Source: Rhodohalobacter sp. 614A
GTDB lineage: Bacteria; Bacteroidota; Rhodothermia; Balneolales; Balneolaceae
NCBI RefSeq assembly: GCF_021462415.1
Contig: NZ_JAKEDS010000001.1
Coordinates: 282,273-346,272, forward strand
DNA: 64,000 nucleotides
Reading direction: 5' to 3'
Shown: piece by piece, positions 1 to 64,000 of the stretch
Position numbering within the stretch: position 1 is the stretch's first letter
How the letters are laid out: each line of letters starts with the position of its first letter
Notes under the pieces: model-generated
The model's input: the letters and a program-made list of their open reading frames with translations, nothing else
Database searches by the model: none
What the model was told of the DNA's origin: nothing
Translations under genes and position numbers: made by a program

Positions 1-1
1 A

Positions 2-70
2 CGATTTCGTAAATTAAACCGAGATAAAATTTTAAGCCGAATCCAGGAATTGAAAAAAACGATACGGTAA
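2..70 (+). CDS. 3' end of an unidentified gene (partial)
   Basis: An open frame enters from the window edge and ends at TAA (68-70), three bases before the pheA start codon. Only 22 basic residues are visible, ending KKTIR, too little to name a family. The 3-bp gap to the next ATG suggests it is the upstream member of the same operon. It could also be chance open frame, but the tight stop-start spacing argues for a real gene end. Confidence 0.5.
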   Translation, partial: RFRKLNRDKILSRIQELKKTIR

Positions 71-73
71 AGA

Positions 74-1222
74 ATGTCAAAAGGCAGGTTAGAAGAGATC
101 CGAAAAGCCATCGACTCGCTTGATGAAACGATTGTAAAAGCACTCGGCGAGAGGCAAAAAATTGTTCGCGAAATTATTGTCGATAAACTTGAACACGAAG
201 ATGAAATCCGCGACCCGGACCGTGAAGAAAAACTCATCGAAAAAATTCGGCATAAAGCGCCGGAAGTTGGCATGGATCCTTATTTCCTCGAGCAGTTGTT
301 CCGGGAAATTATCAATCACTCCGTCCGGTATCAAACGCATGCATTGATCGATCATCAAAATGACCGTTCAAATGAACAGACGATAAGGGTTTCATACCAG
401 GGAACAGATGGCGCTTTTAGCCACCAGGCAGCTATGCGCCATTTTGAACAGCGGTATGCAAATGTAGAATGTATCGGTTATACCCGGTTCGAAGAAGCCG
501 CAGATGCCGTTGAGAAAGGAGAAGTAGATGTGGGAATTCTCCCTATTGAAAATACTACCGCCGGTTCCATTAACGATACGTACGACCTCCTGAATGAAAA
601 AGATCTCTACGTAATCGGTGAAGAGGTTCTGAAAGTTCAGCATTGCCTGATGGCACCGGAAGATATCAGCCTGAATAATATCCGACGAATTCTGTCTCAT
701 CCGCAGGCTATTGCACAGTGCAGTAAATTTTTAACGTCTTTGCCTCGCTGTCATGTAGAATCATATTTTGACACAGCCATGTCCGCCCGAAAAGTTCGGG
801 ACGATGCAGATCTCTCACAAGCTGCTATCGCAAGTGCCTTTGCCGCCGAAATTTATGGTTTAAAAATTCTGAAGAGAGATCTCGCCAATCAAGAAGAAAA
901 CTATACACGATTTGTAGTTGTGAGTCCCGAGCCGGTCACCTGCGATCCTCAACTTACCTGCAAAACGTCTCTTATTTTTGCGACGATTGATGAGAAAGGT
1001 GCCCTTCTGAAATGTCTGAACTTATTGGGAGACAGTGGAATCAACATGACAAAACTTGAATCCCGGCCTCGAATGGGTCACCCATGGCAATCACTTTTTT
1101 ATCTGGATATTGAGGGTAATAAAGAAGAACCCCGTATTGAGGATGCCTTGCTCAAACTGAAGAAGAAAGCCCAATACTTCAAAGTTTTAGGAAGTTATCC
1201 TGTGCGGGAAGGAAAGTGGTAA
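74..1222 (+). CDS. pheA: bifunctional chorismate mutase / prephenate dehydratase (P-protein)
   Basis: This cytoplasmic enzyme converts chorismate to prephenate and then to phenylpyruvate, the committed steps to phenylalanine. At 382 aa it has the usual P-protein length. Residues 1 to about 90 are an all-helical AroQ-type chorismate mutase. About 105-285 is the prephenate dehydratase domain, with the VSYQGTDGAFS opening, the PIENTTAGS loop and the catalytic TRFVVVS segment. About 295-375 is an ACT domain with the ESRP motif that binds phenylalanine, so feedback inhibition is expected. The ATG lies three bases after the preceding stop. No other aromatic-pathway gene is visible downstream. Confidence 0.95.
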   Translation: MSKGRLEEIRKAIDSLDETIVKALGERQKIVREIIVDKLEHEDEIRDPDREEKLIEKIRHKAPEVGMDPYFLEQLFREIINHSVRYQTHALIDHQNDRSNEQTIRVSYQGTDGAFSHQAAMRHFEQRYANVECIGYTRFEEAADAVEKGEVDVGILPIENTTAGSINDTYDLLNEKDLYVIGEEVLKVQHCLMAPEDISLNNIRRILSHPQAIAQCSKFLTSLPRCHVESYFDTAMSARKVRDDADLSQAAIASAFAAEIYGLKILKRDLANQEENYTRFVVVSPEPVTCDPQLTCKTSLIFATIDEKGALLKCLNLLGDSGINMTKLESRPRMGHPWQSLFYLDIEGNKEEPRIEDALLKLKKKAQYFKVLGSYPVREGKW

Positions 1223-1345
1223 AGGATTTGTGGGTAGCGCCTCGGATTATCAAATCACTTTTTCTTAGTTGTACATTCAGGTTTTATTGCAACTACAATT
1301 TTTCTTGGTTCAATTGAATCAAAATTGTAATGTGAGTAACCATTA

Positions 1346-4084
1346 ATGGTGGCTACCATGAAATTTACACCTTCGCGCATCGCGCTGATCTATCTTGGAT
1401 TTGCATTTCTTTGGATTACCACAACAGACTGGATTGTCGATTATTTCTTTGCAGGAGAAAGTTTTGTCGCTGAGATCCACCTGTTTAAGGGATATTTTTA
1501 TGTAACGGTTACTGCCTTTTTTCTTTACCTGATGGTTAGAAGCCACGAACTAACGCTAAAGAGAGAACAGGAACTGCAAAACACAATCATAGAAACTATT
1601 CCTGTAATGATCACCGTTTACCGGCCCGATCTCTCTGAAATTTCAGTTAATCCTGAATTTGAAAAAATTACAGGTTGGTCCAATAAAGAGATCACCTCCG
1701 TAAACCTTCTGGACAGGCTCTATCCGGACAAGGATTATCAAAGCGAAGTTCTGGATTTTATGGACAAAACCAACACAGGATGGAAAGATTTTGAAATGGT
1801 CACAAAGGATGGACGGATTATACAATCAGCCTGGACAAATCTTCGCCTTTCTGATGAAACCCAGATTGGAATTGGCCTCGACATTACAGAGAGAAAGCAG
1901 ATCGAAGAAAAGCTTAAAATGAGTGAAGAATGGCTTCAGCTAACCACCACAAGCTCCAACACGGGACTTTGGGAGTGGCATCCCCAAACAGGAGAAACTG
2001 TTTTTGATGAAGTTTGGGCGAATTTGGCAGGATATACCCTGGAAGAACTTGAGCCGGTTAGTATTGAGACGTGGAATAGCTTGGTTCATCCCGAGGACCT
2101 TGCCATGTTTGAAAGTGAACTTGAGCGATATCTTCAGGGAGAAAAGCCTCTCTACGAATGCGAAGTGAGAATGAAGCACAAGCAAGGCCATTGGGTGTGG
2201 ATTTTGGATCGGGGCCGTGTGGTGGATTGGGATGATGACGGAATGCCGGAAAGAATGGTAGGTACGCATGTAGATATTACTTATCAAAAAAATATCGAAG
2301 AACGGATTAAAGCCGAACGCCACCGGTTTGAAGTGGCAGCGAATTTAACCAGCGATGTTATATGGGAATGGAGACCCGATAAACAAGAATTGTGGTGGGG
2401 AGATGGAATTGAAACCGTTTTTGGATATAAAGAAGATGAATACGAGGATGACCTTGGTTTCTGGAAAAAGCACATTGCCAAAAAAGATCAGGAAAGAGTT
2501 GTTCAAAGCATGAAGAAAGCCGAAAACTCCGATGCAACAGAGTGGAGCGAAGAATATGATTTCATTGCATCTGACGGATCGTTAAAAAAAATACGGGATT
2601 CTGCCATTATCATCCGGAATGAAGACGGTACTGTTTTGAGAATTATTGGTGCGATGGTAGATAAAACCAAGGAATTTGAATACCGCCAGGCACTTCATCA
2701 TCAAAGCTACCGTTTTGAAATGATTGCCAAAGCTACGACCGATGTACTCTACGAGTGGAATATTCAGACAGACGAAGTTTGGTGGAGCGAAGGCTGGCAT
2801 ACACGATTTAATTACCCGGAAAAAAATGTTAATAATTCGTTCAAATGGTGGACAAAAATCGTTCATCCGGATGACATTGAAAGAATTGTCGCATCAACAA
2901 AGAAAGCGATAGGTTCTAACGAGGATTACTGGTCGGGCAGCTATCGGCTCAAAAACGGGGAAGGCGAATATTCGAATGTGGTAGACCGCGGTTATTTTTT
3001 GAAAGATGGAAAGGGAAGAATTCAATATATGGTTGGTACCATCTCCGATGTAACCGCAGATGTAAGAGCTCAGAATGAACTGAAAGCCTCCGAACAACAG
3101 TATCGATTGCTCTTCAAACAAAATCCTATCCCGATGTTTATTTATGATCAGGATACACTACAGTTTACTTCTGTCAATGAAGCGGCCATCCATAAATACG
3201 GTTATTCAGAAGAGGAATTTGCAAATATGACTATTCTGGAGATCCGCCCCGCTGAAGACATCGAAAAGATAAAAAAGCTTATTTCTCAAAATCAGGAAAA
3301 AACACGTACTCCGGTGGGTGAATGGACACACCTAACGAAAAAAGGAGAAAAGCTGACGGTTAAAATATCATCCTCCGTCATTTACTATAAAGGCAAAAAA
3401 CAGCGCTTAGTAATTGCTCTTGATATCACCGAACAACGGGCGGCTGAGGAACGGGCTTTAAGTGCCATTATTGAAGGGGAAGAACGAGAGCGGCAGCGAA
3501 TTGCCAAAGAACTTCATGACGGGCTCGGGCAGTATCTCTCTGCTTCCAATATGAATTTGAAATCCGTTTTTGAGGATCTGGAAGAAATTCCATCTCCCCT
3601 GGAAACAACCTTTCAAACCGGGTTAAGGTTTTTAAATCATGCCATCTCGGAAACCAGGAATATTTCCCAAAACCTGATGCCGAAATCGATTCAGGATTAT
3701 GGGCTTGAATTGGCCGCAGAATCGCTTATTAATCACCTGCGGAAAACTCATAAGATTACCTTTTACATCTATACTAATCTTAAAGATGTTGATTTGAATG
3801 AAAAGATCCAGATTAACCTTTACAGGATACTTCAGGAAGGTATCAACAATGCCATAAGGCATGGAAAACCAAACAAGATTGAGGTACAACTGGTCCATTC
3901 GAAAGGAGAGATACTTATGACGATTGAAGACGATGGAGTTGGCTTTGATAAAGATAATATTGCAGGAAACGGCATTGGAATCCGGAGTATAAAAACCAGA
4001 GTTGGTGCTATGTCAGCAAATTTAGATATTGTAAGCAAGCCGGGCAAAGGCACTATAATTTCTGTTGTTGTACCTGTTAATTAA
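1346..4084 (+). CDS. multi-PAS membrane sensor histidine kinase, NarL/DegS type
   Basis: This 912-aa sensor kinase has two N-terminal membrane segments (about residues 8-30 and 42-62). About five PAS/PAC repeats follow between roughly 75 and 690, several ending in the ITERK or DITEQ style linker. The kinase core is of the HisKA_3 class: the phospho-acceptor is in the segment ERQRIAKELHDGLGQ near residue 720. The ATPase domain keeps an N-box (LQEGINNAIRHG) and a G-box (DDGVGFD). The response regulator gene begins 9 bp after its stop, so the two form an operon and very likely a cognate pair. An ATG at 1358 is an alternative start and removes only four residues. The signal sensed cannot be read from the PAS domains. 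Confidence 0.93.
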   Translation: MVATMKFTPSRIALIYLGFAFLWITTTDWIVDYFFAGESFVAEIHLFKGYFYVTVTAFFLYLMVRSHELTLKREQELQNTIIETIPVMITVYRPDLSEISVNPEFEKITGWSNKEITSVNLLDRLYPDKDYQSEVLDFMDKTNTGWKDFEMVTKDGRIIQSAWTNLRLSDETQIGIGLDITERKQIEEKLKMSEEWLQLTTTSSNTGLWEWHPQTGETVFDEVWANLAGYTLEELEPVSIETWNSLVHPEDLAMFESELERYLQGEKPLYECEVRMKHKQGHWVWILDRGRVVDWDDDGMPERMVGTHVDITYQKNIEERIKAERHRFEVAANLTSDVIWEWRPDKQELWWGDGIETVFGYKEDEYEDDLGFWKKHIAKKDQERVVQSMKKAENSDATEWSEEYDFIASDGSLKKIRDSAIIIRNEDGTVLRIIGAMVDKTKEFEYRQALHHQSYRFEMIAKATTDVLYEWNIQTDEVWWSEGWHTRFNYPEKNVNNSFKWWTKIVHPDDIERIVASTKKAIGSNEDYWSGSYRLKNGEGEYSNVVDRGYFLKDGKGRIQYMVGTISDVTADVRAQNELKASEQQYRLLFKQNPIPMFIYDQDTLQFTSVNEAAIHKYGYSEEEFANMTILEIRPAEDIEKIKKLISQNQEKTRTPVGEWTHLTKKGEKLTVKISSSVIYYKGKKQRLVIALDITEQRAAEERALSAIIEGEERERQRIAKELHDGLGQYLSASNMNLKSVFEDLEEIPSPLETTFQTGLRFLNHAISETRNISQNLMPKSIQDYGLELAAESLINHLRKTHKITFYIYTNLKDVDLNEKIQINLYRILQEGINNAIRHGKPNKIEVQLVHSKGEILMTIEDDGVGFDKDNIAGNGIGIRSIKTRVGAMSANLDIVSKPGKGTIISVVVPVN

Positions 4085-4093
4085 AAAAATGCT

Positions 4094-4753
4094 ATGGCTA
4101 ACGTAAAAATCGCATTAGCTGACGATCACAAAATTGTAAGAGACGGAATCAAAACGATGCTTGAGTCGCAACCGGAAATTGACGTTGTTGCAGAAGCATC
4201 CGATGGGAAAGAGATTCTTCAAAAAGTTGAAGAAAACCTGATTGATCTTGTAATTATGGACATCAACATGCCGGAAATGGACGGTATTACAGCTGCAAAA
4301 GTACTTAAAGACAAACATCCGAATGTTAAAGTGCTTGCTCTCACTATGAGTAATGACGACCTGCACGTACGGCAAATGATACAAGCCGGAGCTTCGGGAT
4401 ACATTATGAAAAGTGCCGGCCGGAAAGAACTGAAAAATGCTATTGAAACCATTATGAGCGGCAAACACTATTTTAGTGATGAAGCCACGCACAGCATTAT
4501 GATGGATTTAGTAAGAGGGAAAGGTAAATCAACATCTCCGGAAGCCGTTCACATTACAGACCGCGAGCTGGAAATATTGGAACTGATTGTAGAAGAGTAT
4601 ACCAACCAGGAAATTGCAGATAAGCTATTCATCAGCTCGCGTACGGTGGATGCTCACAGACGAAATTTACTCCAAAAAACAGGTTCCAGAAATACGGCCG
4701 GTCTTGTTAAGTATGCATTTCAGCACAACCTGATCTCTTCGAGAGATGAATAA
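4094..4753 (+). CDS. NarL/FixJ-family response regulator
   Basis: This 219-aa DNA-binding regulator has a receiver domain at about 1-120. It keeps the acidic pair (ALADDH), the phospho-acceptor Asp in VIMDINMPEMDG and the conserved Lys in YIMKSAG. A LuxR-type helix-turn-helix follows at about 150-212 (TDRELEILELI, then SSRTVDAHRRN). It starts 9 bp after the multi-PAS kinase and is followed by a candidate terminator, so the two genes form a compact two-component operon. Targets are unknown. Confidence 0.95.
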   Translation: MANVKIALADDHKIVRDGIKTMLESQPEIDVVAEASDGKEILQKVEENLIDLVIMDINMPEMDGITAAKVLKDKHPNVKVLALTMSNDDLHVRQMIQAGASGYIMKSAGRKELKNAIETIMSGKHYFSDEATHSIMMDLVRGKGKSTSPEAVHITDRELEILELIVEEYTNQEIADKLFISSRTVDAHRRNLLQKTGSRNTAGLVKYAFQHNLISSRDE

Positions 4754-4785
4754 CCACCTATAGGGTCCCTCTCAATCTTGCTTTC

Positions 4786-4821
4786 GAGAGATTTAGCTCC
4801 AAATATCTCTTAGGTTTTTTT
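4786..4821 (+). terminator. putative intrinsic terminator after the response regulator
   Basis: AGAGAT (4787-4792) can pair with ATCTCT (805-810 of the 4 kb block) around a loop containing AGCTCC. Seven T residues follow at 4815-4821. The position, 33 bp after the stop codon on the same strand, fits the end of the two-component operon. The stem is only six clean pairs. Confidence 0.5.
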
Positions 4822-4895
4822 ACTTATCAAACGAGTTTTAAAAATACGTTCTTCAACCAATACATAATTGGCTCCAGCATTTATAGTTTTATTAA

Positions 4896-5306
4896 ATGGA
4901 GGACGAAGCTCTTAATATTGCCATTATTTCCGATCAGCCGGTTCGTGCTGAAAGCTTGTCTAAAACCATTGAAAACGGACTTAGCAATGGCACTGAAATA
5001 CGGGTTCTTACTACCGACCTGATTCACTCCACCGGTGCCATGTCAAGCGTTCACTTAATACTTGTCGATTTGATGGGAATCAGTAAGTCTTCACGGCAGA
5101 TTATCCTTCCTTTAAAAGAAAAATATTCCGGAATAAAGATTATTGCGATGCACTTATATCGCTCCTCTCTTCTCGTTAATCCGCTCTTTGCCATGGGGAT
5201 AGACGGTTATATTTATTATGAACCGTCCAGGGGTGAATTGATGAACGCAATCCGAACTGTCACTGCCGGCAAGAAATATATTCCGAATGATCTCCTTTCT
5301 GCGTAA
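4896..5306 (+). CDS. stand-alone degenerate receiver-like protein
   Basis: This 136-aa protein has the fold pattern of a receiver domain without an output domain: a beta-1 strand NIAIISDQ, an LVDLMG segment where the phospho-acceptor Asp normally sits, and a C-terminal half (AMGIDGYIYYEPSRGELMNAIRTVTAGKKYI) that closely resembles NarL-type receivers. The Lys expected on beta-5 is replaced (YYEPS) and only one residue of the acidic pair remains. It may be a phosphorylation-independent partner or decoy for the kinases on either side. A start with ATG at 4896 is the only good choice. Function is inferred from fold similarity only. Confidence 0.7.
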   Translation: MEDEALNIAIISDQPVRAESLSKTIENGLSNGTEIRVLTTDLIHSTGAMSSVHLILVDLMGISKSSRQIILPLKEKYSGIKIIAMHLYRSSLLVNPLFAMGIDGYIYYEPSRGELMNAIRTVTAGKKYIPNDLLSA

Positions 5307-5307
5307 A

Positions 5308-5335
5308 AAAACCTACGCTCATTTTGGTTGAGCTT
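5308..5335 (-). terminator. hairpin with terminator polarity on the minus strand
   Basis: CCTA-C-GCTCA (5313-5322) pairs with TGAGC-T-TAGG (5330-5339) around TTTTGGT, with one C-T mismatch. The A-run at 5306-5312 becomes a U-run after the stem when read on the minus strand. No minus-strand gene lies to its right, so it may act as a 3'-end structure for the plus-strand gene ending at 5306 or end an antisense transcript. End coordinates are approximate. Confidence 0.35.
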
Positions 5336-5457
5336 AGGTAGTTCCGGCAAAAAAAAATACGCTTTTCACGTCTAACGGTTGTCTCTGGAAAAAGAGAACT
5401 TTTATAAATACACAAGAAGAGATTTATCAGGATAGACAAATATGTTGAGTGAACCAT

Positions 5458-7659
5458 ATGAAAGGAAAGAAAAAAGATCTGGTAAGCAGCCTGTCCATTT
5501 TAAACGCCATGCAAGGTCCGGCTGCTGTTTTAGACAAAGATGGAAATGTTATTCTCAGCAATGAACATTGGGGGAAGGAAAAAAATCACTCCCATTGGTT
5601 CGAAATCGAACCACATAACGACAACTACATTGAACACTGCCGGTACGCTGTGGAGTTGGGAAACGACTACGCCTTGCATCTGCTTTTTGGAATCCGTGAA
5701 ATTTTGCAGGGACAAAAAGAGTCTCTTGCCCTTACAATTTCTGCTACTCCCGGAGTTAATAAGCAATGGCATAAAGTAGAAATTTCAAAGCTTGAGAATA
5801 CTTCCAAAGACTATGTGCTACTTGTTTTCAGTGATATTTCTGAGGATATGAAATCGGTCAAAGAATTACGGGATTCTGAAGCCAAATATAAGCAGTACTT
5901 TCAGCAATCTACAGACGGTATCATTCTTGGCAAACCCAACGGAGAAATCCTGGACGCCAATCCTGCGGCATGCCAAATACTTGGATATTCGAAACCTGAA
6001 TTGATGGAAGGCGGCCGGGCATTAATTTTGGACGAAAGTGATCCCGCGCACCTGGAAGTTGTGCGAACCCGCGATGACAATTCCTTTTTTACTGGTGAAA
6101 AGGAATATATCCACAAAGACGGACATTATATCCCCGTTCAATTAACTTCTTTCGCTTACACGTTTGATGACGGAACCCAGCAAATCATCAATACCTTCCG
6201 GGATATCCAGAAAGAGAAGAAAAATAAATTCACTCTTGAGGAGGAAAGAAGATTTTCAAAAACAGCGCTCAATAGTATTCCGGGTATCTTTTTTGTACTG
6301 AACGCTGACAATCATTTTATACGATGGAGTGATTCAATGCTTACCGTATTAGGCCACACCGATGAAAGCATTCTTGAGCTCACGATTTATGATATTTTTC
6401 ATGACTCGGAACATGAAAAGCTATATGAAGTAATTCAGGGAGCTTTTATCACAGGTAGCGGCAATTTCTCAGGGCGAATTATTACCGGGGAGGATGAATG
6501 CCGATTCTATAACCTCCAAATCAACAAGTTCGAAAGTAATGACAAAAACTTTTTAGTAGCCACGGGAGTGGACATGACTGACTTCGTTGAATCAGAAAAA
6601 AAACGAGAAAAGAACTATCAACTCATGACGGAATTATTTGATAATTCACCGATTGCGAAAGTCATGATAAATCCCCATAACGAAGTTCAAAAAATGAATC
6701 AGGCGTTCATTAACCTTTTTGAATATTCGGCTGAAAAGATCATGGGAAACAATATCAATAAACTCATCTCATGTGTTAATTGTATGGATGAGGCTGAAGA
6801 AATCACAAAAGCCGCATTTAAAGGCAAAGCAGATCAGCGAAAAACGGTGCGTATAAAAAAAGATGGCACAAAAGTACCTGTCTTGATTACAACCGTTCCT
6901 GTTAGAAACAACGGCGAAATCATTTCAGTTTATGGGATTTATGTTGACCTCACGGAGCAACGAAAGCTGGAAAATCACCTTCAAAAATCCCTTCATGAAA
7001 AAGATATCCTGCTACAGGAAGTGCATCACCGGGTAAAAAATAATCTTGCCATTATTGCCAGTTTGTTGGAATTGCAAATAATACATGATTCAAATGAAGA
7101 ATCCAGAGAACAACTTCGTCACGCATATAACCGAATCTTCTCAATCGCAAAAATCCATGAAACCCTTTACAACTACAAAGAAATTGCAGAAATCAGTTTT
7201 GATGACTACCTGGCCACTCTTGTGGATGCAACGCCTATCCTTGTAAAAGCTGAAAAATTTAAAATCAATCTACACTCATCGGGAGAGCCGTTAATTCTGA
7301 ATATCAATCAGGCTGTTCCTCTCGCTTTACTCCTTAACGAACTTGTAAACCTTGGTTCTTCTGATGAAAGTGGCAATAACCGGGTGGAACTCTCTTATAA
7401 AAATAAAGGCAATGATGTTAGCATGGAAATAAAAGGAATAGACAAACAAATTGAGGAGTTCTACAAGAGTAAAGAAGAACAACCCTTCCAGCACCTTCTT
7501 ATTAAAACCTTTATTGAACAGATTGACGCTAACGTAACAGTCGTCAAAAATTCGACTAACAAACTCTCCATAAAATTTCAAAAATCAGATACAGTTAAAG
7601 GAGCAAGCAGCTCGCTGACTAAACAAGTAGATGGTTTTTCCAAATCCAATCTTGGTTAA
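5458..7659 (+). CDS. multi-PAS histidine kinase with degenerate ATPase domain (HisKA_2 type)
   Basis: This soluble protein of about 733 aa carries several PAS domains (approximately 20-130, 135-260, 265-380 and 390-505). A HisKA_2 dimerisation/phospho-acceptor motif follows, LLQEVHHRVKNNLAIIASL, near residue 520. The ATP-binding part is unusual. The expected N-box segment reads LLLNELVNLGSSDESGNN, losing the NALKHA half, and no clear GxG boxes follow. It may therefore be a pseudokinase or phosphotransfer scaffold. I chose the ATG at 5458; a GTG nine bases upstream is also in frame. The next receiver gene begins 4 bp after its stop, so the two are probably co-translated partners. Confidence 0.85.
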   Translation: MKGKKKDLVSSLSILNAMQGPAAVLDKDGNVILSNEHWGKEKNHSHWFEIEPHNDNYIEHCRYAVELGNDYALHLLFGIREILQGQKESLALTISATPGVNKQWHKVEISKLENTSKDYVLLVFSDISEDMKSVKELRDSEAKYKQYFQQSTDGIILGKPNGEILDANPAACQILGYSKPELMEGGRALILDESDPAHLEVVRTRDDNSFFTGEKEYIHKDGHYIPVQLTSFAYTFDDGTQQIINTFRDIQKEKKNKFTLEEERRFSKTALNSIPGIFFVLNADNHFIRWSDSMLTVLGHTDESILELTIYDIFHDSEHEKLYEVIQGAFITGSGNFSGRIITGEDECRFYNLQINKFESNDKNFLVATGVDMTDFVESEKKREKNYQLMTELFDNSPIAKVMINPHNEVQKMNQAFINLFEYSAEKIMGNNINKLISCVNCMDEAEEITKAAFKGKADQRKTVRIKKDGTKVPVLITTVPVRNNGEIISVYGIYVDLTEQRKLENHLQKSLHEKDILLQEVHHRVKNNLAIIASLLELQIIHDSNEESREQLRHAYNRIFSIAKIHETLYNYKEIAEISFDDYLATLVDATPILVKAEKFKINLHSSGEPLILNINQAVPLALLLNELVNLGSSDESGNNRVELSYKNKGNDVSMEIKGIDKQIEEFYKSKEEQPFQHLLIKTFIEQIDANVTVVKNSTNKLSIKFQKSDTVKGASSSLTKQVDGFSKSNLG

Positions 7660-7663
7660 TAAC

Positions 7664-8038
7664 ATGCAGAATATGCGTATATTAATAATTGAAGATAATG
7701 CCATACAGGCTTTAACTCTTGAAATGATTGTTAAACGTTTGGGGTTTACCAAGGTTGAAAAAGTATATACGGCTCAACACGCGTATGAACTTTTGGAAAA
7801 TTTTCAACCAAACCTTATGCTTGTAGACATTAATCTGGGTGCGGAAGAGACTGGGGTCGATATTGTTAAAGAGGTACAAAAGACAACACCAGTCCGTGTT
7901 CTTTATATTACCGGTAATTCTGATATGCACCATAAAAAATTGGCTGCACAGACAGATTATATGGCATATTTGGTGAAACCCATCGATCCTCTTAAGCTCG
8001 AACAAATCTTGATCGATGAGGAAATCATCGCCTCCTAA
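7664..8038 (+). CDS. single-domain response regulator
   Basis: This 124-aa receiver has no output domain. It keeps the acidic residues in IIEDNAIQ, the phospho-acceptor Asp in LMLVDINLGAEETG and the conserved Lys in YLVKPIDP. A longer in-frame start at 7631 would overlap the previous gene by 29 bp. The ATG at 7664 (or 7673) gives the normal receiver N-terminus and is preferred. It lies between two kinase genes, 4 bp after one and 27 bp before the next, so it probably relays phosphate within this cluster. Confidence 0.9.
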   Translation: MQNMRILIIEDNAIQALTLEMIVKRLGFTKVEKVYTAQHAYELLENFQPNLMLVDINLGAEETGVDIVKEVQKTTPVRVLYITGNSDMHHKKLAAQTDYMAYLVKPIDPLKLEQILIDEEIIAS

Positions 8039-8065
8039 ACTAAATACTCAATTAAAAAAGCTCGT

Positions 8066-9280
8066 ATGTCCCTGGTAAATGAACAAGACAGGCTGAAAGC
8101 TCTATATTCTTACAATATTTTAGATACCGAATCTGAGGTTGAGTTTGATGAATTAACTGAACTCGCAGCATCTATCTGCAATGCGCCTATTGCCATGATA
8201 AATTTAGTAGACGATGAGCATCAATGGGCAAAATCAATCTATGGATTAAACGATGAAGTAAAGAAAATCCCGAGAGAGAAATCCATCTGCCAGTATTCAA
8301 TTCTTGAGAATGATCTTCTTGAAATCCCGGATATTATGAAAGACGGCCGGTTTGAAGATCTGCCTCATCTGAAACAAAACCCAAATATTATATACTATAT
8401 CGGTGCCCAGTTGTTAAGTCCGGAAGGATATGCAATTGGTTCTCTGTGCGTGATGGACACTAAAAAACGGCACCTTGATGAGACCAAAAAACGACAGTTA
8501 AAGATTGTAGCCAACCAGGTGATGACAGCTCTTGAATTGCGGAAGCAGAACGAGCAACTCACCGAACTGAACAACCACCAGGTAAACCTGATGAAAATTT
8601 TGAGCCATGACTTGCGCTCACCCCTCAGCGGTATCATCGGTATGAGTGATTTACTGGAAGAGATGGTCTCATCCTCCGACAATGAAACTCTCGAAATGGT
8701 TTCCCTGCTTAACCAAAGTGCCAAACAATTAAATCAGTTAATCAATGATATTCTAAACTATACCATTATTGATTCCAAAGGATTTTCATTACATCCGCGC
8801 CAGGCAAATGTTCATGCTGTTGCCGAGAATATGAAAAGGCTTTATATGCCGTCGGCCAAGCTCAAAAATATCGATCTTACATTTGATGTGGATGTTAAGG
8901 ATAAAGATATCTGGATTGATGAAGAGAAGTTTGAGCAAATATTTGGAAACCTCCTTTCAAACGCCATTAAATTCACAATCGGTGGCGGAAGCGTTCACAG
9001 CAGCCTGAAGGTTGAAAATGAGAATGGAAATAAGCGCCTTCTTTTAAACGTAACTGACACAGGAACCGGCATGGCCCCTGACTTTGTTGAGAATCTGTTT
9101 TCGAATCACTCACATAATAATAAAGAAGGTACTTCGGGGGAGAAAAGTACGGGCCTTGGACTTTCTATCATCAAACATTTTACTGAATTGCACAATGGCA
9201 ATATCGATGTGGACAGCCGGCCAGGAGATGGAACTACATTCAAAATTTCACTCCCCCTCAATCATGTAAATCCTTCATAA
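8066..9280 (+). CDS. GAF-domain sensor histidine kinase
   Basis: This 404-aa cytoplasmic kinase has an N-terminal GAF domain (about 20-165), a short coiled linker, and a HisKA domain with H-box KILSHDLRSPLSGIIG near residue 185. A complete HATPase follows: N-box NLLSNAIKFT, G1 DTGTGMAPD and G2 STGLGLSIIKHF. Unlike the multi-PAS kinase upstream at 5458 its catalytic domain is intact, so it is the likely phosphate source for the neighbouring lone receiver. No membrane segment is visible. Confidence 0.93.
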   Translation: MSLVNEQDRLKALYSYNILDTESEVEFDELTELAASICNAPIAMINLVDDEHQWAKSIYGLNDEVKKIPREKSICQYSILENDLLEIPDIMKDGRFEDLPHLKQNPNIIYYIGAQLLSPEGYAIGSLCVMDTKKRHLDETKKRQLKIVANQVMTALELRKQNEQLTELNNHQVNLMKILSHDLRSPLSGIIGMSDLLEEMVSSSDNETLEMVSLLNQSAKQLNQLINDILNYTIIDSKGFSLHPRQANVHAVAENMKRLYMPSAKLKNIDLTFDVDVKDKDIWIDEEKFEQIFGNLLSNAIKFTIGGGSVHSSLKVENENGNKRLLLNVTDTGTGMAPDFVENLFSNHSHNNKEGTSGEKSTGLGLSIIKHFTELHNGNIDVDSRPGDGTTFKISLPLNHVNPS

Positions 9281-9405
9281 GGGTTCCGAAGATGTACAGG
9301 TTTAGTTTCCTCACACAAATCATTGCCGTTTTCAATTTTATCGAAACAATGTTTTGACGTAACTTTCCTCATTATAAACTCTAACAGAAACAAACGAATA
9401 TCGAG

Positions 9406-9918
9406 ATGGACGTTGTATCTCAGAATACCGGAAAAGAATCTATTTTTAAAGCTGTTGAAAACTATTTGATCGCCAAAGGTTTATCTATTAAAAAAATTGA
9501 CAAAACACGCCCATGGGGTGGATTTTTTGTGATTGAGGAATCATCTCTGTTAACATTTAGCCAACTTTTCTTCCCCGATTTTGAAGTAGAAAGTTCTTTA
9601 AAAGAACAACCTCTCAGCCCTAAAGTTTTGCTTGTTGCACCTGGCAAGCGCCTTTCCTGGCAGTATCATCACAGAAGATCGGAAATCTGGTCAATTGCAG
9701 ATGGTACCGTTGGTATTATCATGAGTGATAGTGATGAACAAACACCTGTTCAAACATTTAAAAAAGGTGATCAGGTAAAAATCAACCAGGGTGAAAGGCA
9801 TCGTTTAGTAGGATTGGACGGATGGGGTGTAGTTGCAGAGATTTGGAAACATTCAGACCCTGAAGACCCATCCAATGAAAATGATATTGTCCGCGTTGAA
9901 GATGATTTTGGACGATAA
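9406..9918 (+). CDS. cupin protein resembling type II phosphomannose isomerase
   Basis: This 170-aa protein has a single cupin barrel. The segment APGKRLSWQYHHRRSEIWSIADGTVGI contains the His-His and Glu metal ligands of cupin motif 1, and GDQVKINQGERHRLVG contains the His of motif 2. The middle resembles the C-terminal mannose-6-phosphate isomerase domain of GMP/PMI enzymes (RPWGGF near residue 40). Sugar-phosphate isomerase activity is plausible but not proven, since stand-alone cupins of this type are diverse. It precedes a glycoside hydrolase gene by 18 bp. Confidence 0.75.
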   Translation: MDVVSQNTGKESIFKAVENYLIAKGLSIKKIDKTRPWGGFFVIEESSLLTFSQLFFPDFEVESSLKEQPLSPKVLLVAPGKRLSWQYHHRRSEIWSIADGTVGIIMSDSDEQTPVQTFKKGDQVKINQGERHRLVGLDGWGVVAEIWKHSDPEDPSNENDIVRVEDDFGR

Positions 9919-9936
9919 AGACAAAACCATCCTCCA

Positions 9937-11052
9937 ATGAAAAAAATCTTACTCTTCTTGATTCTCGGTTTCTTAATGATTTCCTCGGCATTTGGCCGGC
10001 AATCTCAAGTTAAAGAACCCACCCTTGAAGAGAAGATCGGTCAGATGCTGATGATCGGTTTTAAAGGATTTGAAGTGAGTGATACATCCCATATCGTTCG
10101 AGATATTCAGGAATACAACCTTGGCGGCGTAGTTCTTTTTGATTACGATGTGCCCACAGGGAAAGCCGAACGAAATATTGAGAGCCCGGACCAGGTTAAG
10201 CTCTTGATTTCGCAACTTAACGATCTTTCTGAAACTCCTCTTTTTATTGCTGTGGACCAGGAAGGCGGACGGGTAGCCCGGTTGAAAGAATCCCGCGGAT
10301 TCAAACCCAATGTTTCCGCACAATATTTGGGTGAGATCAACAACGCCGACTCCACACGATTGTATGCCGAAATTATGGCAGAACAGCTTCAAGATTTGGG
10401 ATTTAATGTAAACTTTGCTCCGGTGGTAGATCTGAATATTAATCCCGAGAATCCAGTAATTGGGCGTGTAGAGCGAAGTTTCAGTCCTGATCCGGAGGTT
10501 GTCGTAAATCAGACATCCATTTTTCTGGAGGAGTTTTCCGAACATCATATTCTTGGAGTACTCAAGCACTTTCCGGGACACGGAAGTGCATGGAATGATT
10601 CTCATGTTGGGATGGCGGATGTAACCGAAACCTGGCAGAAATCCGAACTGGAACCATATCGGCAACTCATAGAGAAGGACTACAATTTTGCTGTGATGAC
10701 TGCACATGTTTTTAATGAAAATCTTGATCCGGAATGGCCGGCAACATTATCACAAAAAGTTCAGACGGAAATTCTTCGGGAAGAGCTTGGTTTCGACGGT
10801 GTATTATTTTCTGATGACATGCAGATGGAAGCTATCAGATCTTTTTACGGGCTGAAAACTTCTCTTGAACATGCAATCAATGCCGGTGTGGATGTCGTTG
10901 TGTTTGGAAATAACTCCGTTTACCAGCCAGACATCGTTCCCCGGGCCGTTCAAATCATTAAAGAACAAGTTGAGAAGAATAATATTCCCATCGAGAGAAT
11001 TGATGAATCATACAGAAAAATTATGGAATTAAAGAAAAAGCTAAACATCTAA
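9937..11052 (+). CDS. secreted GH3 beta-N-acetylhexosaminidase, NagZ-like
   Basis: This is a glycoside hydrolase family 3 protein of 371 aa, with an N-terminal Sec signal peptide (MKKILLFLILGFLMISSAFG). The NagZ hallmark KHFPGHGSAWNDSH holds the catalytic Asp/His dyad, and FSDDMQMEAI holds the nucleophile Asp. The family removes N-acetylglucosamine from muropeptides or chitin-like sugars. The export signal implies periplasmic action, unlike the cytoplasmic enzyme of enterobacteria. It follows the cupin gene closely and probably shares its transcript. Confidence 0.9.
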   Translation: MKKILLFLILGFLMISSAFGRQSQVKEPTLEEKIGQMLMIGFKGFEVSDTSHIVRDIQEYNLGGVVLFDYDVPTGKAERNIESPDQVKLLISQLNDLSETPLFIAVDQEGGRVARLKESRGFKPNVSAQYLGEINNADSTRLYAEIMAEQLQDLGFNVNFAPVVDLNINPENPVIGRVERSFSPDPEVVVNQTSIFLEEFSEHHILGVLKHFPGHGSAWNDSHVGMADVTETWQKSELEPYRQLIEKDYNFAVMTAHVFNENLDPEWPATLSQKVQTEILREELGFDGVLFSDDMQMEAIRSFYGLKTSLEHAINAGVDVVVFGNNSVYQPDIVPRAVQIIKEQVEKNNIPIERIDESYRKIMELKKKLNI

Positions 11053-11068
11053 TTTTTATACATTTTCC

Positions 11069-11281
11069 CAAATCTTTCTGCAAATTGACAGCTTAATTTG
11101 ATCAGAAATTGTTGTGCCCCAAGCCGCTGGTTATTCATATCTAAATTTACAATTAAATTCATCACAACTTTGTAACATTATTGTTACCAAAGCATAGAGA
11201 AATACGAATTAAATTGTATATTAAAACTGCTTAATAAAATCATCTGCAAAAAAGTCAAACTTAATTTAGCTTGGGGTTGCT
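11069..11281. promoter_or_regulatory. intergenic region with an interrupted palindrome
   Basis: This 229-bp AT-rich spacer contains GTAACA (11172-11177) and TGTTAC (11182-11187) separated by TTAT, with nearly matching TTTG/CAAA flanks. Such a 6-4-6 palindrome could be an operator for the methyltransferase gene starting at 11282. No binding protein is implied by sequence alone, and I see no gene here. Confidence 0.3.
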
Positions 11282-12475
11282 ATGCAAAACTCTACTGTAC
11301 TTGCTGTAGAAAAACAGGTTTTAGATGTTTATCAAAAAGAAAATCCATCCACGTATAACATTGAAGAAAGAAAAGATCTTTTTGATAGAATTGAACGATC
11401 ATCCCATCAACTTTATACTGATTCCTTAAAAATACTTCCTAAAGTTTTTGATGGGGCCAACCTCCTTGAATTCGGCGCGGGCACGGGTGAAAGGTCAATG
11501 ACTTTTTTGCGGTGGAATGCAAATTGCACCTTTGTGGATATGAATCACAAAGCACTCGAAAGAGCCGATTTTCTATTCAAAAAATATTTCCCCTCTGGCA
11601 ATTACAAACTGATAGAAAAAAGCCTCTTTGAATTTGAGTCTGAAGAGAAATTCGATATTACAGTTTCCAAAGGTGTTATTCATCATACAAACGACAAAGA
11701 AAAGGCTTTTAAGAAGCAGGTCTCTTTTCTGAAACCCGGGGGAATCAATATTCTGGGAATTGGAACAAGCGCCGGTTGTTTTCAACGCAATCTGCAACGA
11801 TATATCATTTATACATTTGCCGGCCGGGATGAAAATGAGATTGAACGGATAGCTAATGATCTGTTTACCGAGCACCTTGACCGCGCTGAAAAATTTGGCG
11901 GGCGCAGCCGAAAAGCAATTATTTATGATACGTATGTAAATCCTAAAATGGATTTTATATCCATGGCAGAGCTTCTCAGTTGGTACAAAAAATACGGTCT
12001 TACATTTTATTCAAGCTGGCCGCCGGTCATTCCCTCTATTCTTGCGGACAATCTGGCTGGAAATACAGACTGGAGAAATTTCCCGGAACTTTTAAGCTTT
12101 CCCGAATGGATCTGGGCCACTCAACAATCCAGTGATGAGGAATTGGCGGAGGTTTTGGAAAAAGAAGTTCGACCGAGAACATCCAGTTTCAGAAAAATGA
12201 CCGAAGCAATGAATGATGTGCAGGCGGAAAACCTGAATCCGGGTGAAATCAGAGATCACATTGCAAATGTTTATCATTCATTTAGCAAAAACGGCATAAA
12301 AAGCCTTCGGGATATCCGGGCGTTTAGAACGTGGCTCAATGAAATCAGCCGTGTTATGGAAGCACTGGACAAAAAAGATTACAATTCGGTATCTTCAATC
12401 ATCAAAGAAAACAACCAACTTTTCCGCGGACGCCTGGGAGTTGGCCTTAACTACTTTGTAGCGATTAAAGAATAA
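11282..12475 (+). CDS. SAM-dependent methyltransferase
   Basis: This 397-aa protein has a class I methyltransferase core in its first half: motif I LLEFGAGTGERS near residue 63, an acidic residue in FVDMNHKAL, and a post-motif segment HHTNDKEKAFKKQVSFLKPGG. The second half (about 200-397) is an alpha-helical region I do not recognise. The substrate is unknown; UbiE/Trm-like and sugar or lipid methylases are possible. A DinB-family gene starts 11 bp downstream. Confidence 0.8.
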   Translation: MQNSTVLAVEKQVLDVYQKENPSTYNIEERKDLFDRIERSSHQLYTDSLKILPKVFDGANLLEFGAGTGERSMTFLRWNANCTFVDMNHKALERADFLFKKYFPSGNYKLIEKSLFEFESEEKFDITVSKGVIHHTNDKEKAFKKQVSFLKPGGINILGIGTSAGCFQRNLQRYIIYTFAGRDENEIERIANDLFTEHLDRAEKFGGRSRKAIIYDTYVNPKMDFISMAELLSWYKKYGLTFYSSWPPVIPSILADNLAGNTDWRNFPELLSFPEWIWATQQSSDEELAEVLEKEVRPRTSSFRKMTEAMNDVQAENLNPGEIRDHIANVYHSFSKNGIKSLRDIRAFRTWLNEISRVMEALDKKDYNSVSSIIKENNQLFRGRLGVGLNYFVAIKE

Positions 12476-12486
12476 ATTGTAAGTGA

Positions 12487-13059
12487 ATGGCTGACGCCTA
12501 TTCCTATCTCCAATTAACGGATTTATTTAATAAGGATTTGTCCAGGATTGATGAGTTTCATGCAATCCCCGACGATCTGATTTCTCTCAAACCCGATCCC
12601 ACAACCTGGAGTGCGAGTGAAGTTATTCAGCATGTCATTAAATTCAATGAGCTTTACATTAGCCAAATGGATGTGGCTGTAGATTCCAATAATATGGTAA
12701 AAGCTCAAAAAGAACTTTTTAAGCCCCGGTTTGTTTTTCGGCACGCCATTCGTTTTTTCGAGCCTCCCTACAAAGTGAAAGTAAAAACCTTTGCCCCGAT
12801 GTATCCAAACAATTCGGGTAATAAAGATCCAAAACAACCGATTGATGAATTGGCTGAAATGAACCGAAATCTCATCCGCCGGATTGAAACTTTCAGGGAT
12901 GAACAGTTGGATCTGGATCGTATCAAAGGGAAAAATCCCATTATCAAATGGATTCCAATGAGCCTCTCGGAGTTTATTCTGCTTCTTGAAGCTCACCAAC
13001 GGAGGCACTTCTGGCAGATTGAACAAACGCTTTTGAAACTCTCCGGACAAAAGTATTAA
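12487..13059 (+). CDS. DinB-family protein
   Basis: This 190-aa four-helix-bundle protein of the DinB/YfiT type keeps the metal-binding His triad pattern: one His in VIQHVIKFNEL near residue 48 and the HxxxH of AHQRRHFWQIEQTL near 170. Members include bacillithiol or mycothiol transferases and many proteins without known activity. It is preceded by 11 bp after the methyltransferase and converges with the S9 peptidase gene. Confidence 0.8.
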   Translation: MADAYSYLQLTDLFNKDLSRIDEFHAIPDDLISLKPDPTTWSASEVIQHVIKFNELYISQMDVAVDSNNMVKAQKELFKPRFVFRHAIRFFEPPYKVKVKTFAPMYPNNSGNKDPKQPIDELAEMNRNLIRRIETFRDEQLDLDRIKGKNPIIKWIPMSLSEFILLLEAHQRRHFWQIEQTLLKLSGQKY

Positions 13060-13063
13060 GTAT

Positions 13064-13087
13064 AAACTTCTCTCAAAAGAGAGTTTC
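13064..13087. terminator. short hairpin between convergent genes
   Basis: CTCTC (13070-13074) and GAGAG (13079-13083) form a stem around AAAA, flanked by an A-run on the left and TTT on the right. It sits exactly between two convergent genes and may serve both as a weak bidirectional terminator. Confidence 0.35.
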
Positions 13088-15852
13088 TACTCACCCATAT
13101 ACTTTACTCCATCCGTGATCCACTTCGGAGCCGGCTCTCCCTTCAGATAGTGACCCATATACTCCTTCATCTTGATGGCATAATCCAACCGGTTGGCCAG
13201 TTTTCGAAGGTGATGAGGCTCATTATGATATTGCAAAAAAACAGCTTCTTTGCCCAATCTTCTCATTGCCAGGTAAAGCTCAATAGATTGATACCACGGC
13301 ACAGCATCATCGGCATCTCCATGCTGAATGAGTAGCGGAGTATTGATTCTGTCTGCAAAAAAGAGGGGAGAATTTTCGATGTATGGCGAACGATCTTCCC
13401 ATAAACTTACCCCAAGCCGGCTCTGGGTTTTCTCGTACTGGAACTGCCGTGCCAGGCCCGTTCCCCATCGGATTCCGCCATACGCACTGGTCATATTCGC
13501 AACGGGTGCGCCCGCAACTGCGGCAGCAAAAATATCGGTTTGAGTGATGACGTGAGCCGTCATATAACCGCTCCACGAATGCCCATGCAAGCCAATCGCA
13601 TCGGGATCAGCTACCCCCATTTCTACCAATTTTTGGACACCGGGCACGATATTTTTTGTTGCTGAATAACCCGGAACAGGAACATCAAACCAAACATCCG
13701 GGAGGAAAAACGCATAGCCATCGCTGGTGTATTGAGCAATATTTGGCCGGTGATTTGTGTACGGAGTATTGAATTCATAAAGCCTTTGCGAAAACCTCTC
13801 ATAATAGTAAATAAAGACCGGATAGCGTTTGCCAGGCTCATAATTTCCGGGATAGTAAAGTACACCCTGAACGCTCTCTCCGTCGAGGTTAATCCAATCC
13901 ACCAGCTCTGCGTGTCCCCATGCATATTTTTCTGTCAGATCTTCATGAAGGTGCGAGATCTTTCCGGGATTTCGGAAACGCATATCCGATGCCACCCATA
14001 AATTAGGATATTCTGTAAACGATTCACGGGTATAAAGAATCGCGTCGTCATTTTCGGCGTGCTCAACAATGTTAAATCTCTTGTCTTCCTCAAGGACTCG
14101 GTCAGCACCTTCTCGGCCAATTCTTGCATGATAGAAACCGTAATTCTTCTCCTGATCGTGATACATCGTGAGTAATAATCTTTCCCGTGGAGAGAATGTC
14201 TCTTTCTCTTCATTCAGGTCATAAATCCGGAAAATTCGCCTTTCTTCGCGACCATTGGTGATTTTCATTGATTCGCCCGTTTCCGAATCAAACTGCCAAA
14301 TATCATATTTATCATAAATCAAAACGGACCCATCGTCATCGGTCCAGCCGGCAATATTGTACGAATCAGATGCCTGTGGACGATCGTTCTCTTCATCAGC
14401 AAACGGCGTTTCAATATCCGAAGTCAGGTTTTTAATCTCACCAGACTCAACCGAACGAAGCAGCCAATCTGCCCCGTCAAACCAAGCCACATATTTTCCG
14501 CTGGGTGATAACTCCGTGCTGAATTGTTGCTTTTCAAGAATCTTCTCTTGCTCTCCTGTATTCTGATCTATGAGATACACATCCTCATACCAACCATCCC
14601 AGGTAATTAATTTCAGATAGGGTTTGGAGGAAGAACCTAACAGTTTTTCGGAATGATGTTCGGCATTAACATCGGGAACTTCAGGTGTAGCCAGTTGAAC
14701 GGATTTTCCTTCATTTATGTGATAGACCGCGGTATAAAGATGTTCTTTTTCATCTTCAAATTCTTCCTTTTCATTTGTCTTGATTCGCGGATCATCCCAA
14801 TGCCACACATCACCTTCCACTCCGTCCAATATCCTGTCAAAATCATAGAGGTTTTCTGAAGTCACAGAATCTTTTTTTGATTCCTTTTCATCCAAAGCCA
14901 CCATCTCAGAGAGCTGAACGCCGTAAAACAATCGGGTTCCGTCGTAGGTCCACATCAGTTCATTGTCTGTCCGCAGCCTGAACATTTCATTGATATCTTC
15001 TGGCTGTACCAAAACCGTGGTTTCATCTTCTTCGGCATTCCAATAAATGATGGAGACATCTGATGCAAAATAGTCTTTCGTGGTATCCAGAATTGAAGAA
15101 GTAAAAGCAATTCTCGCTCGCTTTGAATCCCAGGTCAGATTGGAATAAAATCCATTTTCTTCTGACTCAATCTCTTTCCTATTACCTAATCCCTCATCAA
15201 AACGAATCGCTGAAATAGTATTTCCCGTTCCCGTTGTATCGATGGTTGAAAATGCCAGGTATTGAGAAGTACTGTCGATTGATGCCTCGTGAACAAACGG
15301 CACTAGTTGTTGATCACCATTCTGAAGGCTGTACACGCGAATCGGTTCACCAAGATGTGGATTCTTAAAATCTTTCTCTGAAATTTCTTTCGGCTGATGA
15401 TGATAGATCAACACCCATTTCCCATCATTTGAAAAAGAAAATCTCTTCACTTCATCAAAATGTACTTTTTCTCCATCAGATGTTTTCAGAAGAGTTAAAC
15501 CGGTTTTCAATGTATCCTTTTCATCATTTTCAGCAGCAATTGCAGGTGGCTTGATGATGGCACCAACCCATTCGCCGTTCTTTGTGATTTGAGGATTTTC
15601 GCCTCTTTCAATGGTGTAACTTCGGTCTCCATCCACCTCTTTGATTCGCACTTCGCCATCGCCCACTTCCGGCCAAACGCCGAACGTAACCCACTGACCA
15701 TTCGCAGAAATTTTGGGAGTTTTGATGTCTTCAAACTTCATAACATCCTCAAACGTCAGTTGGCCTTGTGCCCAAACAGGAATACAGAAAATCTGAATTA
15801 AAAGAAACAGGTTTAAAAATTTTTTGATGAAATTGACCGGACGGGATATCAT
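13087..15852 (-). CDS. secreted S9-family serine peptidase (prolyl-oligopeptidase/acylaminoacyl type)
   Basis: This 921-aa exported peptidase has an N-terminal hydrophobic signal ending in a typical cleavage site (PVWAQG). A long beta-propeller-like region (about 30-620) is followed by a C-terminal alpha/beta-hydrolase domain. The nucleophile Ser is in GHSWSGY (about residue 759), the acid in QHGDADDAVPW (about 846-849), and the His in NEPHHLRK (about 880). The family cuts short peptides, often after proline. A 97-bp gap separates it from a divergently transcribed dehydrogenase. Confidence 0.92.
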   Translation of the reverse strand: MISRPVNFIKKFLNLFLLIQIFCIPVWAQGQLTFEDVMKFEDIKTPKISANGQWVTFGVWPEVGDGEVRIKEVDGDRSYTIERGENPQITKNGEWVGAIIKPPAIAAENDEKDTLKTGLTLLKTSDGEKVHFDEVKRFSFSNDGKWVLIYHHQPKEISEKDFKNPHLGEPIRVYSLQNGDQQLVPFVHEASIDSTSQYLAFSTIDTTGTGNTISAIRFDEGLGNRKEIESEENGFYSNLTWDSKRARIAFTSSILDTTKDYFASDVSIIYWNAEEDETTVLVQPEDINEMFRLRTDNELMWTYDGTRLFYGVQLSEMVALDEKESKKDSVTSENLYDFDRILDGVEGDVWHWDDPRIKTNEKEEFEDEKEHLYTAVYHINEGKSVQLATPEVPDVNAEHHSEKLLGSSSKPYLKLITWDGWYEDVYLIDQNTGEQEKILEKQQFSTELSPSGKYVAWFDGADWLLRSVESGEIKNLTSDIETPFADEENDRPQASDSYNIAGWTDDDGSVLIYDKYDIWQFDSETGESMKITNGREERRIFRIYDLNEEKETFSPRERLLLTMYHDQEKNYGFYHARIGREGADRVLEEDKRFNIVEHAENDDAILYTRESFTEYPNLWVASDMRFRNPGKISHLHEDLTEKYAWGHAELVDWINLDGESVQGVLYYPGNYEPGKRYPVFIYYYERFSQRLYEFNTPYTNHRPNIAQYTSDGYAFFLPDVWFDVPVPGYSATKNIVPGVQKLVEMGVADPDAIGLHGHSWSGYMTAHVITQTDIFAAAVAGAPVANMTSAYGGIRWGTGLARQFQYEKTQSRLGVSLWEDRSPYIENSPLFFADRINTPLLIQHGDADDAVPWYQSIELYLAMRRLGKEAVFLQYHNEPHHLRKLANRLDYAIKMKEYMGHYLKGEPAPKWITDGVKYMGE

Positions 15853-15949
15853 AACGTTTTCCTTATTTTGTGTACCTAAAGACTTTGGCTTGAGACGAAT
15901 GAATGAAGTTTCAGCCGTCTTTTTCTAAAATATTGAACAATTTAGAATT

Positions 15950-16867
15950 ATGTCGATACTTCTTGTAGCAAAGAACCGAAACCTGGCTCCCTTTAAGGAA
16001 GCGTTATTGAATGCTGACAAAAACCTGGACGTTGAGATCTGGCCCAATGTGGAAAAACCGGAACGGGTTCAGCTTGCCGTGGCGTGGAATCAGCCCAAAA
16101 ACGTTTTCGATTCCTATCCAAATCTGAAAGTGATTTCATCCCTTGGCGCCGGAGCGGATCACCTGATCGAAGATTCTACCATTCCCGATCATATCATATT
16201 CACAAAAATCTATGATCCGTCAATGGTGACGCAGATGAATGATTATGTCTACGCTTCGGTGCTCTCCATTCTTATGAAACTGGAAAACTACAGAAATTCT
16301 GAACATTGGGATCCAGCACCTAAATATTCAAGAGAAGATTTGACGATTGGAATTATGGGCTTGGGCAATATCGGAAAAGAGACAGCTACGTATCTTTCTA
16401 ACCAAGGTTTTAAAGTGTTTGGGCTTTCAAATTCCAAAAAAGAAATCCCGGAAATAGAAACGTACACGTATAATGATTTAGACCCATTTTTAAAGCAGGT
16501 GAATATCCTCGTAAACCTGCTTCCACTTACAAAGGAAACGGAAGGTATTCTTGACCTGGCTCTTTTCAAAAAACTGAAGAACCCTTCTTTCATCATAAAT
16601 GTAGCGAGAGGAAACCACCTGATTGATGAAGATCTGATTTATGCCCTGGATACGAATATAATTGAATCGGCGTACCTCGATGTTTTTAATGAAGAGCCGC
16701 TGCCGTCATCGCATCCTTTCTGGAGCAGAGATACTCTTTTTATCACGCCTCACATCGCTGCCATCAGCGATCCGGACAACGTGGCATCTGCACTCATTGA
16801 CAACTATAAACGATTGCTTTCAGGGATGGAATTGCAAAACGTGGTGGACAGATCAAAAGGATATTAG
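15950..16867 (+). CDS. D-isomer-specific 2-hydroxyacid dehydrogenase (glyoxylate/hydroxypyruvate reductase-like)
   Basis: This 305-aa NAD(P)-dependent cytoplasmic enzyme has the GhrA-like layout. The dinucleotide motif GIMGLGNIGKETA is near residue 137, the INVARGNHLID segment carries the catalytic Arg, and the ITPHIAAISDP segment carries the catalytic His. The predicted reaction is reversible reduction of a 2-keto acid such as glyoxylate or hydroxypyruvate. Substrate preference is not resolved by sequence. Confidence 0.88.
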   Translation: MSILLVAKNRNLAPFKEALLNADKNLDVEIWPNVEKPERVQLAVAWNQPKNVFDSYPNLKVISSLGAGADHLIEDSTIPDHIIFTKIYDPSMVTQMNDYVYASVLSILMKLENYRNSEHWDPAPKYSREDLTIGIMGLGNIGKETATYLSNQGFKVFGLSNSKKEIPEIETYTYNDLDPFLKQVNILVNLLPLTKETEGILDLALFKKLKNPSFIINVARGNHLIDEDLIYALDTNIIESAYLDVFNEEPLPSSHPFWSRDTLFITPHIAAISDPDNVASALIDNYKRLLSGMELQNVVDRSKGY

Positions 16868-16898
16868 TTTAATTCGAACTCCAAAGAAAGACAGGATC

Positions 16899-18026
16899 TT
16901 ATTCTGACTTGAAATTTTTTGCCATGCTCTTTCCTCTCTCCTGACCCTCTTTTACGGCAAGCTGACCACAACCTGCATCAATATCATCACCGCGGCTTCG
17001 CCGGACGGTTGCCGTAACATCTTTGTTAATCAACGTTTTCATGAAACGGTTTAAGCGGTCTTCGCGAACGCGTTTCAGCTCCACACCGGCTACATTGTTG
17101 TACATGATGATATTCACTTTAGAAGGCACCCATCGCGCTACTTTTATCAGGTTGCGTGCGTCTTCAACGGAATCATTAAACTGATCAAAAAGAAGATACT
17201 CGTAGGTAACCGGTTGCTGGGTTTGCATAAAATAATATGTAACCGCCTCATTCAGCTTCTCAAGATTGAGTGATTCATTGATCGGCATGATTTTGTCACG
17301 CTTCTCATCATCGGCGGCGTGCAGGGAAATGGCAAGATTGACTCCAAGATTTTCATCCGCCAACTGCTTGATTTGTTTCGACAACCCGACAGTTGAAATG
17401 GTAATCCGGCGCGGTGACATTTCCAGGCCCAGCGGATCAGCAATAATCTTTGCGGATTCAACCACTGCTTTGTAATTGTGCAGCGGTTCGCCCATCCCCA
17501 TATACACAATATTGGTGATTTTCTTGCCGAATTTCTCCTCAGCTATAGAGTTGATGATCTGAACCTGGTCTACAATTTCTCCATGAGTGAGATTACGGAA
17601 ATAGCCCATTTTCCCGGTTGCACAAAACGAACAACCAAACATACAGCCTACTTGCGAAGAGACACAAACCGTGATTCTGTTGATTGAACCATCCGCATAA
17701 AAATCAGGAATAAGAACCGCCTCTACTTTATACTTTTTAGGATCATCCAGTTGAAACAGGAATTTAATGGTTCCATCCTTCGACTCTTGTTGATTGTAAA
17801 TCCCGATTCGTTTGACTTCAGCCAATTCTTCAAGCGATGCTCTCAAATCCTTGGAGAGGTTGGTCATCTCCACGAATGAATTCGCCCCTTTTTGATAAAG
17901 CCATTGAAAAACCTGATCCGACCGGTAACTTTGTAGTCCCAAACCCTTCAGATAATCAGATAGTTCTGCCTTTGTCAGGCTTTTTAAATCGATTTTTTCC
18001 GTCGCGGTTTTCTCTTCATTTTTCAT
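16899..18026 (-). CDS. rlmN: 23S rRNA (adenine2503-C2)/tRNA methyltransferase, radical SAM
   Basis: This radical SAM enzyme methylates A2503 of 23S rRNA and A37 of some tRNAs. The cluster motif is CMFGCSFC, within QVGCMFGCSFCATGKMGY, and the MGMGEPLHNY SAM-binding strand and the C-terminal RRSRGDDIDAGCGQL segment with the catalytic Cys are present. I chose the ATG at 18026 (protein begins MKNEEKTATEK, 375 aa) over an in-frame TTG five codons upstream. It converges with the dehydrogenase gene at 15950-16867. Confidence 0.96.
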   Translation of the reverse strand: MKNEEKTATEKIDLKSLTKAELSDYLKGLGLQSYRSDQVFQWLYQKGANSFVEMTNLSKDLRASLEELAEVKRIGIYNQQESKDGTIKFLFQLDDPKKYKVEAVLIPDFYADGSINRITVCVSSQVGCMFGCSFCATGKMGYFRNLTHGEIVDQVQIINSIAEEKFGKKITNIVYMGMGEPLHNYKAVVESAKIIADPLGLEMSPRRITISTVGLSKQIKQLADENLGVNLAISLHAADDEKRDKIMPINESLNLEKLNEAVTYYFMQTQQPVTYEYLLFDQFNDSVEDARNLIKVARWVPSKVNIIMYNNVAGVELKRVREDRLNRFMKTLINKDVTATVRRSRGDDIDAGCGQLAVKEGQERGKSMAKNFKSE

Positions 18027-18119
18027 GGACGAAAGATACAAACAAAGGAGCGGAATCTATAGAAGTGAAACACCCGGAAAATTTAACGATTCAACCGAAT
18101 TTTCTTCCCAATCGAAAAT

Positions 18120-18737
18120 TTAGTTCATCAGTTCTTTTGAAGCTGTCAATAGCTCGTCATTTCCTACACGCACGGTGCAATCGGTATTGAAATATCGATA
18201 ATGGATTGTGCCGGTTGTATCAACCAGAAAAGCGGCGGGAACTGGAAGCAGATAATGATCTTCACCGGCTCGTTCGGCCAAATCGAGTCCACCATTTTTG
18301 TAACGATTGATCGTTGTTGAATCTACCCTGAAGGCCACGCCAAACTCTTTTGCCGCATTCATCTCTCTGTCTGAAAGCAACTGGTAACTCAATTCATGTT
18401 CCATAGTTGATTCTTTCAGGTATTCCGGCCGATCCGGGCTTATGCCAACAATTTGGACACCCATATCATAGAGTTGAGCTTCTATTTTAGCCAGCTGACT
18501 GAGATGAGCGTTACAGTAAGGGCACCATCCGCCTCGATAAAAAATTAATAAAGTGGGTCTTTCGCTAACAATTTCATGTAAATCGGTTTCATGCCCAAAA
18601 CTATTGGTGAGTATAACATCGGGAACAGTTTGTCCTACTTCTAATGGAGCTACCTGACTGGCATTTTCAGGTATCCGGTGTGAATTGCAGCCAATAGTAA
18701 AAATGGTAAGAAAAAGAGAGTATCGAACTATTTTCAT
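18120..18737 (-). CDS. AhpC/TSA-type thioredoxin-fold lipoprotein
   Basis: This 205-aa protein begins with a lipoprotein signal whose lipobox ends TIGC (Cys 17). It then has a peroxiredoxin/thioredoxin fold with GGWCPYCNAHLSQL, a CxxC active site near residue 73, and the later PAAFLVDTTGTIHY strand with a cis-Pro. It probably acts as a periplasmic thiol oxidoreductase or peroxidase. It lies 93 bp upstream of rlmN on the same strand, with no shared function evident. Confidence 0.85.
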   Translation of the reverse strand: MKIVRYSLFLTIFTIGCNSHRIPENASQVAPLEVGQTVPDVILTNSFGHETDLHEIVSERPTLLIFYRGGWCPYCNAHLSQLAKIEAQLYDMGVQIVGISPDRPEYLKESTMEHELSYQLLSDREMNAAKEFGVAFRVDSTTINRYKNGGLDLAERAGEDHYLLPVPAAFLVDTTGTIHYRYFNTDCTVRVGNDELLTASKELMN

Positions 18738-18830
18738 TGTTTTATCTGAAAATACATCCCCGACAGTAAATTTAAGTCACAAAAAAATAACATCTGTCTC
18801 AAACCGTATTCATCGAAAACCCCTGAATGT

Positions 18831-20078
18831 TTAAAACCGGGGATTCACAATATTGTTATAAATTGACCCAAAGGTATAAGACAGACCAAACGACAATCCA
18901 TAAGAATAGGAAGTTGCCTGCTGTTGTAATCCCAAAAGGATTTCTTCATCCGAAAAATCTCCCTTTTTCAATGCTATTTGATCATTAATCAGAGAGTACC
19001 GGCCGGAAAAGCTGACCGATAAACCACGTACAATTCTTACATCCAACGAAGTATTAAAGTTGAGCCTGTTCAAAGCGGTATCATGAAAAAAGTGTGATCC
19101 CGATAAATTCGAGGTAAAACGCCCCCATCTGCGGTCGTATCGAACTTCAACGGAGAGTACCTGATGCAAAACCAATTCTTCGGTTTTATCAAAAATGGTA
19201 ACGTCGAAATAATTTCTGAATGAAGGCGTCAAGCGATACGAAACTAAAAACCGCCGTTCTGAATATTCCGTATAGGGAAAAATATTGTACTCGATTGCCG
19301 GAGAAGCCTCAATATTGAATGCAATATTGTTGTATGTACTAAAATCAGTTTTGGTAAAAAGTCCGGCCGACAGATGGTCTGTCAGGCTGTAAGCATAGAG
19401 TCCCCAATACTCACCCCAGCTTCGGTTTGAGATGGTTGTACCTTCCGATAACTCAATCCAATTCCGTTCGGTTTCGCCACGAACACGCATCCTGATTTTC
19501 CACACAGATGTAATTCTTTCTGCAAATAAACCTCCGAAAAAAGAAAACTCCTTTTCGGTTTTTTCGCCGCTCATCCATGTCCGTGCGTTTACATCAAATA
19601 CCCAGTTATTCCAGGGATCTTCAACGGTTTCCTCAACGTACAAGTCATTTCCTTCGGGTTCTTCATAAAAAACGTTCAGCGTTTCCATAGCAACAGTTTT
19701 GCTGACGAATGGAATCAGCCCGATTTTAATATATCGCGTAAGCCCCCGCCTTCTCTCATCACCCGAATCTGTACTGGGTGAAACATATCGAAGTGTATCG
19801 GAACGGGTATTATCCGTATCCCCAATACCAGAAAATGTGAGCGTATATTCTCTTCCCCCACCGGCTGTTTGCAGATCGTTAATCATAAGATAGATCGTCG
19901 CGTCTCCCTGGTCCCGAACATAGTTTACAAATGTTACGTTTGTTCGGATATAGGTAAAATCACAGGAACCACAATCGAGATAGACATTTGGAATTGGTTT
20001 GTTTGAGCCACCCCCCTGAGCCAACGTGATTTGCGGAATAATTAAAAGAAGAAAAAAAAGTGCTATGCGGTGAAACAC
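18831..20078 (-). CDS. predicted outer-membrane beta-barrel protein
   Basis: The 415-aa protein begins at GTG (20078) with a clear signal peptide ending LAQGGG. Residues 30-160 form a beta-rich domain, and 170-415 show alternating aromatic strands ending in a terminal aromatic residue (NNIVNPRF), as in outer-membrane barrels. I recognise no named family. The frame is closed upstream within a few codons, so the GTG start is the only good one. Confidence 0.6.
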   Translation of the reverse strand: MFHRIALFFLLLIIPQITLAQGGGSNKPIPNVYLDCGSCDFTYIRTNVTFVNYVRDQGDATIYLMINDLQTAGGGREYTLTFSGIGDTDNTRSDTLRYVSPSTDSGDERRRGLTRYIKIGLIPFVSKTVAMETLNVFYEEPEGNDLYVEETVEDPWNNWVFDVNARTWMSGEKTEKEFSFFGGLFAERITSVWKIRMRVRGETERNWIELSEGTTISNRSWGEYWGLYAYSLTDHLSAGLFTKTDFSTYNNIAFNIEASPAIEYNIFPYTEYSERRFLVSYRLTPSFRNYFDVTIFDKTEELVLHQVLSVEVRYDRRWGRFTSNLSGSHFFHDTALNRLNFNTSLDVRIVRGLSVSFSGRYSLINDQIALKKGDFSDEEILLGLQQQATSYSYGLSFGLSYTFGSIYNNIVNPRF

Positions 20079-20248
20079 GTACTTCGGATACCCAATTATT
20101 TATTTTTTTCAGCGAACTATAAAAGTAATGATTTAAGAGTATGAATTGCCAATTAATCACCCATGAGTTTGTAAAAGGTTTCATGTATTTTAATTATGAT
20201 TTTATTTTGTAGAATTACTTCAACCTCAAGGCAACTACCAGAACTCCA

Positions 20249-21964
20249 TTGAAATTTTTAGGCTCACAATTATCGTACTTTTTTGCGAACCGGCGAACCA
20301 AAACCAATGTTCGCAAGCTGCTTAAATTCCTGGCTTTACTGGTGGCCATGTATATTGGCTATTCTATCCTATTTCATTATATCGCGGTTTATGAAGGAGT
20401 GGATGAACAGTACTCCTGGATCACGGGTTTCTACTGGACACTCGTTACCATGTCTACCCTTGGATTTGGAGATATTGTTTTCAGTTCTGATTTGGGCCGG
20501 CTCTTTTCGATGATTGTTCTGTTTTCGGGGGTTCTATTTCTGTTGATTCTTCTGCCATTTACGTTTATCGAGTTTTTTTACGCACCCTGGCTGAAGGCGC
20601 AGAACCAGGCACGCGCTCCCAAAAAAGCAGATGACGATATTAAGAATCACGTTATCATCACGCATCTTGATTCGATCACCGAAGCCCTCATCAAAAAACT
20701 GGATGCCTACAAAATTGATTACGCCATTCTTGAACCCGATCTGCAAAAAGCGTTGGATCTGTCGGACATGGACTACAAAGTGGTGAATCTCGATCCCACC
20801 GATTATGAAACATACAAACATCTTCAGATCGAAAAAGCGGCCATGGTGGTAGCTACCGGCTCTGATACGGAAAACACCAACATTACATTTACCGTGGAGG
20901 AATATAATCCCAGTATAAAAATTGTTGCTACAGCAGCCTCGCCGGATTCTGTTGATGTACTCCAGCTTGCCGGAGCCAACCATGTGTTGCAAATGGGTGA
21001 AATTTTGGGCCGTGCGCTTGCCCGCCGCACATTGGGCGGAGACGCCAGGGTACATGTCATCGGCCACATCGACCGGCTGGTCATCGGCGAAACAACCGTT
21101 CAGGAAACACCCCTTGTTGGAAAAACCATCAAAGAAAGCAAAGTCCGCGAAACAGCCGGTGTGAGTATTGTTGGGATTTGGGAACGCGGAAAATTCAAAG
21201 CGCCCCATCCCGATACGGTGATTCGTGATGAAAGCGTACTTGTGCTGGCCGGAACGGTGGATCAACTCAGAACGTATGATGAGCTGCTGAGTATCTACAA
21301 TGTATCTGACAAACCGGTGGTCATTATCGGGGCGGGACGTGTAGGCCGGGCCGCTGCCAAAAGCCTTGAGGAACGGGGGATTGACTATCGGATCATTGAT
21401 AAAAATCCATCACGAATCAAAGATGATGAACGCTATATTTTGGGTGATGCCGCCGATATTGAGGTTCTGCATCGTGGCGGAATCAGGGAAGCACATACAA
21501 CACTAATCACCACTCATGATGATGATGTAAACATCTATCTGACTATTTATTGCCGTCAGCTCGCGCCGGATATGCATATTATCAGCCGGACCACTTATGA
21601 AAAAAACATCAATACGATGCATCGCGCCGGGGCCGATTTTGTGATGTCATACGCATCGATGGGAGCCGGTTCCATCTTTAACATTCTGGAAGGCCAGGAA
21701 GTGATGGTTCTTGCCGAAGGATTGAATGTTTTCAACCACCGAATAAATAAGAAACTGGCGGGAAAAACATTGAATCAAACAAATATTCGGCTGGAAACCG
21801 GATGCACGGTTATCGCCGTAAACTGTGCTGAAGACACTATGGAAATCAATCCTGAACCAACCCGGAAGTTGGAGCTTGGAAAAGAAATTGTTCTGATTGG
21901 TTCGTTTGAGTCGGAAAATATTTTCAATCGAAGGTATGAAGAGGACAGCAAAAGTTCTTCTTGA
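20249..21964 (+). CDS. two-TM potassium channel with tandem RCK/TrkA domains
   Basis: This 571-aa protein has two membrane helices around a pore loop whose selectivity filter reads TLGFGD (about residues 70-76), then two cytosolic RCK units. The first TrkA-N-like domain starts near residue 130. The second begins with VVIIGAGRVGRAAAKSL near 352 and is followed by a TrkA-C domain. Translation begins at TTG (20249). The first internal ATG would lose the amphipathic N-terminus ahead of helix 1. It converges with the trkA-trkH operon, giving a local potassium-homeostasis block. Confidence 0.9.
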   Translation: MKFLGSQLSYFFANRRTKTNVRKLLKFLALLVAMYIGYSILFHYIAVYEGVDEQYSWITGFYWTLVTMSTLGFGDIVFSSDLGRLFSMIVLFSGVLFLLILLPFTFIEFFYAPWLKAQNQARAPKKADDDIKNHVIITHLDSITEALIKKLDAYKIDYAILEPDLQKALDLSDMDYKVVNLDPTDYETYKHLQIEKAAMVVATGSDTENTNITFTVEEYNPSIKIVATAASPDSVDVLQLAGANHVLQMGEILGRALARRTLGGDARVHVIGHIDRLVIGETTVQETPLVGKTIKESKVRETAGVSIVGIWERGKFKAPHPDTVIRDESVLVLAGTVDQLRTYDELLSIYNVSDKPVVIIGAGRVGRAAAKSLEERGIDYRIIDKNPSRIKDDERYILGDAADIEVLHRGGIREAHTTLITTHDDDVNIYLTIYCRQLAPDMHIISRTTYEKNINTMHRAGADFVMSYASMGAGSIFNILEGQEVMVLAEGLNVFNHRINKKLAGKTLNQTNIRLETGCTVIAVNCAEDTMEINPEPTRKLELGKEIVLIGSFESENIFNRRYEEDSKSSS

Positions 21965-21973
21965 AAATTTCGC

Positions 21974-23491
21974 CTAATTCTTCCAGAACCACGGCGTAAA
22001 GAGTACCAAAACTGTAAACAGTTCCAACCGGCCGATCATCATCAGAATGAGAAGAACCCATTTACCAAAAATTGGAATTTTAGCGTAATTGTTAATCGGG
22101 CCAAATTCTCCCCAACCCGGTCCGATATTCCCAAGACTGGCAATACTGGCTCCCATAGACGACATCATATCAAATCCCATGGTGGTCATGATAATTGCGC
22201 CGGCAGCAAACACGATGAAGTACATCACAAAGAAACCAAGAATAGTTTTTAATATCTTCTGCTCAACCACTTTGTTTCCCAACCGAATGGGCAGAATTGC
22301 CTGTGGATGTATAAGTTGTTTAAATTCCCGGCTGATATTTTTCATAATGATCATCAACCGAATCATTTTTATTCCCCCGCCGGTTGATCCCGCACATCCG
22401 CCGGTAAAGAAAAGTAAAAATAGCAGGAATGAGCTGAAGGGAAGCCAAAGCATATAATCATCCGTTCCAAACCCGGTTGTTGTTACGATGGATACCACCT
22501 GAAATGTGCCGTACTGCAATGCTTCACCAATGGAATAATCCTGTGTAATGACAAGACCGCCAACAATGCCTACCGTAAAAATTGCCGTCAACAGTACGTA
22601 GAAGCGAAATTCCCGATTTTCAAAAAAGGGTTTGGGATCACCGGTAAACATTCGGAAATGCAAAGCGAAGTTAATGCCTGCCAGAAACATAAAAAGCGTA
22701 ATTACCGCATCAATATAGACCGAATCGAAAGCGGCAACAGAAGCGTTCTTCGTGGAAAATCCGCCTGTTGCCAGTGTTGCAAATGCATGGTTCATTGCCT
22801 CAAACCAATCCATTGATGGATGCAGCCACAGTAACACAAACTCTCCTGCCGTTAAACCAACATAAATCGTCCAGAGTAAAAGAGCTGTCTCCTGGATTCG
22901 GGGTGTAATTTTATCGGCCGTACTGCCTGAATATTCGGCTTGGTAAAGCTGCATTCCGCCAATCCCCAAAAGAGGTAACAGCGCAAGGGTCAAAACAATG
23001 ATTCCCATTCCGCCAAGCCAGTGAGAGAGAGATCGCCAGAAAAGGATGCTCTTATCTAAAGATTCAATATCAGGATTTTGAATCCCGCTGGCTGTAATTC
23101 CTCCGAAAATAGTTGCCCCGGTTGTGGTCAGGCCACTCATAGCTTCAAAAACGGCATCCGTATAAGATTCCAGTGAACCGGACAGCACAAACGGAAATGC
23201 ACTGAACAGAGAACCCAAAAACCAGATGAGGGCTACAATTAAAAAAGCTTCTCTCATACGAAGCTCATGCTCCGGCTTATACCTGTAAAAAAGCAATCCG
23301 CCTGCGGCCATGGTTCCGCCTGCAGTTATCAGGAATGCGCTCCATGATGCCTCATGATAAATGAGTGCAATAAGACAAGGAAGTAACATGGAAACGCCTA
23401 AACAAAAAATAAGGCCGCCGAGAATTCCCGAGACAAGGCGAAAATCGATACGTGGCCTGACTACTGCATCTTTTGAAAATTGATCAAACAT
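21974..23491 (-). CDS. trkH: TrkH-family potassium uptake permease
   Basis: This is the pore-forming subunit of a Trk potassium importer, about 505 aa with many membrane segments. Four TrkH pore-loop signatures are visible, including GLTTTGATIF, ATGGFSTKN, VSIVTTTGFGTD and SLGNIGPGWGEFGP. The start codon ATG at 23491 shares one base with the trkA stop (TGATG), indicating translational coupling. It needs the TrkA protein encoded just upstream for gating. Confidence 0.95.
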   Translation of the reverse strand: MFDQFSKDAVVRPRIDFRLVSGILGGLIFCLGVSMLLPCLIALIYHEASWSAFLITAGGTMAAGGLLFYRYKPEHELRMREAFLIVALIWFLGSLFSAFPFVLSGSLESYTDAVFEAMSGLTTTGATIFGGITASGIQNPDIESLDKSILFWRSLSHWLGGMGIIVLTLALLPLLGIGGMQLYQAEYSGSTADKITPRIQETALLLWTIYVGLTAGEFVLLWLHPSMDWFEAMNHAFATLATGGFSTKNASVAAFDSVYIDAVITLFMFLAGINFALHFRMFTGDPKPFFENREFRFYVLLTAIFTVGIVGGLVITQDYSIGEALQYGTFQVVSIVTTTGFGTDDYMLWLPFSSFLLFLLFFTGGCAGSTGGGIKMIRLMIIMKNISREFKQLIHPQAILPIRLGNKVVEQKILKTILGFFVMYFIVFAAGAIIMTTMGFDMMSSMGASIASLGNIGPGWGEFGPINNYAKIPIFGKWVLLILMMIGRLELFTVLVLFTPWFWKN

Positions 23492-24837
23492 CAAAAAAGT
23501 TTTTCGATTTGATTGATAGCATCGGGGAGTGCCAGTACAATCACACGGTCACCTTTTTTAATAATCGAATCTCCCGTAGCCACTTCCGCATTTCCTCCGC
23601 TTAAAATTCCTCCAATCACAATTCCATCCGGAATTCCAAGGGAGTGAATGGGCCGATCGGAGATATCGCAATTTTTCCCGGCAATCACCTCCATAATCTC
23701 CGCTTTAATTCCCTGGAGAGCTTTCACTGTAAGGAGTTGTCCCTGGCGGATATGCCGGTGAATTTCGTCGGAGGCAGACGCCTTCACATTCACAACCGCA
23801 TCAATCCCAATGGTTTGGCTAAGCGGAATGTACTGTGGCTTTGACACAAGCGCGACCGCCTTTTTAACCTCCAAATGCTTGGCCATCAAACAGGAAATTA
23901 TATTGGATTCCTCGTCTTCCGTTACCGAAACAAAGGCGTCCATTTCCTGAATTCCCTCTACGACCAGAAGGTTTGGATCCGTTCCATCACCGTGTAAAAC
24001 AAGGATGTCTCGCTGGTTGTTGGCAATTTCAACGGCCTTGTCTTCATTCGGCTCAATCAGCTTGATTTCCCACTTCTGCTTATCTCTCGCAAGTTTCTTC
24101 GCAAGCATCCGTCCTACTTCATCTCCACCGGCAATCATGATACGCCGCAGGCTTACATCTTTATGGCCCGTAGCTTCTGTAATGGCTTTTACATGCTCGT
24201 TTTTTGTGATGACAAAAATATGGTCGAGCGGCATAATTTGATTATTCCCCCGGGGAATGATTGTTCTGCCTCTCCTGGAAATAGCCACGACCCGAAATGG
24301 GATCTCCGCGAATGTATTTGCGAGTTCTTCGAGTGACTGGTTAATAATTTCGGAATTTTTCTCGACCCGCAGCCCCACCAGTTGTAACTGATCGTCGGCC
24401 ATCGAAACCACATCACTGGCAGATGCCCGTTTTACGAGTTGGTGAATCTCATTCGCCGCACTTTCTTCGGGATGAATCAGAACGTCAATTCCAAGTTCGT
24501 TTGGAGTTAACGGGGAATCGGGACGAGACAATTCGTTGTTCCGAACTCTGGCAATGGCTCGCTTAACCCCAAGACGTTTGGCCATCATCGATGAAATAAT
24601 ATTCACTTCGTCCACACTTGTAACGGCAATCATCAGATCGGCCTCATCAGTACCTGCTTCCACAAGCACTTTGGGAGATGTTGCGTTTCCTTCAACGGTA
24701 AGTACATCCAGATTTTCAATCACCCGCTGCAGGCATCGTTTTCTCTCATCAATTACTGTAACATCATGTTGTTCTATCGAAAGAACTTTACTGAGTTCGT
24801 AGCCTACTTCGCCGGCACCGGCAATAACAATTTTCAA
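23491..24837 (-). CDS. trkA: TrkA potassium-uptake regulatory subunit
   Basis: This 448-aa peripheral membrane protein binds NAD(H) and gates TrkH. It has the expected duplicated layout: TrkA_N (KIVIAGAGEVGYELSKVL) plus TrkA_C, repeated from about residue 230 (IMIAGGDEVGRMLAKKL). The start is a TTG at 24837. It is supported by an AGGA ribosome-binding site about 7 bases upstream and by the family-typical first residues. It is the first gene of the trkA-trkH operon. Confidence 0.95.
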   Translation of the reverse strand: MKIVIAGAGEVGYELSKVLSIEQHDVTVIDERKRCLQRVIENLDVLTVEGNATSPKVLVEAGTDEADLMIAVTSVDEVNIISSMMAKRLGVKRAIARVRNNELSRPDSPLTPNELGIDVLIHPEESAANEIHQLVKRASASDVVSMADDQLQLVGLRVEKNSEIINQSLEELANTFAEIPFRVVAISRRGRTIIPRGNNQIMPLDHIFVITKNEHVKAITEATGHKDVSLRRIMIAGGDEVGRMLAKKLARDKQKWEIKLIEPNEDKAVEIANNQRDILVLHGDGTDPNLLVVEGIQEMDAFVSVTEDEESNIISCLMAKHLEVKKAVALVSKPQYIPLSQTIGIDAVVNVKASASDEIHRHIRQGQLLTVKALQGIKAEIMEVIAGKNCDISDRPIHSLGIPDGIVIGGILSGGNAEVATGDSIIKKGDRVIVLALPDAINQIEKLF

Positions 24838-24909
24838 TAGTATCCTCGTTTTTGAAAAGAATCATCAAAAAATATCACTTATTCTAAAGAAAGCGAAGTG
24901 AGTTCTTCA

Positions 24910-25350
24910 TCATGAAAATTTTCGCAAAAGTGTTTCGCACTCTTCTTTTAAAAAACCATTTATCAGATCAAAGTCATTCCAATTTTCCACGGCGCCATCT
25001 TCATCAATGTTTTGAAACTCATCCACATATTTCTTCGCGTCAGGAATCTCACATCCATACACAACTGTTTTTATGTTGTATGCCAGAATTTCTTTGATAC
25101 AATCCGAGCAGGGCTGAGACGTAGAATAGAGTATAAATCCCGAAAGATTTTTTTTGCCCGTTTGTTCTGAAAGTCTGCAGATTATTTTTGTTACTGCATG
25201 AGTGGATGGTTCTCTCATTTCTTCGGCCGTGCTGAAGGCTGTCGCAAAAACCTGGTCTCCCATTGCCAGCGCTGCACCAAATGGCGTTTTGTTGTGCTCT
25301 GCCATTTGAATGGCCGCCCGCATACAATCTCTATTTGGTTTGATGCTCAT
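24910..25350 (-). CDS. nucleoside/cytidine deaminase-like protein lacking the usual catalytic Glu
   Basis: This 146-aa cytidine-deaminase-fold protein keeps the zinc-ligand His (PSTHAVTKI, near residue 46) and the PCSDC pair near residue 84. The normal HAE triad reads HAV here, as if the catalytic Glu had been deleted. Family members deaminate guanine or cytosine nucleosides or tRNA adenosine. This one may be inactive, repurposed, or use another acid. It lies upstream of trkA on the same strand with a 72-bp gap. Confidence 0.75.
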   Translation of the reverse strand: MSIKPNRDCMRAAIQMAEHNKTPFGAALAMGDQVFATAFSTAEEMREPSTHAVTKIICRLSEQTGKKNLSGFILYSTSQPCSDCIKEILAYNIKTVVYGCEIPDAKKYVDEFQNIDEDGAVENWNDFDLINGFLKEECETLLRKFS

Positions 25351-25420
25351 TGAATCATGTTTTAAAAAAGAAACCTGAAAACATCTTCAACAACCGCTTG
25401 ACTTTCCTTTACAGCATCTG

Positions 25421-27700
25421 TCAATCCTGAAGGGCAACCTCTTTTTCCTGATGAGGATTCAGGTGCTTGTTCAAATAGTTTGTGTACGTTTTATATAACA
25501 GCAGGTAACTTTGATTGCTGTAAGAAACGCTGTGATCTCCCGGCGGATAAATTCTCAAATCCACATCCTTTCCGGCATTTGTGAAAGCGGTGATCATCTG
25601 CATGGTGTTTTGAACGTGAACATTTTCATCCATCGAGGAATGAGCTACAAAAAGATTGCCATCCAGGTTTTTTGCATAAGGCATCACAGCCGTGCTTTCA
25701 TATCCCTCTTCATTCCTATTTAAAAGCCCCATGTAGCGTTCGGTATAGATGGTATCGTAAAGCCGCCAATCTGTAACAGGTGCTCCGACAAGTCCTACTT
25801 TAAACACACCGGGATGCAGAACCATCGTCAAAGAAGTCATGTATCCGCCATAACTGTGGCCGCGAATGGCCATACGATCACCATCAATCCAGTCGTATTG
25901 TGAGGCAAAAAATTCAGCCGTATCCACATAATCTTGTGCCTCTAACTGGCCGAGATTTTTGTAAACAGAATTCTGAAAATCCCAGCTGTAACCACCACTT
26001 CCACGGTTATTTACATTTGCAATCACATATCCCTGCTGTGCCAAAAACTGGTACCACGCATTCGTTTCAAATGAATTATAGACTCCCTGCGAACCGGGGC
26101 CGCCGTAAATCATCATAATGAGCGGATAAGTTCTTTCAGGATCAAAATCTGTCGGTTTGATGATAAACGCATCCAGTTCCGTGCCATCTGATGTTTGAAC
26201 TTTCATCAATTCTCTATGCGAATAGGCATACCGGTTGATGTAGTCCTTAACCGCTTGATTATCAACAAATTTTTCAAGCAGTTCGCCGCCATTGTCGGTC
26301 GTCCACAGCTCAACCTGTCTTGGAGTAGAAATGTTCGACCACGTATCAATATAATAGACTCCATCCGACCCCATGCTGAAGGAGTGATTTCCCTCATCTT
26401 CGGTATATTTCTCTTTCTCGGAACCGTCGAACTTTACAGAATAGAGATGACGCTCCAACGGACTTTCCTCAGTTGAAGAGTAGTAAATTCGTTCCTTTTC
26501 AGTATTTACGGCATGAACCACTGTTGCATTCCAATCGCCCTCGGTTACCTGGTTCAAAACCTCTCCTTCGTAATTGTATCGATAAATATGTTTGTAACCA
26601 TCGCGGTTCGAAAACCAAAAGAATTCCTCTCTTTCATCGGGAAAAATGAAGTAATCATTAATACCCGCGAAAAAATCATACACGTCAATCCAGCCATCAG
26701 AAGATTCTTCTTCCATGATGAGTTGGCCTTCTCCTGTATTGGTATCAAAAAAATGGAGTCCCAAGTGAGTTTGCTGGCGATTCATTTTCACAATGGCCAG
26801 TTGGTCTTGATGGCTCGTCCAATAAATCCGCGGAATTAATTCATCTTCGGCAGCTTCAGCCTGCCATACATTTTCGCCGGTTTCGATGTCTACTACACCA
26901 ATTCTGACAAACGGATTTTTTTCGCCCACTTTTGGATAAGGAATATCTGTATACCCAGGATACTGGCCTTTATAATCCGTTGATACAAAGCGTTTTACAT
27001 GACGCTCATCCGTTTGCCAATAAGCAATTTTCTTGCTGTCGGGCGACCATTTCCATGCCTGTACCAAACTAAATTCTTCTTCATAAACCCAACCAAAACG
27101 TCCGTTAAAAAAATGCTCTTTGGAATCGAAAGTAAGCTGGGTTTCTTCTCCACTGTTCAGATCAAATACATACATTTCTCCTTCCCGGTGATAGGCTACT
27201 TTTTGGCCGTCGGGAGAGAGTTCAGCCGTAAAAGCATCTTCGGCAATCAGCTCCATTGTATCATCTTCCAGCGAATAATAGTAATAATCTGAAATTCCGG
27301 AATAGCGATAGATTGGCGTAAAATCTGTTTGAAAAACCAAGTATCGAAAATCCTTTGACCATTGAAATGATCTGTAACTGAACGGATCATCTGTTCCCGG
27401 ATAGGTGTGGTCTGAGTCACGAAAGATGAGTTCATCTTCTCCTGTTTCAGGATTGTAGGCTCTTATATCATTGGTATTCTCCTGATAATTGTATTCCATA
27501 TACGAATATCGTTTTCCTCCCTCAATCCAAACGACATTCCGGGGGCCACTCTCACCACTTAACTGGCTGGATGAAAAAAGCGCATGTTCAATATTTTCGT
27601 ATTCTCTTTGAGCCTGAGATTGCACCGGTATAAAAACAAAAACTACCAGGCACAGATAAATGGATAAACGTGTTCGTAAACCGTTTTTATTTTTTAGCAT
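25421..27700 (-). CDS. exported dipeptidyl-peptidase IV (S9B)
   Basis: This serine peptidase removes X-Pro dipeptides from peptide N-termini in the periplasm. It is 759 aa when started at ATG 27700, which gives a signal peptide ending VQSQAQ; a longer in-frame start 24 codons upstream is less likely. An eight-bladed DPP4 propeller (about 80-480) includes the double-Glu loop segment near FGWVYEEEFS that binds the substrate N-terminus. The catalytic domain has Ser in GHSYGGYM, Asp in SSMDENVH and His in PGDHSVSY. Confidence 0.94.
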   Translation of the reverse strand: MLKNKNGLRTRLSIYLCLVVFVFIPVQSQAQREYENIEHALFSSSQLSGESGPRNVVWIEGGKRYSYMEYNYQENTNDIRAYNPETGEDELIFRDSDHTYPGTDDPFSYRSFQWSKDFRYLVFQTDFTPIYRYSGISDYYYYSLEDDTMELIAEDAFTAELSPDGQKVAYHREGEMYVFDLNSGEETQLTFDSKEHFFNGRFGWVYEEEFSLVQAWKWSPDSKKIAYWQTDERHVKRFVSTDYKGQYPGYTDIPYPKVGEKNPFVRIGVVDIETGENVWQAEAAEDELIPRIYWTSHQDQLAIVKMNRQQTHLGLHFFDTNTGEGQLIMEEESSDGWIDVYDFFAGINDYFIFPDEREEFFWFSNRDGYKHIYRYNYEGEVLNQVTEGDWNATVVHAVNTEKERIYYSSTEESPLERHLYSVKFDGSEKEKYTEDEGNHSFSMGSDGVYYIDTWSNISTPRQVELWTTDNGGELLEKFVDNQAVKDYINRYAYSHRELMKVQTSDGTELDAFIIKPTDFDPERTYPLIMMIYGGPGSQGVYNSFETNAWYQFLAQQGYVIANVNNRGSGGYSWDFQNSVYKNLGQLEAQDYVDTAEFFASQYDWIDGDRMAIRGHSYGGYMTSLTMVLHPGVFKVGLVGAPVTDWRLYDTIYTERYMGLLNRNEEGYESTAVMPYAKNLDGNLFVAHSSMDENVHVQNTMQMITAFTNAGKDVDLRIYPPGDHSVSYSNQSYLLLYKTYTNYLNKHLNPHQEKEVALQD

Positions 27701-27819
27701 ACTATTTGATTCAAGACTTGAATGAACGACTAACTTCTTATGATAAACGTGACATTTGATAAAATCATACAACTGAAAGATAGAAAAACGAGCTTAACAT
27801 TTTGCCCTGCAATTATAAA

Positions 27820-29238
27820 TCAAACCAAAATCTCCGGGCGATCCACCCACGAGGTAGCATCTTCAACCAAGGCAACTGCACTCTCATAATCTGAAGCCTC
27901 TGCATAAATTCTCAGAACCGGCTCCGTACCCGATGGCCGCACCAACAACCAGGAACCATTTTCCAACAGATGTTTTATTCCGTCTTTCATATTCCAATCC
28001 ACCACTTTTAAACCGGCAATCGTATTCAGCTTTTTCTCTTCGCAATATTGGATCATAGCTTTCTTCTTGTGGTCTTCGGTGTGGATATCATTCCTGTAAT
28101 AACTGTGCTTACCATATTCATCAAATAAATCCTGAATAAGCCGGCCGAGAGTTTTCCCGGATTTCACAACCATTTCGGTAATCAAAAGGCCAATATAAAT
28201 TCCATCCCGTTCCGGCAGGTGTCCTTTCACAGCTATTCCGCCGGACTCTTCTCCCCCGGCCAGTATATCTTCATTAACAATTTTTTCGGCGATATATTTA
28301 AATCCGATAGGTGTTACATCCATCGTCAGGCCATATTTCTCTGCCTGTTTGTCGAGCATATTTGTTGTAGAAAATGTCTTCACAATTTTTCCGTTCATCT
28401 TTTTTTCCTGGTGAAGATATTCCACCAAAAGACTCAGAAGTTTATGTGAACTCACAAATGTACCGTTTTCGTCCACCATCCCAATGCGGTCCGCGTCTCC
28501 ATCATTTGCGATACCTAATGCACAATTATTTTCAGCTATAAAATGAGAAAGCTCATCCAGGTTTTGCCCCATGGGTTCCGGCGCAATTCCACCAAATAAC
28601 GGATTTAGTTCATCATGAATTTCCAAAACCTGCTCACCAAGCAACTGTTTCAATATGGTTCGCCCGGAACCGTACATCGGGTCATGCGCAATTTTAATTC
28701 CGTTTTGTTTGATGGCTTCGAGATCGATCAATTCACGAATTAAATCCAGGTATCCATCGGTGAAATTCATTTCACGAATCAAACCTTCCCGAACGCACTC
28801 CACGTAAGGTTTCGCAGACAGCGTTATATCATATAAATCCAGCCGTTGTTCAATCCCTGCAATTTGATCCGGGTTAGCGGAGCCACCAAATGGCGCTTTG
28901 ATTTTATATCCATTGTACTCCGGCGGGTTATGGCTGGCGGTGACCACAACTCCTACCGCATCAAAATGGTTGGCAGCCCAACTTACTGCCGGTGTAGGTA
29001 CTATTTGATTGGAAATACGAACAGGAATTTCCATTGCCGCAAAAATGACTGCTGCGTGTTTTGCGAATCGTTCACTGAGGAAGCGGGCATCATACCCAAT
29101 CACAACGCCGTTTTCAGTCACTTCTTCATCACCAATCCATCGAGCAACGGCCTGGGTTACAATCCCCACATTTTCAAACGTATAATTTTCTGCGATAATC
29201 CCTCTCCAACCGTCCGTACCAAATTTAATGTGATTCAT
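27820..29238 (-). CDS. phosphoglucomutase/phosphomannomutase family protein
   Basis: This 472-aa alpha-D-phosphohexomutase interconverts hexose-1- and 6-phosphates. The four family loops are present: phosphoserine loop TASHNPPEYNG (near residue 100), Mg loop NDGDADRIG (near 240), sugar loop GGEESGGIAV (near 330) and phosphate loop VRPSGTEPVLRIY (near 440). The specificity between glucose and mannose cannot be told. It is a stand-alone gene divergent from the porin gene across 211 bp. Confidence 0.93.
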   Translation of the reverse strand: MNHIKFGTDGWRGIIAENYTFENVGIVTQAVARWIGDEEVTENGVVIGYDARFLSERFAKHAAVIFAAMEIPVRISNQIVPTPAVSWAANHFDAVGVVVTASHNPPEYNGYKIKAPFGGSANPDQIAGIEQRLDLYDITLSAKPYVECVREGLIREMNFTDGYLDLIRELIDLEAIKQNGIKIAHDPMYGSGRTILKQLLGEQVLEIHDELNPLFGGIAPEPMGQNLDELSHFIAENNCALGIANDGDADRIGMVDENGTFVSSHKLLSLLVEYLHQEKKMNGKIVKTFSTTNMLDKQAEKYGLTMDVTPIGFKYIAEKIVNEDILAGGEESGGIAVKGHLPERDGIYIGLLITEMVVKSGKTLGRLIQDLFDEYGKHSYYRNDIHTEDHKKKAMIQYCEEKKLNTIAGLKVVDWNMKDGIKHLLENGSWLLVRPSGTEPVLRIYAEASDYESAVALVEDATSWVDRPEILV

Positions 29239-29449
29239 AATATCAAAATGCCTGACTTTTTCTTTTCTTTATTCTGATTTGATCGTTCTAAAGTACGGCG
29301 ACTTCAAGATTAATTCTAATCTCTTCGTTGGTGATACCGGATCATTTCCCAGATAAAATTTTCGACTTTTGATTTGTAAATTTCACTGATTGTGATCTTT
29401 TATTTGTCGGATTTTAAAATGACTAAATAAACTTCAAATAGCTGTTTCA

Positions 29450-30502
29450 ATGAATAGGTTTTTCTTTTTGGGAATATGGATGATACTTACCGCTACAAAT
29501 CTTTTTGCTCAGGAACCGCTCGCAGATCAACTCAAGGAAAAGCTAAAATCCGAAGAATTTAATGTTAGTATTCTCCTTCAGGCAAATGGCTACTACTCAT
29601 CATCAAATGAAGATCTAGCCAATGGGCTTTATTCGTTTGCATACAATGGCTACCCGGAGTTCAGCAAGTTTGATATCGGAGCAACACGGCTGGTTTTAAG
29701 CGGTACTGTTGACCATCATTATATTTATAAAATGCAGATGGATTTCCGGGGCCGCCCCAGCATTCTTGATGCGCAAGTGGGTTATAAATTTGCGGATGAA
29801 TTCAAGCTGATTGCGGGAGCTTTCAAACCTTTTTTAAGTATTGACCTTGATCCCAATCCCGGCAAAACGGATATCATCGGAAGGGCAAGACATGTTCGCG
29901 CTATGATGAACACACGTGAAATCGGGCTCACCGCCTTAGGCGATATCGCTAATTTCAACTATCGGGTTGGAATGTATAACGGAACCGGCCTCTCACGAAC
30001 CGGGACCGGTAAATTTTTATATACGTTAAGAGTTGGGTACACATTTAATTTCAGTGAATCCAGTGATCTTAAAATCGGATTCAACGCCGCCCATGATCAA
30101 AATGAGTTCATCCCTATTGGAAATACCGGGTTAACCTCCACCGGTGATCGGAATATTTTTGGGGTTTTTACTCAATATGATGACGATCGTTTTTTCGGAA
30201 CATTTGAATATCAACTCTCCGGCTTTGAGGCGGTTGAATTCCAGGATGACGGATCTATAACAGGAGCCTTTGGTACACTGGGCATCCATGTTACGGACAA
30301 AACAGATGTTCTCGGCCGTTGGGATTATCTTCAACTTGACAATACTGGTGAACCAGGTACTGATGATTCCAGTCTGTACATTTTGGGGGTAAATCATTAT
30401 CCAACCCAACTTATTAAACTCCAATTGAATCTTCTCTACTTGACTGAAGTGGACAATAGCAACCGGTTCGGGATGGCTGCCAATATGCAATTTCAGTTTT
30501 AG
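29450..30502 (+). CDS. phosphate-selective porin O/P-like outer-membrane protein
   Basis: This 350-aa protein has a signal peptide (cleavage after NLFAQ) and a beta-barrel of porin O/P type. The strand pattern has the KMQMDFRGRPSILDAQVGYKF region, and the chain ends in a terminal Phe (MAANMQFQF). Such porins pass anions or small hydrophilic solutes across the outer membrane. No phosphate genes are nearby, so the substrate is open. Confidence 0.8.
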   Translation: MNRFFFLGIWMILTATNLFAQEPLADQLKEKLKSEEFNVSILLQANGYYSSSNEDLANGLYSFAYNGYPEFSKFDIGATRLVLSGTVDHHYIYKMQMDFRGRPSILDAQVGYKFADEFKLIAGAFKPFLSIDLDPNPGKTDIIGRARHVRAMMNTREIGLTALGDIANFNYRVGMYNGTGLSRTGTGKFLYTLRVGYTFNFSESSDLKIGFNAAHDQNEFIPIGNTGLTSTGDRNIFGVFTQYDDDRFFGTFEYQLSGFEAVEFQDDGSITGAFGTLGIHVTDKTDVLGRWDYLQLDNTGEPGTDDSSLYILGVNHYPTQLIKLQLNLLYLTEVDNSNRFGMAANMQFQF

Positions 30503-30625
30503 CCGAAAGCCTGCTGCTTCGAGCTGCAAATTGTTTACTGATAACCGTCTTGTTTCTGCCTCTCAAACCTCGTAATTTTAGGGTCTTTCGATTGATCGAA
30601 AATCAATCGTTACCAATCCAACCAC

Positions 30626-30699
30626 GGGCCCGTAGCTCAGCCGGTTAGAGCAGTCGACTCATAATCGATTGGTCGGGGGTTCAAGTCCCTCCGGGCCCA
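30626..30699 (+). tRNA. tRNA with CAU anticodon, probably tRNA-Ile2
   Basis: This is a 74-nt cloverleaf. The acceptor stem GGGCCCG pairs with CGGGCCC, the D arm is GCTC/GAGC, the anticodon stem is GTCGA/TCGAT with loop CTCATAA, and the T arm is GGGGG-TTCAAGT-CCCTC. The discriminator is A and CCA is not encoded. The C4-G69 and C5-G68 pairs are those TilS uses in E. coli to recognise tRNA-Ile2 for lysidine, and elongator Met tRNA usually lacks them. I therefore favour Ile2 (decoding AUA) over Met. Convergent gene 30703-31311 ends 4 bp away. Confidence 0.93.
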
Positions 30700-30702
30700 C
30701 TT

Positions 30703-31311
30703 TTATTCTCTCCCTCCTAACACTAAATCACATACCTCTTCATACTTTCCAAAGGTTTGGGGATCAATGATTTCTCTTCTCAGTACTTTCAACTTACTCT
30801 TTACGAAGGAACTACGGTACCGTCTTGGAATGTAGTCTCTTTTTGCTTCTTCAAATACATCTTCCTGAAGTCCCCGGGCAATGGTTACATGAGGTTTCTT
30901 AAAAATGAAAAAGTCTTTATTCGTATAGTTATAGAGCTGTTTAATACGATTAAAAGGACCTCTTAATTTTTGCAAATCTTCTGATTCGTCAACATGAATG
31001 TATATCACTTTGCTATTTCTTGAAAAACTATCATATCCATTTAATTCAATTTGTAAGGGTTTTAAGCGATAGAGAGCATCCTGTAATAATGCGAGAATCG
31101 TATCCTGATCCTGAACCCAGTAAGGAAATTGAGCAATGGTCATGTGGGGTATGGAAGTTCTGGAAGGAAAAGAACCAAATCTCTCAGCAAAATCTTCCTT
31201 TTGTTGAATCACATATTTATCCACCCATTTTGGAAGATCAAAAACAACCAAAAACTGATAGATCTGTTTCTTCTCTGTGAGTATGTTTTTTCTGCGGATT
31301 CGCTGTGCCAT
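30703..31311 (-). CDS. 2H phosphoesterase superfamily protein (2'-5' RNA ligase-like)
   Basis: This 202-aa protein has the two HxT motifs that define the fold, HMTIAQF near residue 62 and HVTIARG near residue 146. The family includes RNA 2',3'-cyclic phosphodiesterases (ThpR/LigT) and related enzymes. It is transcribed toward the tRNA gene, with the stop codon four bases from the mature tRNA 3' end. The physiological substrate is unknown. Confidence 0.85.
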   Translation of the reverse strand: MAQRIRRKNILTEKKQIYQFLVVFDLPKWVDKYVIQQKEDFAERFGSFPSRTSIPHMTIAQFPYWVQDQDTILALLQDALYRLKPLQIELNGYDSFSRNSKVIYIHVDESEDLQKLRGPFNRIKQLYNYTNKDFFIFKKPHVTIARGLQEDVFEEAKRDYIPRRYRSSFVKSKLKVLRREIIDPQTFGKYEEVCDLVLGGRE

Positions 31312-31449
31312 AGTTCTTAACCAAATCAGGTTCTATTTAACAAAATAAATCTGAACTTTCCACGCCCGAAACATCTTGTAGTACATAGAGTTCGAATAAT
31401 AGTACTCTATTCCAGAGTTGTTTATTCATCTTGATTACGACATTGATAT

Positions 31450-33780
31450 ATGGCTGACCAACCAAAAGCAGAATTAAGCAGAGATCTGGGGCTTTTTACA
31501 ATTACAATGGTTGGTGTTGGAGCGATGATTGGCGCAGGAATCTTCGTTCTGACTGGAATCGCAGCCGGCACAGCCGGACCCGCTCTTATGATCGCTTTTG
31601 CAGGAAACGGCCTGGTAACATTTCTGACTGCCCTTGCTTACGCTGAACTTGGATCAGCTATTCCCGAAGCCGGCGGTGGATATCTCTGGGTAAAAGAAGG
31701 CCTGCCCGGTCCCAATGCATTCCTGGCAGGATGGATGAGTTGGTTTGCCCATGCGGTGGCCGGAAGTTTATACGCACTGGGATTCTCTTCGTACTTAGGA
31801 TTTATGCTGAATGAAATGGGAATGACGGCCGTAGCCGGAATCCCAATTGAGGGATGGCTCTTTCAAAAAGGACTCGCTGTAATCATTGCCATCATTTTTG
31901 TTGGGATTAATTTCAAAGGAGTTTCCGAAACGGGTTTGGCTGGCAATATTGTGACGATGGCAAAGATTACGATTATCGGAATTTTTATTGCCAGCGGACT
32001 TTATGCCATGTTTAACGAACCCACGTCCTGGGAAAATTTCACCCCGTTTGCGCCGGAAGGATTTGGCGGGGTTTTGTCAGCCATGGGGCTGACGTATATT
32101 GCATTCGAGGGATATGAAATCATCGTTCAGGCCGGCGAGGAGGTAAAAAATCCCAAGAAAAATATTCCACGCGCAGTATTTTGGTCGCTGGCTATTGTAA
32201 TTCCCATCTATATTTTGGTTGCAATTACCTGCATTGGAGCAATTGATACCGGTTCAGATCTGGCCACCTGGCAATGGCTGGGTGATCACCAGGAACTTGG
32301 CCTGGCTGAGGCTGCCCGACAATTTATGCCGCTTGGAACCACTCTACTTTTGATCGGTGGAATCCTGTCAACCATGTCGGCATTGAATGCTACGACTTTC
32401 AGTTCAACCCGGGTCTCTTTTGCCATGGGCCGTGACCGAAATCTCCCCGACTTCTTTTCAAAAATCAACGACTCAACAAAAACGCCATATCTGGCTCTGA
32501 TTTGCAGTGGCACTTTGATTATCATCATGGCTTTGGCGGTTCCTATCGAAGATGTTGCCGCCGCGGCCGATGTCATGTTCCTTCTTCTTTTCCTTCAAGT
32601 GAATGTTGCCATTATTACCATTCGCCGAAAATATGGAGACAAGCTCGACTACGGATTTCTTATCCCCTTTTTCCCGGCCACTCCAATCCTCGCCATCATC
32701 CTGATGATTGGCCTCGCCGCCTTCATGTTTCACTTTTCGCCCATCGCCTGGTTTTTTGTAATCGGGTGGATTGTCTCGGGTTTTGTGATCTATTACACCT
32801 ATGCCCGGAAACGCGAGCGAGAGAAATCCGCGTCGCCGGTGGTTTTGGAAGAAACATGGTCAGGTGATGAAGACCGATATAGAATTTTGGTGCCGGTTGC
32901 CAATCCACGGAAATCAAAAAAACTGATTGATTTTGCAGCCATGATGGCCAAAAGAAAAGACGGAGAGCTAGTGTTGATGCACGTCATCAAAGTCCCGAGA
33001 CAGTCTCCGCTGGGAGTTGGCCGCCAATACGTAAAACAGGCCCAGGAAAGAGTTTTAGATGATGCCATAGAAAGAGCCTCCGGATATGACATTCCTGTTA
33101 ATACCATCATTCGCGTTGCAAGAAAACCTTTCAAAGCAATCATTGATGAAGTAAAAGAACGAAATGTAAATATGGTGGTGATGGGCTGGAAAGGCGCAAC
33201 AAAAAATCCTGAAACAGTTATCGGCTCCAATATCGACAAGGTTTTGAAAGATGCGGATTGCGACATTGCCATTCTGAAAGGTGATGATTTCAGTGACATC
33301 AGAAAAATCTTAATCCCGATTACACATCAGGAACAAGCCCGGTTAATGCTTGAAGTGGGAGCCGCGTACAAGAAACAAAATCAATCCGAATTGCACTTAT
33401 TTCATATTGTAGATCCCGCTACGGTTCAAAATGATGAAGAAAAACAACGCCGGCTGGACGAGCTTCATGAAGAGATTGGAGAAATTGAAGAGGAATTACA
33501 GGAAGTAAAAGAGGCCAAGGAATCTATAGAGCTGAAGACAAGCAAACATATCATTGGGGAAATTTCGAGCGCTTCGGACGAACATGATCTCACCATCATC
33601 GGGGCCAGTTCTGAAGGTTGGTTCAGAAAACTTATCGCAGGAACCCGGACCGAACGGCTTGTACATCGCATTAGCGGCAACCTGATTCTTGTGAAAGACC
33701 GAAGAAGCGGAATACAATCCAGTTTCCTGGATACCATCGAATTTTTCAAAAGCAAGGAACCCGAAAGTGTAGAGGAATAA
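31450..33780 (+). CDS. APC-family amino-acid permease fused to two universal-stress-protein domains
   Basis: This 776-aa inner-membrane transporter has about twelve helices in residues 15-460. The unwound helix 1 motif is GAMIGAGIF and the first TM region has the classic APC pattern. The C-terminal cytosolic half holds two Usp domains (about 477-615 and 617-755), with a charged coiled insertion (about 655-695) in the second. Usp tails are known regulators of cation or amino-acid transporters by nucleotide binding. A small membrane protein gene starts 4 bp after the stop and may be a subunit. Confidence 0.9.
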   Translation: MADQPKAELSRDLGLFTITMVGVGAMIGAGIFVLTGIAAGTAGPALMIAFAGNGLVTFLTALAYAELGSAIPEAGGGYLWVKEGLPGPNAFLAGWMSWFAHAVAGSLYALGFSSYLGFMLNEMGMTAVAGIPIEGWLFQKGLAVIIAIIFVGINFKGVSETGLAGNIVTMAKITIIGIFIASGLYAMFNEPTSWENFTPFAPEGFGGVLSAMGLTYIAFEGYEIIVQAGEEVKNPKKNIPRAVFWSLAIVIPIYILVAITCIGAIDTGSDLATWQWLGDHQELGLAEAARQFMPLGTTLLLIGGILSTMSALNATTFSSTRVSFAMGRDRNLPDFFSKINDSTKTPYLALICSGTLIIIMALAVPIEDVAAAADVMFLLLFLQVNVAIITIRRKYGDKLDYGFLIPFFPATPILAIILMIGLAAFMFHFSPIAWFFVIGWIVSGFVIYYTYARKREREKSASPVVLEETWSGDEDRYRILVPVANPRKSKKLIDFAAMMAKRKDGELVLMHVIKVPRQSPLGVGRQYVKQAQERVLDDAIERASGYDIPVNTIIRVARKPFKAIIDEVKERNVNMVVMGWKGATKNPETVIGSNIDKVLKDADCDIAILKGDDFSDIRKILIPITHQEQARLMLEVGAAYKKQNQSELHLFHIVDPATVQNDEEKQRRLDELHEEIGEIEEELQEVKEAKESIELKTSKHIIGEISSASDEHDLTIIGASSEGWFRKLIAGTRTERLVHRISGNLILVKDRRSGIQSSFLDTIEFFKSKEPESVEE

Positions 33781-33784
33781 CCCT

Positions 33785-34087
33785 ATGTCTATTGAAGATC
33801 TTAAAGAACAAAATATCTTACTTCCTGAAGAAGAATGGGGTAAGCATAGCCTTGATACGCCAATAGCTCAAGTCCCGGTTTTAATCCTGTTCCTGTTTGC
33901 AGTGGCTTCATGCATTATTGCTTTCTTGGGAAATGGCAATACCTGGACGTGGATCGGTACAATCGTGTTTTTTCTTTCATTTTTTGGGATCATCATTTTA
34001 TCGGACCGGGGCATTCAGAAACAGCGCGAACGCTTCAAAAAAGAGAAGAGAGAGTTTCAAAATCAAAAAAATAGTAAGGATTTATAG
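33785..34087 (+). CDS. small two-helix membrane protein, unknown
   Basis: The 100-aa product has two predicted membrane helices (about 30-50 and 55-77) followed by a basic, charged C-terminal tail. I recognise no family. Only 4 bp separate it from the Usp-fused permease, so it is probably translated with it and may assist that transporter. No enzyme motifs are visible. Confidence 0.6.
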   Translation: MSIEDLKEQNILLPEEEWGKHSLDTPIAQVPVLILFLFAVASCIIAFLGNGNTWTWIGTIVFFLSFFGIIILSDRGIQKQRERFKKEKREFQNQKNSKDL

Positions 34088-34320
34088 AATAACGTTTCAT
34101 CTCATTTTCAGGAAATCAAAATTCACTTTTCCTGTAACCCGAAATTACCCGGACTCGTAAAAACTTTTATCTGAATTGAAGGTATTCACAGTATTTCAAT
34201 TCCTTCCGGGATAACTGGCTTTCCTTTTTTAGATCCTGTTCCCAGGAATTTTACTTCACATGGGAGACGTGTAGAAAGTTGGAATGGATAAAGAATTTAA
34301 TATATCGGGCGATACACAAC

Positions 34321-35451
34321 ATGAACATGAAACAGTTTTTAAACGTACATTCTCAGAACCGCTATCTGCTAATATTTTTTGCTGTTCTCTTCATTAGTCC
34401 GGTTAAAACGTACGCTCAGGATTCAACCGCTACTCCATACACAAACAACACCATTGTGTTGCCTGCTTTAGGTTCGAGTCCTGAAACGGGCTTCCTCTTT
34501 GGTGGGGTTGGATTTCATCAATTCAAGATGGGTGATCCACAATCAGATACACGAACTTCTTCGATTGTAGCGGCCGGAATTTACACCTTGAATAACCAGG
34601 CTTCTCTTGTGTTGAAACCTTCCCTGATCCTGGAAAATGAATCCTGGATTTTGAATGGAATGTACGGTTATAGTTATTTTCCCGAAGCTTTTTGGGGTGT
34701 GGGATCCAGCCTGGATAATGATAATGAAATGAAATTAATCAATCGCCAGATTTTTCTGAGTCAATCCGCTCTGCTCCAGGTACTCCCAAAGTTATTTGTC
34801 GGGCCGCAGGTTCGGTGGACAAAGAATTATAATATGCGATTTGAAACTCCGGATGGCGATAAAATTAATGCTCCTGCCTACACCGGAACAGAAGATTACT
34901 CTGTTACCAGTTTGGGTTTTACACTCCTTTGGGATGCACGAGACCGCATCATGTTTCCTACTAAAAACCATTTGCTTCAGCTCGATATTATGACAAATCC
35001 CTCAGGTTTGAGCACCATAGACAGTTACACAACTTACATGCTGGATGCCAGAAAATATCATGATCTTTCCAATGACGGATCGTCTGTTTTGGCATTCCAG
35101 TTTATCACAAAACTAACCAGCGGTAAACCTCCGATTCATGACCTGGCGATGCTTGGCGGAGAAAGCATCTTGCGTGGATATTACGAGGGACGTCTTCGGG
35201 ACCGGCACGGAGCTCAAATACAGGGAGAACTTCGTCAGCAGATTTGGGGAAGAATAGGAGTGGCGGTTTTCGCTTCCGGGGGCCAGGTTTGGGATTCGTT
35301 CGACAACATGAGTCTTGAGAATGTGCACCTTTCAGCCGGTGGCGGACTTCGTTTTAATCTAAACAAGGATGATCCCACCAATATTCGTGTGGATTACGGA
35401 ATCGGGAAGAATACCACCGGACTCTATATCACCGTCGGGGAGGCATTTTAA
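34321..35451 (+). CDS. Omp85-like (BamA C-terminal-type) outer-membrane barrel
   Basis: This protein of about 376 aa starts at ATG 34321 (MNMKQFL) and has a signal peptide ending KTYAQ. There are no POTRA repeats. The whole chain resembles the surface-antigen barrel: it has the RGYYEGRLRDR motif (the VRGF-type L6 loop motif of Omp85) near residue 285 and ends with an aromatic terminal residue (VGEAF). Members without POTRA domains may be exporters or lipid/BAM-related proteins. A longer TTG-start version at 34279 would add only a poor N-terminus. Confidence 0.75.
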   Translation: MNMKQFLNVHSQNRYLLIFFAVLFISPVKTYAQDSTATPYTNNTIVLPALGSSPETGFLFGGVGFHQFKMGDPQSDTRTSSIVAAGIYTLNNQASLVLKPSLILENESWILNGMYGYSYFPEAFWGVGSSLDNDNEMKLINRQIFLSQSALLQVLPKLFVGPQVRWTKNYNMRFETPDGDKINAPAYTGTEDYSVTSLGFTLLWDARDRIMFPTKNHLLQLDIMTNPSGLSTIDSYTTYMLDARKYHDLSNDGSSVLAFQFITKLTSGKPPIHDLAMLGGESILRGYYEGRLRDRHGAQIQGELRQQIWGRIGVAVFASGGQVWDSFDNMSLENVHLSAGGGLRFNLNKDDPTNIRVDYGIGKNTTGLYITVGEAF

Positions 35452-35542
35452 ACTGGTTTTCGAATTCCAATATCATGGATTCTGCGGTCTGCCATATATG
35501 CTGAAAGTCCGAAAAGGTCCAGACAAAAAATAAAGATCGCAG

Positions 35543-36217
35543 TTACTCTTCGAAAACAAGGCTATCCGGTTCAGCTCCGAGTTCTTTCAGGTATTCCATC
35601 ATGTTTTCGATGAACTTGGGTGGCCCACAAACATAGAAAGGCTGGCCAAAATCGGTAATTTGTTCTTTGAGAAAATCTTTATCGATAAAACCATCAAGAA
35701 AAATATCCTGATCTGTGCCTTTCTCATTAGAGAGAACTGAGATAAAATCCTCATTCAGCATCCGTTCAAACTCTCCTCTCAAGATAACATCTTTTGCCGT
35801 TTTGTTTGAAAAGATGAGCTTATTTCCCTTCAGTTCTTCATTTTTGTAAAGTTGCCGTAAGATGGCTATAAATGGAGTTACACCGGCTCCGCCCGCCAGA
35901 AAAACTCCCGGGCCTTTATATTCAATCGTTCCCCACGGATCATCAATAATAAACTCATCACCAACTTTTAGTTTCCCGATTTGATCCGTAACCCCATCAT
36001 GATCCTCATAAATTTTAATGGTGAACTGAAGGTTTGGATCTTCATTCAGCGATGTAAATGTAAAGGGGCGTTTTTCATCCGTCCACTTGTCTTTGTTGAT
36101 AGCTACTTCCGTAGCCTGCCCCGGCGTAAATGAATAACCGTCGGGCTTTTCGTAGGTAAACTGTTTTACATCGTGAGTAATTTTCTCAATTGATTTGATG
36201 GCGACTGTATAACTCAT
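35543..36217 (-). CDS. ferredoxin/flavodoxin reductase-like FAD oxidoreductase
   Basis: This 224-aa flavoenzyme of the FNR superfamily has a FAD-binding barrel in residues 1-100 with RPFTFTSL near 50. The NAD(P)-binding domain follows, with FLAGGAGVTPFIAIL near 108 and the CGPPKFIENM segment near 196. It probably moves electrons between NAD(P)H and a small carrier. It is preceded on the same strand by a structured RNA element with an intrinsic terminator, so expression may be controlled by attenuation or be unrelated to that RNA. Confidence 0.88.
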   Translation of the reverse strand: MSYTVAIKSIEKITHDVKQFTYEKPDGYSFTPGQATEVAINKDKWTDEKRPFTFTSLNEDPNLQFTIKIYEDHDGVTDQIGKLKVGDEFIIDDPWGTIEYKGPGVFLAGGAGVTPFIAILRQLYKNEELKGNKLIFSNKTAKDVILRGEFERMLNEDFISVLSNEKGTDQDIFLDGFIDKDFLKEQITDFGQPFYVCGPPKFIENMMEYLKELGAEPDSLVFEE

Positions 36218-36303
36218 TGCAGGTCATTTTCTTGAAGTTCAACTTTATACTTTTTGAAAGAGAAGTGACTCGTAATTCGTTCCGTTGGATCCTTCAATTA
36301 CGG

Positions 36304-36445
36304 CAAAAAAAATGCCCCAAGCACGGGTACATACTTGGGACATTCTCTGTATGAATGACTGCCTTGTATTCAAGCTACGGTAAACTCAGGAGGTGAGTTT
36401 TAGAATACCAGACAATTCACGTTGTGAACTATGCTACAATCCATT
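36304..36445 (-). ncRNA. putative small RNA or leader element with CCUCC apical loop
   Basis: Read on the minus strand, segments pair as a long imperfect hairpin: GTGAAT (36420-36415) with ATTCAT (36356-36351), GTATTC (36408-36403) with GAATAC (36371-36366), and AAACTCA (36400-36394) with TGAGTTT (36388-36382). The CCTCC loop lies at 36393-36389. A smaller TTCAC/GTGAA hairpin precedes it as an alternative fold. It ends in a terminator at 36311-36344 followed by eight U. The loop equals an anti-Shine-Dalgarno core, so it could base-pair with ribosome-binding sites. It could instead be a 5' leader of the 36217 gene. The 5' end is a guess. Confidence 0.4.
36305..36344 (-). terminator. intrinsic terminator, minus strand
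   Basis: An 11-position stem (36311-36321 with 36334-36344) has a single C-A mismatch and a 12-base loop. It is followed on the minus strand by eight U residues (complement of A 36305-36312). It lies about 88 bp ahead of the reductase start, so it either ends a small RNA or is an attenuator. Confidence 0.6.
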
Positions 36446-36640
36446 GAGAAAATAATGAAACGAAATTCATCAAACAAATAAAAAAAGTAAATAATTGATA
36501 AATATTTTCATTTTCTTTTTATTGATTCTTCAGAATCTTGCCATTCGAAATGTATCGGCAAAATTCAAGTCTCATACATTCTCTGAAGAATTCTTGTCAG
36601 GTCTCTTTTTCAGGTCATTAAAAACAAATATTGAAACTCT

Positions 36641-37387
36641 ATGAATATTCAATCCTTTACATTTTTTCTTATTCTTTTCCTTGTCTTCTCTTCTCCGCAA
36701 CACGTTCGCTCGCAGTCATTAACCGAAACCAATCTGCTGGTTCAAAAAACCAATGATTTCACGGTTAACGGAACCGGTGACTCCGAAAATTGGTCGGAAA
36801 CCAACTGGGTAGAATTAATCCAGCGGACCAATCACCAAAACGACTCTGACAGAAAAACATCTGTTAAAGTCCTTTACTCAGAAACCGGTATCTACTTTCT
36901 TTTTCGTTGTGATGATGACCTGGTTTCCTCAACCATCACTTCACACTTTGAAGAACTGTGGCGTGAGGATGTAGTGGAAGTTTTCATATGGCCCAATGAG
37001 GGAGAAGAAGTTTATTTTGAATATGAACTATCCCCTCTTAATTATGAATTGCCCATTCTCGTTTCCAGAACCGATTCCGGTCAGTCTCATTGGATTCCAT
37101 TTACATTCAGTTACGACGAGGGTTTTTCCCGAAAGACTGTTCATCAAACATCGGCAACCGGAGGCATTTTGAAAAGCGGAGAGGAAATTTCTGAATGGAG
37201 AGCGGAATTCTTCATTCCATTTGAGCTTTTAATACCGCTCAAAAACAGAATTCCAAAATCAGGTTCAACCTGGAGAGCCAATATTTACCGTGTAGATCAC
37301 GATTATGGAACAACCAACTGGACGTGGCAACCCGTTACAACGAATTTCCATGACCTTTATAGTTACGGAACACTCGTTTTTGAATAA
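36641..37387 (+). CDS. secreted CBM9-like carbohydrate-binding protein
   Basis: This 248-aa protein has a signal peptide (to about residue 25). It then consists of one domain of the carbohydrate-binding family 9-like type: SVKVLYSETGIYFLFRCDDD, WREDVVEVFIWP and EWRAEFFIPFELL are the usual beta-sandwich signatures. It probably binds sugar ends in the periplasm or at the cell surface. It opens the plus-strand arm of the catabolic locus and converges with the DUF1080 gene. Confidence 0.85.
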   Translation: MNIQSFTFFLILFLVFSSPQHVRSQSLTETNLLVQKTNDFTVNGTGDSENWSETNWVELIQRTNHQNDSDRKTSVKVLYSETGIYFLFRCDDDLVSSTITSHFEELWREDVVEVFIWPNEGEEVYFEYELSPLNYELPILVSRTDSGQSHWIPFTFSYDEGFSRKTVHQTSATGGILKSGEEISEWRAEFFIPFELLIPLKNRIPKSGSTWRANIYRVDHDYGTTNWTWQPVTTNFHDLYSYGTLVFE

Positions 37388-37401
37388 TTAAAACCTCAGG
37401 A

Positions 37402-38145
37402 TTAAACCTCTCCAGCAGATTGGCCGGGTTGCAGAATTCCACCCGGCAATTCCATTATATCGATCTTGCGGAAATGAATTTCGGCACCTTCAGCTTCAGG
37501 ACAAATATATCCCTTTTTTCTTTGGGTAGATCTCATACCATTCACAAACTTTCCGTTGACACTTAGCTTGATGGTGCCGTCAATACAGACAACGATATAC
37601 CGGTTCCAGTTTCCAGCCCTTTTTACTCTGTTTTCGAGAGCGTAACTCCTGCCTTTCACCACATCAGACGGATTGTCGGGAATGGTTCCTTTTAAACCCA
37701 TAACAGGAAAAAGATGGCCGTGCGCATATTCAACAGGTCTTTCGTTTATTTCCGGCCATCCGGGATCAAGCATTTGAATCTCGACGCCCGTTGGAAAAGG
37801 CTCATCTTTATAAGGAGTGCCATCAGCCCAGATGAAAAACCCCGAATTTCCACCTTCATCCACAAATTTCCACTCAACGTCCAGAATAAAATTTTCATAC
37901 TGTTTTTCCGTCCTCATTACCCCTATAGGTTTGCCAGTACAAACCAGAGCTCCATCCTTCACTTTCCAGGTATCTTTGGATGTATTAACATCCGTAAAGC
38001 CGGTTAGATCCCGGCCATTAAAAATGGGTTGAAAACCAGGGATTGTTTGATTATCAGCCCCAATCTCACCAGAACCCATGATTCCAAATAAAGACCACAC
38101 TGCCGCGGCTGAAAAGCTACCCTTTAAAAAATCATCTCTATTCAT
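37402..38145 (-). CDS. DUF1080 family protein (3-keto-disaccharide hydrolase domain)
   Basis: This 247-aa protein has a Tat-like N-terminus and a single jelly-roll domain of the DUF1080 type. The opening is PIFNGRDLTGF, followed by WKVKDGALVCTG, NSGFFIWA and a closing EIHFRKIDIMELPG. The domain belongs to a family whose characterised members act on 3-keto-glycosides, splitting the glycosidic bond after C3 oxidation. That role would match the oxidoreductases of this locus. The first residues (MNRDDFLKGSF) look like a weak Tat signal, so export is likely. Confidence 0.85.
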   Translation of the reverse strand: MNRDDFLKGSFSAAAVWSLFGIMGSGEIGADNQTIPGFQPIFNGRDLTGFTDVNTSKDTWKVKDGALVCTGKPIGVMRTEKQYENFILDVEWKFVDEGGNSGFFIWADGTPYKDEPFPTGVEIQMLDPGWPEINERPVEYAHGHLFPVMGLKGTIPDNPSDVVKGRSYALENRVKRAGNWNRYIVVCIDGTIKLSVNGKFVNGMRSTQRKKGYICPEAEGAEIHFRKIDIMELPGGILQPGQSAGEV

Positions 38146-38385
38146 ATCAATCCAAAGATTCTGTGAAGTGTAATTTCAGTGCTATGAATGTCAGCAATCC
38201 TAAACCTGACTAACATAAATCATATGCTGATTTTTCCTTTATCTAAAAGAAAAATACTATATGAAACAAATATTTATAAAAAATAAGGCTACGAAAAATA
38301 TTACCTTTCAAATAAAAGACGTTTACAGTACATTGACAAAAGAAACATTCAAAATGAAAGCATTTTCAAAGCATACTCTTATTCA

Positions 38386-39486
38386 ATGAATCACACCAAA
38401 CTCCTCCTACTTTTCTCCTCCGTTTTACTTCTGATTTTGTCCGCCTGCCAAAATAAATCCGCTGAATCGGATAGCTTTTACAGTATTGAAGATTTTCAAA
38501 GTGTAGAAAAAATTGATGCCCATGTTCATTTGAATATAGCCAACCCCGTGGTTATTGAACAGGGAATTGAGGATAACATGAAATTGATTACCCTGAATGT
38601 TGCCAACGGAAGAACACCGGTGGCGGAGCAGCAACGTGTAGCTCTCGAGCTAAAGAATGATTATCCCGACAGGCTGGCGTACACCTCTGCTTTTTCCCTG
38701 GAGGGTTTTAATGATTCCGAAACCTGGCAGCAGAACACGATGGATTATCTTGAACAATCTTTTGAAAATGGAGCCATTGGCGTAAAAGTCTGGAAAAACA
38801 TCGGTATGGAATTGCAAGATGAAGATGGAAATTTTGTGATGGTCGACGATCCTCAATTTGATCCCATTTTCGAATATCTCTCCCAGAACAACATTCCCCT
38901 TTTCGGTCATATCGGCGAACCCAGAAATTGCTGGCTTCCTCTTGAAGAAATGACTGTAGCAAATGATCGTGATTACTTCGAAAACAATCCGAAATATCAT
39001 ATGTATCAGCATCCGGAATATCCATCTTACGAAGAGATTGTCGCAGCGCGGGATAACATGCTGGATAAGAATCCGGACCTGGCTTTTTTCGGAGCCCATC
39101 TTGGCAGTATGGAATGGAGTATTGAAATGATGAGTGAGCATCTGGATAAATATCCGCATATGATTCTTGGCATGGCTCATCGAATTCCGCACCTGCAATA
39201 CCTCGCTCAAAAAGACCGCGAAGCACTTCGAAACTTTTTTATCAAATACCAAGACCGCTTTTTATACTCAACCGATCTTCACCTTTATGATTCTTCCAAT
39301 CCCGAAGAAGTAAGACAGCTTGCTGCGGATACATGGAAAAAAGACTGGGAGTTTTTTGTAACCGACAATACCCTCGAAGTATGGCAGGTAGAAGGAAGTT
39401 TCCAGGGGCTGAAATTACCAAAAGAAGTGGTTGATAAAATTTATCGCGAAAACGCTCGTGACCGGATTCCCGGCCTCGGTCTTTAA
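38386..39486 (+). CDS. amidohydrolase-2 family lipoprotein (copy A)
   Basis: This 366-aa lipoprotein (lipobox LSAC, Cys 21) has a metal-dependent TIM barrel. The ligand motif DAHVH (His 46, His 48), a His in FGHIGEP, a His in FGAHLGS and the Asp in YSTDLHLY are in the right order for the amidohydrolase-2 superfamily. That group includes sugar lactonases and decarboxylases. It is a clear paralogue of the lipoprotein at 44579-45757, sharing NCWLPLEEMTV and KEVVDKIY segments. It is first in a plus-strand run that continues with a DUF5009 membrane protein 27 bp downstream. Confidence 0.88.
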   Translation: MNHTKLLLLFSSVLLLILSACQNKSAESDSFYSIEDFQSVEKIDAHVHLNIANPVVIEQGIEDNMKLITLNVANGRTPVAEQQRVALELKNDYPDRLAYTSAFSLEGFNDSETWQQNTMDYLEQSFENGAIGVKVWKNIGMELQDEDGNFVMVDDPQFDPIFEYLSQNNIPLFGHIGEPRNCWLPLEEMTVANDRDYFENNPKYHMYQHPEYPSYEEIVAARDNMLDKNPDLAFFGAHLGSMEWSIEMMSEHLDKYPHMILGMAHRIPHLQYLAQKDREALRNFFIKYQDRFLYSTDLHLYDSSNPEEVRQLAADTWKKDWEFFVTDNTLEVWQVEGSFQGLKLPKEVVDKIYRENARDRIPGLGL

Positions 39487-39513
39487 CTTTTTTGAACCAT
39501 ACTTTTTTTTGAA

Positions 39514-40638
39514 ATGGATAAAATTGATAATTCGCTGCTAGATAATTACGGACGCCTTTTATCGCTCGATTTTTACAGAGGGTTCACCATGTTTTTGCTG
39601 ATAGCTGAGGGAGCCGGATTGTGGATAGCTATCAGCAACTCTTATTTTGACGGCAGTATTATAGGAGCTATTTCCACTCAATTTCATCACCATCCCTGGA
39701 ACGGCTTACGTTTTTGGGATCTTGTTCAGCCTTTCTTCATGTTTATTGTTGGGGTGGCCATGCCCATCTCATTGGGCAGACGATGGGCCCGTGGCGATTC
39801 CTGGGAAAGCACTTTCAAACACGTGCTATATCGTGCATTCATGCTTCTCCTCCTCGGATTAACCATCCATTGTGTCTATTCCGGCGAGATTGTTTTTGAA
39901 CTTTGGAATGTCCTTTCGCAACTCTCGTTCACTTATCTTCTAGCCTTTCTCATCATGAGAAAAAGCTGGAAATTTCAGATCAGTTTCTCCGTTGGGCTGT
40001 TATTACTTACGGAGTTTCTCTACCGAATTTGGTGGGTTGAAGGATTTAATCAGCCTTTTACTCCGGACCAAAATTTCGGTACATGGATGGATCTCCTGTT
40101 AATGGGAAAAATTAGTGGTGGACACTGGGTAGTCATTAATGCCCTTCCAACAGCCGCTCACACCATTTGGGGAGTTATTGCTGGTCAGCTTTTGATCAGC
40201 AATCGTGAAACCAGCGAAAAATTTAAAAAATTAATCATCTTTGGTGTTGGTTTAGCCATTCTTGGATACCTGATGGATCCCTTGATTACTCCCATCATTA
40301 AACGGATTGCAACCACTTCGTTTACGATTGTGAGCGGTGGATGGTGTCTTTTGGTATTGGCCGGCTCCTTCTACGTTTTTGATGTAAAAAAATGGCAAAC
40401 AAATTCAGCTCGCTTTTTTGCCATTGTCGGTATGAATCCGCTGTTTATTTACCTGTTCAGTGAGTTTGGTGTAGTGGATTGGCTGTACGACTTTGTTCAA
40501 ATTTTTACGACTGATATTTTGGGAATTGTAGCCATGCCTGAAGCCTGGATTAATGTTTTTACAGCATCCATTGTTCTCGGGTTGATGTGGTATATCACAT
40601 ACTTTCTGTACAAGCGGAAAATTTTTATTTCGATTTAG
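39514..40638 (+). CDS. DUF5009/HGSNAT-like integral membrane acyltransferase-like protein
   Basis: This 374-aa protein has about ten membrane segments and the family opening LLSLDFYRGFTMFLLIAEGAG. The family resembles the membrane N-acetyltransferase of lysosomal heparan breakdown and is often found beside sugar-utilisation genes in Bacteroidota. It could acetylate or transport a sugar derivative across the inner membrane. Lying 27 bp after an amidohydrolase and 29 bp before a PHP metallohydrolase suggests one operon. Confidence 0.82.
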   Translation: MDKIDNSLLDNYGRLLSLDFYRGFTMFLLIAEGAGLWIAISNSYFDGSIIGAISTQFHHHPWNGLRFWDLVQPFFMFIVGVAMPISLGRRWARGDSWESTFKHVLYRAFMLLLLGLTIHCVYSGEIVFELWNVLSQLSFTYLLAFLIMRKSWKFQISFSVGLLLLTEFLYRIWWVEGFNQPFTPDQNFGTWMDLLLMGKISGGHWVVINALPTAAHTIWGVIAGQLLISNRETSEKFKKLIIFGVGLAILGYLMDPLITPIIKRIATTSFTIVSGGWCLLVLAGSFYVFDVKKWQTNSARFFAIVGMNPLFIYLFSEFGVVDWLYDFVQIFTTDILGIVAMPEAWINVFTASIVLGLMWYITYFLYKRKIFISI

Positions 40639-40667
40639 ATTTCAATCCCAAAAAATGTTTGTAGAGT

Positions 40668-42782
40668 ATGGATGAAAATCAGTTTCAATACAAATCATGC
40701 TCTACAATCATTTTCGGTTTTGTAAACCTGTTTTTCTTTTTCCTTGTAGTCCTTTCAATACCACAGCCTCTTTTTGCACAGGGAAATATCTACAAATTAA
40801 CTCCGGAACTTCATCATCTGCGAACAACTGATGCCAGAGAGTGGAGTGATTTTCCACAAGAGAATCTACTGAAAGAATTTAAGACCCGGTTTGAAGCAAA
40901 GGAAAATCAAACTGAATTCACGCTTCGGCTTCGCCAGATAAATGTGAAGCAAAATTGGGAAATCAGCCTGAACGGTGTTCCATTAACGCGTCTTCATCAA
41001 AATGAAGCTGATATCATTGCCTACTTTATCATACCGGCAGGGATTTTAACCTCAGGACAAAATGAGCTGGCTATTCAACAATCCAATCAACTGCCGGATG
41101 ATATTATAGTTGGAGATATACAAATCATCCAACAAACTGTTGAGAACGTGTTAAAAAATGGCGAAGTAATTGTTCGCGTAGTAGATCGTGACACCGGTAG
41201 TCCATTGCCTTCGCGAATTACCGTTGTCAATGAACACCAATCACTCCAAACCATCTGGCCTTCTGCAGACAGCCTGACCACCGTACGCCCCGGCGTTATT
41301 TATACAGGAACGGGATCTGCCAATTTTTTTCTTCCTGAAGGCAAATATACAATCTATGCTGGAAGGGGAATGGAATACAGTGTCGACTCTACAGCGGTTT
41401 CCATCACCGGTTCAGATCAACTTTTTGAGACAGAGCTTTCTATTTATCGTCAGGTTGACACAGAAGGATTTATCAGTAGTGATACACATATTCACACTTT
41501 TACCCACTCGCGGCACGGCGATGCTTCCATTCACGAAAGGATGCTGACAATTGCCGGCGAAGGAATTGAGCTGCCCATTGCAACAGATCATAATCTCCAT
41601 ATAGATTTTAAGCCTGCTGCTGAGAAAATGAAGATTGACAACTACTTTACACCGGTAATTGGAAACGAAGTCACAACCCCTTTGGGGCATTTCAATGTCT
41701 TCCCGGTATTGGAAAAAGCCCCGCCGCCGGAATCCAACATCGAAAATTGGGAGATTTTATTCGATCATATATATGATACTCCCAACGCATCCGTCGTAAT
41801 TTTCAATCACGGACGTGACATTCACGGAGGATTCAGACCTCTCGACAGTGAATTCTTTAATGAAATAACCGGAACATTTCAGAAGGGTTTCAATCCTGAA
41901 TTTAATGCCATGGAAGTTCTCAATTCCGGAGCTCATCAATCGGATATTATGCAGCTTTTCCATGATTGGTTTGCCATGACGAACCGCGGATATACCCTGA
42001 CACCCGTTGCCGGAAGTGACTCTCATGACGTCAATCGTTACATCCTGGGACAAGCAAGAACCTATATCGAATTCCCGGATGATGACGTCTCAAATATGAA
42101 TATTCCGAAAGCATCTGAACGGATTGTACAGGGCAAAGTTGGCATTGGAATGGGACTTTTTACCACCATGACTGTAAATGAAATGTTTACTGCCGGCGAT
42201 CTTGTACCGGTCCGGGATTCCATAGAAGTTTCGATTCGCGTTCAGGGACCCGATTGGATAGATGCCGATGTAATCGAATTATACCAAAATGGCCAGATCG
42301 TCCGATCAGAAAAAATCTCAACAAAATCCCGCGCCGGACTGAAATGGGAAGGAAGCTGGAATCTCCCAAAACTTAATCATGACTCCTTCCTGGTTGCTAT
42401 CGCACGAGGTCCCGGAATCACAAAACCATTCTGGCCCATTGCACGTCCCTGGGAACCTAAATCGATCGAATGGACGCCTGAAGTAATCGGGACAACAGGT
42501 GCAATTTGGCTGGATGAAGATGGAAATGGAAAAAGAACTTCTGCTTTTGAATATGCAACTGAAGTCATGGAATTATCAGAGGGCTTTTTTTCTGAATTAC
42601 TTCAACAGCTCGAAAATTTTGATCAGGCCGTAGCTATTCAGGCTGCCGGTATATTTTTTGAAGAACATTCCAATCAACTTCCACTTTCAGAAGAAATGCA
42701 CCGTTTAATCGAAGCTTCTGCTCCCCAGGTTAGGAAAGGGATGAACATGTACCTGGATTATCAGAAACAGATTGGAGAGTAA
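40668..42782 (+). CDS. CehA/McbA-family PHP-type metallohydrolase
   Basis: The 704-aa exported protein has a signal peptide (to about residue 38), an N-terminal beta domain, and a PHP-like metal centre in residues 270-500. Motif SSDTHIHTFTHSRHGD, ATDHN, NHGRDIHGG and AGSDSHDVN carry the expected His/Asp ligands. CehA and McbA relatives hydrolyse carbamate or phosphoester bonds, but many homologues in this setting have unknown substrates. It ends the plus-strand run and converges with the GMC oxidoreductase. Confidence 0.85.
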   Translation: MDENQFQYKSCSTIIFGFVNLFFFFLVVLSIPQPLFAQGNIYKLTPELHHLRTTDAREWSDFPQENLLKEFKTRFEAKENQTEFTLRLRQINVKQNWEISLNGVPLTRLHQNEADIIAYFIIPAGILTSGQNELAIQQSNQLPDDIIVGDIQIIQQTVENVLKNGEVIVRVVDRDTGSPLPSRITVVNEHQSLQTIWPSADSLTTVRPGVIYTGTGSANFFLPEGKYTIYAGRGMEYSVDSTAVSITGSDQLFETELSIYRQVDTEGFISSDTHIHTFTHSRHGDASIHERMLTIAGEGIELPIATDHNLHIDFKPAAEKMKIDNYFTPVIGNEVTTPLGHFNVFPVLEKAPPPESNIENWEILFDHIYDTPNASVVIFNHGRDIHGGFRPLDSEFFNEITGTFQKGFNPEFNAMEVLNSGAHQSDIMQLFHDWFAMTNRGYTLTPVAGSDSHDVNRYILGQARTYIEFPDDDVSNMNIPKASERIVQGKVGIGMGLFTTMTVNEMFTAGDLVPVRDSIEVSIRVQGPDWIDADVIELYQNGQIVRSEKISTKSRAGLKWEGSWNLPKLNHDSFLVAIARGPGITKPFWPIARPWEPKSIEWTPEVIGTTGAIWLDEDGNGKRTSAFEYATEVMELSEGFFSELLQQLENFDQAVAIQAAGIFFEEHSNQLPLSEEMHRLIEASAPQVRKGMNMYLDYQKQIGE

Positions 42783-42784
42783 TT

Positions 42785-42803
42785 ACAGCAAACTTTCTGC
42801 TGT
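42785..42803. terminator. hairpin between convergent genes
   Basis: ACAGCA (42785-42790) pairs with TGCTGT (42798-42803) around AACTTTC, at the shared end of two convergent genes and overlapping one stop codon. AT-rich flanks on both sides make it a plausible bidirectional terminator. Confidence 0.45.
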
Positions 42804-44518
42804 TATAAATTCCCTTTGCCCATCTCTTCAACCGCAAAATGAGCAGCACGAGCTGTAATCGCCATAAATGTTAACGATGGGTTTTGAGTAGATGTGGTGG
42901 TCATGCAGGCTCCATCCGTTACAAAAACATTTTTACAGGAATGAATCTGGTTCCACTTATTCAGAACAGACGTTTTAGGATCTTTACCCATCCGCACACC
43001 GCCCATCTCATGAATATCCAGTCCGGGATTCTGGTTGTTGTCTCCGGTTTGAATATTTTTTACACCTACAGCATCCAGAATGTCTACGGCTTTATCCAGG
43101 AAATCATTCATCATTTTTACATCGTTTTCGCCGTAATCGATTGAAATAACGAGTTGAGGAAAGCCCCATTCATCTGTTTCGGTTTCGCTTAAGCGAACGT
43201 GATTTTCATATCGGGGAATAACTTCGCCCGACATTCTTCCGCCAATTCTCCAGCTTCCCGGTTCCATAAGTTCATTTTTCAGATCAACACCAATTTTTGA
43301 AGAACTGAAACCTCGTCTCCATCCCGGGCGGCTGGCATTAATCGAGATATGGTAGCGTCCCTGGAAATCCGCATCACTTTCCTGTTCAAAAACATTTCTG
43401 AATGGTGGAATCAGCGGACCGGTAGGCCTTCTTCCGTAATAATATTTATCATCAAAGCCTTCGATATCGGCACTGATTCTGCCCCGGTAGTTATGAAATC
43501 CGAGGTAGTGTCCCAAGACTCCACTGTCATTACCCAGGCCATTCGGGAATCGGTCGGACGTACTGTTCAGAAGAATCATATTTGAATTGATACAAGCTGC
43601 ATTCACAAAAATAATCCGGGCATAATATTCCGTCATTTCTTTTGTATTTGCATCAACCACGCGAACGCCTATGGCTTTCTCCTTATCTTTATCATAAATA
43701 ATAGAATGGACAACAGAGTGGGTTCGAATCGTCAAATTGCCGGTTTGCATGGCCCAGGGCAGAGTTGTTGAATTGGAACTGAAATAAGCTCCGTACGGAC
43801 AACCGCGCTGGCACATGTTCCTTGCCATACATTGTCCCCGTCCTTGCTGGCGGTGAATATCTTGTACTTGTGTCAGATGAGCACACCGACCCTGGATGTA
43901 ATATCGATCTTTAAAAGAAGATTCTATTTTCTGTTTCATGTGTTCTTCCACACAATTGAACTCAAACGGTGGAAGAAACTCGCCATCGGGAAAATGCTCA
44001 AGGCCATCTTTATTTCCGCTCCATCCGGCAAACTTTTCAACTTTGGAATACCAGGGAGCTAAATCATCATATGTGATAGGCCATTCAATTCCATATCCAT
44101 CCCGGCCGGGGGCTTCAAAATCGTATTTACTCCAACGCTGGCAACCACGTGCCCAAACCAAAGATTTGCCGCCTTCCTGGTAACTTCGGATCCAATCAAA
44201 CGGCTTTTCCTGGATGTAGGGTTGTTCCTCATCTTTTACAAAGAAATGCTCGGTGGTTTTATCGAAAGCATAGCATTTAGCAATGATAGGATTCCTTTCG
44301 AGCATTTCTTGCGGCAACCGGGCGGCATGATCTACCTCCCAGGGATCCTTCATTGCTGTAGGATAATCGCCATGTTTAACGGGTCTTCCCCGTTCCAATA
44401 CCAGCGTTTTAACTCCCTGGTCACAAAGTTCCTTGGCTGCATATCCGCCACTCATTCCTGAACCGATGACAATAGCATCGAACGTTCTTTCCTCTTTGGA
44501 TTGACCGATATACATCAT
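42803..44518 (-). CDS. GMC-family FAD sugar dehydrogenase
   Basis: This 571-aa GMC oxidoreductase starts with the FAD-binding segment AIVIGSGMSGGYAAKEL and ends with HEMGGVRMG...NVFVTDGACMTTTSTQNPSLTFMAITARAA, the GMC C-terminal signature. A Cys-rich stretch CMARNMCQRGC near residue 235 may hold an Fe-S cluster, as in bacterial FAD-glucose dehydrogenases. It oxidises an alcohol or sugar (possibly at C3). No signal peptide or small partner subunit is encoded beside it. It is last of the minus-strand array. Confidence 0.88.
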   Translation of the reverse strand: MMYIGQSKEERTFDAIVIGSGMSGGYAAKELCDQGVKTLVLERGRPVKHGDYPTAMKDPWEVDHAARLPQEMLERNPIIAKCYAFDKTTEHFFVKDEEQPYIQEKPFDWIRSYQEGGKSLVWARGCQRWSKYDFEAPGRDGYGIEWPITYDDLAPWYSKVEKFAGWSGNKDGLEHFPDGEFLPPFEFNCVEEHMKQKIESSFKDRYYIQGRCAHLTQVQDIHRQQGRGQCMARNMCQRGCPYGAYFSSNSTTLPWAMQTGNLTIRTHSVVHSIIYDKDKEKAIGVRVVDANTKEMTEYYARIIFVNAACINSNMILLNSTSDRFPNGLGNDSGVLGHYLGFHNYRGRISADIEGFDDKYYYGRRPTGPLIPPFRNVFEQESDADFQGRYHISINASRPGWRRGFSSSKIGVDLKNELMEPGSWRIGGRMSGEVIPRYENHVRLSETETDEWGFPQLVISIDYGENDVKMMNDFLDKAVDILDAVGVKNIQTGDNNQNPGLDIHEMGGVRMGKDPKTSVLNKWNQIHSCKNVFVTDGACMTTTSTQNPSLTFMAITARAAHFAVEEMGKGNL

Positions 44519-44578
44519 AATTGAAGGTAGACTTAGGCCTGAGAATTATTTTTTAATAGATATAAAATTAACAAATGA

Positions 44579-45757
44579 TCAAAGAATGCCTGGAAACCAC
44601 TTTTCGGCATTTTTCATGTAGATCTTATCTACAACTTCTTTGGGCAGATGCATTGCTTTGAACTGTTTATCCTCGAGTTTTGGAGCGTTCATAAATCCTT
44701 CCGTTGTAAAAAACTTCCAGTGTCTTCGATAATTAACGTCCGTTGCTTCCTCGATTTGTTCTTTCGTTCGGAGTGATGCATCCGTTAATTCTGCTCCAAA
44801 ATGCGGTTTGGGTCCATAGTGTGAATCATCCGTCGCATATATTAGCCGATCCTGATATGTAATCAAAAAGTTTCTCACTTTCTCCCAATCTGTTACTGCC
44901 TGATATTGAAAGTGTGAAATACGTTCTGCCATATCCACAGCCATATTGGGATATTTGTCGAGCCGTTTTGCGAGTTCGTCCACATCATATTCCAAACTAC
45001 CAAGATGCGCTCCCACATACCGAACGTCCGGATGCTTCTGCAACATATTTTCAACAGCCTGGATGTGTTCCTCATGCGATAAAAATTCCGGATGAAGATA
45101 CATGTGATATTGCGGATGCTCGCTGTAATATTGTCTGTCTCCGCCCACTGTCATTTCTTCGAGGGGAAGCCAGCAATTTTTGGGCTCGCCAATGTGGCCG
45201 ATCAGGGTTTTATTATTCTCTGCTATAAAATCGATAACCGGGTCGAATTTAGGGTCGTCAATGGTCACGAACTCCCCGTTCGGCTTTCTGACTTCCATCC
45301 CGATACTTTTCCTGATTTTTACAGCAATCGCTCCTTTTTTAAAAGACTGATCTAAATGCGCGATGGTTTTTTCAACCCAATCGGGTTCATTAAAACTATA
45401 CGGATCCAGGATGGTCGTGGCATAAAACAGATTTTCCGGATACAATTCAATTTGTTCCAGCGTATTTGTTTCCTGGTCCGGAACAGATATCTCGCTGGTT
45501 GAACCCGGCGCCGATGACAAAAATGTCAGCAGTTTGAAATTGCCTTTAATCGATTCATCGATATATATAGTATCCTCGCTGTACAGGTGCACGTGAGAAT
45601 TGAACTTTTCAACCGAATCGTAATCCTCTTCCGTATAATATTCTGCCGTGGAGGCTTCCTTTTGTGCACAACCCTGAATGGCAATTGTCAAAATTGCCAA
45701 ACAGGAAATTGTCAGGAACCGCTTTAAAGTGCGGGTTGATTGTTTAGATGATATCAT
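44579..45757 (-). CDS. amidohydrolase-2 family lipoprotein (copy B)
   Basis: About 392 aa, with a lipobox IQGC and a metal-dependent TIM barrel. NSHVHL, LIGHIGEP, YVGAHLGS and YATDDSHY retain the metal ligands. It is paralogous to the plus-strand copy at 38386-39486. I chose ATG 45757 because GGAG lies 6 bases upstream; ATG 45763 and a TTG at 45769 are less well placed. It follows another amidohydrolase on the same strand by 43 bp and precedes the GMC gene. The products are probably attached to the outer membrane. Confidence 0.87.
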   Translation of the reverse strand: MISSKQSTRTLKRFLTISCLAILTIAIQGCAQKEASTAEYYTEEDYDSVEKFNSHVHLYSEDTIYIDESIKGNFKLLTFLSSAPGSTSEISVPDQETNTLEQIELYPENLFYATTILDPYSFNEPDWVEKTIAHLDQSFKKGAIAVKIRKSIGMEVRKPNGEFVTIDDPKFDPVIDFIAENNKTLIGHIGEPKNCWLPLEEMTVGGDRQYYSEHPQYHMYLHPEFLSHEEHIQAVENMLQKHPDVRYVGAHLGSLEYDVDELAKRLDKYPNMAVDMAERISHFQYQAVTDWEKVRNFLITYQDRLIYATDDSHYGPKPHFGAELTDASLRTKEQIEEATDVNYRRHWKFFTTEGFMNAPKLEDKQFKAMHLPKEVVDKIYMKNAEKWFPGIL

Positions 45758-45800
45758 CTTCATCTCCAAAAAACGTTTAGTTGTTGTTATAGCCAGACTT

Positions 45801-46958
45801 TCACTCGCCCAATATCTTTAAAGCATTTTCCCTGTAAATTTTACGAAGGGTCTCATCACTTAAATTCAAACCGTACATTGGCCATTTATACCCAACAAGG
45901 TCCGTGATATAAAAATGCTCGTCTGCTGTTTCCAAAACCCGGAAGGTCATCTTGAACATCTCTTCGGTGCTGGTATTGTTTCCATATGGTTTTGAAGGAT
46001 TGTCCGGGAAGGTTTCGAAACCGTAGTCTGTTCCGTATACAATTCGATCCTGGTATTTTTCAAAGAATGCCGCTGTTGCTCTTGGAATGGTAGAAAATTC
46101 TCCAAAACGAGCGGATACATCACCATATAAGTTTGGATATTTGTCAAAAAGCTCAGCCAGCAGTGAGAAATCGTTACTAGTATTTGCCAAGTGAGCAGCA
46201 ACGAATGTTGTATTAGGATGACGCTCCAGCGTTCTTCCGAATATTTCAACCATGCCGTCATGCCCAACGATTTGATCCTGATTTTTAACGCGCCATGTAT
46301 AGGCTCGTGTCAGTCCGTCGTTGGTAGAATCCATGGCTTCGTACATCCAGATTGGTTCGGCCACATGAAGATTTATTGTAAGCCCCAACTCGCCGGCAGC
46401 TTCGAAAACCGGATCCATTCTGGGATCGTCAGGATGCATTCCCGGCGCAAGGCCCGGACCTTTATCATGGACTTCTCCAATACCCACAGCTCCCATTTCA
46501 GCGACTCTTCGGAGTTCTGCAATCATCTTATCACTCCAGCCGTCTTCTTCGTAGCCGGTGTAATCAAAGCCAACATATATAAAGAATCGGTCTGGATATT
46601 TTGAATAGAGTTCAAAAAGCCTGTCAAATTCTTCACCGGTTGCTCCGGTTAATACGACTGATTTTTCAATGCCTACAGCATCCATGATTGCAACACGTCT
46701 CGCAACCTCTTCTTCGGTGGTGGCATATGCATGAGCGTGCAAATCTATTACCGGGTATTTCGCCTTGGTAATATTTGTACGATGAACTTTATGAACATTT
46801 TCCGGCATCCAGTCCTTCAGTAGTAATGTATCAAGTAATTCTACTTCACCGGATCGGTTTTGAGACTGAGTTCCCTCAGTTTGCGTGCAAGCGTTTATAC
46901 TAAGAGCTGCAATAAGTACTAAAAAAAACGATTTATTGATATTAATTGAACGTTTCAT
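45801..46958 (-). CDS. amidohydrolase-2 family lipoprotein (copy C)
   Basis: This 385-aa protein starts at ATG 46958 (MKRSININKSF) with lipobox INAC. The barrel keeps the metal ligands: VIDLHAHAYA, INLHVAEP, FVAAHLAN and VYGTDYGF. It is more like copy D (48512-49657) than copies A and B. A longer start at 47006 would move the lipobox far from the N-terminus and is rejected. Its neighbours alternate with Gfo/Idh/MocA genes, and hairpin 47008-47036 lies 50 bp upstream. Confidence 0.87.
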   Translation of the reverse strand: MKRSININKSFFLVLIAALSINACTQTEGTQSQNRSGEVELLDTLLLKDWMPENVHKVHRTNITKAKYPVIDLHAHAYATTEEEVARRVAIMDAVGIEKSVVLTGATGEEFDRLFELYSKYPDRFFIYVGFDYTGYEEDGWSDKMIAELRRVAEMGAVGIGEVHDKGPGLAPGMHPDDPRMDPVFEAAGELGLTINLHVAEPIWMYEAMDSTNDGLTRAYTWRVKNQDQIVGHDGMVEIFGRTLERHPNTTFVAAHLANTSNDFSLLAELFDKYPNLYGDVSARFGEFSTIPRATAAFFEKYQDRIVYGTDYGFETFPDNPSKPYGNNTSTEEMFKMTFRVLETADEHFYITDLVGYKWPMYGLNLSDETLRKIYRENALKILGE

Positions 46959-47007
46959 CCCGGTTGCCTTTATAAGAATAGTTGTTATATGTTTTAAGAT
47001 GTCCAAA

Positions 47008-47036
47008 AGCTGCCATCACACGTCAGGATGGCAGCT
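47008..47036 (-). terminator. strong hairpin between Gfo/Idh/MocA gene and amidohydrolase C
   Basis: A perfect 10-bp stem (AGCTGCCATC, 47008-47017, with GATGGCAGCT, 47027-47036) encloses nine bases and is followed on the minus strand by TTTT. It lies about 90 bp past the upstream stop codon, so it may partly terminate or stabilise transcripts within the array. Confidence 0.5.
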
Positions 47037-47124
47037 AATGAACATTGCGTCTGTGTTACCTATCACTCAATGGTCAACTTCTTCAAAGTCAGATCATCAA
47101 TGATTTCGTCATTGACGCTATTAT

Positions 47125-48474
47125 CTATACTTCCATAAAAATTGGAGTTCTTTCTTTCCATTTTCCTTTTGTGAAATCAGGAAAATCTACAGGCCTTCCA
47201 TTATTAGCAACGGAAGCCTCCGATACTGCAGAAACTGCACTACTTGTAACAGAATCGTAGGTATCAATGTAAGGTTGCGTACCCTCCGAAATCGCCATAA
47301 TCAGGTTGTGCCAATTAATAGGGGTTTGTGTCATACGCTGACCATGCCCCTCAATGGCACCACCAATTCGTGCTGGAGGATTATAATTCTTGAGCAATGG
47401 ATGCTCATATTCTTCAAGATATTTATCTGCCGATTCCCATTCATGCTCTTCCGGGCTTGGGCCTTCAAGATAAATTGTTTGGATGCCTCCGCCGTCTTCG
47501 TACACACCCTTGGTTCCCTGAATTCGGAAACTTTCCCGCGGATGGGGGGTGTTGGTATCAAAATTGAGCGTTATCATTTTTCCGTTCACAGTACGGATCA
47601 GGGAAGCGTTGTAATCACCCTGGTTCATTTTACGAGTTGCATCGGGATGGTCGGAACCAAACTGCTCGGCCGCATACCGGTTCAGCATTACCGCTTTTGA
47701 ACTCATAGAAACCAGAAAATCAATTCTGTCGCCATGGTTAATATCCAGCGCCGGCATGATGGTTCTCATGGGGTGATCCGGATAAAGATTCCCGTTTCGG
47801 TCGATAGAGTGTTGCAATCTCCAGGGTTCTCTGTCCACGTTGTTTTTTACAAACCGAAGATCGTGTACATAACCGTCTTCAACATGAATGATTTCACCAA
47901 ACAATCCCTTTCGAACCATATTTAACAGGGTTGCATCGGGGAATCCACCCAGTACGGTACTGGCCCATTTGCCTGTTTTTTCAAACGTTTCGACAATTCT
48001 CCATGCTTCGTCCAGGGTAAGCACCAAAGGCACTTCGCAGGCAGCATGTTTACCATTGTTCATCGCGGCAAGGCAGACAGGAACATGCCACTTCCAGGAA
48101 GTGGAACAAATAACTACATCCAGATCTTCTTCTTCGCATAACCGCTGAAAATCGGTTTCGCCCTGAGGGCCTTCCCCATATAGAGTTGGGGTTGGCCTTC
48201 CGGACGCCTCAACCATGTTCTTTGCATTTTCAAGCCGATCTGCCCGAATTTCACAAATTGCGGGTACTTCAACTCCTTCAATTCCCAAAGCAGCGCTCAG
48301 GTGCCATGTGCCACGTCCGCCAATGCCAACAAATCCCAGGCGAATTGGCTTTTGTTGATAAGAAGATCTCTTTTTTGCCACTACAGGCTTTGACATACTT
48401 AAACCGGCAAGCATAGATGTGCTTAAACCTGCGGTAGACATTTTTAAGAAATCTTTTCTGTTCAATTTACTCAT
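47125..48474 (-). CDS. Tat-exported Gfo/Idh/MocA-family oxidoreductase (copy 1)
   Basis: This 449-aa protein has a Tat-like signal (NRKDFLKMSTAG) and a Rossmann domain with LGFVGIGGRGTWHLS followed by a Gfo/Idh/MocA C-terminal domain. The conserved CEVPLVLTLDEAW corresponds to the EKP-type loop and DINHGDRID to a substrate His region. It is probably a sugar or keto-sugar oxidoreductase with tightly bound NAD. It is a close paralogue of 49684-51027, sharing long nearly identical stretches at DNA level, which suggests recent duplication. The amidohydrolase D gene lies 37 bp upstream. Confidence 0.9.
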   Translation of the reverse strand: MSKLNRKDFLKMSTAGLSTSMLAGLSMSKPVVAKKRSSYQQKPIRLGFVGIGGRGTWHLSAALGIEGVEVPAICEIRADRLENAKNMVEASGRPTPTLYGEGPQGETDFQRLCEEEDLDVVICSTSWKWHVPVCLAAMNNGKHAACEVPLVLTLDEAWRIVETFEKTGKWASTVLGGFPDATLLNMVRKGLFGEIIHVEDGYVHDLRFVKNNVDREPWRLQHSIDRNGNLYPDHPMRTIMPALDINHGDRIDFLVSMSSKAVMLNRYAAEQFGSDHPDATRKMNQGDYNASLIRTVNGKMITLNFDTNTPHPRESFRIQGTKGVYEDGGGIQTIYLEGPSPEEHEWESADKYLEEYEHPLLKNYNPPARIGGAIEGHGQRMTQTPINWHNLIMAISEGTQPYIDTYDSVTSSAVSAVSEASVANNGRPVDFPDFTKGKWKERTPIFMEV

Positions 48475-48511
48475 AAGAAAACACCATTTGTTTTTAAACT
48501 GTACAACTCAT

Positions 48512-49657
48512 TTAACCTTTAAACTGCTCGAAGATTTTTAAAGCATTTTTGTTATAGATTTTTTCCAATACTTCATCGGGTAAATAGAGGCCGTAAATCC
48601 TCCATCTGCCTTGCCTGTGATGGCTCGGGTCCGCATTAATGTATTCATCATCTGTTTCCAGGAATCGGTAATAAACCCGGTATGCATCCACATTGGGTGG
48701 AGTATCCGTACCAAACAGAATCCTGTCCTGATGTTTAATCATAAACTTCCGTGCCGTATAAGGCTGGCGGCCCAGTTCGCTGATTCTCGCATCGATATCT
48801 ACATACATGTTCGGATATTTTTCAAGCCACATAGATACACGGCCCAGCTCTTCCGGCAGATTAGCCATATGTGTAGCAATGAACGTTGTATTTGGATGTC
48901 GTTCGATCACCCGGTTTCGCTGACGAAGAAGTTCTTCTTTTTCAGGAAATTCAGGGCCTGAAAATCCCCAGTCGGGGTGAGAACCAAGTTCATCGTACCG
49001 CTCATTAAACCGGTCAATAGGCGTGAAAAAAGCTTTGGGGTCGGAAATGTGCATTAATACAGGAATTCCCAATTCACCGGCTCTTGCCCAAACGGGATCA
49101 ATACGAGGATCGTCAACTTTAACCAAATCTCCATTTTTATCCTTGTACGTCAAGCCCAGTGACTTAGCGATTTTAATTCCGCGCACTCCCATATTAACGG
49201 CTTCTTCAAGCTTGTCAGCTTCTTTTTTGCCGAAATCAGGCTCATCTATTTTATTGAAATCCGGTCTGAAAAAGATGATAAATCTGTCCTCAGAAACCTC
49301 TTTGGAAGTTTGAATGTGTTCCTTAAAGAATTCGCCTTCAGAACGGCCATCAAGGCTCACTACTTTCCAAACTCCAGCCTCATCCATGGCCTTGAGGTAC
49401 TCATCCGTTTTATCCAGATCTCTCAAGTGGTTGTGAATATCAATTACCGGAAACTTCGGTTTTGTAACGATGGTTTCCTGTACAACCAGTTGCGGAATGG
49501 GTTCCCAATCCAACAACCGTAAATCTCCAGTCACTTGATCGGCATTGGAAACGGGTTTAGAATAGCCCGGTTTCGAGCCTCCAAGAAACCCTAATCCGGT
49601 AAAGCCTAAACCAGTGAGCCCGGCTTTTTTTAAAAAACTTCTACGGTTACTTTTCAT
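48512..49657 (-). CDS. Tat-exported amidohydrolase-2 family protein (copy D)
   Basis: This 381-aa protein has a strong twin-arginine signal (NRRSFLKKAGLTG) and the metal-binding TIM barrel: VIDIHNHLRD, VLMHISDP, FIATHMAN, LFGTDTPP. The likely activity is hydrolysis of a lactone or similar sugar-acid derivative, or decarboxylation. It lies between the two Gfo/Idh/MocA genes (37 and 26 bp gaps), part of a repeated two-gene unit. Tat export suggests it folds before crossing the membrane. Confidence 0.89.
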   Translation of the reverse strand: MKSNRRSFLKKAGLTGLGFTGLGFLGGSKPGYSKPVSNADQVTGDLRLLDWEPIPQLVVQETIVTKPKFPVIDIHNHLRDLDKTDEYLKAMDEAGVWKVVSLDGRSEGEFFKEHIQTSKEVSEDRFIIFFRPDFNKIDEPDFGKKEADKLEEAVNMGVRGIKIAKSLGLTYKDKNGDLVKVDDPRIDPVWARAGELGIPVLMHISDPKAFFTPIDRFNERYDELGSHPDWGFSGPEFPEKEELLRQRNRVIERHPNTTFIATHMANLPEELGRVSMWLEKYPNMYVDIDARISELGRQPYTARKFMIKHQDRILFGTDTPPNVDAYRVYYRFLETDDEYINADPSHHRQGRWRIYGLYLPDEVLEKIYNKNALKIFEQFKG

Positions 49658-49683
49658 TGTTCAACTCCTTGTGTGTTCAATGA

Positions 49684-51027
49684 TTATGCTTCCGTAAAAA
49701 TCGGAACTCTGGTTTTCCATTTTCCTTTTGTGAAATCAGGAAAATCTACCGGCCGGCATCCTTCTGCAATTGATTTTTCTGTTATGGCAGAAACTGCACT
49801 GCTTGTAACAGAATCATAAGTATCAATGTAAGGTTGAGTTTCATTTCGAATGGCTTCAACCAAATTTGTCCAGTTAATGGATGTTTGCTGATTGGATCCG
49901 CCATGTCCGCGAATGTCAACAACACGCTTGGGCGGATTGTAGTTTTTGAGAATTGGAGACTCATACTCTTCTCTGTACTTCTCTGCTGATTCCCATTGGT
50001 GAGATTCAGGACTTTCGCCTTCCACATAAATTCGGTTGGTTCCCCTGTCTCGCAAATACACGCCTTTTGTACCCTGGAAGCGATAATTGCCTCTCGGGTG
50101 AGGTGTATTTGTATCGAAATTCAGAGTAATCATCTTTCCGTCTACCGTTCGAATCAACGAAGCATTATAGTCCCCCTGCTTCATCTCTTTGGTTGCATAG
50201 GGATGATCTTTACCATATTGATCAGCTGCATATTGGTTCAACATTAATGCTTTTGAACTCATGGAAACCAGGTAATCAATTCGGTCGCCATGATTAATAT
50301 CAAGCGCCGGCATAATGGTTCTCATGGGGTGATCCGGATAGAGATTTCCATTCCGTTCAATAGAATGCCACAATCTCCAGGGTTCTTCATCGGGAGCATG
50401 TTTAACAAATCTCAAATCATGAATGTATCCGGCTTCAGCATGAATCATATCTCCTAAAAGGCCTTTTCGAATCATATTCAAAAGCGTTACGTCCGGAAAT
50501 CCACCTAACACGGTGCTCGACCATTTTCCGGTACTTTCATGAGTTTCTACGATTTCCCAGGCTTCATCGAGGGTAAGTACAAGAGGTACTTCACAGGCTG
50601 CATTTTTACCGTTTTTCATAGCGGCAACGCATATCTTTGTATGCCATTTCCATGATGTTGCGCAAATGATAGCATCCAGATCTTCTTCCTCACACATGCG
50701 GATGAAATCTGTTTCGCCGTCTTTTCCTTCCCCATATAGTGTGGGTGATGGCTGGCCTGCTTCTTCAACCCATCGTTTGGCCGTATAAAGCCGTTCGGGT
50801 TTAATTTCACAAACAGCAGGTATTTCCACTCCGGGAATTCCCAAAGCAGAACTTAGGTGCCACTGTCCGCGGCCACCGATTCCAACAAATCCAAGCCGTA
50901 CCGGCCTATCCTGTGCAGATTTTTTTGCGAAAGATTTCTTGGGTAAACCCATTGAGGTTAGCATCATCCCACCCATTGCGGCGGAAGATATTTTCAAAAA
51001 ATCTTTTCTGTCGTATTGATTACTCAT
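49684..51027 (-). CDS. Tat-exported Gfo/Idh/MocA-family oxidoreductase (copy 2)
   Basis: This 447-aa protein is organised exactly like its paralogue at 47125-48474: Tat-like signal (RKDFLKISSAA), Rossmann motif LGFVGIGGRGQWHLS, then ICATSWKWHTK, CEVPLVLTLDEAW and DINHGDRIDYLVSMSSKA. Sequence divergence is concentrated in the N-terminus and in short loops. It is the first enzyme gene after susD and is followed by amidohydrolase D. A 309-bp spacer with two hairpins separates it from susD. Its function is inferred from family only. Confidence 0.9.
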   Translation of the reverse strand: MSNQYDRKDFLKISSAAMGGMMLTSMGLPKKSFAKKSAQDRPVRLGFVGIGGRGQWHLSSALGIPGVEIPAVCEIKPERLYTAKRWVEEAGQPSPTLYGEGKDGETDFIRMCEEEDLDAIICATSWKWHTKICVAAMKNGKNAACEVPLVLTLDEAWEIVETHESTGKWSSTVLGGFPDVTLLNMIRKGLLGDMIHAEAGYIHDLRFVKHAPDEEPWRLWHSIERNGNLYPDHPMRTIMPALDINHGDRIDYLVSMSSKALMLNQYAADQYGKDHPYATKEMKQGDYNASLIRTVDGKMITLNFDTNTPHPRGNYRFQGTKGVYLRDRGTNRIYVEGESPESHQWESAEKYREEYESPILKNYNPPKRVVDIRGHGGSNQQTSINWTNLVEAIRNETQPYIDTYDSVTSSAVSAITEKSIAEGCRPVDFPDFTKGKWKTRVPIFTEA

Positions 51028-51121
51028 GCCAATTGCCTTTTTAAATTATGATAGTAGTATAAAAGGTGCGCTCCGAAGTATTTATGCTGTCTATCTTCAT
51101 GGAGCGAAACCCAATAATTTT

Positions 51122-51167
51122 AAAAAAATGTCATCCGGATTTTCCCATATCATAAAACCCGGATGAC
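51122..51167 (-). terminator. intrinsic terminator (minus strand) after the susCD block
   Basis: GTCATCCGG (51130-51138) pairs with CCGGATGAC (51159-51167), with TTTT/AAAA inner pairing and seven A at 51122-51128 (U-run on the minus strand). It is about 170 bp past susD and the best terminator candidate in this array, so SusCD may be largely insulated from the enzyme genes. Confidence 0.65.
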
Positions 51168-51277
51168 TGGTGCACACAAAACTGATCAAGATCTCTTTAT
51201 TAATTCTGTCTGATATGACTTTATTTTTCATGATCTGCAGGTTAAATCTTAATCAGATGGTGTTTAAAAATCTTAAG

Positions 51278-51312
51278 GAATAGGAGTACTAAACTGCTAC
51301 GTACTCCTATTC
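51278..51312 (-). terminator. perfect 12-bp hairpin immediately after susD
   Basis: GAATAGGAGTAC (51278-51289) and GTACTCCTATTC (51301-51312) form a perfect 12-bp stem with an 11-base loop, 24 bp past the susD stop. No strong U-run follows. It may stabilise the 3' end of susD mRNA or act as a partial terminator. Confidence 0.5.
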
Positions 51313-51336
51313 TTAGTTATCAAGGATGGATGTGAG

Positions 51337-52905
51337 TTAAATTGGGTTCTGTACCAAATTCGGATTGAGGTCAATTTCCTGCTCAGGAATTTGGAAGATA
51401 ATTCTTGTGTGATCCCACGGTATATGTTGTACTCCACGAATTCCTGTATATGGATCAACAGGTCCGGAATTCAGATCAACTCCAGGGTTACCAGGTGCGA
51501 GATGCGTTCCGGGATAATCTCTGTAGAGATCTTTCATGTTTCGGAATAAATCGTGTGCCCGGTGTCCTTCCATGAAAAGTTCGAGTCTTCGCTCTTCAAG
51601 CACAACATCAAGAACTGTATCATGATCGCCTAAATTTCCAAGAGAATACAACCCTTCCTGTGGAATATTGGCACGGGTACGGATCATGTTCACAATATCT
51701 AACGCTGCTTGGCTTTGTCCGAGTTTTGCCAATGCTTCTGCTTTATTCAGGTAGATTTCCGAATAGCGGATCAGTTCCGGAGAGTTCCCCATTTCGGTTC
51801 CATCCTGGCAGCAAAACTTAGTGACGTAGAATCGTGGGAATCCATTTCTTTCCCTGTAAACGTAGTTACCATTTCCATCACGAACGGTGTCGCCATTTAC
51901 AATCTCAAACTGAGGTTCGATGAACTGTCGGCGAACATCTGACGGCCACTGATCAATTAAGTCACGGTAAGCTTTTGAAGCGTAGTTTTCGCCCCATCCA
52001 GCGCCGGAGGAAGATTGGTAAATCATAGATCCTATACCGTGGCTTCTGCCATGATCATCAGACGGCATTACGTGACGAATTGCAAAGATAGACTCAGATC
52101 GGGCATCAGCTTCATTATTAAAGGTGAAATATCTGGGAAGAGTCTCGGTATCCACCAACTCATATCTTCCTGAATTTATAACCTGATCTGCCGTTGCAAT
52201 AGCTTGTTCGTTATCACCTCTGTAGAGATATACACGTGATAAAAGGGCCAATGCAGCTTCTTTTGTACCATATGAACTTGATTTTTCAGAGCCCATAAGA
52301 TTTGCCGCCTCGATTAAATCCTCTACCAGGAAGTCATAAACTTCACCAACCGTTGCTCGTGCAGGCTGGGCTTCCAGGTCGGGTTCTCGCATAATTGGAA
52401 CTCCAAGATTATCTCTGCCATGAGAATATGGACGGCCAAAAGCAGTTACCAGATGCAAAGTCATCAATGAACGGAGGAATTGATTTTCGCCCCGAAGTTG
52501 ATCCAATTCAGCAGATTCGCCGGGTGTAATTGCATCTACAACCGTATTTGCATTATAAATCAGCCGATATGCGCGTCTCCACAAATTAAGCGTATTCGCC
52601 ATATTGGGATTATGGAGATAATTATAAGTAAGCATCATCCGGTTTGATGTTGTACCACTGATCATCAGATCATCTGACCTGTAATCTCCGGGTTGATAAA
52701 GCATCATCACAAGGTTATTGGTACCTGCTGTCTCATCTTTCAGGTATGCATAATTACCCCTGGTTACATCTTCTAATCCTTGCACAGAGTTTAATGCCTG
52801 ATCAACGGGGACACCATCGTATGGTGAGCGGGCTATGTCACAACTGCTGAACAGCATAACGAGTGACAGCACTACAGTTGCTAAAACTATCTTTAAATGT
52901 TTCAT
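51337..52905 (-). CDS. SusD/RagB-family outer-membrane lipoprotein
   Basis: This 522-aa glycan-binding lipoprotein has a lipobox LFSSC (Cys 23). The helical TPR-like fold of the SusD family is clear: DVTRGNYAYLKDE, ENQFLRSLMTLHLVTAFGRPYSHG, LRRVYLYRGDN-like and LEERRLELFMEGHRAHDLFR segments. It caps the SusC channel and binds glycans outside the outer membrane. It starts 35 bp after susC, as expected for a susCD pair, and no susE/F-type gene follows. Confidence 0.95.
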   Translation of the reverse strand: MKHLKIVLATVVLSLVMLFSSCDIARSPYDGVPVDQALNSVQGLEDVTRGNYAYLKDETAGTNNLVMMLYQPGDYRSDDLMISGTTSNRMMLTYNYLHNPNMANTLNLWRRAYRLIYNANTVVDAITPGESAELDQLRGENQFLRSLMTLHLVTAFGRPYSHGRDNLGVPIMREPDLEAQPARATVGEVYDFLVEDLIEAANLMGSEKSSSYGTKEAALALLSRVYLYRGDNEQAIATADQVINSGRYELVDTETLPRYFTFNNEADARSESIFAIRHVMPSDDHGRSHGIGSMIYQSSSGAGWGENYASKAYRDLIDQWPSDVRRQFIEPQFEIVNGDTVRDGNGNYVYRERNGFPRFYVTKFCCQDGTEMGNSPELIRYSEIYLNKAEALAKLGQSQAALDIVNMIRTRANIPQEGLYSLGNLGDHDTVLDVVLEERRLELFMEGHRAHDLFRNMKDLYRDYPGTHLAPGNPGVDLNSGPVDPYTGIRGVQHIPWDHTRIIFQIPEQEIDLNPNLVQNPI

Positions 52906-52940
52906 AGTTTTTTGATTTCTGATTTGATATTAAAATTCGT

Positions 52941-55874
52941 TTAAAAGCCGATTTCTATCCCAAAAAGGAAGGTTCGCGCAAGCGGGTAGTCGTTTTCTAC
53001 TGAAGCAGGGTCTCTGCCTGGCCAGTCAGAAAATGTGAGGAGGTTTTCCCCGTTGACATAAAGCATTGCATTTCTCAGGCCAACTGTTTGCATAAACGAC
53101 AGGTCTGGAGATAGTGTATAGCTTAATCTGGCACTTCTTAACCGAATGTAAGACCGCTCATACAGCCACAGGCTGGACTCAAGGTGACCACTGTTATTAC
53201 CACCCACTACATTTGCAGGGAAGTGAGCATTATCACCGGGCTGCTGCCAGTAACTTTCACCTGATCTCAACTTACGATAGTTGGTGGTCATATAAGCTCC
53301 AAAGTCGATACCACTGCCATAATAGCCAGTACCACCTTTCATATAAGTGATAAATGCATCGAAAGTGAAGTTTTTATACTGTAATCTGTTTCTCATACCA
53401 CCCTGAAAATCCGGGGATGCAGAACCTACCAATCGGGGAGCAGCCACTCCATAATCTTCGGTAATTGTTCCATCCTCGTTAATCCATTGAGGAGCACCCG
53501 TTTGTGGATTTACACCATACCATTCTCTCAGGTAATAGGTGTTCATGTCGTATCCTTCTTCCAATCGCATGTTGTCGTCATCAAGATTGATAGGCTCGCC
53601 ATCATACAATTCAACAACTTCGTTTCTGTTTGTTGAGAAGGTTAAAGACGTGGTCCAGTTAAAGTCTGTTCCCTGAATATTTGTAGTGGTGAGAGCTAAT
53701 TCAAAACCTTGGTTTCTTACCGATCCAACATTCAGGATACGATCGTCAATACCGCTGGTACCTGGTAACGTAACTTCCTGGAGGAGGTCGTCATTTGTTC
53801 GCTGATAAACATCAACTGACATGTTGATTCTGTTCCAAAGATCCAAGTCAACACCTATGTTGTATGTTTTGGCAACTTCCCAGGTTAAATCATCATTTGG
53901 AACCCGAGAAGGGAAACTGGCAGGAGAACCAATGTAGTTACTGGTAAAGGAATACAATCCCTGTGCTTCATAATTACCAATACTGGCGTTTCCTGTTGTT
54001 CCGTAACTGGCACGAAGAGCCAATTGCTCGATTGCATCAACATCGGCAAGGAAATTCTCACGGCTTAAAATCCAAGATGCACCTACTGAATAAAAATTAC
54101 CGAATCGGTTCTCTGCACCGAATCTTGAAGATCCGTCACGTCTGAATGAAACCGTTGCGATATATTTTTCAAGGTATTCATATTCAGCCTGAGCCAGAAC
54201 TGATACAAACGCGCTTTCGCCAATATTCCCTCCTACTTCGTAAGGTACAGCTGCTGCGTCAGGAATTTTCAAACCCGGAGCAAGACCACCGCCAACAAAA
54301 TTGTTCCACTCGGATCGGTTTTCCTGATACTCGAAACCAACCAGACCACTTAAGGACTGAGTAGCCCAGCCTTTGTTAAGATGAAGAAGGTTAGAAGTAA
54401 GCAAAGATGTAGCCCGCTCACTTTCATTTTCAATTGAGCCATTTCTGGCGCCACCTGCCAAAGATCTGCCATCCAGGAATATCTCCCGTCTGCCGTCCCG
54501 TTGGGAGTAGCGGTTTGAACTCGTAACACTTGCCCAATCTGTAATATTATACTCTAAACGGATATCAGTAGAGTAGAAAGAGACTTTATCAATGTCAGTA
54601 TTCCATTGCATCCCATGAAGCGGGTTTTCAGAATCACGAGAGTACCAGTCTGACTCGGTACCTACACGAACTGTGCCGTCTTCATTATAAGGACTATCCC
54701 AAGGCAGAGCTCTTTGTGAGAATGTTAAAATCGTATATGGATTTCCCTGTACAACATTGTCTCTCGTGCCATAGTTACCGGCAACCCTGGCAGCTACACG
54801 AAAGTCTTCGTTAAAATTATGCTGTACGTTTACACGACCAGAAATTCTCTCGTAGTTCGTACCGATGTTGGTACCTTCTTCCTGAAAGAAATTTCCTGAG
54901 ATAAAAAACGTAGTCTGACTGTCACCACCGGAAATAGAAGCGTCATACATCTGTGTAATACCCGTATCAAAACCGATATCTCTCCAGTTGGTGTCATGGT
55001 TCAGAATTTCCGGACGGTTATAAAAAGGGCCATTTTCTGCACTCACCATGCTTTGGTGAAAATCATATAATTCCTGTGCATCCATCCACTCTTCATTTCC
55101 ATGCAGAGTTGTACTGTATCCCCTTGAGGATTTCAAGTTAATTTGAGTATCACCAGCACGACCTTTTTTAGTGGTAATTACCACAACCCCGTTAGAAGCC
55201 CTGGAACCATAAAGTGCTGTTGCTGCCGCATCTTTCAGCACACTAATCGATTCAACATCAGAAGGCGCTACTGCCTCACGTTCACCTGCACCCGCAATCA
55301 CACCGTCTATAACGTAAAGAGGTGACGAACTGGCTGATATTGAGCCCATTCCACGAATTATAATATCCGCGTTTTGACCAGGCCGGCCACTGGATTGTTC
55401 AACAATAACACCAGCCATTTGTCCTTCAATAGCTTCCGTCGGATCACTGGTTGTTATCGTTTCAATATCCCGTTCGCTAATTTGAGCAACAGAACTGGAC
55501 ACGTCCCTTTTTGACACTACTGTATAACCCAATACAACAAGTTCATCAAGAGCCTGGACGCTTTCCGCCAATTCCACATTTATAGTTTCCATTCCATTAA
55601 CCGGAATATTCTGTGTAATAAAACCGATATATGAAAAGCGAAGAGTTGCATCTGCGCTCACATTCAGTTCATAATTACCTTCAAAATCTGTTGTGGTACC
55701 GGTTGCTTGACCAACAACAGCAACGTTTACCCCAGGAAGAGTTTCTCCTGTTTCCACAGAAGTCACTGTACCAGAGACCGTTATTTGCTGAGCATATAGG
55801 GAGGCACTAAAGATCAATATCAATACTGCACCCAACCCCGATCTTATAAGAGAGGAATGTATATGTTTTCCCAT
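52941..55874 (-). CDS. SusC-family TonB-dependent outer-membrane transporter
   Basis: This 977-aa TonB-linked transporter has a signal peptide, an N-terminal carboxypeptidase-D-like regulatory domain (about 30-115), a plug domain (about 125-230, ending DAAATALYGSRASNGVVVITTKKG), and a 22-strand barrel ending GIEIGF. It imports glycan fragments energised by TonB. It is preceded by a 699-bp AT-rich non-coding region that should hold its promoter. It is not preceded by an anti-sigma or sigma gene in this window. Confidence 0.96.
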   Translation of the reverse strand: MGKHIHSSLIRSGLGAVLILIFSASLYAQQITVSGTVTSVETGETLPGVNVAVVGQATGTTTDFEGNYELNVSADATLRFSYIGFITQNIPVNGMETINVELAESVQALDELVVLGYTVVSKRDVSSSVAQISERDIETITTSDPTEAIEGQMAGVIVEQSSGRPGQNADIIIRGMGSISASSSPLYVIDGVIAGAGEREAVAPSDVESISVLKDAAATALYGSRASNGVVVITTKKGRAGDTQINLKSSRGYSTTLHGNEEWMDAQELYDFHQSMVSAENGPFYNRPEILNHDTNWRDIGFDTGITQMYDASISGGDSQTTFFISGNFFQEEGTNIGTNYERISGRVNVQHNFNEDFRVAARVAGNYGTRDNVVQGNPYTILTFSQRALPWDSPYNEDGTVRVGTESDWYSRDSENPLHGMQWNTDIDKVSFYSTDIRLEYNITDWASVTSSNRYSQRDGRREIFLDGRSLAGGARNGSIENESERATSLLTSNLLHLNKGWATQSLSGLVGFEYQENRSEWNNFVGGGLAPGLKIPDAAAVPYEVGGNIGESAFVSVLAQAEYEYLEKYIATVSFRRDGSSRFGAENRFGNFYSVGASWILSRENFLADVDAIEQLALRASYGTTGNASIGNYEAQGLYSFTSNYIGSPASFPSRVPNDDLTWEVAKTYNIGVDLDLWNRINMSVDVYQRTNDDLLQEVTLPGTSGIDDRILNVGSVRNQGFELALTTTNIQGTDFNWTTSLTFSTNRNEVVELYDGEPINLDDDNMRLEEGYDMNTYYLREWYGVNPQTGAPQWINEDGTITEDYGVAAPRLVGSASPDFQGGMRNRLQYKNFTFDAFITYMKGGTGYYGSGIDFGAYMTTNYRKLRSGESYWQQPGDNAHFPANVVGGNNSGHLESSLWLYERSYIRLRSARLSYTLSPDLSFMQTVGLRNAMLYVNGENLLTFSDWPGRDPASVENDYPLARTFLFGIEIGF

Positions 55875-56573
55875 ATTTACACCGTTTAGAGATTAAATAA
55901 GAATTTTAAACAAAAGAAAAGTTATTGTTTCTTTATATAAAGGAATAAAAATCAAAAAAATGAGAAAAGCAAAACATTTATGTTTTTTTTAATTCGTTTT
56001 ATAACTTTTTTAGATGAAAAAAACAGATATAGTAAATTTCTAATGGTTAAAAGGGAATAGAAATGAAATGAGCCGAAAAAACAAAAGAAACCTAACTTCT
56101 TTAAAGGAAAGAAGAAATTATTTAAAAAGTTTAAATTTTTGATCGGTATTATCTGAAATAGAAACGAATAAACTTGGTTTACATTATATTTATAACATAA
56201 AAGAATATGTAAAAAATTTACTTTTCTATCCGTACAACTCACATGAAAGAAATTTTCGCCTTTCGTTTTATAGTTTTTTAAAACGAATCGAAAGATTAAA
56301 ACTATTCTTCCTTCCAAATATTTATTGAGTGAACCTTCCCGGGACATATAATAAGACTATAGTCATTCATAAAACCACCACTCTTTACGTTTTTTTTACA
56401 AAGATGGATTGATTTAGGTGATTTTTTATCCCGTTCTCACTAAATCGATAGATATGCTAAACTTTTCTCCCCGGTCGCCATCCTGCTGTTTTATGAGAAA
56501 CAGCAGGATGACAAGCTTTGTAATTCTCGTTATTTAACGTGAATTGATTACTCTACTAAACTAATGACAAAAT
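55875..56573. other. 699-bp AT-rich intergenic region upstream of susC
   Basis: The region is very AT-rich with no credible gene. The only long open frame is a Phe/Asn/Lys-rich artefact. It contains the susC promoter presumably near 55900-56100 on the minus strand and the end of the GH31 transcript. Notable parts are the imperfect repeat TTCGTTTTATA around 55994 and 56262, the palindrome TTCGTTTT...AAAACGAA (56262-56269/56280-56287), and a strong hairpin at 56479-56510. Confidence 0.6.
56479..56510 (-). terminator. 13-bp perfect hairpin downstream of the GH31 gene
   Basis: CATCCTGCTGTTT (56479-56491) and AAACAGCAGGATG (56498-56510) form a perfect 13-bp stem around TATGAG, 64 bp past the GH31 stop. 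The minus-strand sequence after it is not U-rich, so it may be an RNA-stabilising or processing structure rather than a classic intrinsic terminator. Confidence 0.45.
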
Positions 56574-58160
56574 TTACTGAAGCTCAAAGTGTGGCACACT
56601 CTCTAAAGTCACACGAACTTCAACCACCTGATCCCCTTCATGTACTTTTCCATTGCTGTCTTTCCAGCGTCCGGCCGGAAGAACAACTTTTCGTGTATCG
56701 ATACCTTTCTCCAGTACGGGAGCAACGAGGATGGTGTCTCCAAGGAAAAATTGATCATTTATATTTTCAAATCCCTGATGTGGAAACATATACTCCATCG
56801 ACCGGACGATAGGTTCGCCTGATTTTACCGACTCACGGGCTAACTGAAGAATAACGGGTGCATATTTTTTTCTCAGTTCCACCGCTTTTTCCACCGCTTC
56901 TAAATGCTCGTTATCCAAAATTCTCCACGGAGCAACTGAAAATTGCATCATTGGCATGAGCGCATGAGATTGTGCTGAACGAACAATCAACTCCTGATCA
57001 ATTTCCGCGCCGGGTAAGAATGAGGTAAACTCGCCGCCGCCAATCATATCCGGACAGGTAAAGTTGTATCCAATCAGTCCCTGGAGGAGAATGTCCGGAA
57101 TTAATTTATGCAGATCTTCCCAACTATGAGCTTTATCCCGCAAGCGATTTACCAAGGGTTGTCCTCCCATTTTCCACATCGCACGATATTCATTCAAAGA
57201 ATAATCAAGCCCTATACGTCCATACAGTTCACTTTGTCGCTGGCGGGAAGCCGGACCATCGCTCGTATAGGTGTTGTCATAATGATGAAAATCTCCCGCA
57301 TCAAATTTAAACCCATCTACATTGTAGGTTTCCTGAAGGTAATCCAGTTGTTCCTTGAACCATTCTTCAGTATCCGGATTGGACAGGTCCAGAATACCGC
57401 TTGCCCCATTCCACCATCGGATAACCGCTGCATTTCCTTCGGCGTCTTTCAGCAGCATATCTTTCTCACTCAGCAACCGGAACACATCACTGTCGGGGCT
57501 GACCATAGGCGCCATCCAAAGCATCACTTTGAAACCCATGGCATGAAGAGAGTCTACCATTGCTTTTGGATCCGAAAACCGGCCGGGATGAAAATCCCAC
57601 TTTCCGTAATCTTCCTGCCAGTTGTCATCAATCATCAAAACGCCGGGAGGAAATCCGTTTGATATGATATTCCGTGCATATTCCAGAATATCTTGTTGAT
57701 TCTGATCGTACATCAGCTCAATCCAGGTGTTGTACTGTGGCGCGCTAAACATCAATTCATCCGGCAATTCTCCTGCCGGCGGAAAATAGGTTTTGGAAGC
57801 GTAAAGATATCCTTCTCTCAAAGTAGAACCTGCGTCTGTATGGATCAGTGATGAATTAGGTGAAGAAACGGTTAAAACATTATTAGCCATTTTTACTTCA
57901 AATGGGTCTTCCGACCAGATCACGTCACCTTCGGTTGAAAGAAGAAGCGGCTGAACCTGGTTTCCGTAATTGCTTTCCAAATTGGCATGATATCCGTTTT
58001 TAATTGGGAGCATTTCTCCATGATTCACCACTCCACTCCACCAGGCTTCATTATCTTGAACCGGAATTTCAATGGTTGCTTTTTTTTGTTGGCCAGTGGC
58101 AATTCCTGTCACCAGAAACAGGAAACAGAGTAATTGAGTTATGATGTATTTTTGATTCAT
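56574..58160 (-). CDS. glycoside hydrolase family 31 enzyme
   Basis: This protein of about 528 aa is a secreted alpha-glycosidase of the GH31 clan. The ATG at 58160 gives a Sec signal (MNQKYIITQLLCFLFL). The nucleophile motif GFKFDAGD (near 285) and the acid/base segment CPDMIGGGEF (near 377) are present, and the GVLMIDDNWQ strand precedes them. Alpha-glucosidase, alpha-xylosidase and alpha-galactosidase activities all occur in this family. It is next to two DUF4832 proteins on the same strand. Confidence 0.9.
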   Translation of the reverse strand: MNQKYIITQLLCFLFLVTGIATGQQKKATIEIPVQDNEAWWSGVVNHGEMLPIKNGYHANLESNYGNQVQPLLLSTEGDVIWSEDPFEVKMANNVLTVSSPNSSLIHTDAGSTLREGYLYASKTYFPPAGELPDELMFSAPQYNTWIELMYDQNQQDILEYARNIISNGFPPGVLMIDDNWQEDYGKWDFHPGRFSDPKAMVDSLHAMGFKVMLWMAPMVSPDSDVFRLLSEKDMLLKDAEGNAAVIRWWNGASGILDLSNPDTEEWFKEQLDYLQETYNVDGFKFDAGDFHHYDNTYTSDGPASRQRQSELYGRIGLDYSLNEYRAMWKMGGQPLVNRLRDKAHSWEDLHKLIPDILLQGLIGYNFTCPDMIGGGEFTSFLPGAEIDQELIVRSAQSHALMPMMQFSVAPWRILDNEHLEAVEKAVELRKKYAPVILQLARESVKSGEPIVRSMEYMFPHQGFENINDQFFLGDTILVAPVLEKGIDTRKVVLPAGRWKDSNGKVHEGDQVVEVRVTLESVPHFELQ

Positions 58161-58284
58161 GCGATTGTCTGTACTGCTTTTAATTATTTTCAAACCTTTA
58201 TCTACTAACCTATTCATCATCATTTTAAAGAAGCTTGTGAAATGATATTTGTTTAAGAGTTACATCTTTGTTTTGGGACGTTTT

Positions 58285-59694
58285 TCAAATTTGTATCTCA
58301 CCAAGAATATTTCGTCCCGTTTCGGAATCCCACATATCTTCATTGGCAAGCTGAATAGCAAACTCAGGACGGCCTTGTAGTAATCTGTCTGGCAGGTGCA
58401 GAGAAACCTCATACACGCCGCTTTCCAGTTCTGATTTTTCAACCGGGATTGTAATTTCAAATTCGCCTTCCCAGGTTCGAACATCGCCGGGTACAGAAAC
58501 GATTTGTTCTTCGCCCGTACTTGAATTCTTGAAAATCAAATAAGCTTCGCGTTCCCTGAAAGGCCGAGCATAGCCTTTGTTTTCCATGGTTAATGTTACT
58601 TCTAACATATCTCCGTTTTGTGAGAACGAGGCTTGATTCAGTACAAGCCGGTATCCTAAATTTTTGAGCATTTCATCAAAATAACCGGAATCAATCCAGC
58701 CATTCACAACATCCGGATGGTAATCCCGGTTGATGATGGACCAGTTTGCCAGATCCATCTCTTCCACTGCATTTTCGCCATCCGTCCGGGGAGAATTTAA
58801 TCCGTTCGTTTCACCGGTCATGGGCAGGTATTGAGTTTCATTTTGCAGGAATGAATAGTCATCCGTTCCCACAGGATTTTCATTTTCGCCCGAAACGCGA
58901 TATGTCCCCATATCACCCCAGACATTTAAAAATGCATCATTATAAAAACCAACTCTTGCCTGGGGAGTATCTTTGTACGCCGTGGCATCCGTAAGTTCTG
59001 TTTCTCCATACATGCTAATTTTTGCTTCCGGATATCTCACCTGTATTGGAATGTCCATCGGAGTGGCGTCGTGCATAGCGTATACCACCTCTCTTCGATT
59101 TGCCCATTGCGTTTCGTTGATGCTGCCGTCTGTTCCGAATTCGTCGGAATTTGTATAATACCACTCGCCCCACGTACCAATAAAACCAGCCTGATGAGCT
59201 ACAATCACATCTTTATTTTCTTCCAGCACAGGAGCTAACTGGTTGATATGCTGCAAAATCAATGCTTTGGTTGGCTGCTGAGGCTCGGTGGCTGACTGAC
59301 GATTGGTATAGGAAAACCGCACCAAACATTTAAAACCTGCATTGCGAATCCGGTTAAAATCATTCTGGATATTCTCTAAATAGGCTTGTGAGATTTCTGA
59401 TTCTAAAAAATCTCCCAATAAGAAATATCTGTATAAAACCGTGATTTTTTCCGGCCCTGTTCTCCACTCTGTTAACTCCGCTTCATCAATATTCGAATAA
59501 TCCGCCGTTGAATAATAGGAATCATCGGTAATGGAATATTTTTGCAGGCCCCGTTCAGGGTTTGCAATAATTGCATCGGATTCTGTGTATGTAAAAACCT
59601 GATCCTGAAAGGTATTTTTGCCGGAGTTTTTATTTACATCACAGCCATACATTAATAGTAGTGTAGCTGCCAAAGCTGAAAGTGTTCGTTTCAT
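58285..59694 (-). CDS. DUF4874/DUF4832 lipoprotein, glycosidase-like
   Basis: This protein of about 469 aa starts at ATG 59694 with lipobox LMYGC. The N-terminal DUF4874-like half has ANPERGLQKY, VLYRYFLLGDF and GTWGEWYYTNSDEFG. The C-terminal DUF4832 half is beta-rich. DUF4832 proteins have TIM-barrel glycosidase likeness and occur in polysaccharide loci, but their activities are mostly unproven. An in-frame TTG or ATG further upstream at 59778 would overlap the neighbouring gene and displace the lipobox, so it is rejected. Confidence 0.8.
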   Translation of the reverse strand: MKRTLSALAATLLLMYGCDVNKNSGKNTFQDQVFTYTESDAIIANPERGLQKYSITDDSYYSTADYSNIDEAELTEWRTGPEKITVLYRYFLLGDFLESEISQAYLENIQNDFNRIRNAGFKCLVRFSYTNRQSATEPQQPTKALILQHINQLAPVLEENKDVIVAHQAGFIGTWGEWYYTNSDEFGTDGSINETQWANRREVVYAMHDATPMDIPIQVRYPEAKISMYGETELTDATAYKDTPQARVGFYNDAFLNVWGDMGTYRVSGENENPVGTDDYSFLQNETQYLPMTGETNGLNSPRTDGENAVEEMDLANWSIINRDYHPDVVNGWIDSGYFDEMLKNLGYRLVLNQASFSQNGDMLEVTLTMENKGYARPFREREAYLIFKNSSTGEEQIVSVPGDVRTWEGEFEITIPVEKSELESGVYEVSLHLPDRLLQGRPEFAIQLANEDMWDSETGRNILGEIQI

Positions 59695-59770
59695 ATTTCT
59701 CAAGATGATTGAATTGTGGTTTGTGCTATTTGTTAGCATATGTCTCTTTCTTTCGCCGCCGACCCTAAAT

Positions 59771-61285
59771 TTATCCAAGACCGGGCGTTGGTCGGAGTGT
59801 CAGGCTTCCGTCAGAATTTGTTTCCTGTCGGCAGGCCCATTCCACCGGATATAATTTTCCTTTCACCTTGATTTCTGCAGACAATCGTAATTTTTGCCAG
59901 TCAGCGCCTTTGGGAAGCATCATTCGCACCTGCCGTACGCCGGTGGGTTTCGGATATCCCGGATCCACAAATCCGGAAGAAAGTTCCTCACCACTTTCAT
60001 CTTTCAGGATCAGTTTGATCGATCCCGGAACGCCGGATAATCCGTCATTTACCAGACCAAAAACCAGTCCGTTATGCCCTTCTTTGTTAAAGTGCCAAAT
60101 CCATGACGGGCGAATTCTATACCCGATTTTTCGGGCAATTTCATCGATGCCATTGGGATGTTGTTCATAATACCGCAGAACTTTATCGGCAGCGATGGCC
60201 TGCCAATTCCACAAGGAGTAGTAATTGGGCCCTACATCCATCACATGGTGGATCTCATTTTCTGTGTGCGTTTGTCCATCATAAACCAATGTACCTTCTT
60301 CGGTTCCGTCTGACATTCCCACTTCAATGGAAGCCGCAATATGCGACTCGCGATTACTAAGTGCAGCAATCTGCTGATTTTCAATAAAAATCGTGTCGGT
60401 TCGCAGCCAGTTTCCGGTTCTCAACGTTTCTTCCAGAAGTGCATCATTTCCAACTTTACTAAAATCCGGCTGTGTGTTTGTTGTGAGTGGCACATGGTTC
60501 CAGTGTTCCTGCTGTATTCTGAACATCTCATTAAAAGTTTGTTCAGCTACGACAGAATCGGGAAATGGATTTGTCTCAAACGGCCAGGTATGTCCTTCTC
60601 CCCAAAATCCATACATATAGGTGTCCATATATTCGATAAGCGGATGGCCATTATATTGCTCTGCCAAAAGGCGATCGAAGTCACGAAATGCTTTCTGAAA
60701 TTCGGGATGATCATACCGGGGTTCATAATGAACTTTTCCATCCAGGCCAATTTCGTCTGTTTTTCCCAGCTCAACCATTGGCACTTTTTCTGCCACAAAA
60801 TCGGGCATCGCCAGGCCGGGAATTTCAGGATTGCTGAGCATCACACGGAATGCAATTCGTTTGTTGTATTTTTCTGCCATTTCAAAAGCCAGATTCCAGG
60901 CTTTGGATGAATTTAACTCGCCTGGTTTTTGCTGAAGATCTTTCCAGTTCAGGCGCAGGTACAGTTTTTGTCCCATGGGAATCTGCGCAAGCTTTTCAAT
61001 GGATTTTTCCAGTGATTCACCTTTCACCGACGGTGGTCCTGCTTCATCAATTACATATGTAACCAGTCCCATCCCAAAATTATTAAGGATTCTTTGCGAT
61101 GGAATAGTCGTCATAACCACGCCCCATCCCGGAACTTCATCTACGGGAAAAGGACCTTGGTAAAGTCTGTTTTTTTCGGGGGAAAGAATCTCAGATGACA
61201 AGGGATTTTTACCAATATTATTGACTCCCAGGAATGCCGCGGCTCCTGAAAGGCCCACGGAATGTAAAAACGATTTTCTATTCAT
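59771..61285 (-). CDS. secreted DUF4832-type TIM-barrel protein
   Basis: This 504-aa protein has a Tat-like or Sec N-terminus (MNRKSFLHSVGLSGAAAF) and a TIM-barrel middle part with a GFWGEGHTWPFE loop like the GTWGEW motif of the next gene. A beta-rich C-terminal domain resembles a DUF4832 tail (PSWIWHFNKEGHNGLVFGLVNDG). I read it as a divergent paralogue of 58285-59694 and a probable carbohydrate-active enzyme. Catalytic residues cannot be assigned. Confidence 0.7.
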   Translation of the reverse strand: MNRKSFLHSVGLSGAAAFLGVNNIGKNPLSSEILSPEKNRLYQGPFPVDEVPGWGVVMTTIPSQRILNNFGMGLVTYVIDEAGPPSVKGESLEKSIEKLAQIPMGQKLYLRLNWKDLQQKPGELNSSKAWNLAFEMAEKYNKRIAFRVMLSNPEIPGLAMPDFVAEKVPMVELGKTDEIGLDGKVHYEPRYDHPEFQKAFRDFDRLLAEQYNGHPLIEYMDTYMYGFWGEGHTWPFETNPFPDSVVAEQTFNEMFRIQQEHWNHVPLTTNTQPDFSKVGNDALLEETLRTGNWLRTDTIFIENQQIAALSNRESHIAASIEVGMSDGTEEGTLVYDGQTHTENEIHHVMDVGPNYYSLWNWQAIAADKVLRYYEQHPNGIDEIARKIGYRIRPSWIWHFNKEGHNGLVFGLVNDGLSGVPGSIKLILKDESGEELSSGFVDPGYPKPTGVRQVRMMLPKGADWQKLRLSAEIKVKGKLYPVEWACRQETNSDGSLTLRPTPGLG

Positions 61286-61350
61286 GATTTAAGCTCTATG
61301 GATTGATATTGAAATAAGCAGAAATCAAATCTCTCTCAGATTCGATTTTA

Positions 61351-62082
61351 TTATTGAACAGGTAATACAATCGTATCCAGGCCCTGCTCTCCGGCAGAAG
61401 AGGTATAACTGGCTGTTAAGACATACGCCCCGCCGGTACTATTCTGATCAGGTTTTTCCATCACTTCAAGCACACCTTCGGCTCCCTGATATACCCAACA
61501 TGTGGTGCAGGAACCCTGCTGAAGGATGTAGTCTACAATCTTCGAAATTTCTTCGTCGTTGTATGTTACTGTCGGCGGCATAACCACCTCTCCCCATTTA
61601 CCAGACGACCCGTCTTTCACACTTTTTACCAGTTGTTCTTGACGATTTGCATCATTTTTATAAGCATCTGCTATCTCTGAAAAGGAAGGGCCAGTCATTT
61701 TATTTTCATCGGAATGACAGCCAAAACAAGTGCTTTTACCAAGCAGCGCCAAACCGCCGGCTGTATACAGATCACTTTTTGCCTGATCTTTCAGAGAAGC
61801 TGAATTTTTATAATCAGACACATAGCGAACATTCAGAAATACTTCTATTGAATTGATTTCTCCGTAGCGCGAACTTCCGTCCGTTTCATCTTCCACATGA
61901 ATGGAATAACGGACCCGCTGTCCCCACGTGAGATTTCCTGAAGCTCCAATTTCTAACTTGACATCCGGTTTTCCGGCTTGAACAATGGTTGTCGTTGGCA
62001 GATCTGCGTTCCCGGAACTTGGATGCAATGCATAGAAGAAGGTAAATCCTGCGATGATACTTAAAGCAACTCGTATACTCAT
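61351..62082 (-). CDS. exported single-heme cytochrome c protein
   Basis: This 243-aa protein has an N-terminal signal/anchor (MSIRVALSIIAGFTFFYAL), a beta-sandwich-like region (about 45-100), then a class I cytochrome c domain with the CFGCH heme site near residue 120 and a likely Met axial ligand in VMPPTVTY near 165. A second pair of Cys (CTTC) near 192 lacks the following His. It begins 12 bp after the FAD oxidoreductase gene and should take electrons from it. Confidence 0.88.
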   Translation of the reverse strand: MSIRVALSIIAGFTFFYALHPSSGNADLPTTTIVQAGKPDVKLEIGASGNLTWGQRVRYSIHVEDETDGSSRYGEINSIEVFLNVRYVSDYKNSASLKDQAKSDLYTAGGLALLGKSTCFGCHSDENKMTGPSFSEIADAYKNDANRQEQLVKSVKDGSSGKWGEVVMPPTVTYNDEEISKIVDYILQQGSCTTCWVYQGAEGVLEVMEKPDQNSTGGAYVLTASYTSSAGEQGLDTIVLPVQ

Positions 62083-62094
62083 AATGCCCGTTCT

Positions 62095-63558
62095 CTAAGC
62101 CTGATCGATTTCGTTCGCTACACGATTTGCCGAGTTGGTTGCAGCTTCCATCCCCCAGCTTCGGTTATCTGCGTATCCGCCGGCAAAATGCATTCTTTTC
62201 TCGGGACGAATCAGGTGAGGCCAATAGCTGTTCAGCGTTCCCATCGGGAAACCTTCTCTTTCACACCCCGGCGTAAATGTGTCGGTAGACCAGTCTTTTA
62301 TCAATACTTGCTCAATATCAATGTTTTTGGCATCACCGGGATAGAGTTCTTTAAATGTAGCCAGTGTTCGCAGCGGATTTACACCGGATGGCGCTTTGGC
62401 CATCAATACAGTTCGTGACGTATCCACCTCTTCCGCTACACGCCAAATGGTTTGCAAAAACGGATGATTAAAGGTGAGATTGATACTCACATCATCTTTC
62501 TTCCAAAATTCGGACCGGGCCTGAAAAACCACGCGGGATTTTTGTTCGTATGATATATTATCGAGGATAAATTTCTTTTCAGCGGGTAAATCCGGTGTGA
62601 TGATGACATTTCGAAGAGCTGTAACCGGTAAACAATTGGCTATGAAATCAGCCGAGATTTTTTTGTCTTCGCCAAACTCACGATAGGTTACGGCTACGCC
62701 GGCAGTGTCATTTTGGATTTCAAGAATATTGCATCCCAGTTTTACTCGTGTGCCTAACCGTTTCGCAAATTCTTTTGGGAGAACTTCATTTCCCTCCTTA
62801 ATCCTGAAAAGATCAATGGGGCCCCAGTAGCCCCTTTTTTTCATGATATATGTTTGCCATAATTTGTTAAGGGCAGACGTACCGCCCCCTCCAAGCAACT
62901 GAAGGGCAGCCTTTGAAGCGCCCTCCTTTTTATAAATATCGGATACAGGAACCGTATCTAACTCATCATAGCCAACACCGAATGGCTGATATTCATCATC
63001 GAACTTTTCGAGGTAAGGTTCCAGGTATAATTTTTCGAGGCTTACATAGGTGCTTACATTCTCGTTTTCAGAAATTGCACGCTTTTCCCTTCGGTTAAGC
63101 CCACCGGATTTTTTGATAGCATCCTGCTGCCTTTGCTGCTGATCACTTTCGCTGAGCCACTCATCATCCACTCTGTTCAGCGTATTTACGCGATGGTAAT
63201 AGGGAATCACAGGAATATCGAACTCATCGATATATTTCCAGTAATTTTCATACCCCGGCTTTGTGAAATTTTCGGCGCCGTAGTCGGCATACAGGCCGTC
63301 AGCCAGTCCATCATGCACAGATAAAACGGTTCCCCCGTAACGGCCGGCGGCTTCAAGTACCACAACTTCGTGGCCCATTTTCATCAGTTCATAAGCACAG
63401 CATAAACCGGCAATACCCGCGCCTGCCACAATCACTTTTTTCTTTACGCGCGGGTTTGCAACCGGACGTTCAGCCCGGTTTTGTTTGGAGTAAAAAGGCA
63501 TGGCGGAAAAACCCAACCCTACTAATGAACTTTTTTTCAAAAAACTCTTTCTGTCCAT
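62095..63558 (-). CDS. Tat-like FAD-dependent amine-oxidase-family oxidoreductase
   Basis: This 487-aa flavoprotein has a Tat-like signal (MDRKSFLKKSSLVG), the dinucleotide motif VIVAGAGIAGLCCAYELMKMGHEVVVLEAAGR starting near residue 39, and the C-terminal RMHFAGGYADNRSWGMEAATNSA FAD-binding end. The family covers amine oxidases, phytoene-type and protoporphyrinogen oxidases. The cytochrome c gene 12 bp downstream suggests a periplasmic dehydrogenase using cytochrome as acceptor. Confidence 0.88.
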   Translation of the reverse strand: MDRKSFLKKSSLVGLGFSAMPFYSKQNRAERPVANPRVKKKVIVAGAGIAGLCCAYELMKMGHEVVVLEAAGRYGGTVLSVHDGLADGLYADYGAENFTKPGYENYWKYIDEFDIPVIPYYHRVNTLNRVDDEWLSESDQQQRQQDAIKKSGGLNRREKRAISENENVSTYVSLEKLYLEPYLEKFDDEYQPFGVGYDELDTVPVSDIYKKEGASKAALQLLGGGGTSALNKLWQTYIMKKRGYWGPIDLFRIKEGNEVLPKEFAKRLGTRVKLGCNILEIQNDTAGVAVTYREFGEDKKISADFIANCLPVTALRNVIITPDLPAEKKFILDNISYEQKSRVVFQARSEFWKKDDVSINLTFNHPFLQTIWRVAEEVDTSRTVLMAKAPSGVNPLRTLATFKELYPGDAKNIDIEQVLIKDWSTDTFTPGCEREGFPMGTLNSYWPHLIRPEKRMHFAGGYADNRSWGMEAATNSANRVANEIDQA

Positions 63559-63595
63559 GGTTATTTCGGCTTAAAAAATTTGGATTAGCACTGAT

Positions 63596-64000
63596 TTATT
63601 CCGGGCTTGCCATAACCATTACATGATGCGTAAAGCTGGTTTCCAGTTTCGCTTCAGGACCCGTTGCGGTTCCAAGATCTTCACCGGTTTCATAATTCAT
63701 CAGATGATATTCTTTGCCGGATTCCAAGCCGCGAAGTTCCACTTCGCCATCAAAAGAATCGGAATAGAAAGCGTAGAACAGTTTACCATCTTTTTCTACC
63801 GCATGGGCTTCGGGAGAGTAGAAACCAATATCGTACAGTTCACCACGATAGTTTCCTTTTGGCAGCATATATTTTTTGTAGATATCCATCCATTTGGCTA
63901 CCAACTCTTCTCTTTCTTCTGTAAGCACATATTTTCCTTCGGGATCAGCATCGGCTGGCCATGTAAATTTGGTTCCAATCACGCCGCCAATTCCCACGGT
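63596..64000 (-). CDS. C-terminal part of a glycosidase-like protein (partial at window end)
   Basis: Translation enters from beyond 64000 and ends with FTHHVMVMASPE at the stop at 63596, so only about 134 C-terminal residues are seen. They hold the end of a (beta/alpha)8 region (GGVIGTKFTWPADADP, WMDIYKKYMLPKGNY) and a beta-sandwich (LFYAFYSDSFDGEVELRGLESGKEYHLMNYETG) like that of alpha-galactosidase-type proteins. The family assignment is tentative. Confidence 0.6.
   Translation of the reverse strand, partial: TVGIGGVIGTKFTWPADADPEGKYVLTEEREELVAKWMDIYKKYMLPKGNYRGELYDIGFYSPEAHAVEKDGKLFYAFYSDSFDGEVELRGLESGKEYHLMNYETGEDLGTATGPEAKLETSFTHHVMVMASPE

Follow-up and report, generated by a model that had tools for sequence, protein, structure and literature searches.

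The DNA analysed here, a 64,000-nucleotide stretch of the genome of Rhodohalobacter sp. 614A (contig NZ_JAKEDS010000001.1; hereafter the window), contains an intergenic region of 423 bp (36218-36640, a length that the initial annotation of this DNA had given correctly) between a reductase gene on the minus strand and a gene for a CBM9-type protein on the plus strand. Within this region lies a putative small RNA gene that is read from the minus strand. The features referred to below, with positions counted from the first letter of the window, are as follows.

36641 to 37387, plus strand: gene for a CBM9-type domain protein (Pfam CBM9_1), the divergent neighbour, syntenic with the RNA in relatives
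36429 to 36436, minus strand: promoter -7-like element TAGCATAG, inside the conserved block TAGCnTnGTTCAC (alignments A4 and A7); function putative
36305 to 36424, minus strand: putative small RNA gene, roughly 120 nt long, matched by covariance model R2 and conserved against its flanks in relatives; ends placed by the -7-like element (5') and the terminator (3')
36359 to 36415, minus strand: long predicted hairpin, whose outer and middle helices are matched in the relatives' loci L108 and L109
36415-36410 with 36364-36359, minus strand: outer helix, UUGUCU/AGGCAG (centroid fold)
36408-36403 with 36371-36366, minus strand: middle helix, GUAUUC/GAAUAC (centroid fold)
36371 to 36402, minus strand: apical extension of 32 nt with the CCUCC loop, found in this species only, an insert relative to the relatives' model
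36400-36394 with 36388-36382, minus strand: apical helix, AAACUCA-CCUCC-UGAGUUU (centroid fold)
36349 to 36358, minus strand: linker UCAUUCAUAC, identical in three species, unpaired in two-domain folds; candidate seed
36305 to 36347, minus strand: predicted intrinsic terminator with a 19-bp stem and U8, homologous to a terminator in relatives that changes on both sides
36250 to 36282, minus strand: promoter-like element of the reductase gene, GAACG...CTCTTTCAAA, 3' of the RNA terminator (GAAYG in most orthologues; alignment with L046 and L047)
35543 to 36217, minus strand: gene for an FAD/NAD-binding (FNR-type) reductase (Pfam FAD_binding_6/NAD_binding_1), a neighbour in this genome only and outside the RNA unit

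Fold prediction for minus-strand positions 36440-36302 gave three stacked hairpin segments with CCUCC at the tip, followed by the terminator, so that both the multi-segment hairpin and the terminator with eight U (36312-36305) of the initial annotation are borne out by the sequence and the centroid fold. The isolated terminator has a predicted energy of -24.9 kcal/mol (z -7.4), and every other strong intergenic terminator in a 464-kb sample of this genome, on which all of our base rates for the genome rest, has a shorter stem. A generic terminator scan missed it, probably because A-U pairs extend into the U tract. By itself, the CCUCC hairpin lies only modestly above chance (z -2.8 with the boundaries first drawn for it, z -1.5 over 94 nt), while the whole 171 nt reach z -4.1. 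A search with the exact loop-hairpin pattern showed no enrichment over a reversed control. The covariance search against Rfam returned no match at or above a gathering cut-off, its weak matches look like chance, and this agrees with the earlier statement that no known riboswitch or small RNA family could be recognised here.

A related element was found upstream of the orthologues of the CBM9-type gene in two relatives (G015 and G005), with its orientation unchanged. Alignment showed that it shares with the window element the block TAGCnTnGTTCAC, the linker UCAUUCAUAC, and the terminator. The covariance model R2, which was built from the two relatives only with the window sequence left out, had a sole match in 464 kb, at window positions 36306-36436 (29.9 bits, E 5.5e-4, with E-values being rough). 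The L108 and L109 elements share 95.5% identity, compared with 83-88% for the coding sequence of the CBM9, amidohydrolase, and PIG-L genes and 37-75% for the intergenic flanks, and the conserved block has sharp edges at the -7-like element, which is TAGCTTTG in both relatives, and at the terminator. This difference between element and flanks is the strongest evidence for functionality, and it is because of conservation, not fold energy, that we consider the element to be real. In the three-row alignment A7, which was fitted to the structure and in which two of the sequences are close to each other, 98.6% of pair cells hold standard pairs; six pairs have both partners changed, compared with 2.1 in shuffles and 0-1 in slid-partner controls, and these two-sided changes support the predicted fold. 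The stems, whose loss in relatives had been named as grounds for abandoning the element, are thus kept in two relatives, and the RNAs of these relatives fold well on their own (z -5.7 and -6.3). The relatives' TAGCTTTG matches the pattern TAnnTTTG, from which the window's TAGCATAG deviates at two positions; a de novo promoter motif search derived no genome-wide motif.

With all first-look candidates scored, the element occurs in 3 of 28 genomes of the genus, and these represent two independent lineages at most because the relatives are mutually close. Searches with models R2 and R3 over relatives gave, beyond the three members, only tRNA-like or terminator-like matches that have neither the linker nor the promoter block, and nucleotide BLAST against 196 relatives found just short chance matches. 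The wider searches beyond the genus used strict filters that also dropped the window's own element, so homologues in other genera may be missed. Two kinds of candidate were rejected. The G106 match, which was the only one besides the query when a single-sequence model was run over 196 genomes, is no more than a generic terminator, which the model matches on either strand, and two viral contigs with a 19-mer gave just a 12-13 bit fragment match that we took as chance.

The place and orientation of the RNA are kept in both relatives relative to the CBM9-type gene, not the reductase gene. The gene order in both is PIG-L (convergent), RNA, CBM9 (divergent), and amidohydrolase, whereas in the window the reductase gene occupies the place of PIG-L and a 3-keto-disaccharide hydrolase gene lies between the CBM9 and amidohydrolase genes. 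As the gene after the terminator in relatives is convergent, the RNA leads into nothing and would form a stand-alone transcript unit there. In the window, the cluster at 36641-42782 encodes the CBM9-type protein, an amidohydrolase, and, at 39514 and 40668, two large proteins for which Pfam gave no match; PIG-L and TIM-barrel genes adjoin this cluster in relatives. Its content suggests a locus for the use of carbohydrates or amino sugars.

This arrangement bears directly on the earlier proposal that the element is an attenuator of the gene at 36217. The terminator is co-directional with the reductase gene and lies about 88 nt upstream of its start codon, much like leader attenuators with intrinsic terminators, and a cis-acting attenuator or riboswitch in a reductase leader would be arranged in this way. 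However, the RNA homologues lie at another locus, where there is no co-directional gene downstream and where the convergent gene behind them means that the RNA cannot be an attenuator. Relatives of the reductase put this genome in the Balneolaceae, close to Rhodohalobacter. Orthologues of the reductase were found in 35 of 92 family genomes, this one included, and the element is absent upstream of all those examined, including the two nearest. Most of these orthologues have GAAYG 55-67 nt before the ATG; the window has it at -66 (36282-36278), 3' of the terminator and ahead of the ATG, suggesting that the reductase gene probably has its own promoter and that the terminator is not its attenuator. 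We consider a leader function very unlikely and have set the earlier proposal aside. A DNA element made of operator palindromes, with no RNA involved, seems highly improbable as well. The inverted repeats AAACTCA-N5-TGAGTTT and TTCAC-N3-GTGAA are present in the sequence, but the former is absent from relatives, and its core ACTCA-N5-TGAGT occurs at 3 genomic places against 6 for a reversed control, which is no excess. Conservation also stops at the terminator and the stems change on both sides together, as would be expected of an RNA rather than of an operator. Another alternative is that the RNA acts mainly on the divergent CBM9 gene by pairing around its start codon, or is merely co-regulated with the carbohydrate-like cluster. 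The RNA is syntenic with the CBM9 gene in 3 of 3 species, and each species has a 7-base complement at the CBM9 start (UAUGAAU/AUUCAUA in the window, AUGGUAU/AUACCAU in the relatives). These pairs are in differing registers and weak (-7.1 kcal/mol in the relatives), however, UAUGAAU stands at the start of 15 of 321 sampled genes (about 5%), and synteny across three close species is weak evidence. We therefore regard this alternative as unlikely, and the 7-base complements as a lead and not a result.

The remaining alternatives concern the CCUCC tip, which had been proposed to pair with Shine-Dalgarno (SD) sequences. A trans-acting anti-SD RNA of this kind would sequester ribosome-binding sites through the loop (36393-36389), which is fully exposed in the predicted fold with an unpaired probability of about 1. 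The hairpin also carries UCACCUCCU, which equals the usual 3' tail of 16S rRNA. Against this, the stem of the relatives ends in CUCUA or UUUUA loops, and neither homologue has the CCUCC hairpin. The 464-kb sample contains seven hairpins with a CCUCC loop and a stem of 7 bp or more, and all but one of these are within genes. Potential targets are few in the genome sample, where sequences upstream of genes are A-rich and SD sequences are near chance level: strong SD 5-mers precede 11 of 320 sampled genes, compared with 3 genes at one control position and 8 at another, and AGGAGG was found near the start of one gene in 321. It has also been reported that Bacteroidetes, the wider phylum, do without SD use (PMC3155529, PMC6847099), and that their 16S 3' tail is ACCUCCUU (PMC3155529). 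The known anti-SD small RNAs of Alphaproteobacteria (Alpha-r14, or "cuckoo" RNAs; PMC10746234) resemble the window element in displaying a CCUCC-containing loop on a hairpin, but they have an ultraconserved CCUCCUCCC in three hairpins, whereas the present element has CCUCC only once, in one species, and its homologues lack it. Because SD targets are few and the loop is lacking in relatives, the anti-SD idea is not supported for this family, and we judge it to be very improbable. It is also very unlikely that this one species grafted a 16S 3'-tail mimic (UCACCUCCU, partly exposed on the hairpin) onto a conserved small RNA, which would give an SD-poor bacterium a decoy or a regulator for its few anti-SD-using mRNAs or ribosomal factors. 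Only one species has the CCUCC tip, and the RNA probably does not depend on it for its function. Of all parts of the RNA the tip is conserved least, and it illustrates how a species-specific loop can mislead.

What we consider likely, with good if not full confidence, is an independent intergenic small RNA gene on the minus strand, beginning near 36424 and ending near 36305, with pairing in trans through the linker as its most likely mode of action. A putative promoter region, body, fold, and terminator are kept in three related salt-loving species and no co-directional gene follows in the relatives, all of which favours the small RNA that the initial annotation had suggested. Of that interpretation as a whole, the small RNA of no known family stands, while the anti-SD loop and the attenuator do not. 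Judged by its sequence features, the element is a previously undescribed, clade-restricted small RNA of an ordinary kind, and a literature search found no paper naming Balneolaceae together with small RNA. From these features we infer that it is transcribed, where it starts, that the linker serves as a seed, and that it regulates by base pairing.

The linker UCAUUCAUAC, at 10 nt, is the sole invariant exposed segment within the RNA body, which makes it the likeliest functional part and the best candidate for a base-pairing seed. In the mechanism we propose, the RNA would be transcribed from its own promoter region as a long stem-loop, the exposed linker UCAUUCAUAC, and an intrinsic terminator, and the linker would pair with target mRNAs in trans without Hfq. 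A search for Hfq that gave positives in 5 of 14 control genomes detected none in this genome. The natural guess is that pairing takes place over translation starts, which we favour because the linker complement GUAUGAAUGA contains an AUG start codon and because the small RNA GibS of Bacteroides thetaiotaomicron pairs over start codons via a conserved exposed segment (PMC7366714). GibS also adjoins a carbohydrate operon (PMC7366714). As is proposed for the element described here, it is intergenic, independently transcribed, and of similar length (145 nt), with an intrinsic terminator, a conserved single-stranded segment, and a host that lacks Hfq (PMC7366714). By description, which is the basis of this comparison, GibS differs in being largely unfolded with a seed at its 5' end, whereas the window RNA has a strong hairpin body and a candidate seed between the hairpin and the terminator.

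A search for targets by linker complementarity yielded nothing conserved, and exact complements of the 10-nt linker revealed no gene start common to the species. The best linker duplex among 321 gene starts was with the gene at 40668 on the plus strand (GUAUGGAUGA, -12.8 kcal/mol), a few genes away from the RNA in the same cluster. Shuffled seeds equalled this best start-region duplex in 7 of 60 cases; the duplex is not kept in G015, and the examined stretch of G005 contains no orthologue of 40668. The element offers a concrete, bounded, and conserved locus in a genome where no Hfq was detected, and its short invariant unpaired segment lends itself to simple target tests.

Several minor observations were made at this locus. 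In many Balneolaceae orthologues of the reductase gene (L046-L074), GAAYG is followed by TTGTA after 15 nt, though the upstream genes differ, and in this genome none of 182 sampled genes has GAAYG-N14-16-TTGTA upstream; it may be a site for a dedicated regulator or sigma factor. By eye, ACATTCTCTG in the upstream region of the CBM9 gene (36578-36587, plus strand) and CAGAGAAUGU at the start of the RNA terminator (36341-36350, minus strand) form a perfect 10-base complement, but none was seen in relatives and it is probably due to chance. Finally, a 14-codon open reading frame (MDCSIVHNVNCLVF; 36398-36442, minus strand) overlaps the RNA gene in its 5' part, stopping within the hairpin, and inspection by eye placed the relatives' 13-codon open reading frame (MLYILVETIIHTI / MFYILVETIIHTI) at another position in the RNA and with another sequence.

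Follow-up and report, generated by a model that had tools for sequence, protein, structure and literature searches.

The 64,000-nucleotide stretch of the Rhodohalobacter sp. 614A genome analysed here (the window) contains about half of a Balneolaceae gene cluster of approximately 50 kb, which probably serves the uptake and use of galactosamine-containing glycans. We interpret it as a modular, AgaR-linked locus for the use of glycans with alpha-linked galactosamine or N-acetylgalactosamine (GalNAc), a reading to which we assign a probability of about 0.7. From gene content, linkage, co-occurrence, and conserved residues, we infer the substrate, each reaction, and the role of the amidohydrolase AmiF as a deacetylase. 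An exported glycan uptake and cleavage locus with redox-type enzymes, as seen in the preliminary description of this DNA, was borne out. Its oxidoreductase appearance, judged from nearest solved relatives and active-site residues, stems mainly from predicted GH109-type glycosidases.

Extent and gene content of the locus

The locus, previously placed at 36641-64000, continues for 23 kb beyond the window and ends at approximately C1:369046; position 64000 is the edge of the window, not of the locus. The additional section carries another SusCD operon, two further GH109-type Gfo/Idh/MocA (Gfo) genes, a cytoplasmic aga operon, and an AgaR-type regulator gene. The genes are grouped more closely than by chance, because six of the eight Amidohydro_2 copies of the 4.69-Mb genome lie inside 44 kb (scan bound ~1e-8) and other genomes carry the gene set as well, a check that had been proposed beforehand. 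Families in the window were assigned with Pfam and NCBIfam, and the only kind of Rfam match over the window was a tRNA. Export signals were called by simple heuristics on the N-termini, which gave RR/RK Tat-like starts for the Gfo proteins, AmiD, the flavin oxidase, and the protein encoded at 59771, and lipoprotein-like starts for AmiA, AmiB, and AmiC. An exception to the export noted earlier for nearly all products is the GMC dehydrogenase, which has no N-terminal signal.

The left-hand part begins with an exported CBM9-like protein (36641-37387, plus strand; Pfam CBM9_1, 2.3e-10), which possibly binds glycans at the surface. The membrane protein encoded at 39514-40638 (plus strand), formerly taken for a DUF5009 protein, had no Pfam match and is a relative of NagX (NF046061, 4e-40; 138 bits, under the curated equivalog cut-off of 480), which makes it a candidate transmembrane amino-sugar N-acetyltransferase. 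Relatives of both proteins (73% and 81%, respectively) adjoin AmiA in genomes G005 and G015. The adjacent gene (40668-42782, plus strand) encodes an exported CehA/McbA-type, PHP-like metallohydrolase (NF038032, 104 bits, cut-off 80) with relatives in the G008 and G015 loci. A SusC/SusD uptake system is formed by the adjacent genes of the lipoprotein SusD1 (51337-52905, minus strand; PF07980, PF14322) and the TonB-dependent transporter SusC1 (52941-55874, minus strand; TIGR04056, 772 bits), the latter being the first gene of operon 1. In five genomes (G014, G066, G071, G045, and G360), SusD1 relatives (40-48%) adjoin aga operons and SusC1 relatives (36-46%) are divergent from agaS. The AT-rich intergenic region upstream of SusC1 (55952-56573) includes a 131-aa ORF without a family match, which is probably spurious.

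Linkage with aga genes

The aga operon encodes AgaS, GatZ/AgaZ, a PfkB kinase, a KbaY-type class II aldolase, AmiF, and transporters. The regulator (C1:368282-369046) exceeded the threshold of the AgaR equivalog model NF040755 (322.5 bits, cut-off 260), whereas AgaS (1e-101; 340 bits) and GatZ/AgaZ (1e-25; 91 bits) matched their families below the curated cut-offs of 529 and 569 bits. Among the genomes, the slot of the Tag-6-P kinase is held alternately by GatZ or a LacC-like protein. In E. coli, agaS encodes a GalN-6-P deaminase/isomerase (PMC3668189); AgaZ and LacC are Tag-6-P kinases, and the order of the pathway has been described (PMC12118421, PMC4694137). The substrate had been called unknown; the linked genes for AgaR, AgaS, and KbaY now point to galactosamine or GalNAc.

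Relatives of AmiD were found in nine of 44 genomes and the GMC dehydrogenase (at least 77%) in exactly those nine. AgaS (at least 62%) occurred in seven of the nine and in none of the 35 others, although these co-occurrence statistics are inflated by the kinship of the genomes. AgaS and AmiD are encoded on one contig in G000, G005, G008, G015, and G019, with differing gene orders, and in other genera relatives of SusC1/SusD1 and GH109-like Gfo genes adjoin aga operons. The SusCD, Gfo, amidohydrolase, and GMC genes of the window are thus linked with aga genes elsewhere in rearranged orders. The genes for the DUF1080 protein, GH31, cytochrome c, and the flavin oxidase lie outside this conserved set.

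A consensus scan revealed an AgaR-like box at approximately 56049, upstream of SusC1, which was not significant over the whole stretch. The complete AgaR consensus was not above Markov expectation in a 98-kb stretch, and its 8-bp core TTTCRTTT was mildly enriched in the intergenic DNA of six related loci (27 versus ~14.7 expected). Co-regulation of the locus by AgaR was therefore dropped as a claim.

The right-hand block

The GH31 enzyme (56574-58223, minus strand) is of the alpha-galactosidase type, its FKFDAGD motif being aligned with that of the GH31 alpha-galactosidase 8j50 (1.4e-183; MYORG, 3e-65). It is followed by a DUF4832/DUF4874 lipoprotein-like protein (58285-59778, minus strand; 1.3e-49 and 1.1e-41). 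Of the two DUF4832 proteins reported earlier, only this one could be confirmed: the exported protein encoded at 59771-61285 (minus strand) belongs to no known family in Pfam (even at E 0.05) or NCBIfam and showed no BLASTP similarity to its neighbour. An exported c-type cytochrome (61351-62082, minus strand; PF13442, PF00034) and a member of the flavin amine-oxidase family, an FAD enzyme with a Tat-like start (62095-63558, minus strand; PF01593, 3e-35; L-amino-acid-oxidase-like solved relatives) complete the block. Of 43 other genomes, only two had the flavin oxidase, and its surroundings there were unrelated; in G020 the oxidase-cytochrome pair stands by itself next to housekeeping genes. After being traced to two genomes, the pair was rejected as unrelated to the conserved set. 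The window closes within a GH36-type gene, of which it holds the 3' part (63596-64000, minus strand; Melibiase, 1.8e-12) and whose whole length is C1:345868-347949 (693 aa). The nearest solved structures are 8x1b (1e-54) and, distantly related, the A-type alpha-galactosaminidase 9awt (3.5e-53).

The five genes from GH31 to the flavin oxidase might be an insert with another substrate, for example an alpha-galactoside, within an aga-linked set of operon 1 and the right-hand genes. None of the five was found in the sister loci of G005, G008, G015, and G019, the isolated oxidase-cytochrome pair of G020 fits such an origin, and the GH31 enzyme resembles an alpha-galactosidase rather than an alpha-GalNAcase. 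However, the five genes are flanked on both sides by aga-linked genes and, like the GH36 gene, are transcribed from one strand behind SusC2D2; a 74% relative of the GH36 gene is part of the aga-linked locus of G015. We regard two merged systems as a possible but less favoured arrangement.

GH109-like Gfo proteins

Both Gfo proteins of the window, GfoA (47125-48474, minus strand; Tat-like start; PF21252, 4e-51) and GfoB (49684-51027, minus strand; 71% identical to GfoA), carry the GH109 C-terminal domain PF21252, as do the other two of the locus, GfoC and GfoD. The closest solved relatives of GfoB are the GH109 structures 2ixa (5e-66, 226 bits) and 6t2b (3e-62, 214 bits), followed at a distance by a match of 4e-10 (42 bits). 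In 2ixa numbering, Y179, H181, R213, Y225, and H228 are conserved in all four proteins. GfoC has the complete active-site set including E149 and Y307 as well as the GHGG loop, and GfoD, which shares 48% identity with the alpha-GalNAcase structure 2ixa, has the loop and the set except E149/Y307. E149 and Y307 are also missing from GfoA and GfoB, so that their sugar may differ; the acid/base loop is GHGG in GfoB and GHGQ in GfoA. Judged by the closest solved structures and the residues of the active site, the Gfo proteins are GH109-like, and they may cleave alpha-GalNAc. The NCBIfam models of the 3-dehydrogenases BT_2158/BT_2159 gave only 20-29 bits (cut-offs 750/650). GH109 enzymes oxidise and then re-reduce their substrate inside one catalytic cycle. 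Oxidation at C3 would be transient and use bound NAD, and therefore no overall oxidation would result.

Oxidative routes

An oxidation-then-cleavage route via 3-keto-glycosides had been suggested as the common theme of the locus. In such a route, periplasmic GMC and Gfo enzymes would oxidise the glycan at C3, electrons would pass to cytochrome c, and the DUF1080 protein and amidohydrolases would cleave the 3-keto products. The GMC FAD dehydrogenase (42803-44518, minus strand; PF05199/PF00732), a catalytic-subunit type without a signal peptide, indeed belongs to the class of fructose/glucose dehydrogenases (closest solved structure, fructose dehydrogenase large subunit, 3e-32). Cleavage of 3-keto-disaccharides is known from DUF1080 proteins, which act jointly with LacABC in Caulobacter (PMC9007349), and the accessory DUF1080 protein of the window (37402-38145, minus strand; PF06439, the 3keto-disac_hyd family, 4e-35) has a 64% relative approximately 7 kb from AgaS in G085. 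Apart from this exception, the window type, one of 15 DUF1080 matches in the genome, was not found in the sister loci, which retain Gfo, AmiD, and GMC genes without DUF1080, cytochrome c, and oxidase genes. The Gluconate_2-dh3 small subunit, beside which a LacABC-type GMC protein would be encoded, was matched in the genome only at C4:37986, C2:888510, and C1:2011027 and not in the locus, whereas two GMC paralogues elsewhere have it nearby. Support for a net-oxidative route via 3-keto-glycosides is poor, because none of the genes for DUF1080, GH31, cytochrome c, and the oxidase belongs to the conserved set and the GMC protein is without its usual partner; with GH109-like Gfo proteins far under the dehydrogenase cut-offs, we consider the route very improbable.

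The GMC dehydrogenase might instead oxidise the released amino sugar at C1 to a lactone, which Amidohydro_2 lactonases would convert to amino-sugar aldonates. The PF04909 family includes lactonases, one operon holds the genes for GMC, AmiB/AmiC, and AmiD, and GMC and AmiD share the same nine genomes. Nevertheless, such a side oxidation is unlikely: the operon partners of the cytosolic AmiF need an unoxidised amino-sugar phosphate, the AmiF operon also occurs in genomes without the close GMC type (G011, G014, G020, G066, G071, and G074), and no gene for aldonate catabolism was recognised within the stretch.

Amidohydrolases and the candidate deacetylase

All four amidohydrolases reported for the window were recovered as Amidohydro_2 (PF04909) proteins and assigned to subfamilies in a tree. 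AmiA (38386-39486, plus strand; 1.9e-11), a lipoprotein type with an LSAC lipobox, is 40% identical to AmiF and groups with it, as does the exported lipoprotein-type AmiB (44579-45769, minus strand; 2.4e-11). The exported lipoprotein-type AmiC (45801-47006, minus strand; 5.6e-28) belongs to the AmiC/D/E subfamily. The Tat-type AmiD (48512-49657, minus strand; 2.3e-27), encoded between the two Gfo genes, has relatives in 10 further loci and marks an accessory module. Its AF2 model (pLDDT 79) has an amidohydrolase-2/decarboxylase-like fold.

AmiF, the cytosolic PF04909 amidohydrolase of the aga operon (no signal where checked), occurs within aga clusters in 16 genomes (G000, G004, G008, G011, G014, G015, G019, G020, G045, G060, G066, G071, G074, G081, G085, and G360). 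At E 1e-30, a search for NagA was negative in 12 of the 16, whereas G004, G015, G019, and G085 have both proteins. In G005, the sole sister locus without a cytosolic AmiF, a NagA-like gene adjoins agaR. Neither protein was found in G007 and G017, two fragmented MAGs with AgaS. In the 99%-complete genome studied here, no NagA/AgaA-type deacetylase (TIGR00221) exceeded the cut-off (best 30 bits). The distribution of NagA, together with the NagA-like gene of G005, makes AmiF, a member of an uncharacterised family, a candidate non-orthologous GalNAc(-6-P) deacetylase.

More tentatively, the AmiA/B/F-type PF04909 proteins could form a new class of GalNAc or GalNAc-6-phosphate deacetylases that have taken the place of NagA/AgaA among Balneolaceae and related bacteria, AmiF acting in the cytosol and the exported AmiA and AmiB deacetylating before the GH36 galactosaminidase acts. 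In Foldseek searches, AmiD and an AmiF orthologue gave superfamily-level matches only (decarboxylases, dihydroorotase, hydratases; TM ~0.5). The predicted structure of the AmiF orthologue was about equally close to decarboxylases and dihydroorotases, which counts against taking amide hydrolysis as established, and only weak matches to PDB sequences came from profile searches with the amidohydrolases. We take the GalNAc deacetylase of Flavonifractor plautii to belong to a protein family other than amidohydrolase-2. The A-antigen pathway of this organism (GalNAc deacetylase and GH36 galactosaminidase; 9awt) shares with the locus a distant GH36 relative and the idea of deacetylation before cleavage, but the Balneolaceae locus offers amidohydrolase-2 deacetylase candidates only.

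Comparison with known systems

The mucin O-glycan/GalNAc PUL BT4240-50 of Bacteroides thetaiotaomicron (PMC11992087) likewise unites SusCD, a GH109 alpha-GalNAcase, and cytoplasmic GalNAc handling in one locus. Its GH2, M60 peptidase, and BT4240-type kinase were not recognised in the Balneolaceae locus, which instead has an apparently complete aga/tagatose operon along with four GH109-like enzymes, six amidohydrolases, and one GMC protein. With the proteobacterial and streptococcal aga regulon (AgaR, AgaA, AgaS, AgaZ/LacC, and AgaY/KbaY; PMC3668189, PMC4694137, PMC12118421), the cluster shares an AgaR-family repressor gene, an AgaS-family gene, the Tag-6-P kinase slot, and a class II aldolase. 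It differs in having SSS/EamA permeases and a PfkB kinase in place of a PTS, the PF04909 protein AmiF rather than NagA/AgaA in the deacetylase slot, and aga genes coupled to SusCD and GH109-type genes. GMC, Gfo, cytochrome c, and DUF1080 genes recall the LacABC/DUF1080 pathway (PMC9007349) and BT2156-2160; in the present locus, however, GMC has no small subunit, Gfo belongs to the GH109 group, and DUF1080 and the cytochrome are not conserved members. Searches of a literature library yielded no paper on PULs joining Gfo/Idh/MocA proteins with amidohydrolases or on amidohydrolase-type GalNAc deacetylases, which is no proof of absence and agrees with the earlier suggestion that the combination may be undescribed.

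Proposed pathway

In the proposed pathway, the SusC/D pairs, with CBM9, would import oligosaccharides, from which the GH109-type Gfo enzymes, the GH36 enzyme distantly related to A-type alpha-galactosaminidase, and the GH31 alpha-galactosidase would free Gal, GalNAc, or GalN in the periplasm. The amino sugar would be imported by the SSS and EamA permeases and phosphorylated by the PfkB kinase. AmiF would remove the acetyl group in place of the expected NagA/AgaA, with AmiA and AmiB as exported relatives. AgaS would deaminate and isomerise GalN-6-P to tagatose-6-P, GatZ/AgaZ (the LacC-like kinase in sister loci) would form tagatose-1,6-bisphosphate, and KbaY would cleave it. GMC, AmiD, and GfoA/B would constitute an accessory module.

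A gene list with an unknown substrate thereby becomes a testable galactosamine/GalNAc hypothesis, and a specific candidate is named for the missing deacetylation step in bacteria whose pathway is otherwise present but which have no NagA. If the proposed deacetylase class proves true, an uncharacterised branch of PF04909 would gain a function, and another route for the de-N-acetylation of GalNAc glycans would become known.

Extent and gene content of the locus

The window (C1:282273-346272) cuts the locus, and the gene set runs on past the window edge (coordinates beginning with C1 refer to the contig, plain numbers to the window). The minus strand carries genes for a GH36-type enzyme (C1:345868-347949), the PF04909 amidohydrolase AmiE (C1:347963-349060), SusD2 (C1:349283-350752), SusC2 (C1:350789-353833), a protein without assignment (C1:354176-355039), and the Gfo/Idh/MocA proteins GfoC (C1:355181-356584) and GfoD (C1:356706-358043), both with a GH109-type C-terminal domain. 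The aga operon follows on the plus strand and encodes AgaS (C1:358581-359726) and a GatZ/KbaZ-like protein (C1:359758-360975), both recognised with scores under the curated cut-off, as well as a PfkB kinase (C1:360997-361956), a KbaY-like aldolase (C1:361953-362783), an EamA permease (C1:362837-363763), the amidohydrolase AmiF (C1:363765-364787), and an SSS symporter (C1:364810-366633). A sulfatase (C1:366640-368262) and AgaR (C1:368282-369046; 322.5 bits, passing the curated equivalog cut-off of 260) are encoded on the minus strand. In the public set, the closest relatives of the genome (4.69 Mb, 99% complete) belong to the Balneolaceae and comprise Fodinibius roseus, several MAGs of the family, and Rhodohalobacter sulfatireducens, which is in culture and has the locus, an AmiF orthologue included.

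Searches against protein families, together with the open reading frames, bore out nearly all of the gene inventory in the preliminary description. The protein at 59771-61285, listed there as a second DUF4832 protein, matched no family, and BLASTP detected no similarity between it and the adjacent DUF4832 protein. The protein called "DUF5009" is instead related to NagX, and no signal was detected in the GMC oxidoreductase. The supposed FAD dehydrogenase is indeed an FAD enzyme, but of the flavin amine-oxidase family. Upstream of SusC1, an AT-rich gap of 700 bp contains an ORF of 131 amino acids (55952-56347) that matched no family and is probably spurious.

Lower pathway and amidohydrolases

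The GalNAc/GalN pathway has its lower part represented by AgaR, AgaS, a slot for the Tag-6-P kinase, and KbaY (PMC3668189, PMC4694137, PMC12118421). The GatZ position is occupied by a LacC/1-PFK-like kinase, with GatZ absent, in G005, G011, G014, G020, G074, G085, G045, G066, G071, and G360, which agrees with the proposal that AgaZ is a Tag-6-P kinase. The kinase of G005 (L042:11264, minus strand) opens with approximately 25 residues resembling the GatZ N-terminus before the LacC/1-PFK-like part, which looks like an in situ replacement of gatZ. The aga operon of G019, a Balneolaceae MAG, has an extra maltose/galactoside O-acetyltransferase-like gene (L007:3640-4230). Between AgaS and SusC1 of G015 (L034-L035, ~15-27 kb into the stretch), genes resembling a NagB-type deaminase, a fucose-type isomerase, an FGGY kinase, and a KbaY-like aldolase were called by eye, except for the aldolase, which was assigned by similarity.

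Six of the eight PF04909 genes of the genome are located in the locus, and their products split into two deep groups, AmiA/B/F and AmiC/D/E. AmiF is predicted to be cytosolic, because its orthologues in aga clusters begin right at the first barrel strand. Sixteen genomes with AmiF in an aga cluster were examined. No NagA-family match (E 1e-30) was obtained in 12 of them (G000, which is the window's genome, G008, G011, G014, G020, G045, G060, G066, G071, G074, G081, G360); G004, G015, G019, and G085 have such a match alongside AmiF. Among the sister loci (G005, G008, G015, G019), only that of G005 lacks a cytosolic AmiF, its sole AmiF match being the exported AmiA; here, a NagA-like gene adjoins agaR, as do NagB-like and N-acylglucosamine 2-epimerase-like genes (L042:4189-7240). 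The exceptions are the fragmented assemblies of G007 and G017, in which AgaS is present but neither AmiF nor NagA was found. On the simplest reading, AmiF, as a candidate non-orthologous deacetylase, would carry out the deacetylation, with AmiA and AmiB as its putative exported counterparts. Structural searches gave no decision on the reaction. The N-terminus of a PIG-L-type deacetylase-like protein, a possible alternative deacetylase seen by eye only, is encoded near the aga operon of G085 (L051:3-560).

Gfo/Idh/MocA proteins and the GMC oxidoreductase

The top solved relatives of GfoB are the GH109 alpha-GalNAcases 2ixa and 6t2b, far above any dehydrogenase. Of the active-site residues compared, chosen after the GH109 literature, Y179, H181, R213, Y225, and H228 (2ixa numbering) are conserved across the four Gfo proteins. 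The set is complete in GfoC, which carries the GHGG loop as well; GfoD, 48% identical to 2ixa, also has this loop. GfoA and GfoB, both inside the window, retain the loop histidine and may act on another sugar, since E149 and Y307 are not conserved. GH109 catalysis proceeds via transient C3 oxidation with regeneration of NAD+, and these enzymes can therefore do without an external electron acceptor. The GMC oxidoreductase is akin to fructose and glucose dehydrogenases. A Gluconate_2-dh3 gene is absent from its locus and present with two GMC paralogues elsewhere in the genome. GMC, AmiD, and GfoA/B form an accessory module within the locus, in operon 1 (42803-55874). The preliminary observation was mostly right, but the oxidative route proposed from it only in part.

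Conservation among genomes

Of 44 genomes, nine contain AmiD relatives, and exactly these nine contain the locus-type GMC (at least 77% identical); AgaS (at least 62%) was found in seven of them but not in the remaining 35. The Fisher values for this co-occurrence (1e-9 and 1e-6) overstate its significance, as the genomes are related. A single contig bears both AgaS and AmiD in five genomes with differing gene orders, the spacing being ~2 kb in G019, ~5 kb in G005, and 22-27 kb in G015, G008, and the window's genome. The AmiD frame of G005 (G005:C9:178202-179206) is broken by one TGA and is elsewhere 79% identical. In other genera (G014, G045, G066, G071, G360), SusC1/SusD1 relatives flank the aga operon, often together with GH109-like Gfo genes. 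The sister loci compared lack the genes for DUF1080, GH31, DUF4832, cytochrome c, the flavin oxidase, and the 59771 protein; the aga operon of G085 has one DUF1080 relative nearby. In G020, cytochrome c and the flavin amine-oxidase are paired as a unit next to genes of housekeeping type (ybeY, topoisomerase-like), not near any PUL (L045:9438-11700).

Proposed substrate

The GH36-type enzyme is distantly related to the A-type galactosaminidase, and the GH31 enzyme is of the alpha-galactosidase type. Together with the GH109-type enzymes, they would act upstream, and this set fits an alpha-linked Gal/GalNAc/GalN glycan as the substrate. The glycan may be sulfated, because a sulfatase is encoded in the locus. 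The description that suits the locus best is that of a variant among GalNAc/GalN utilisation loci, one encoding a candidate non-orthologous deacetylase.
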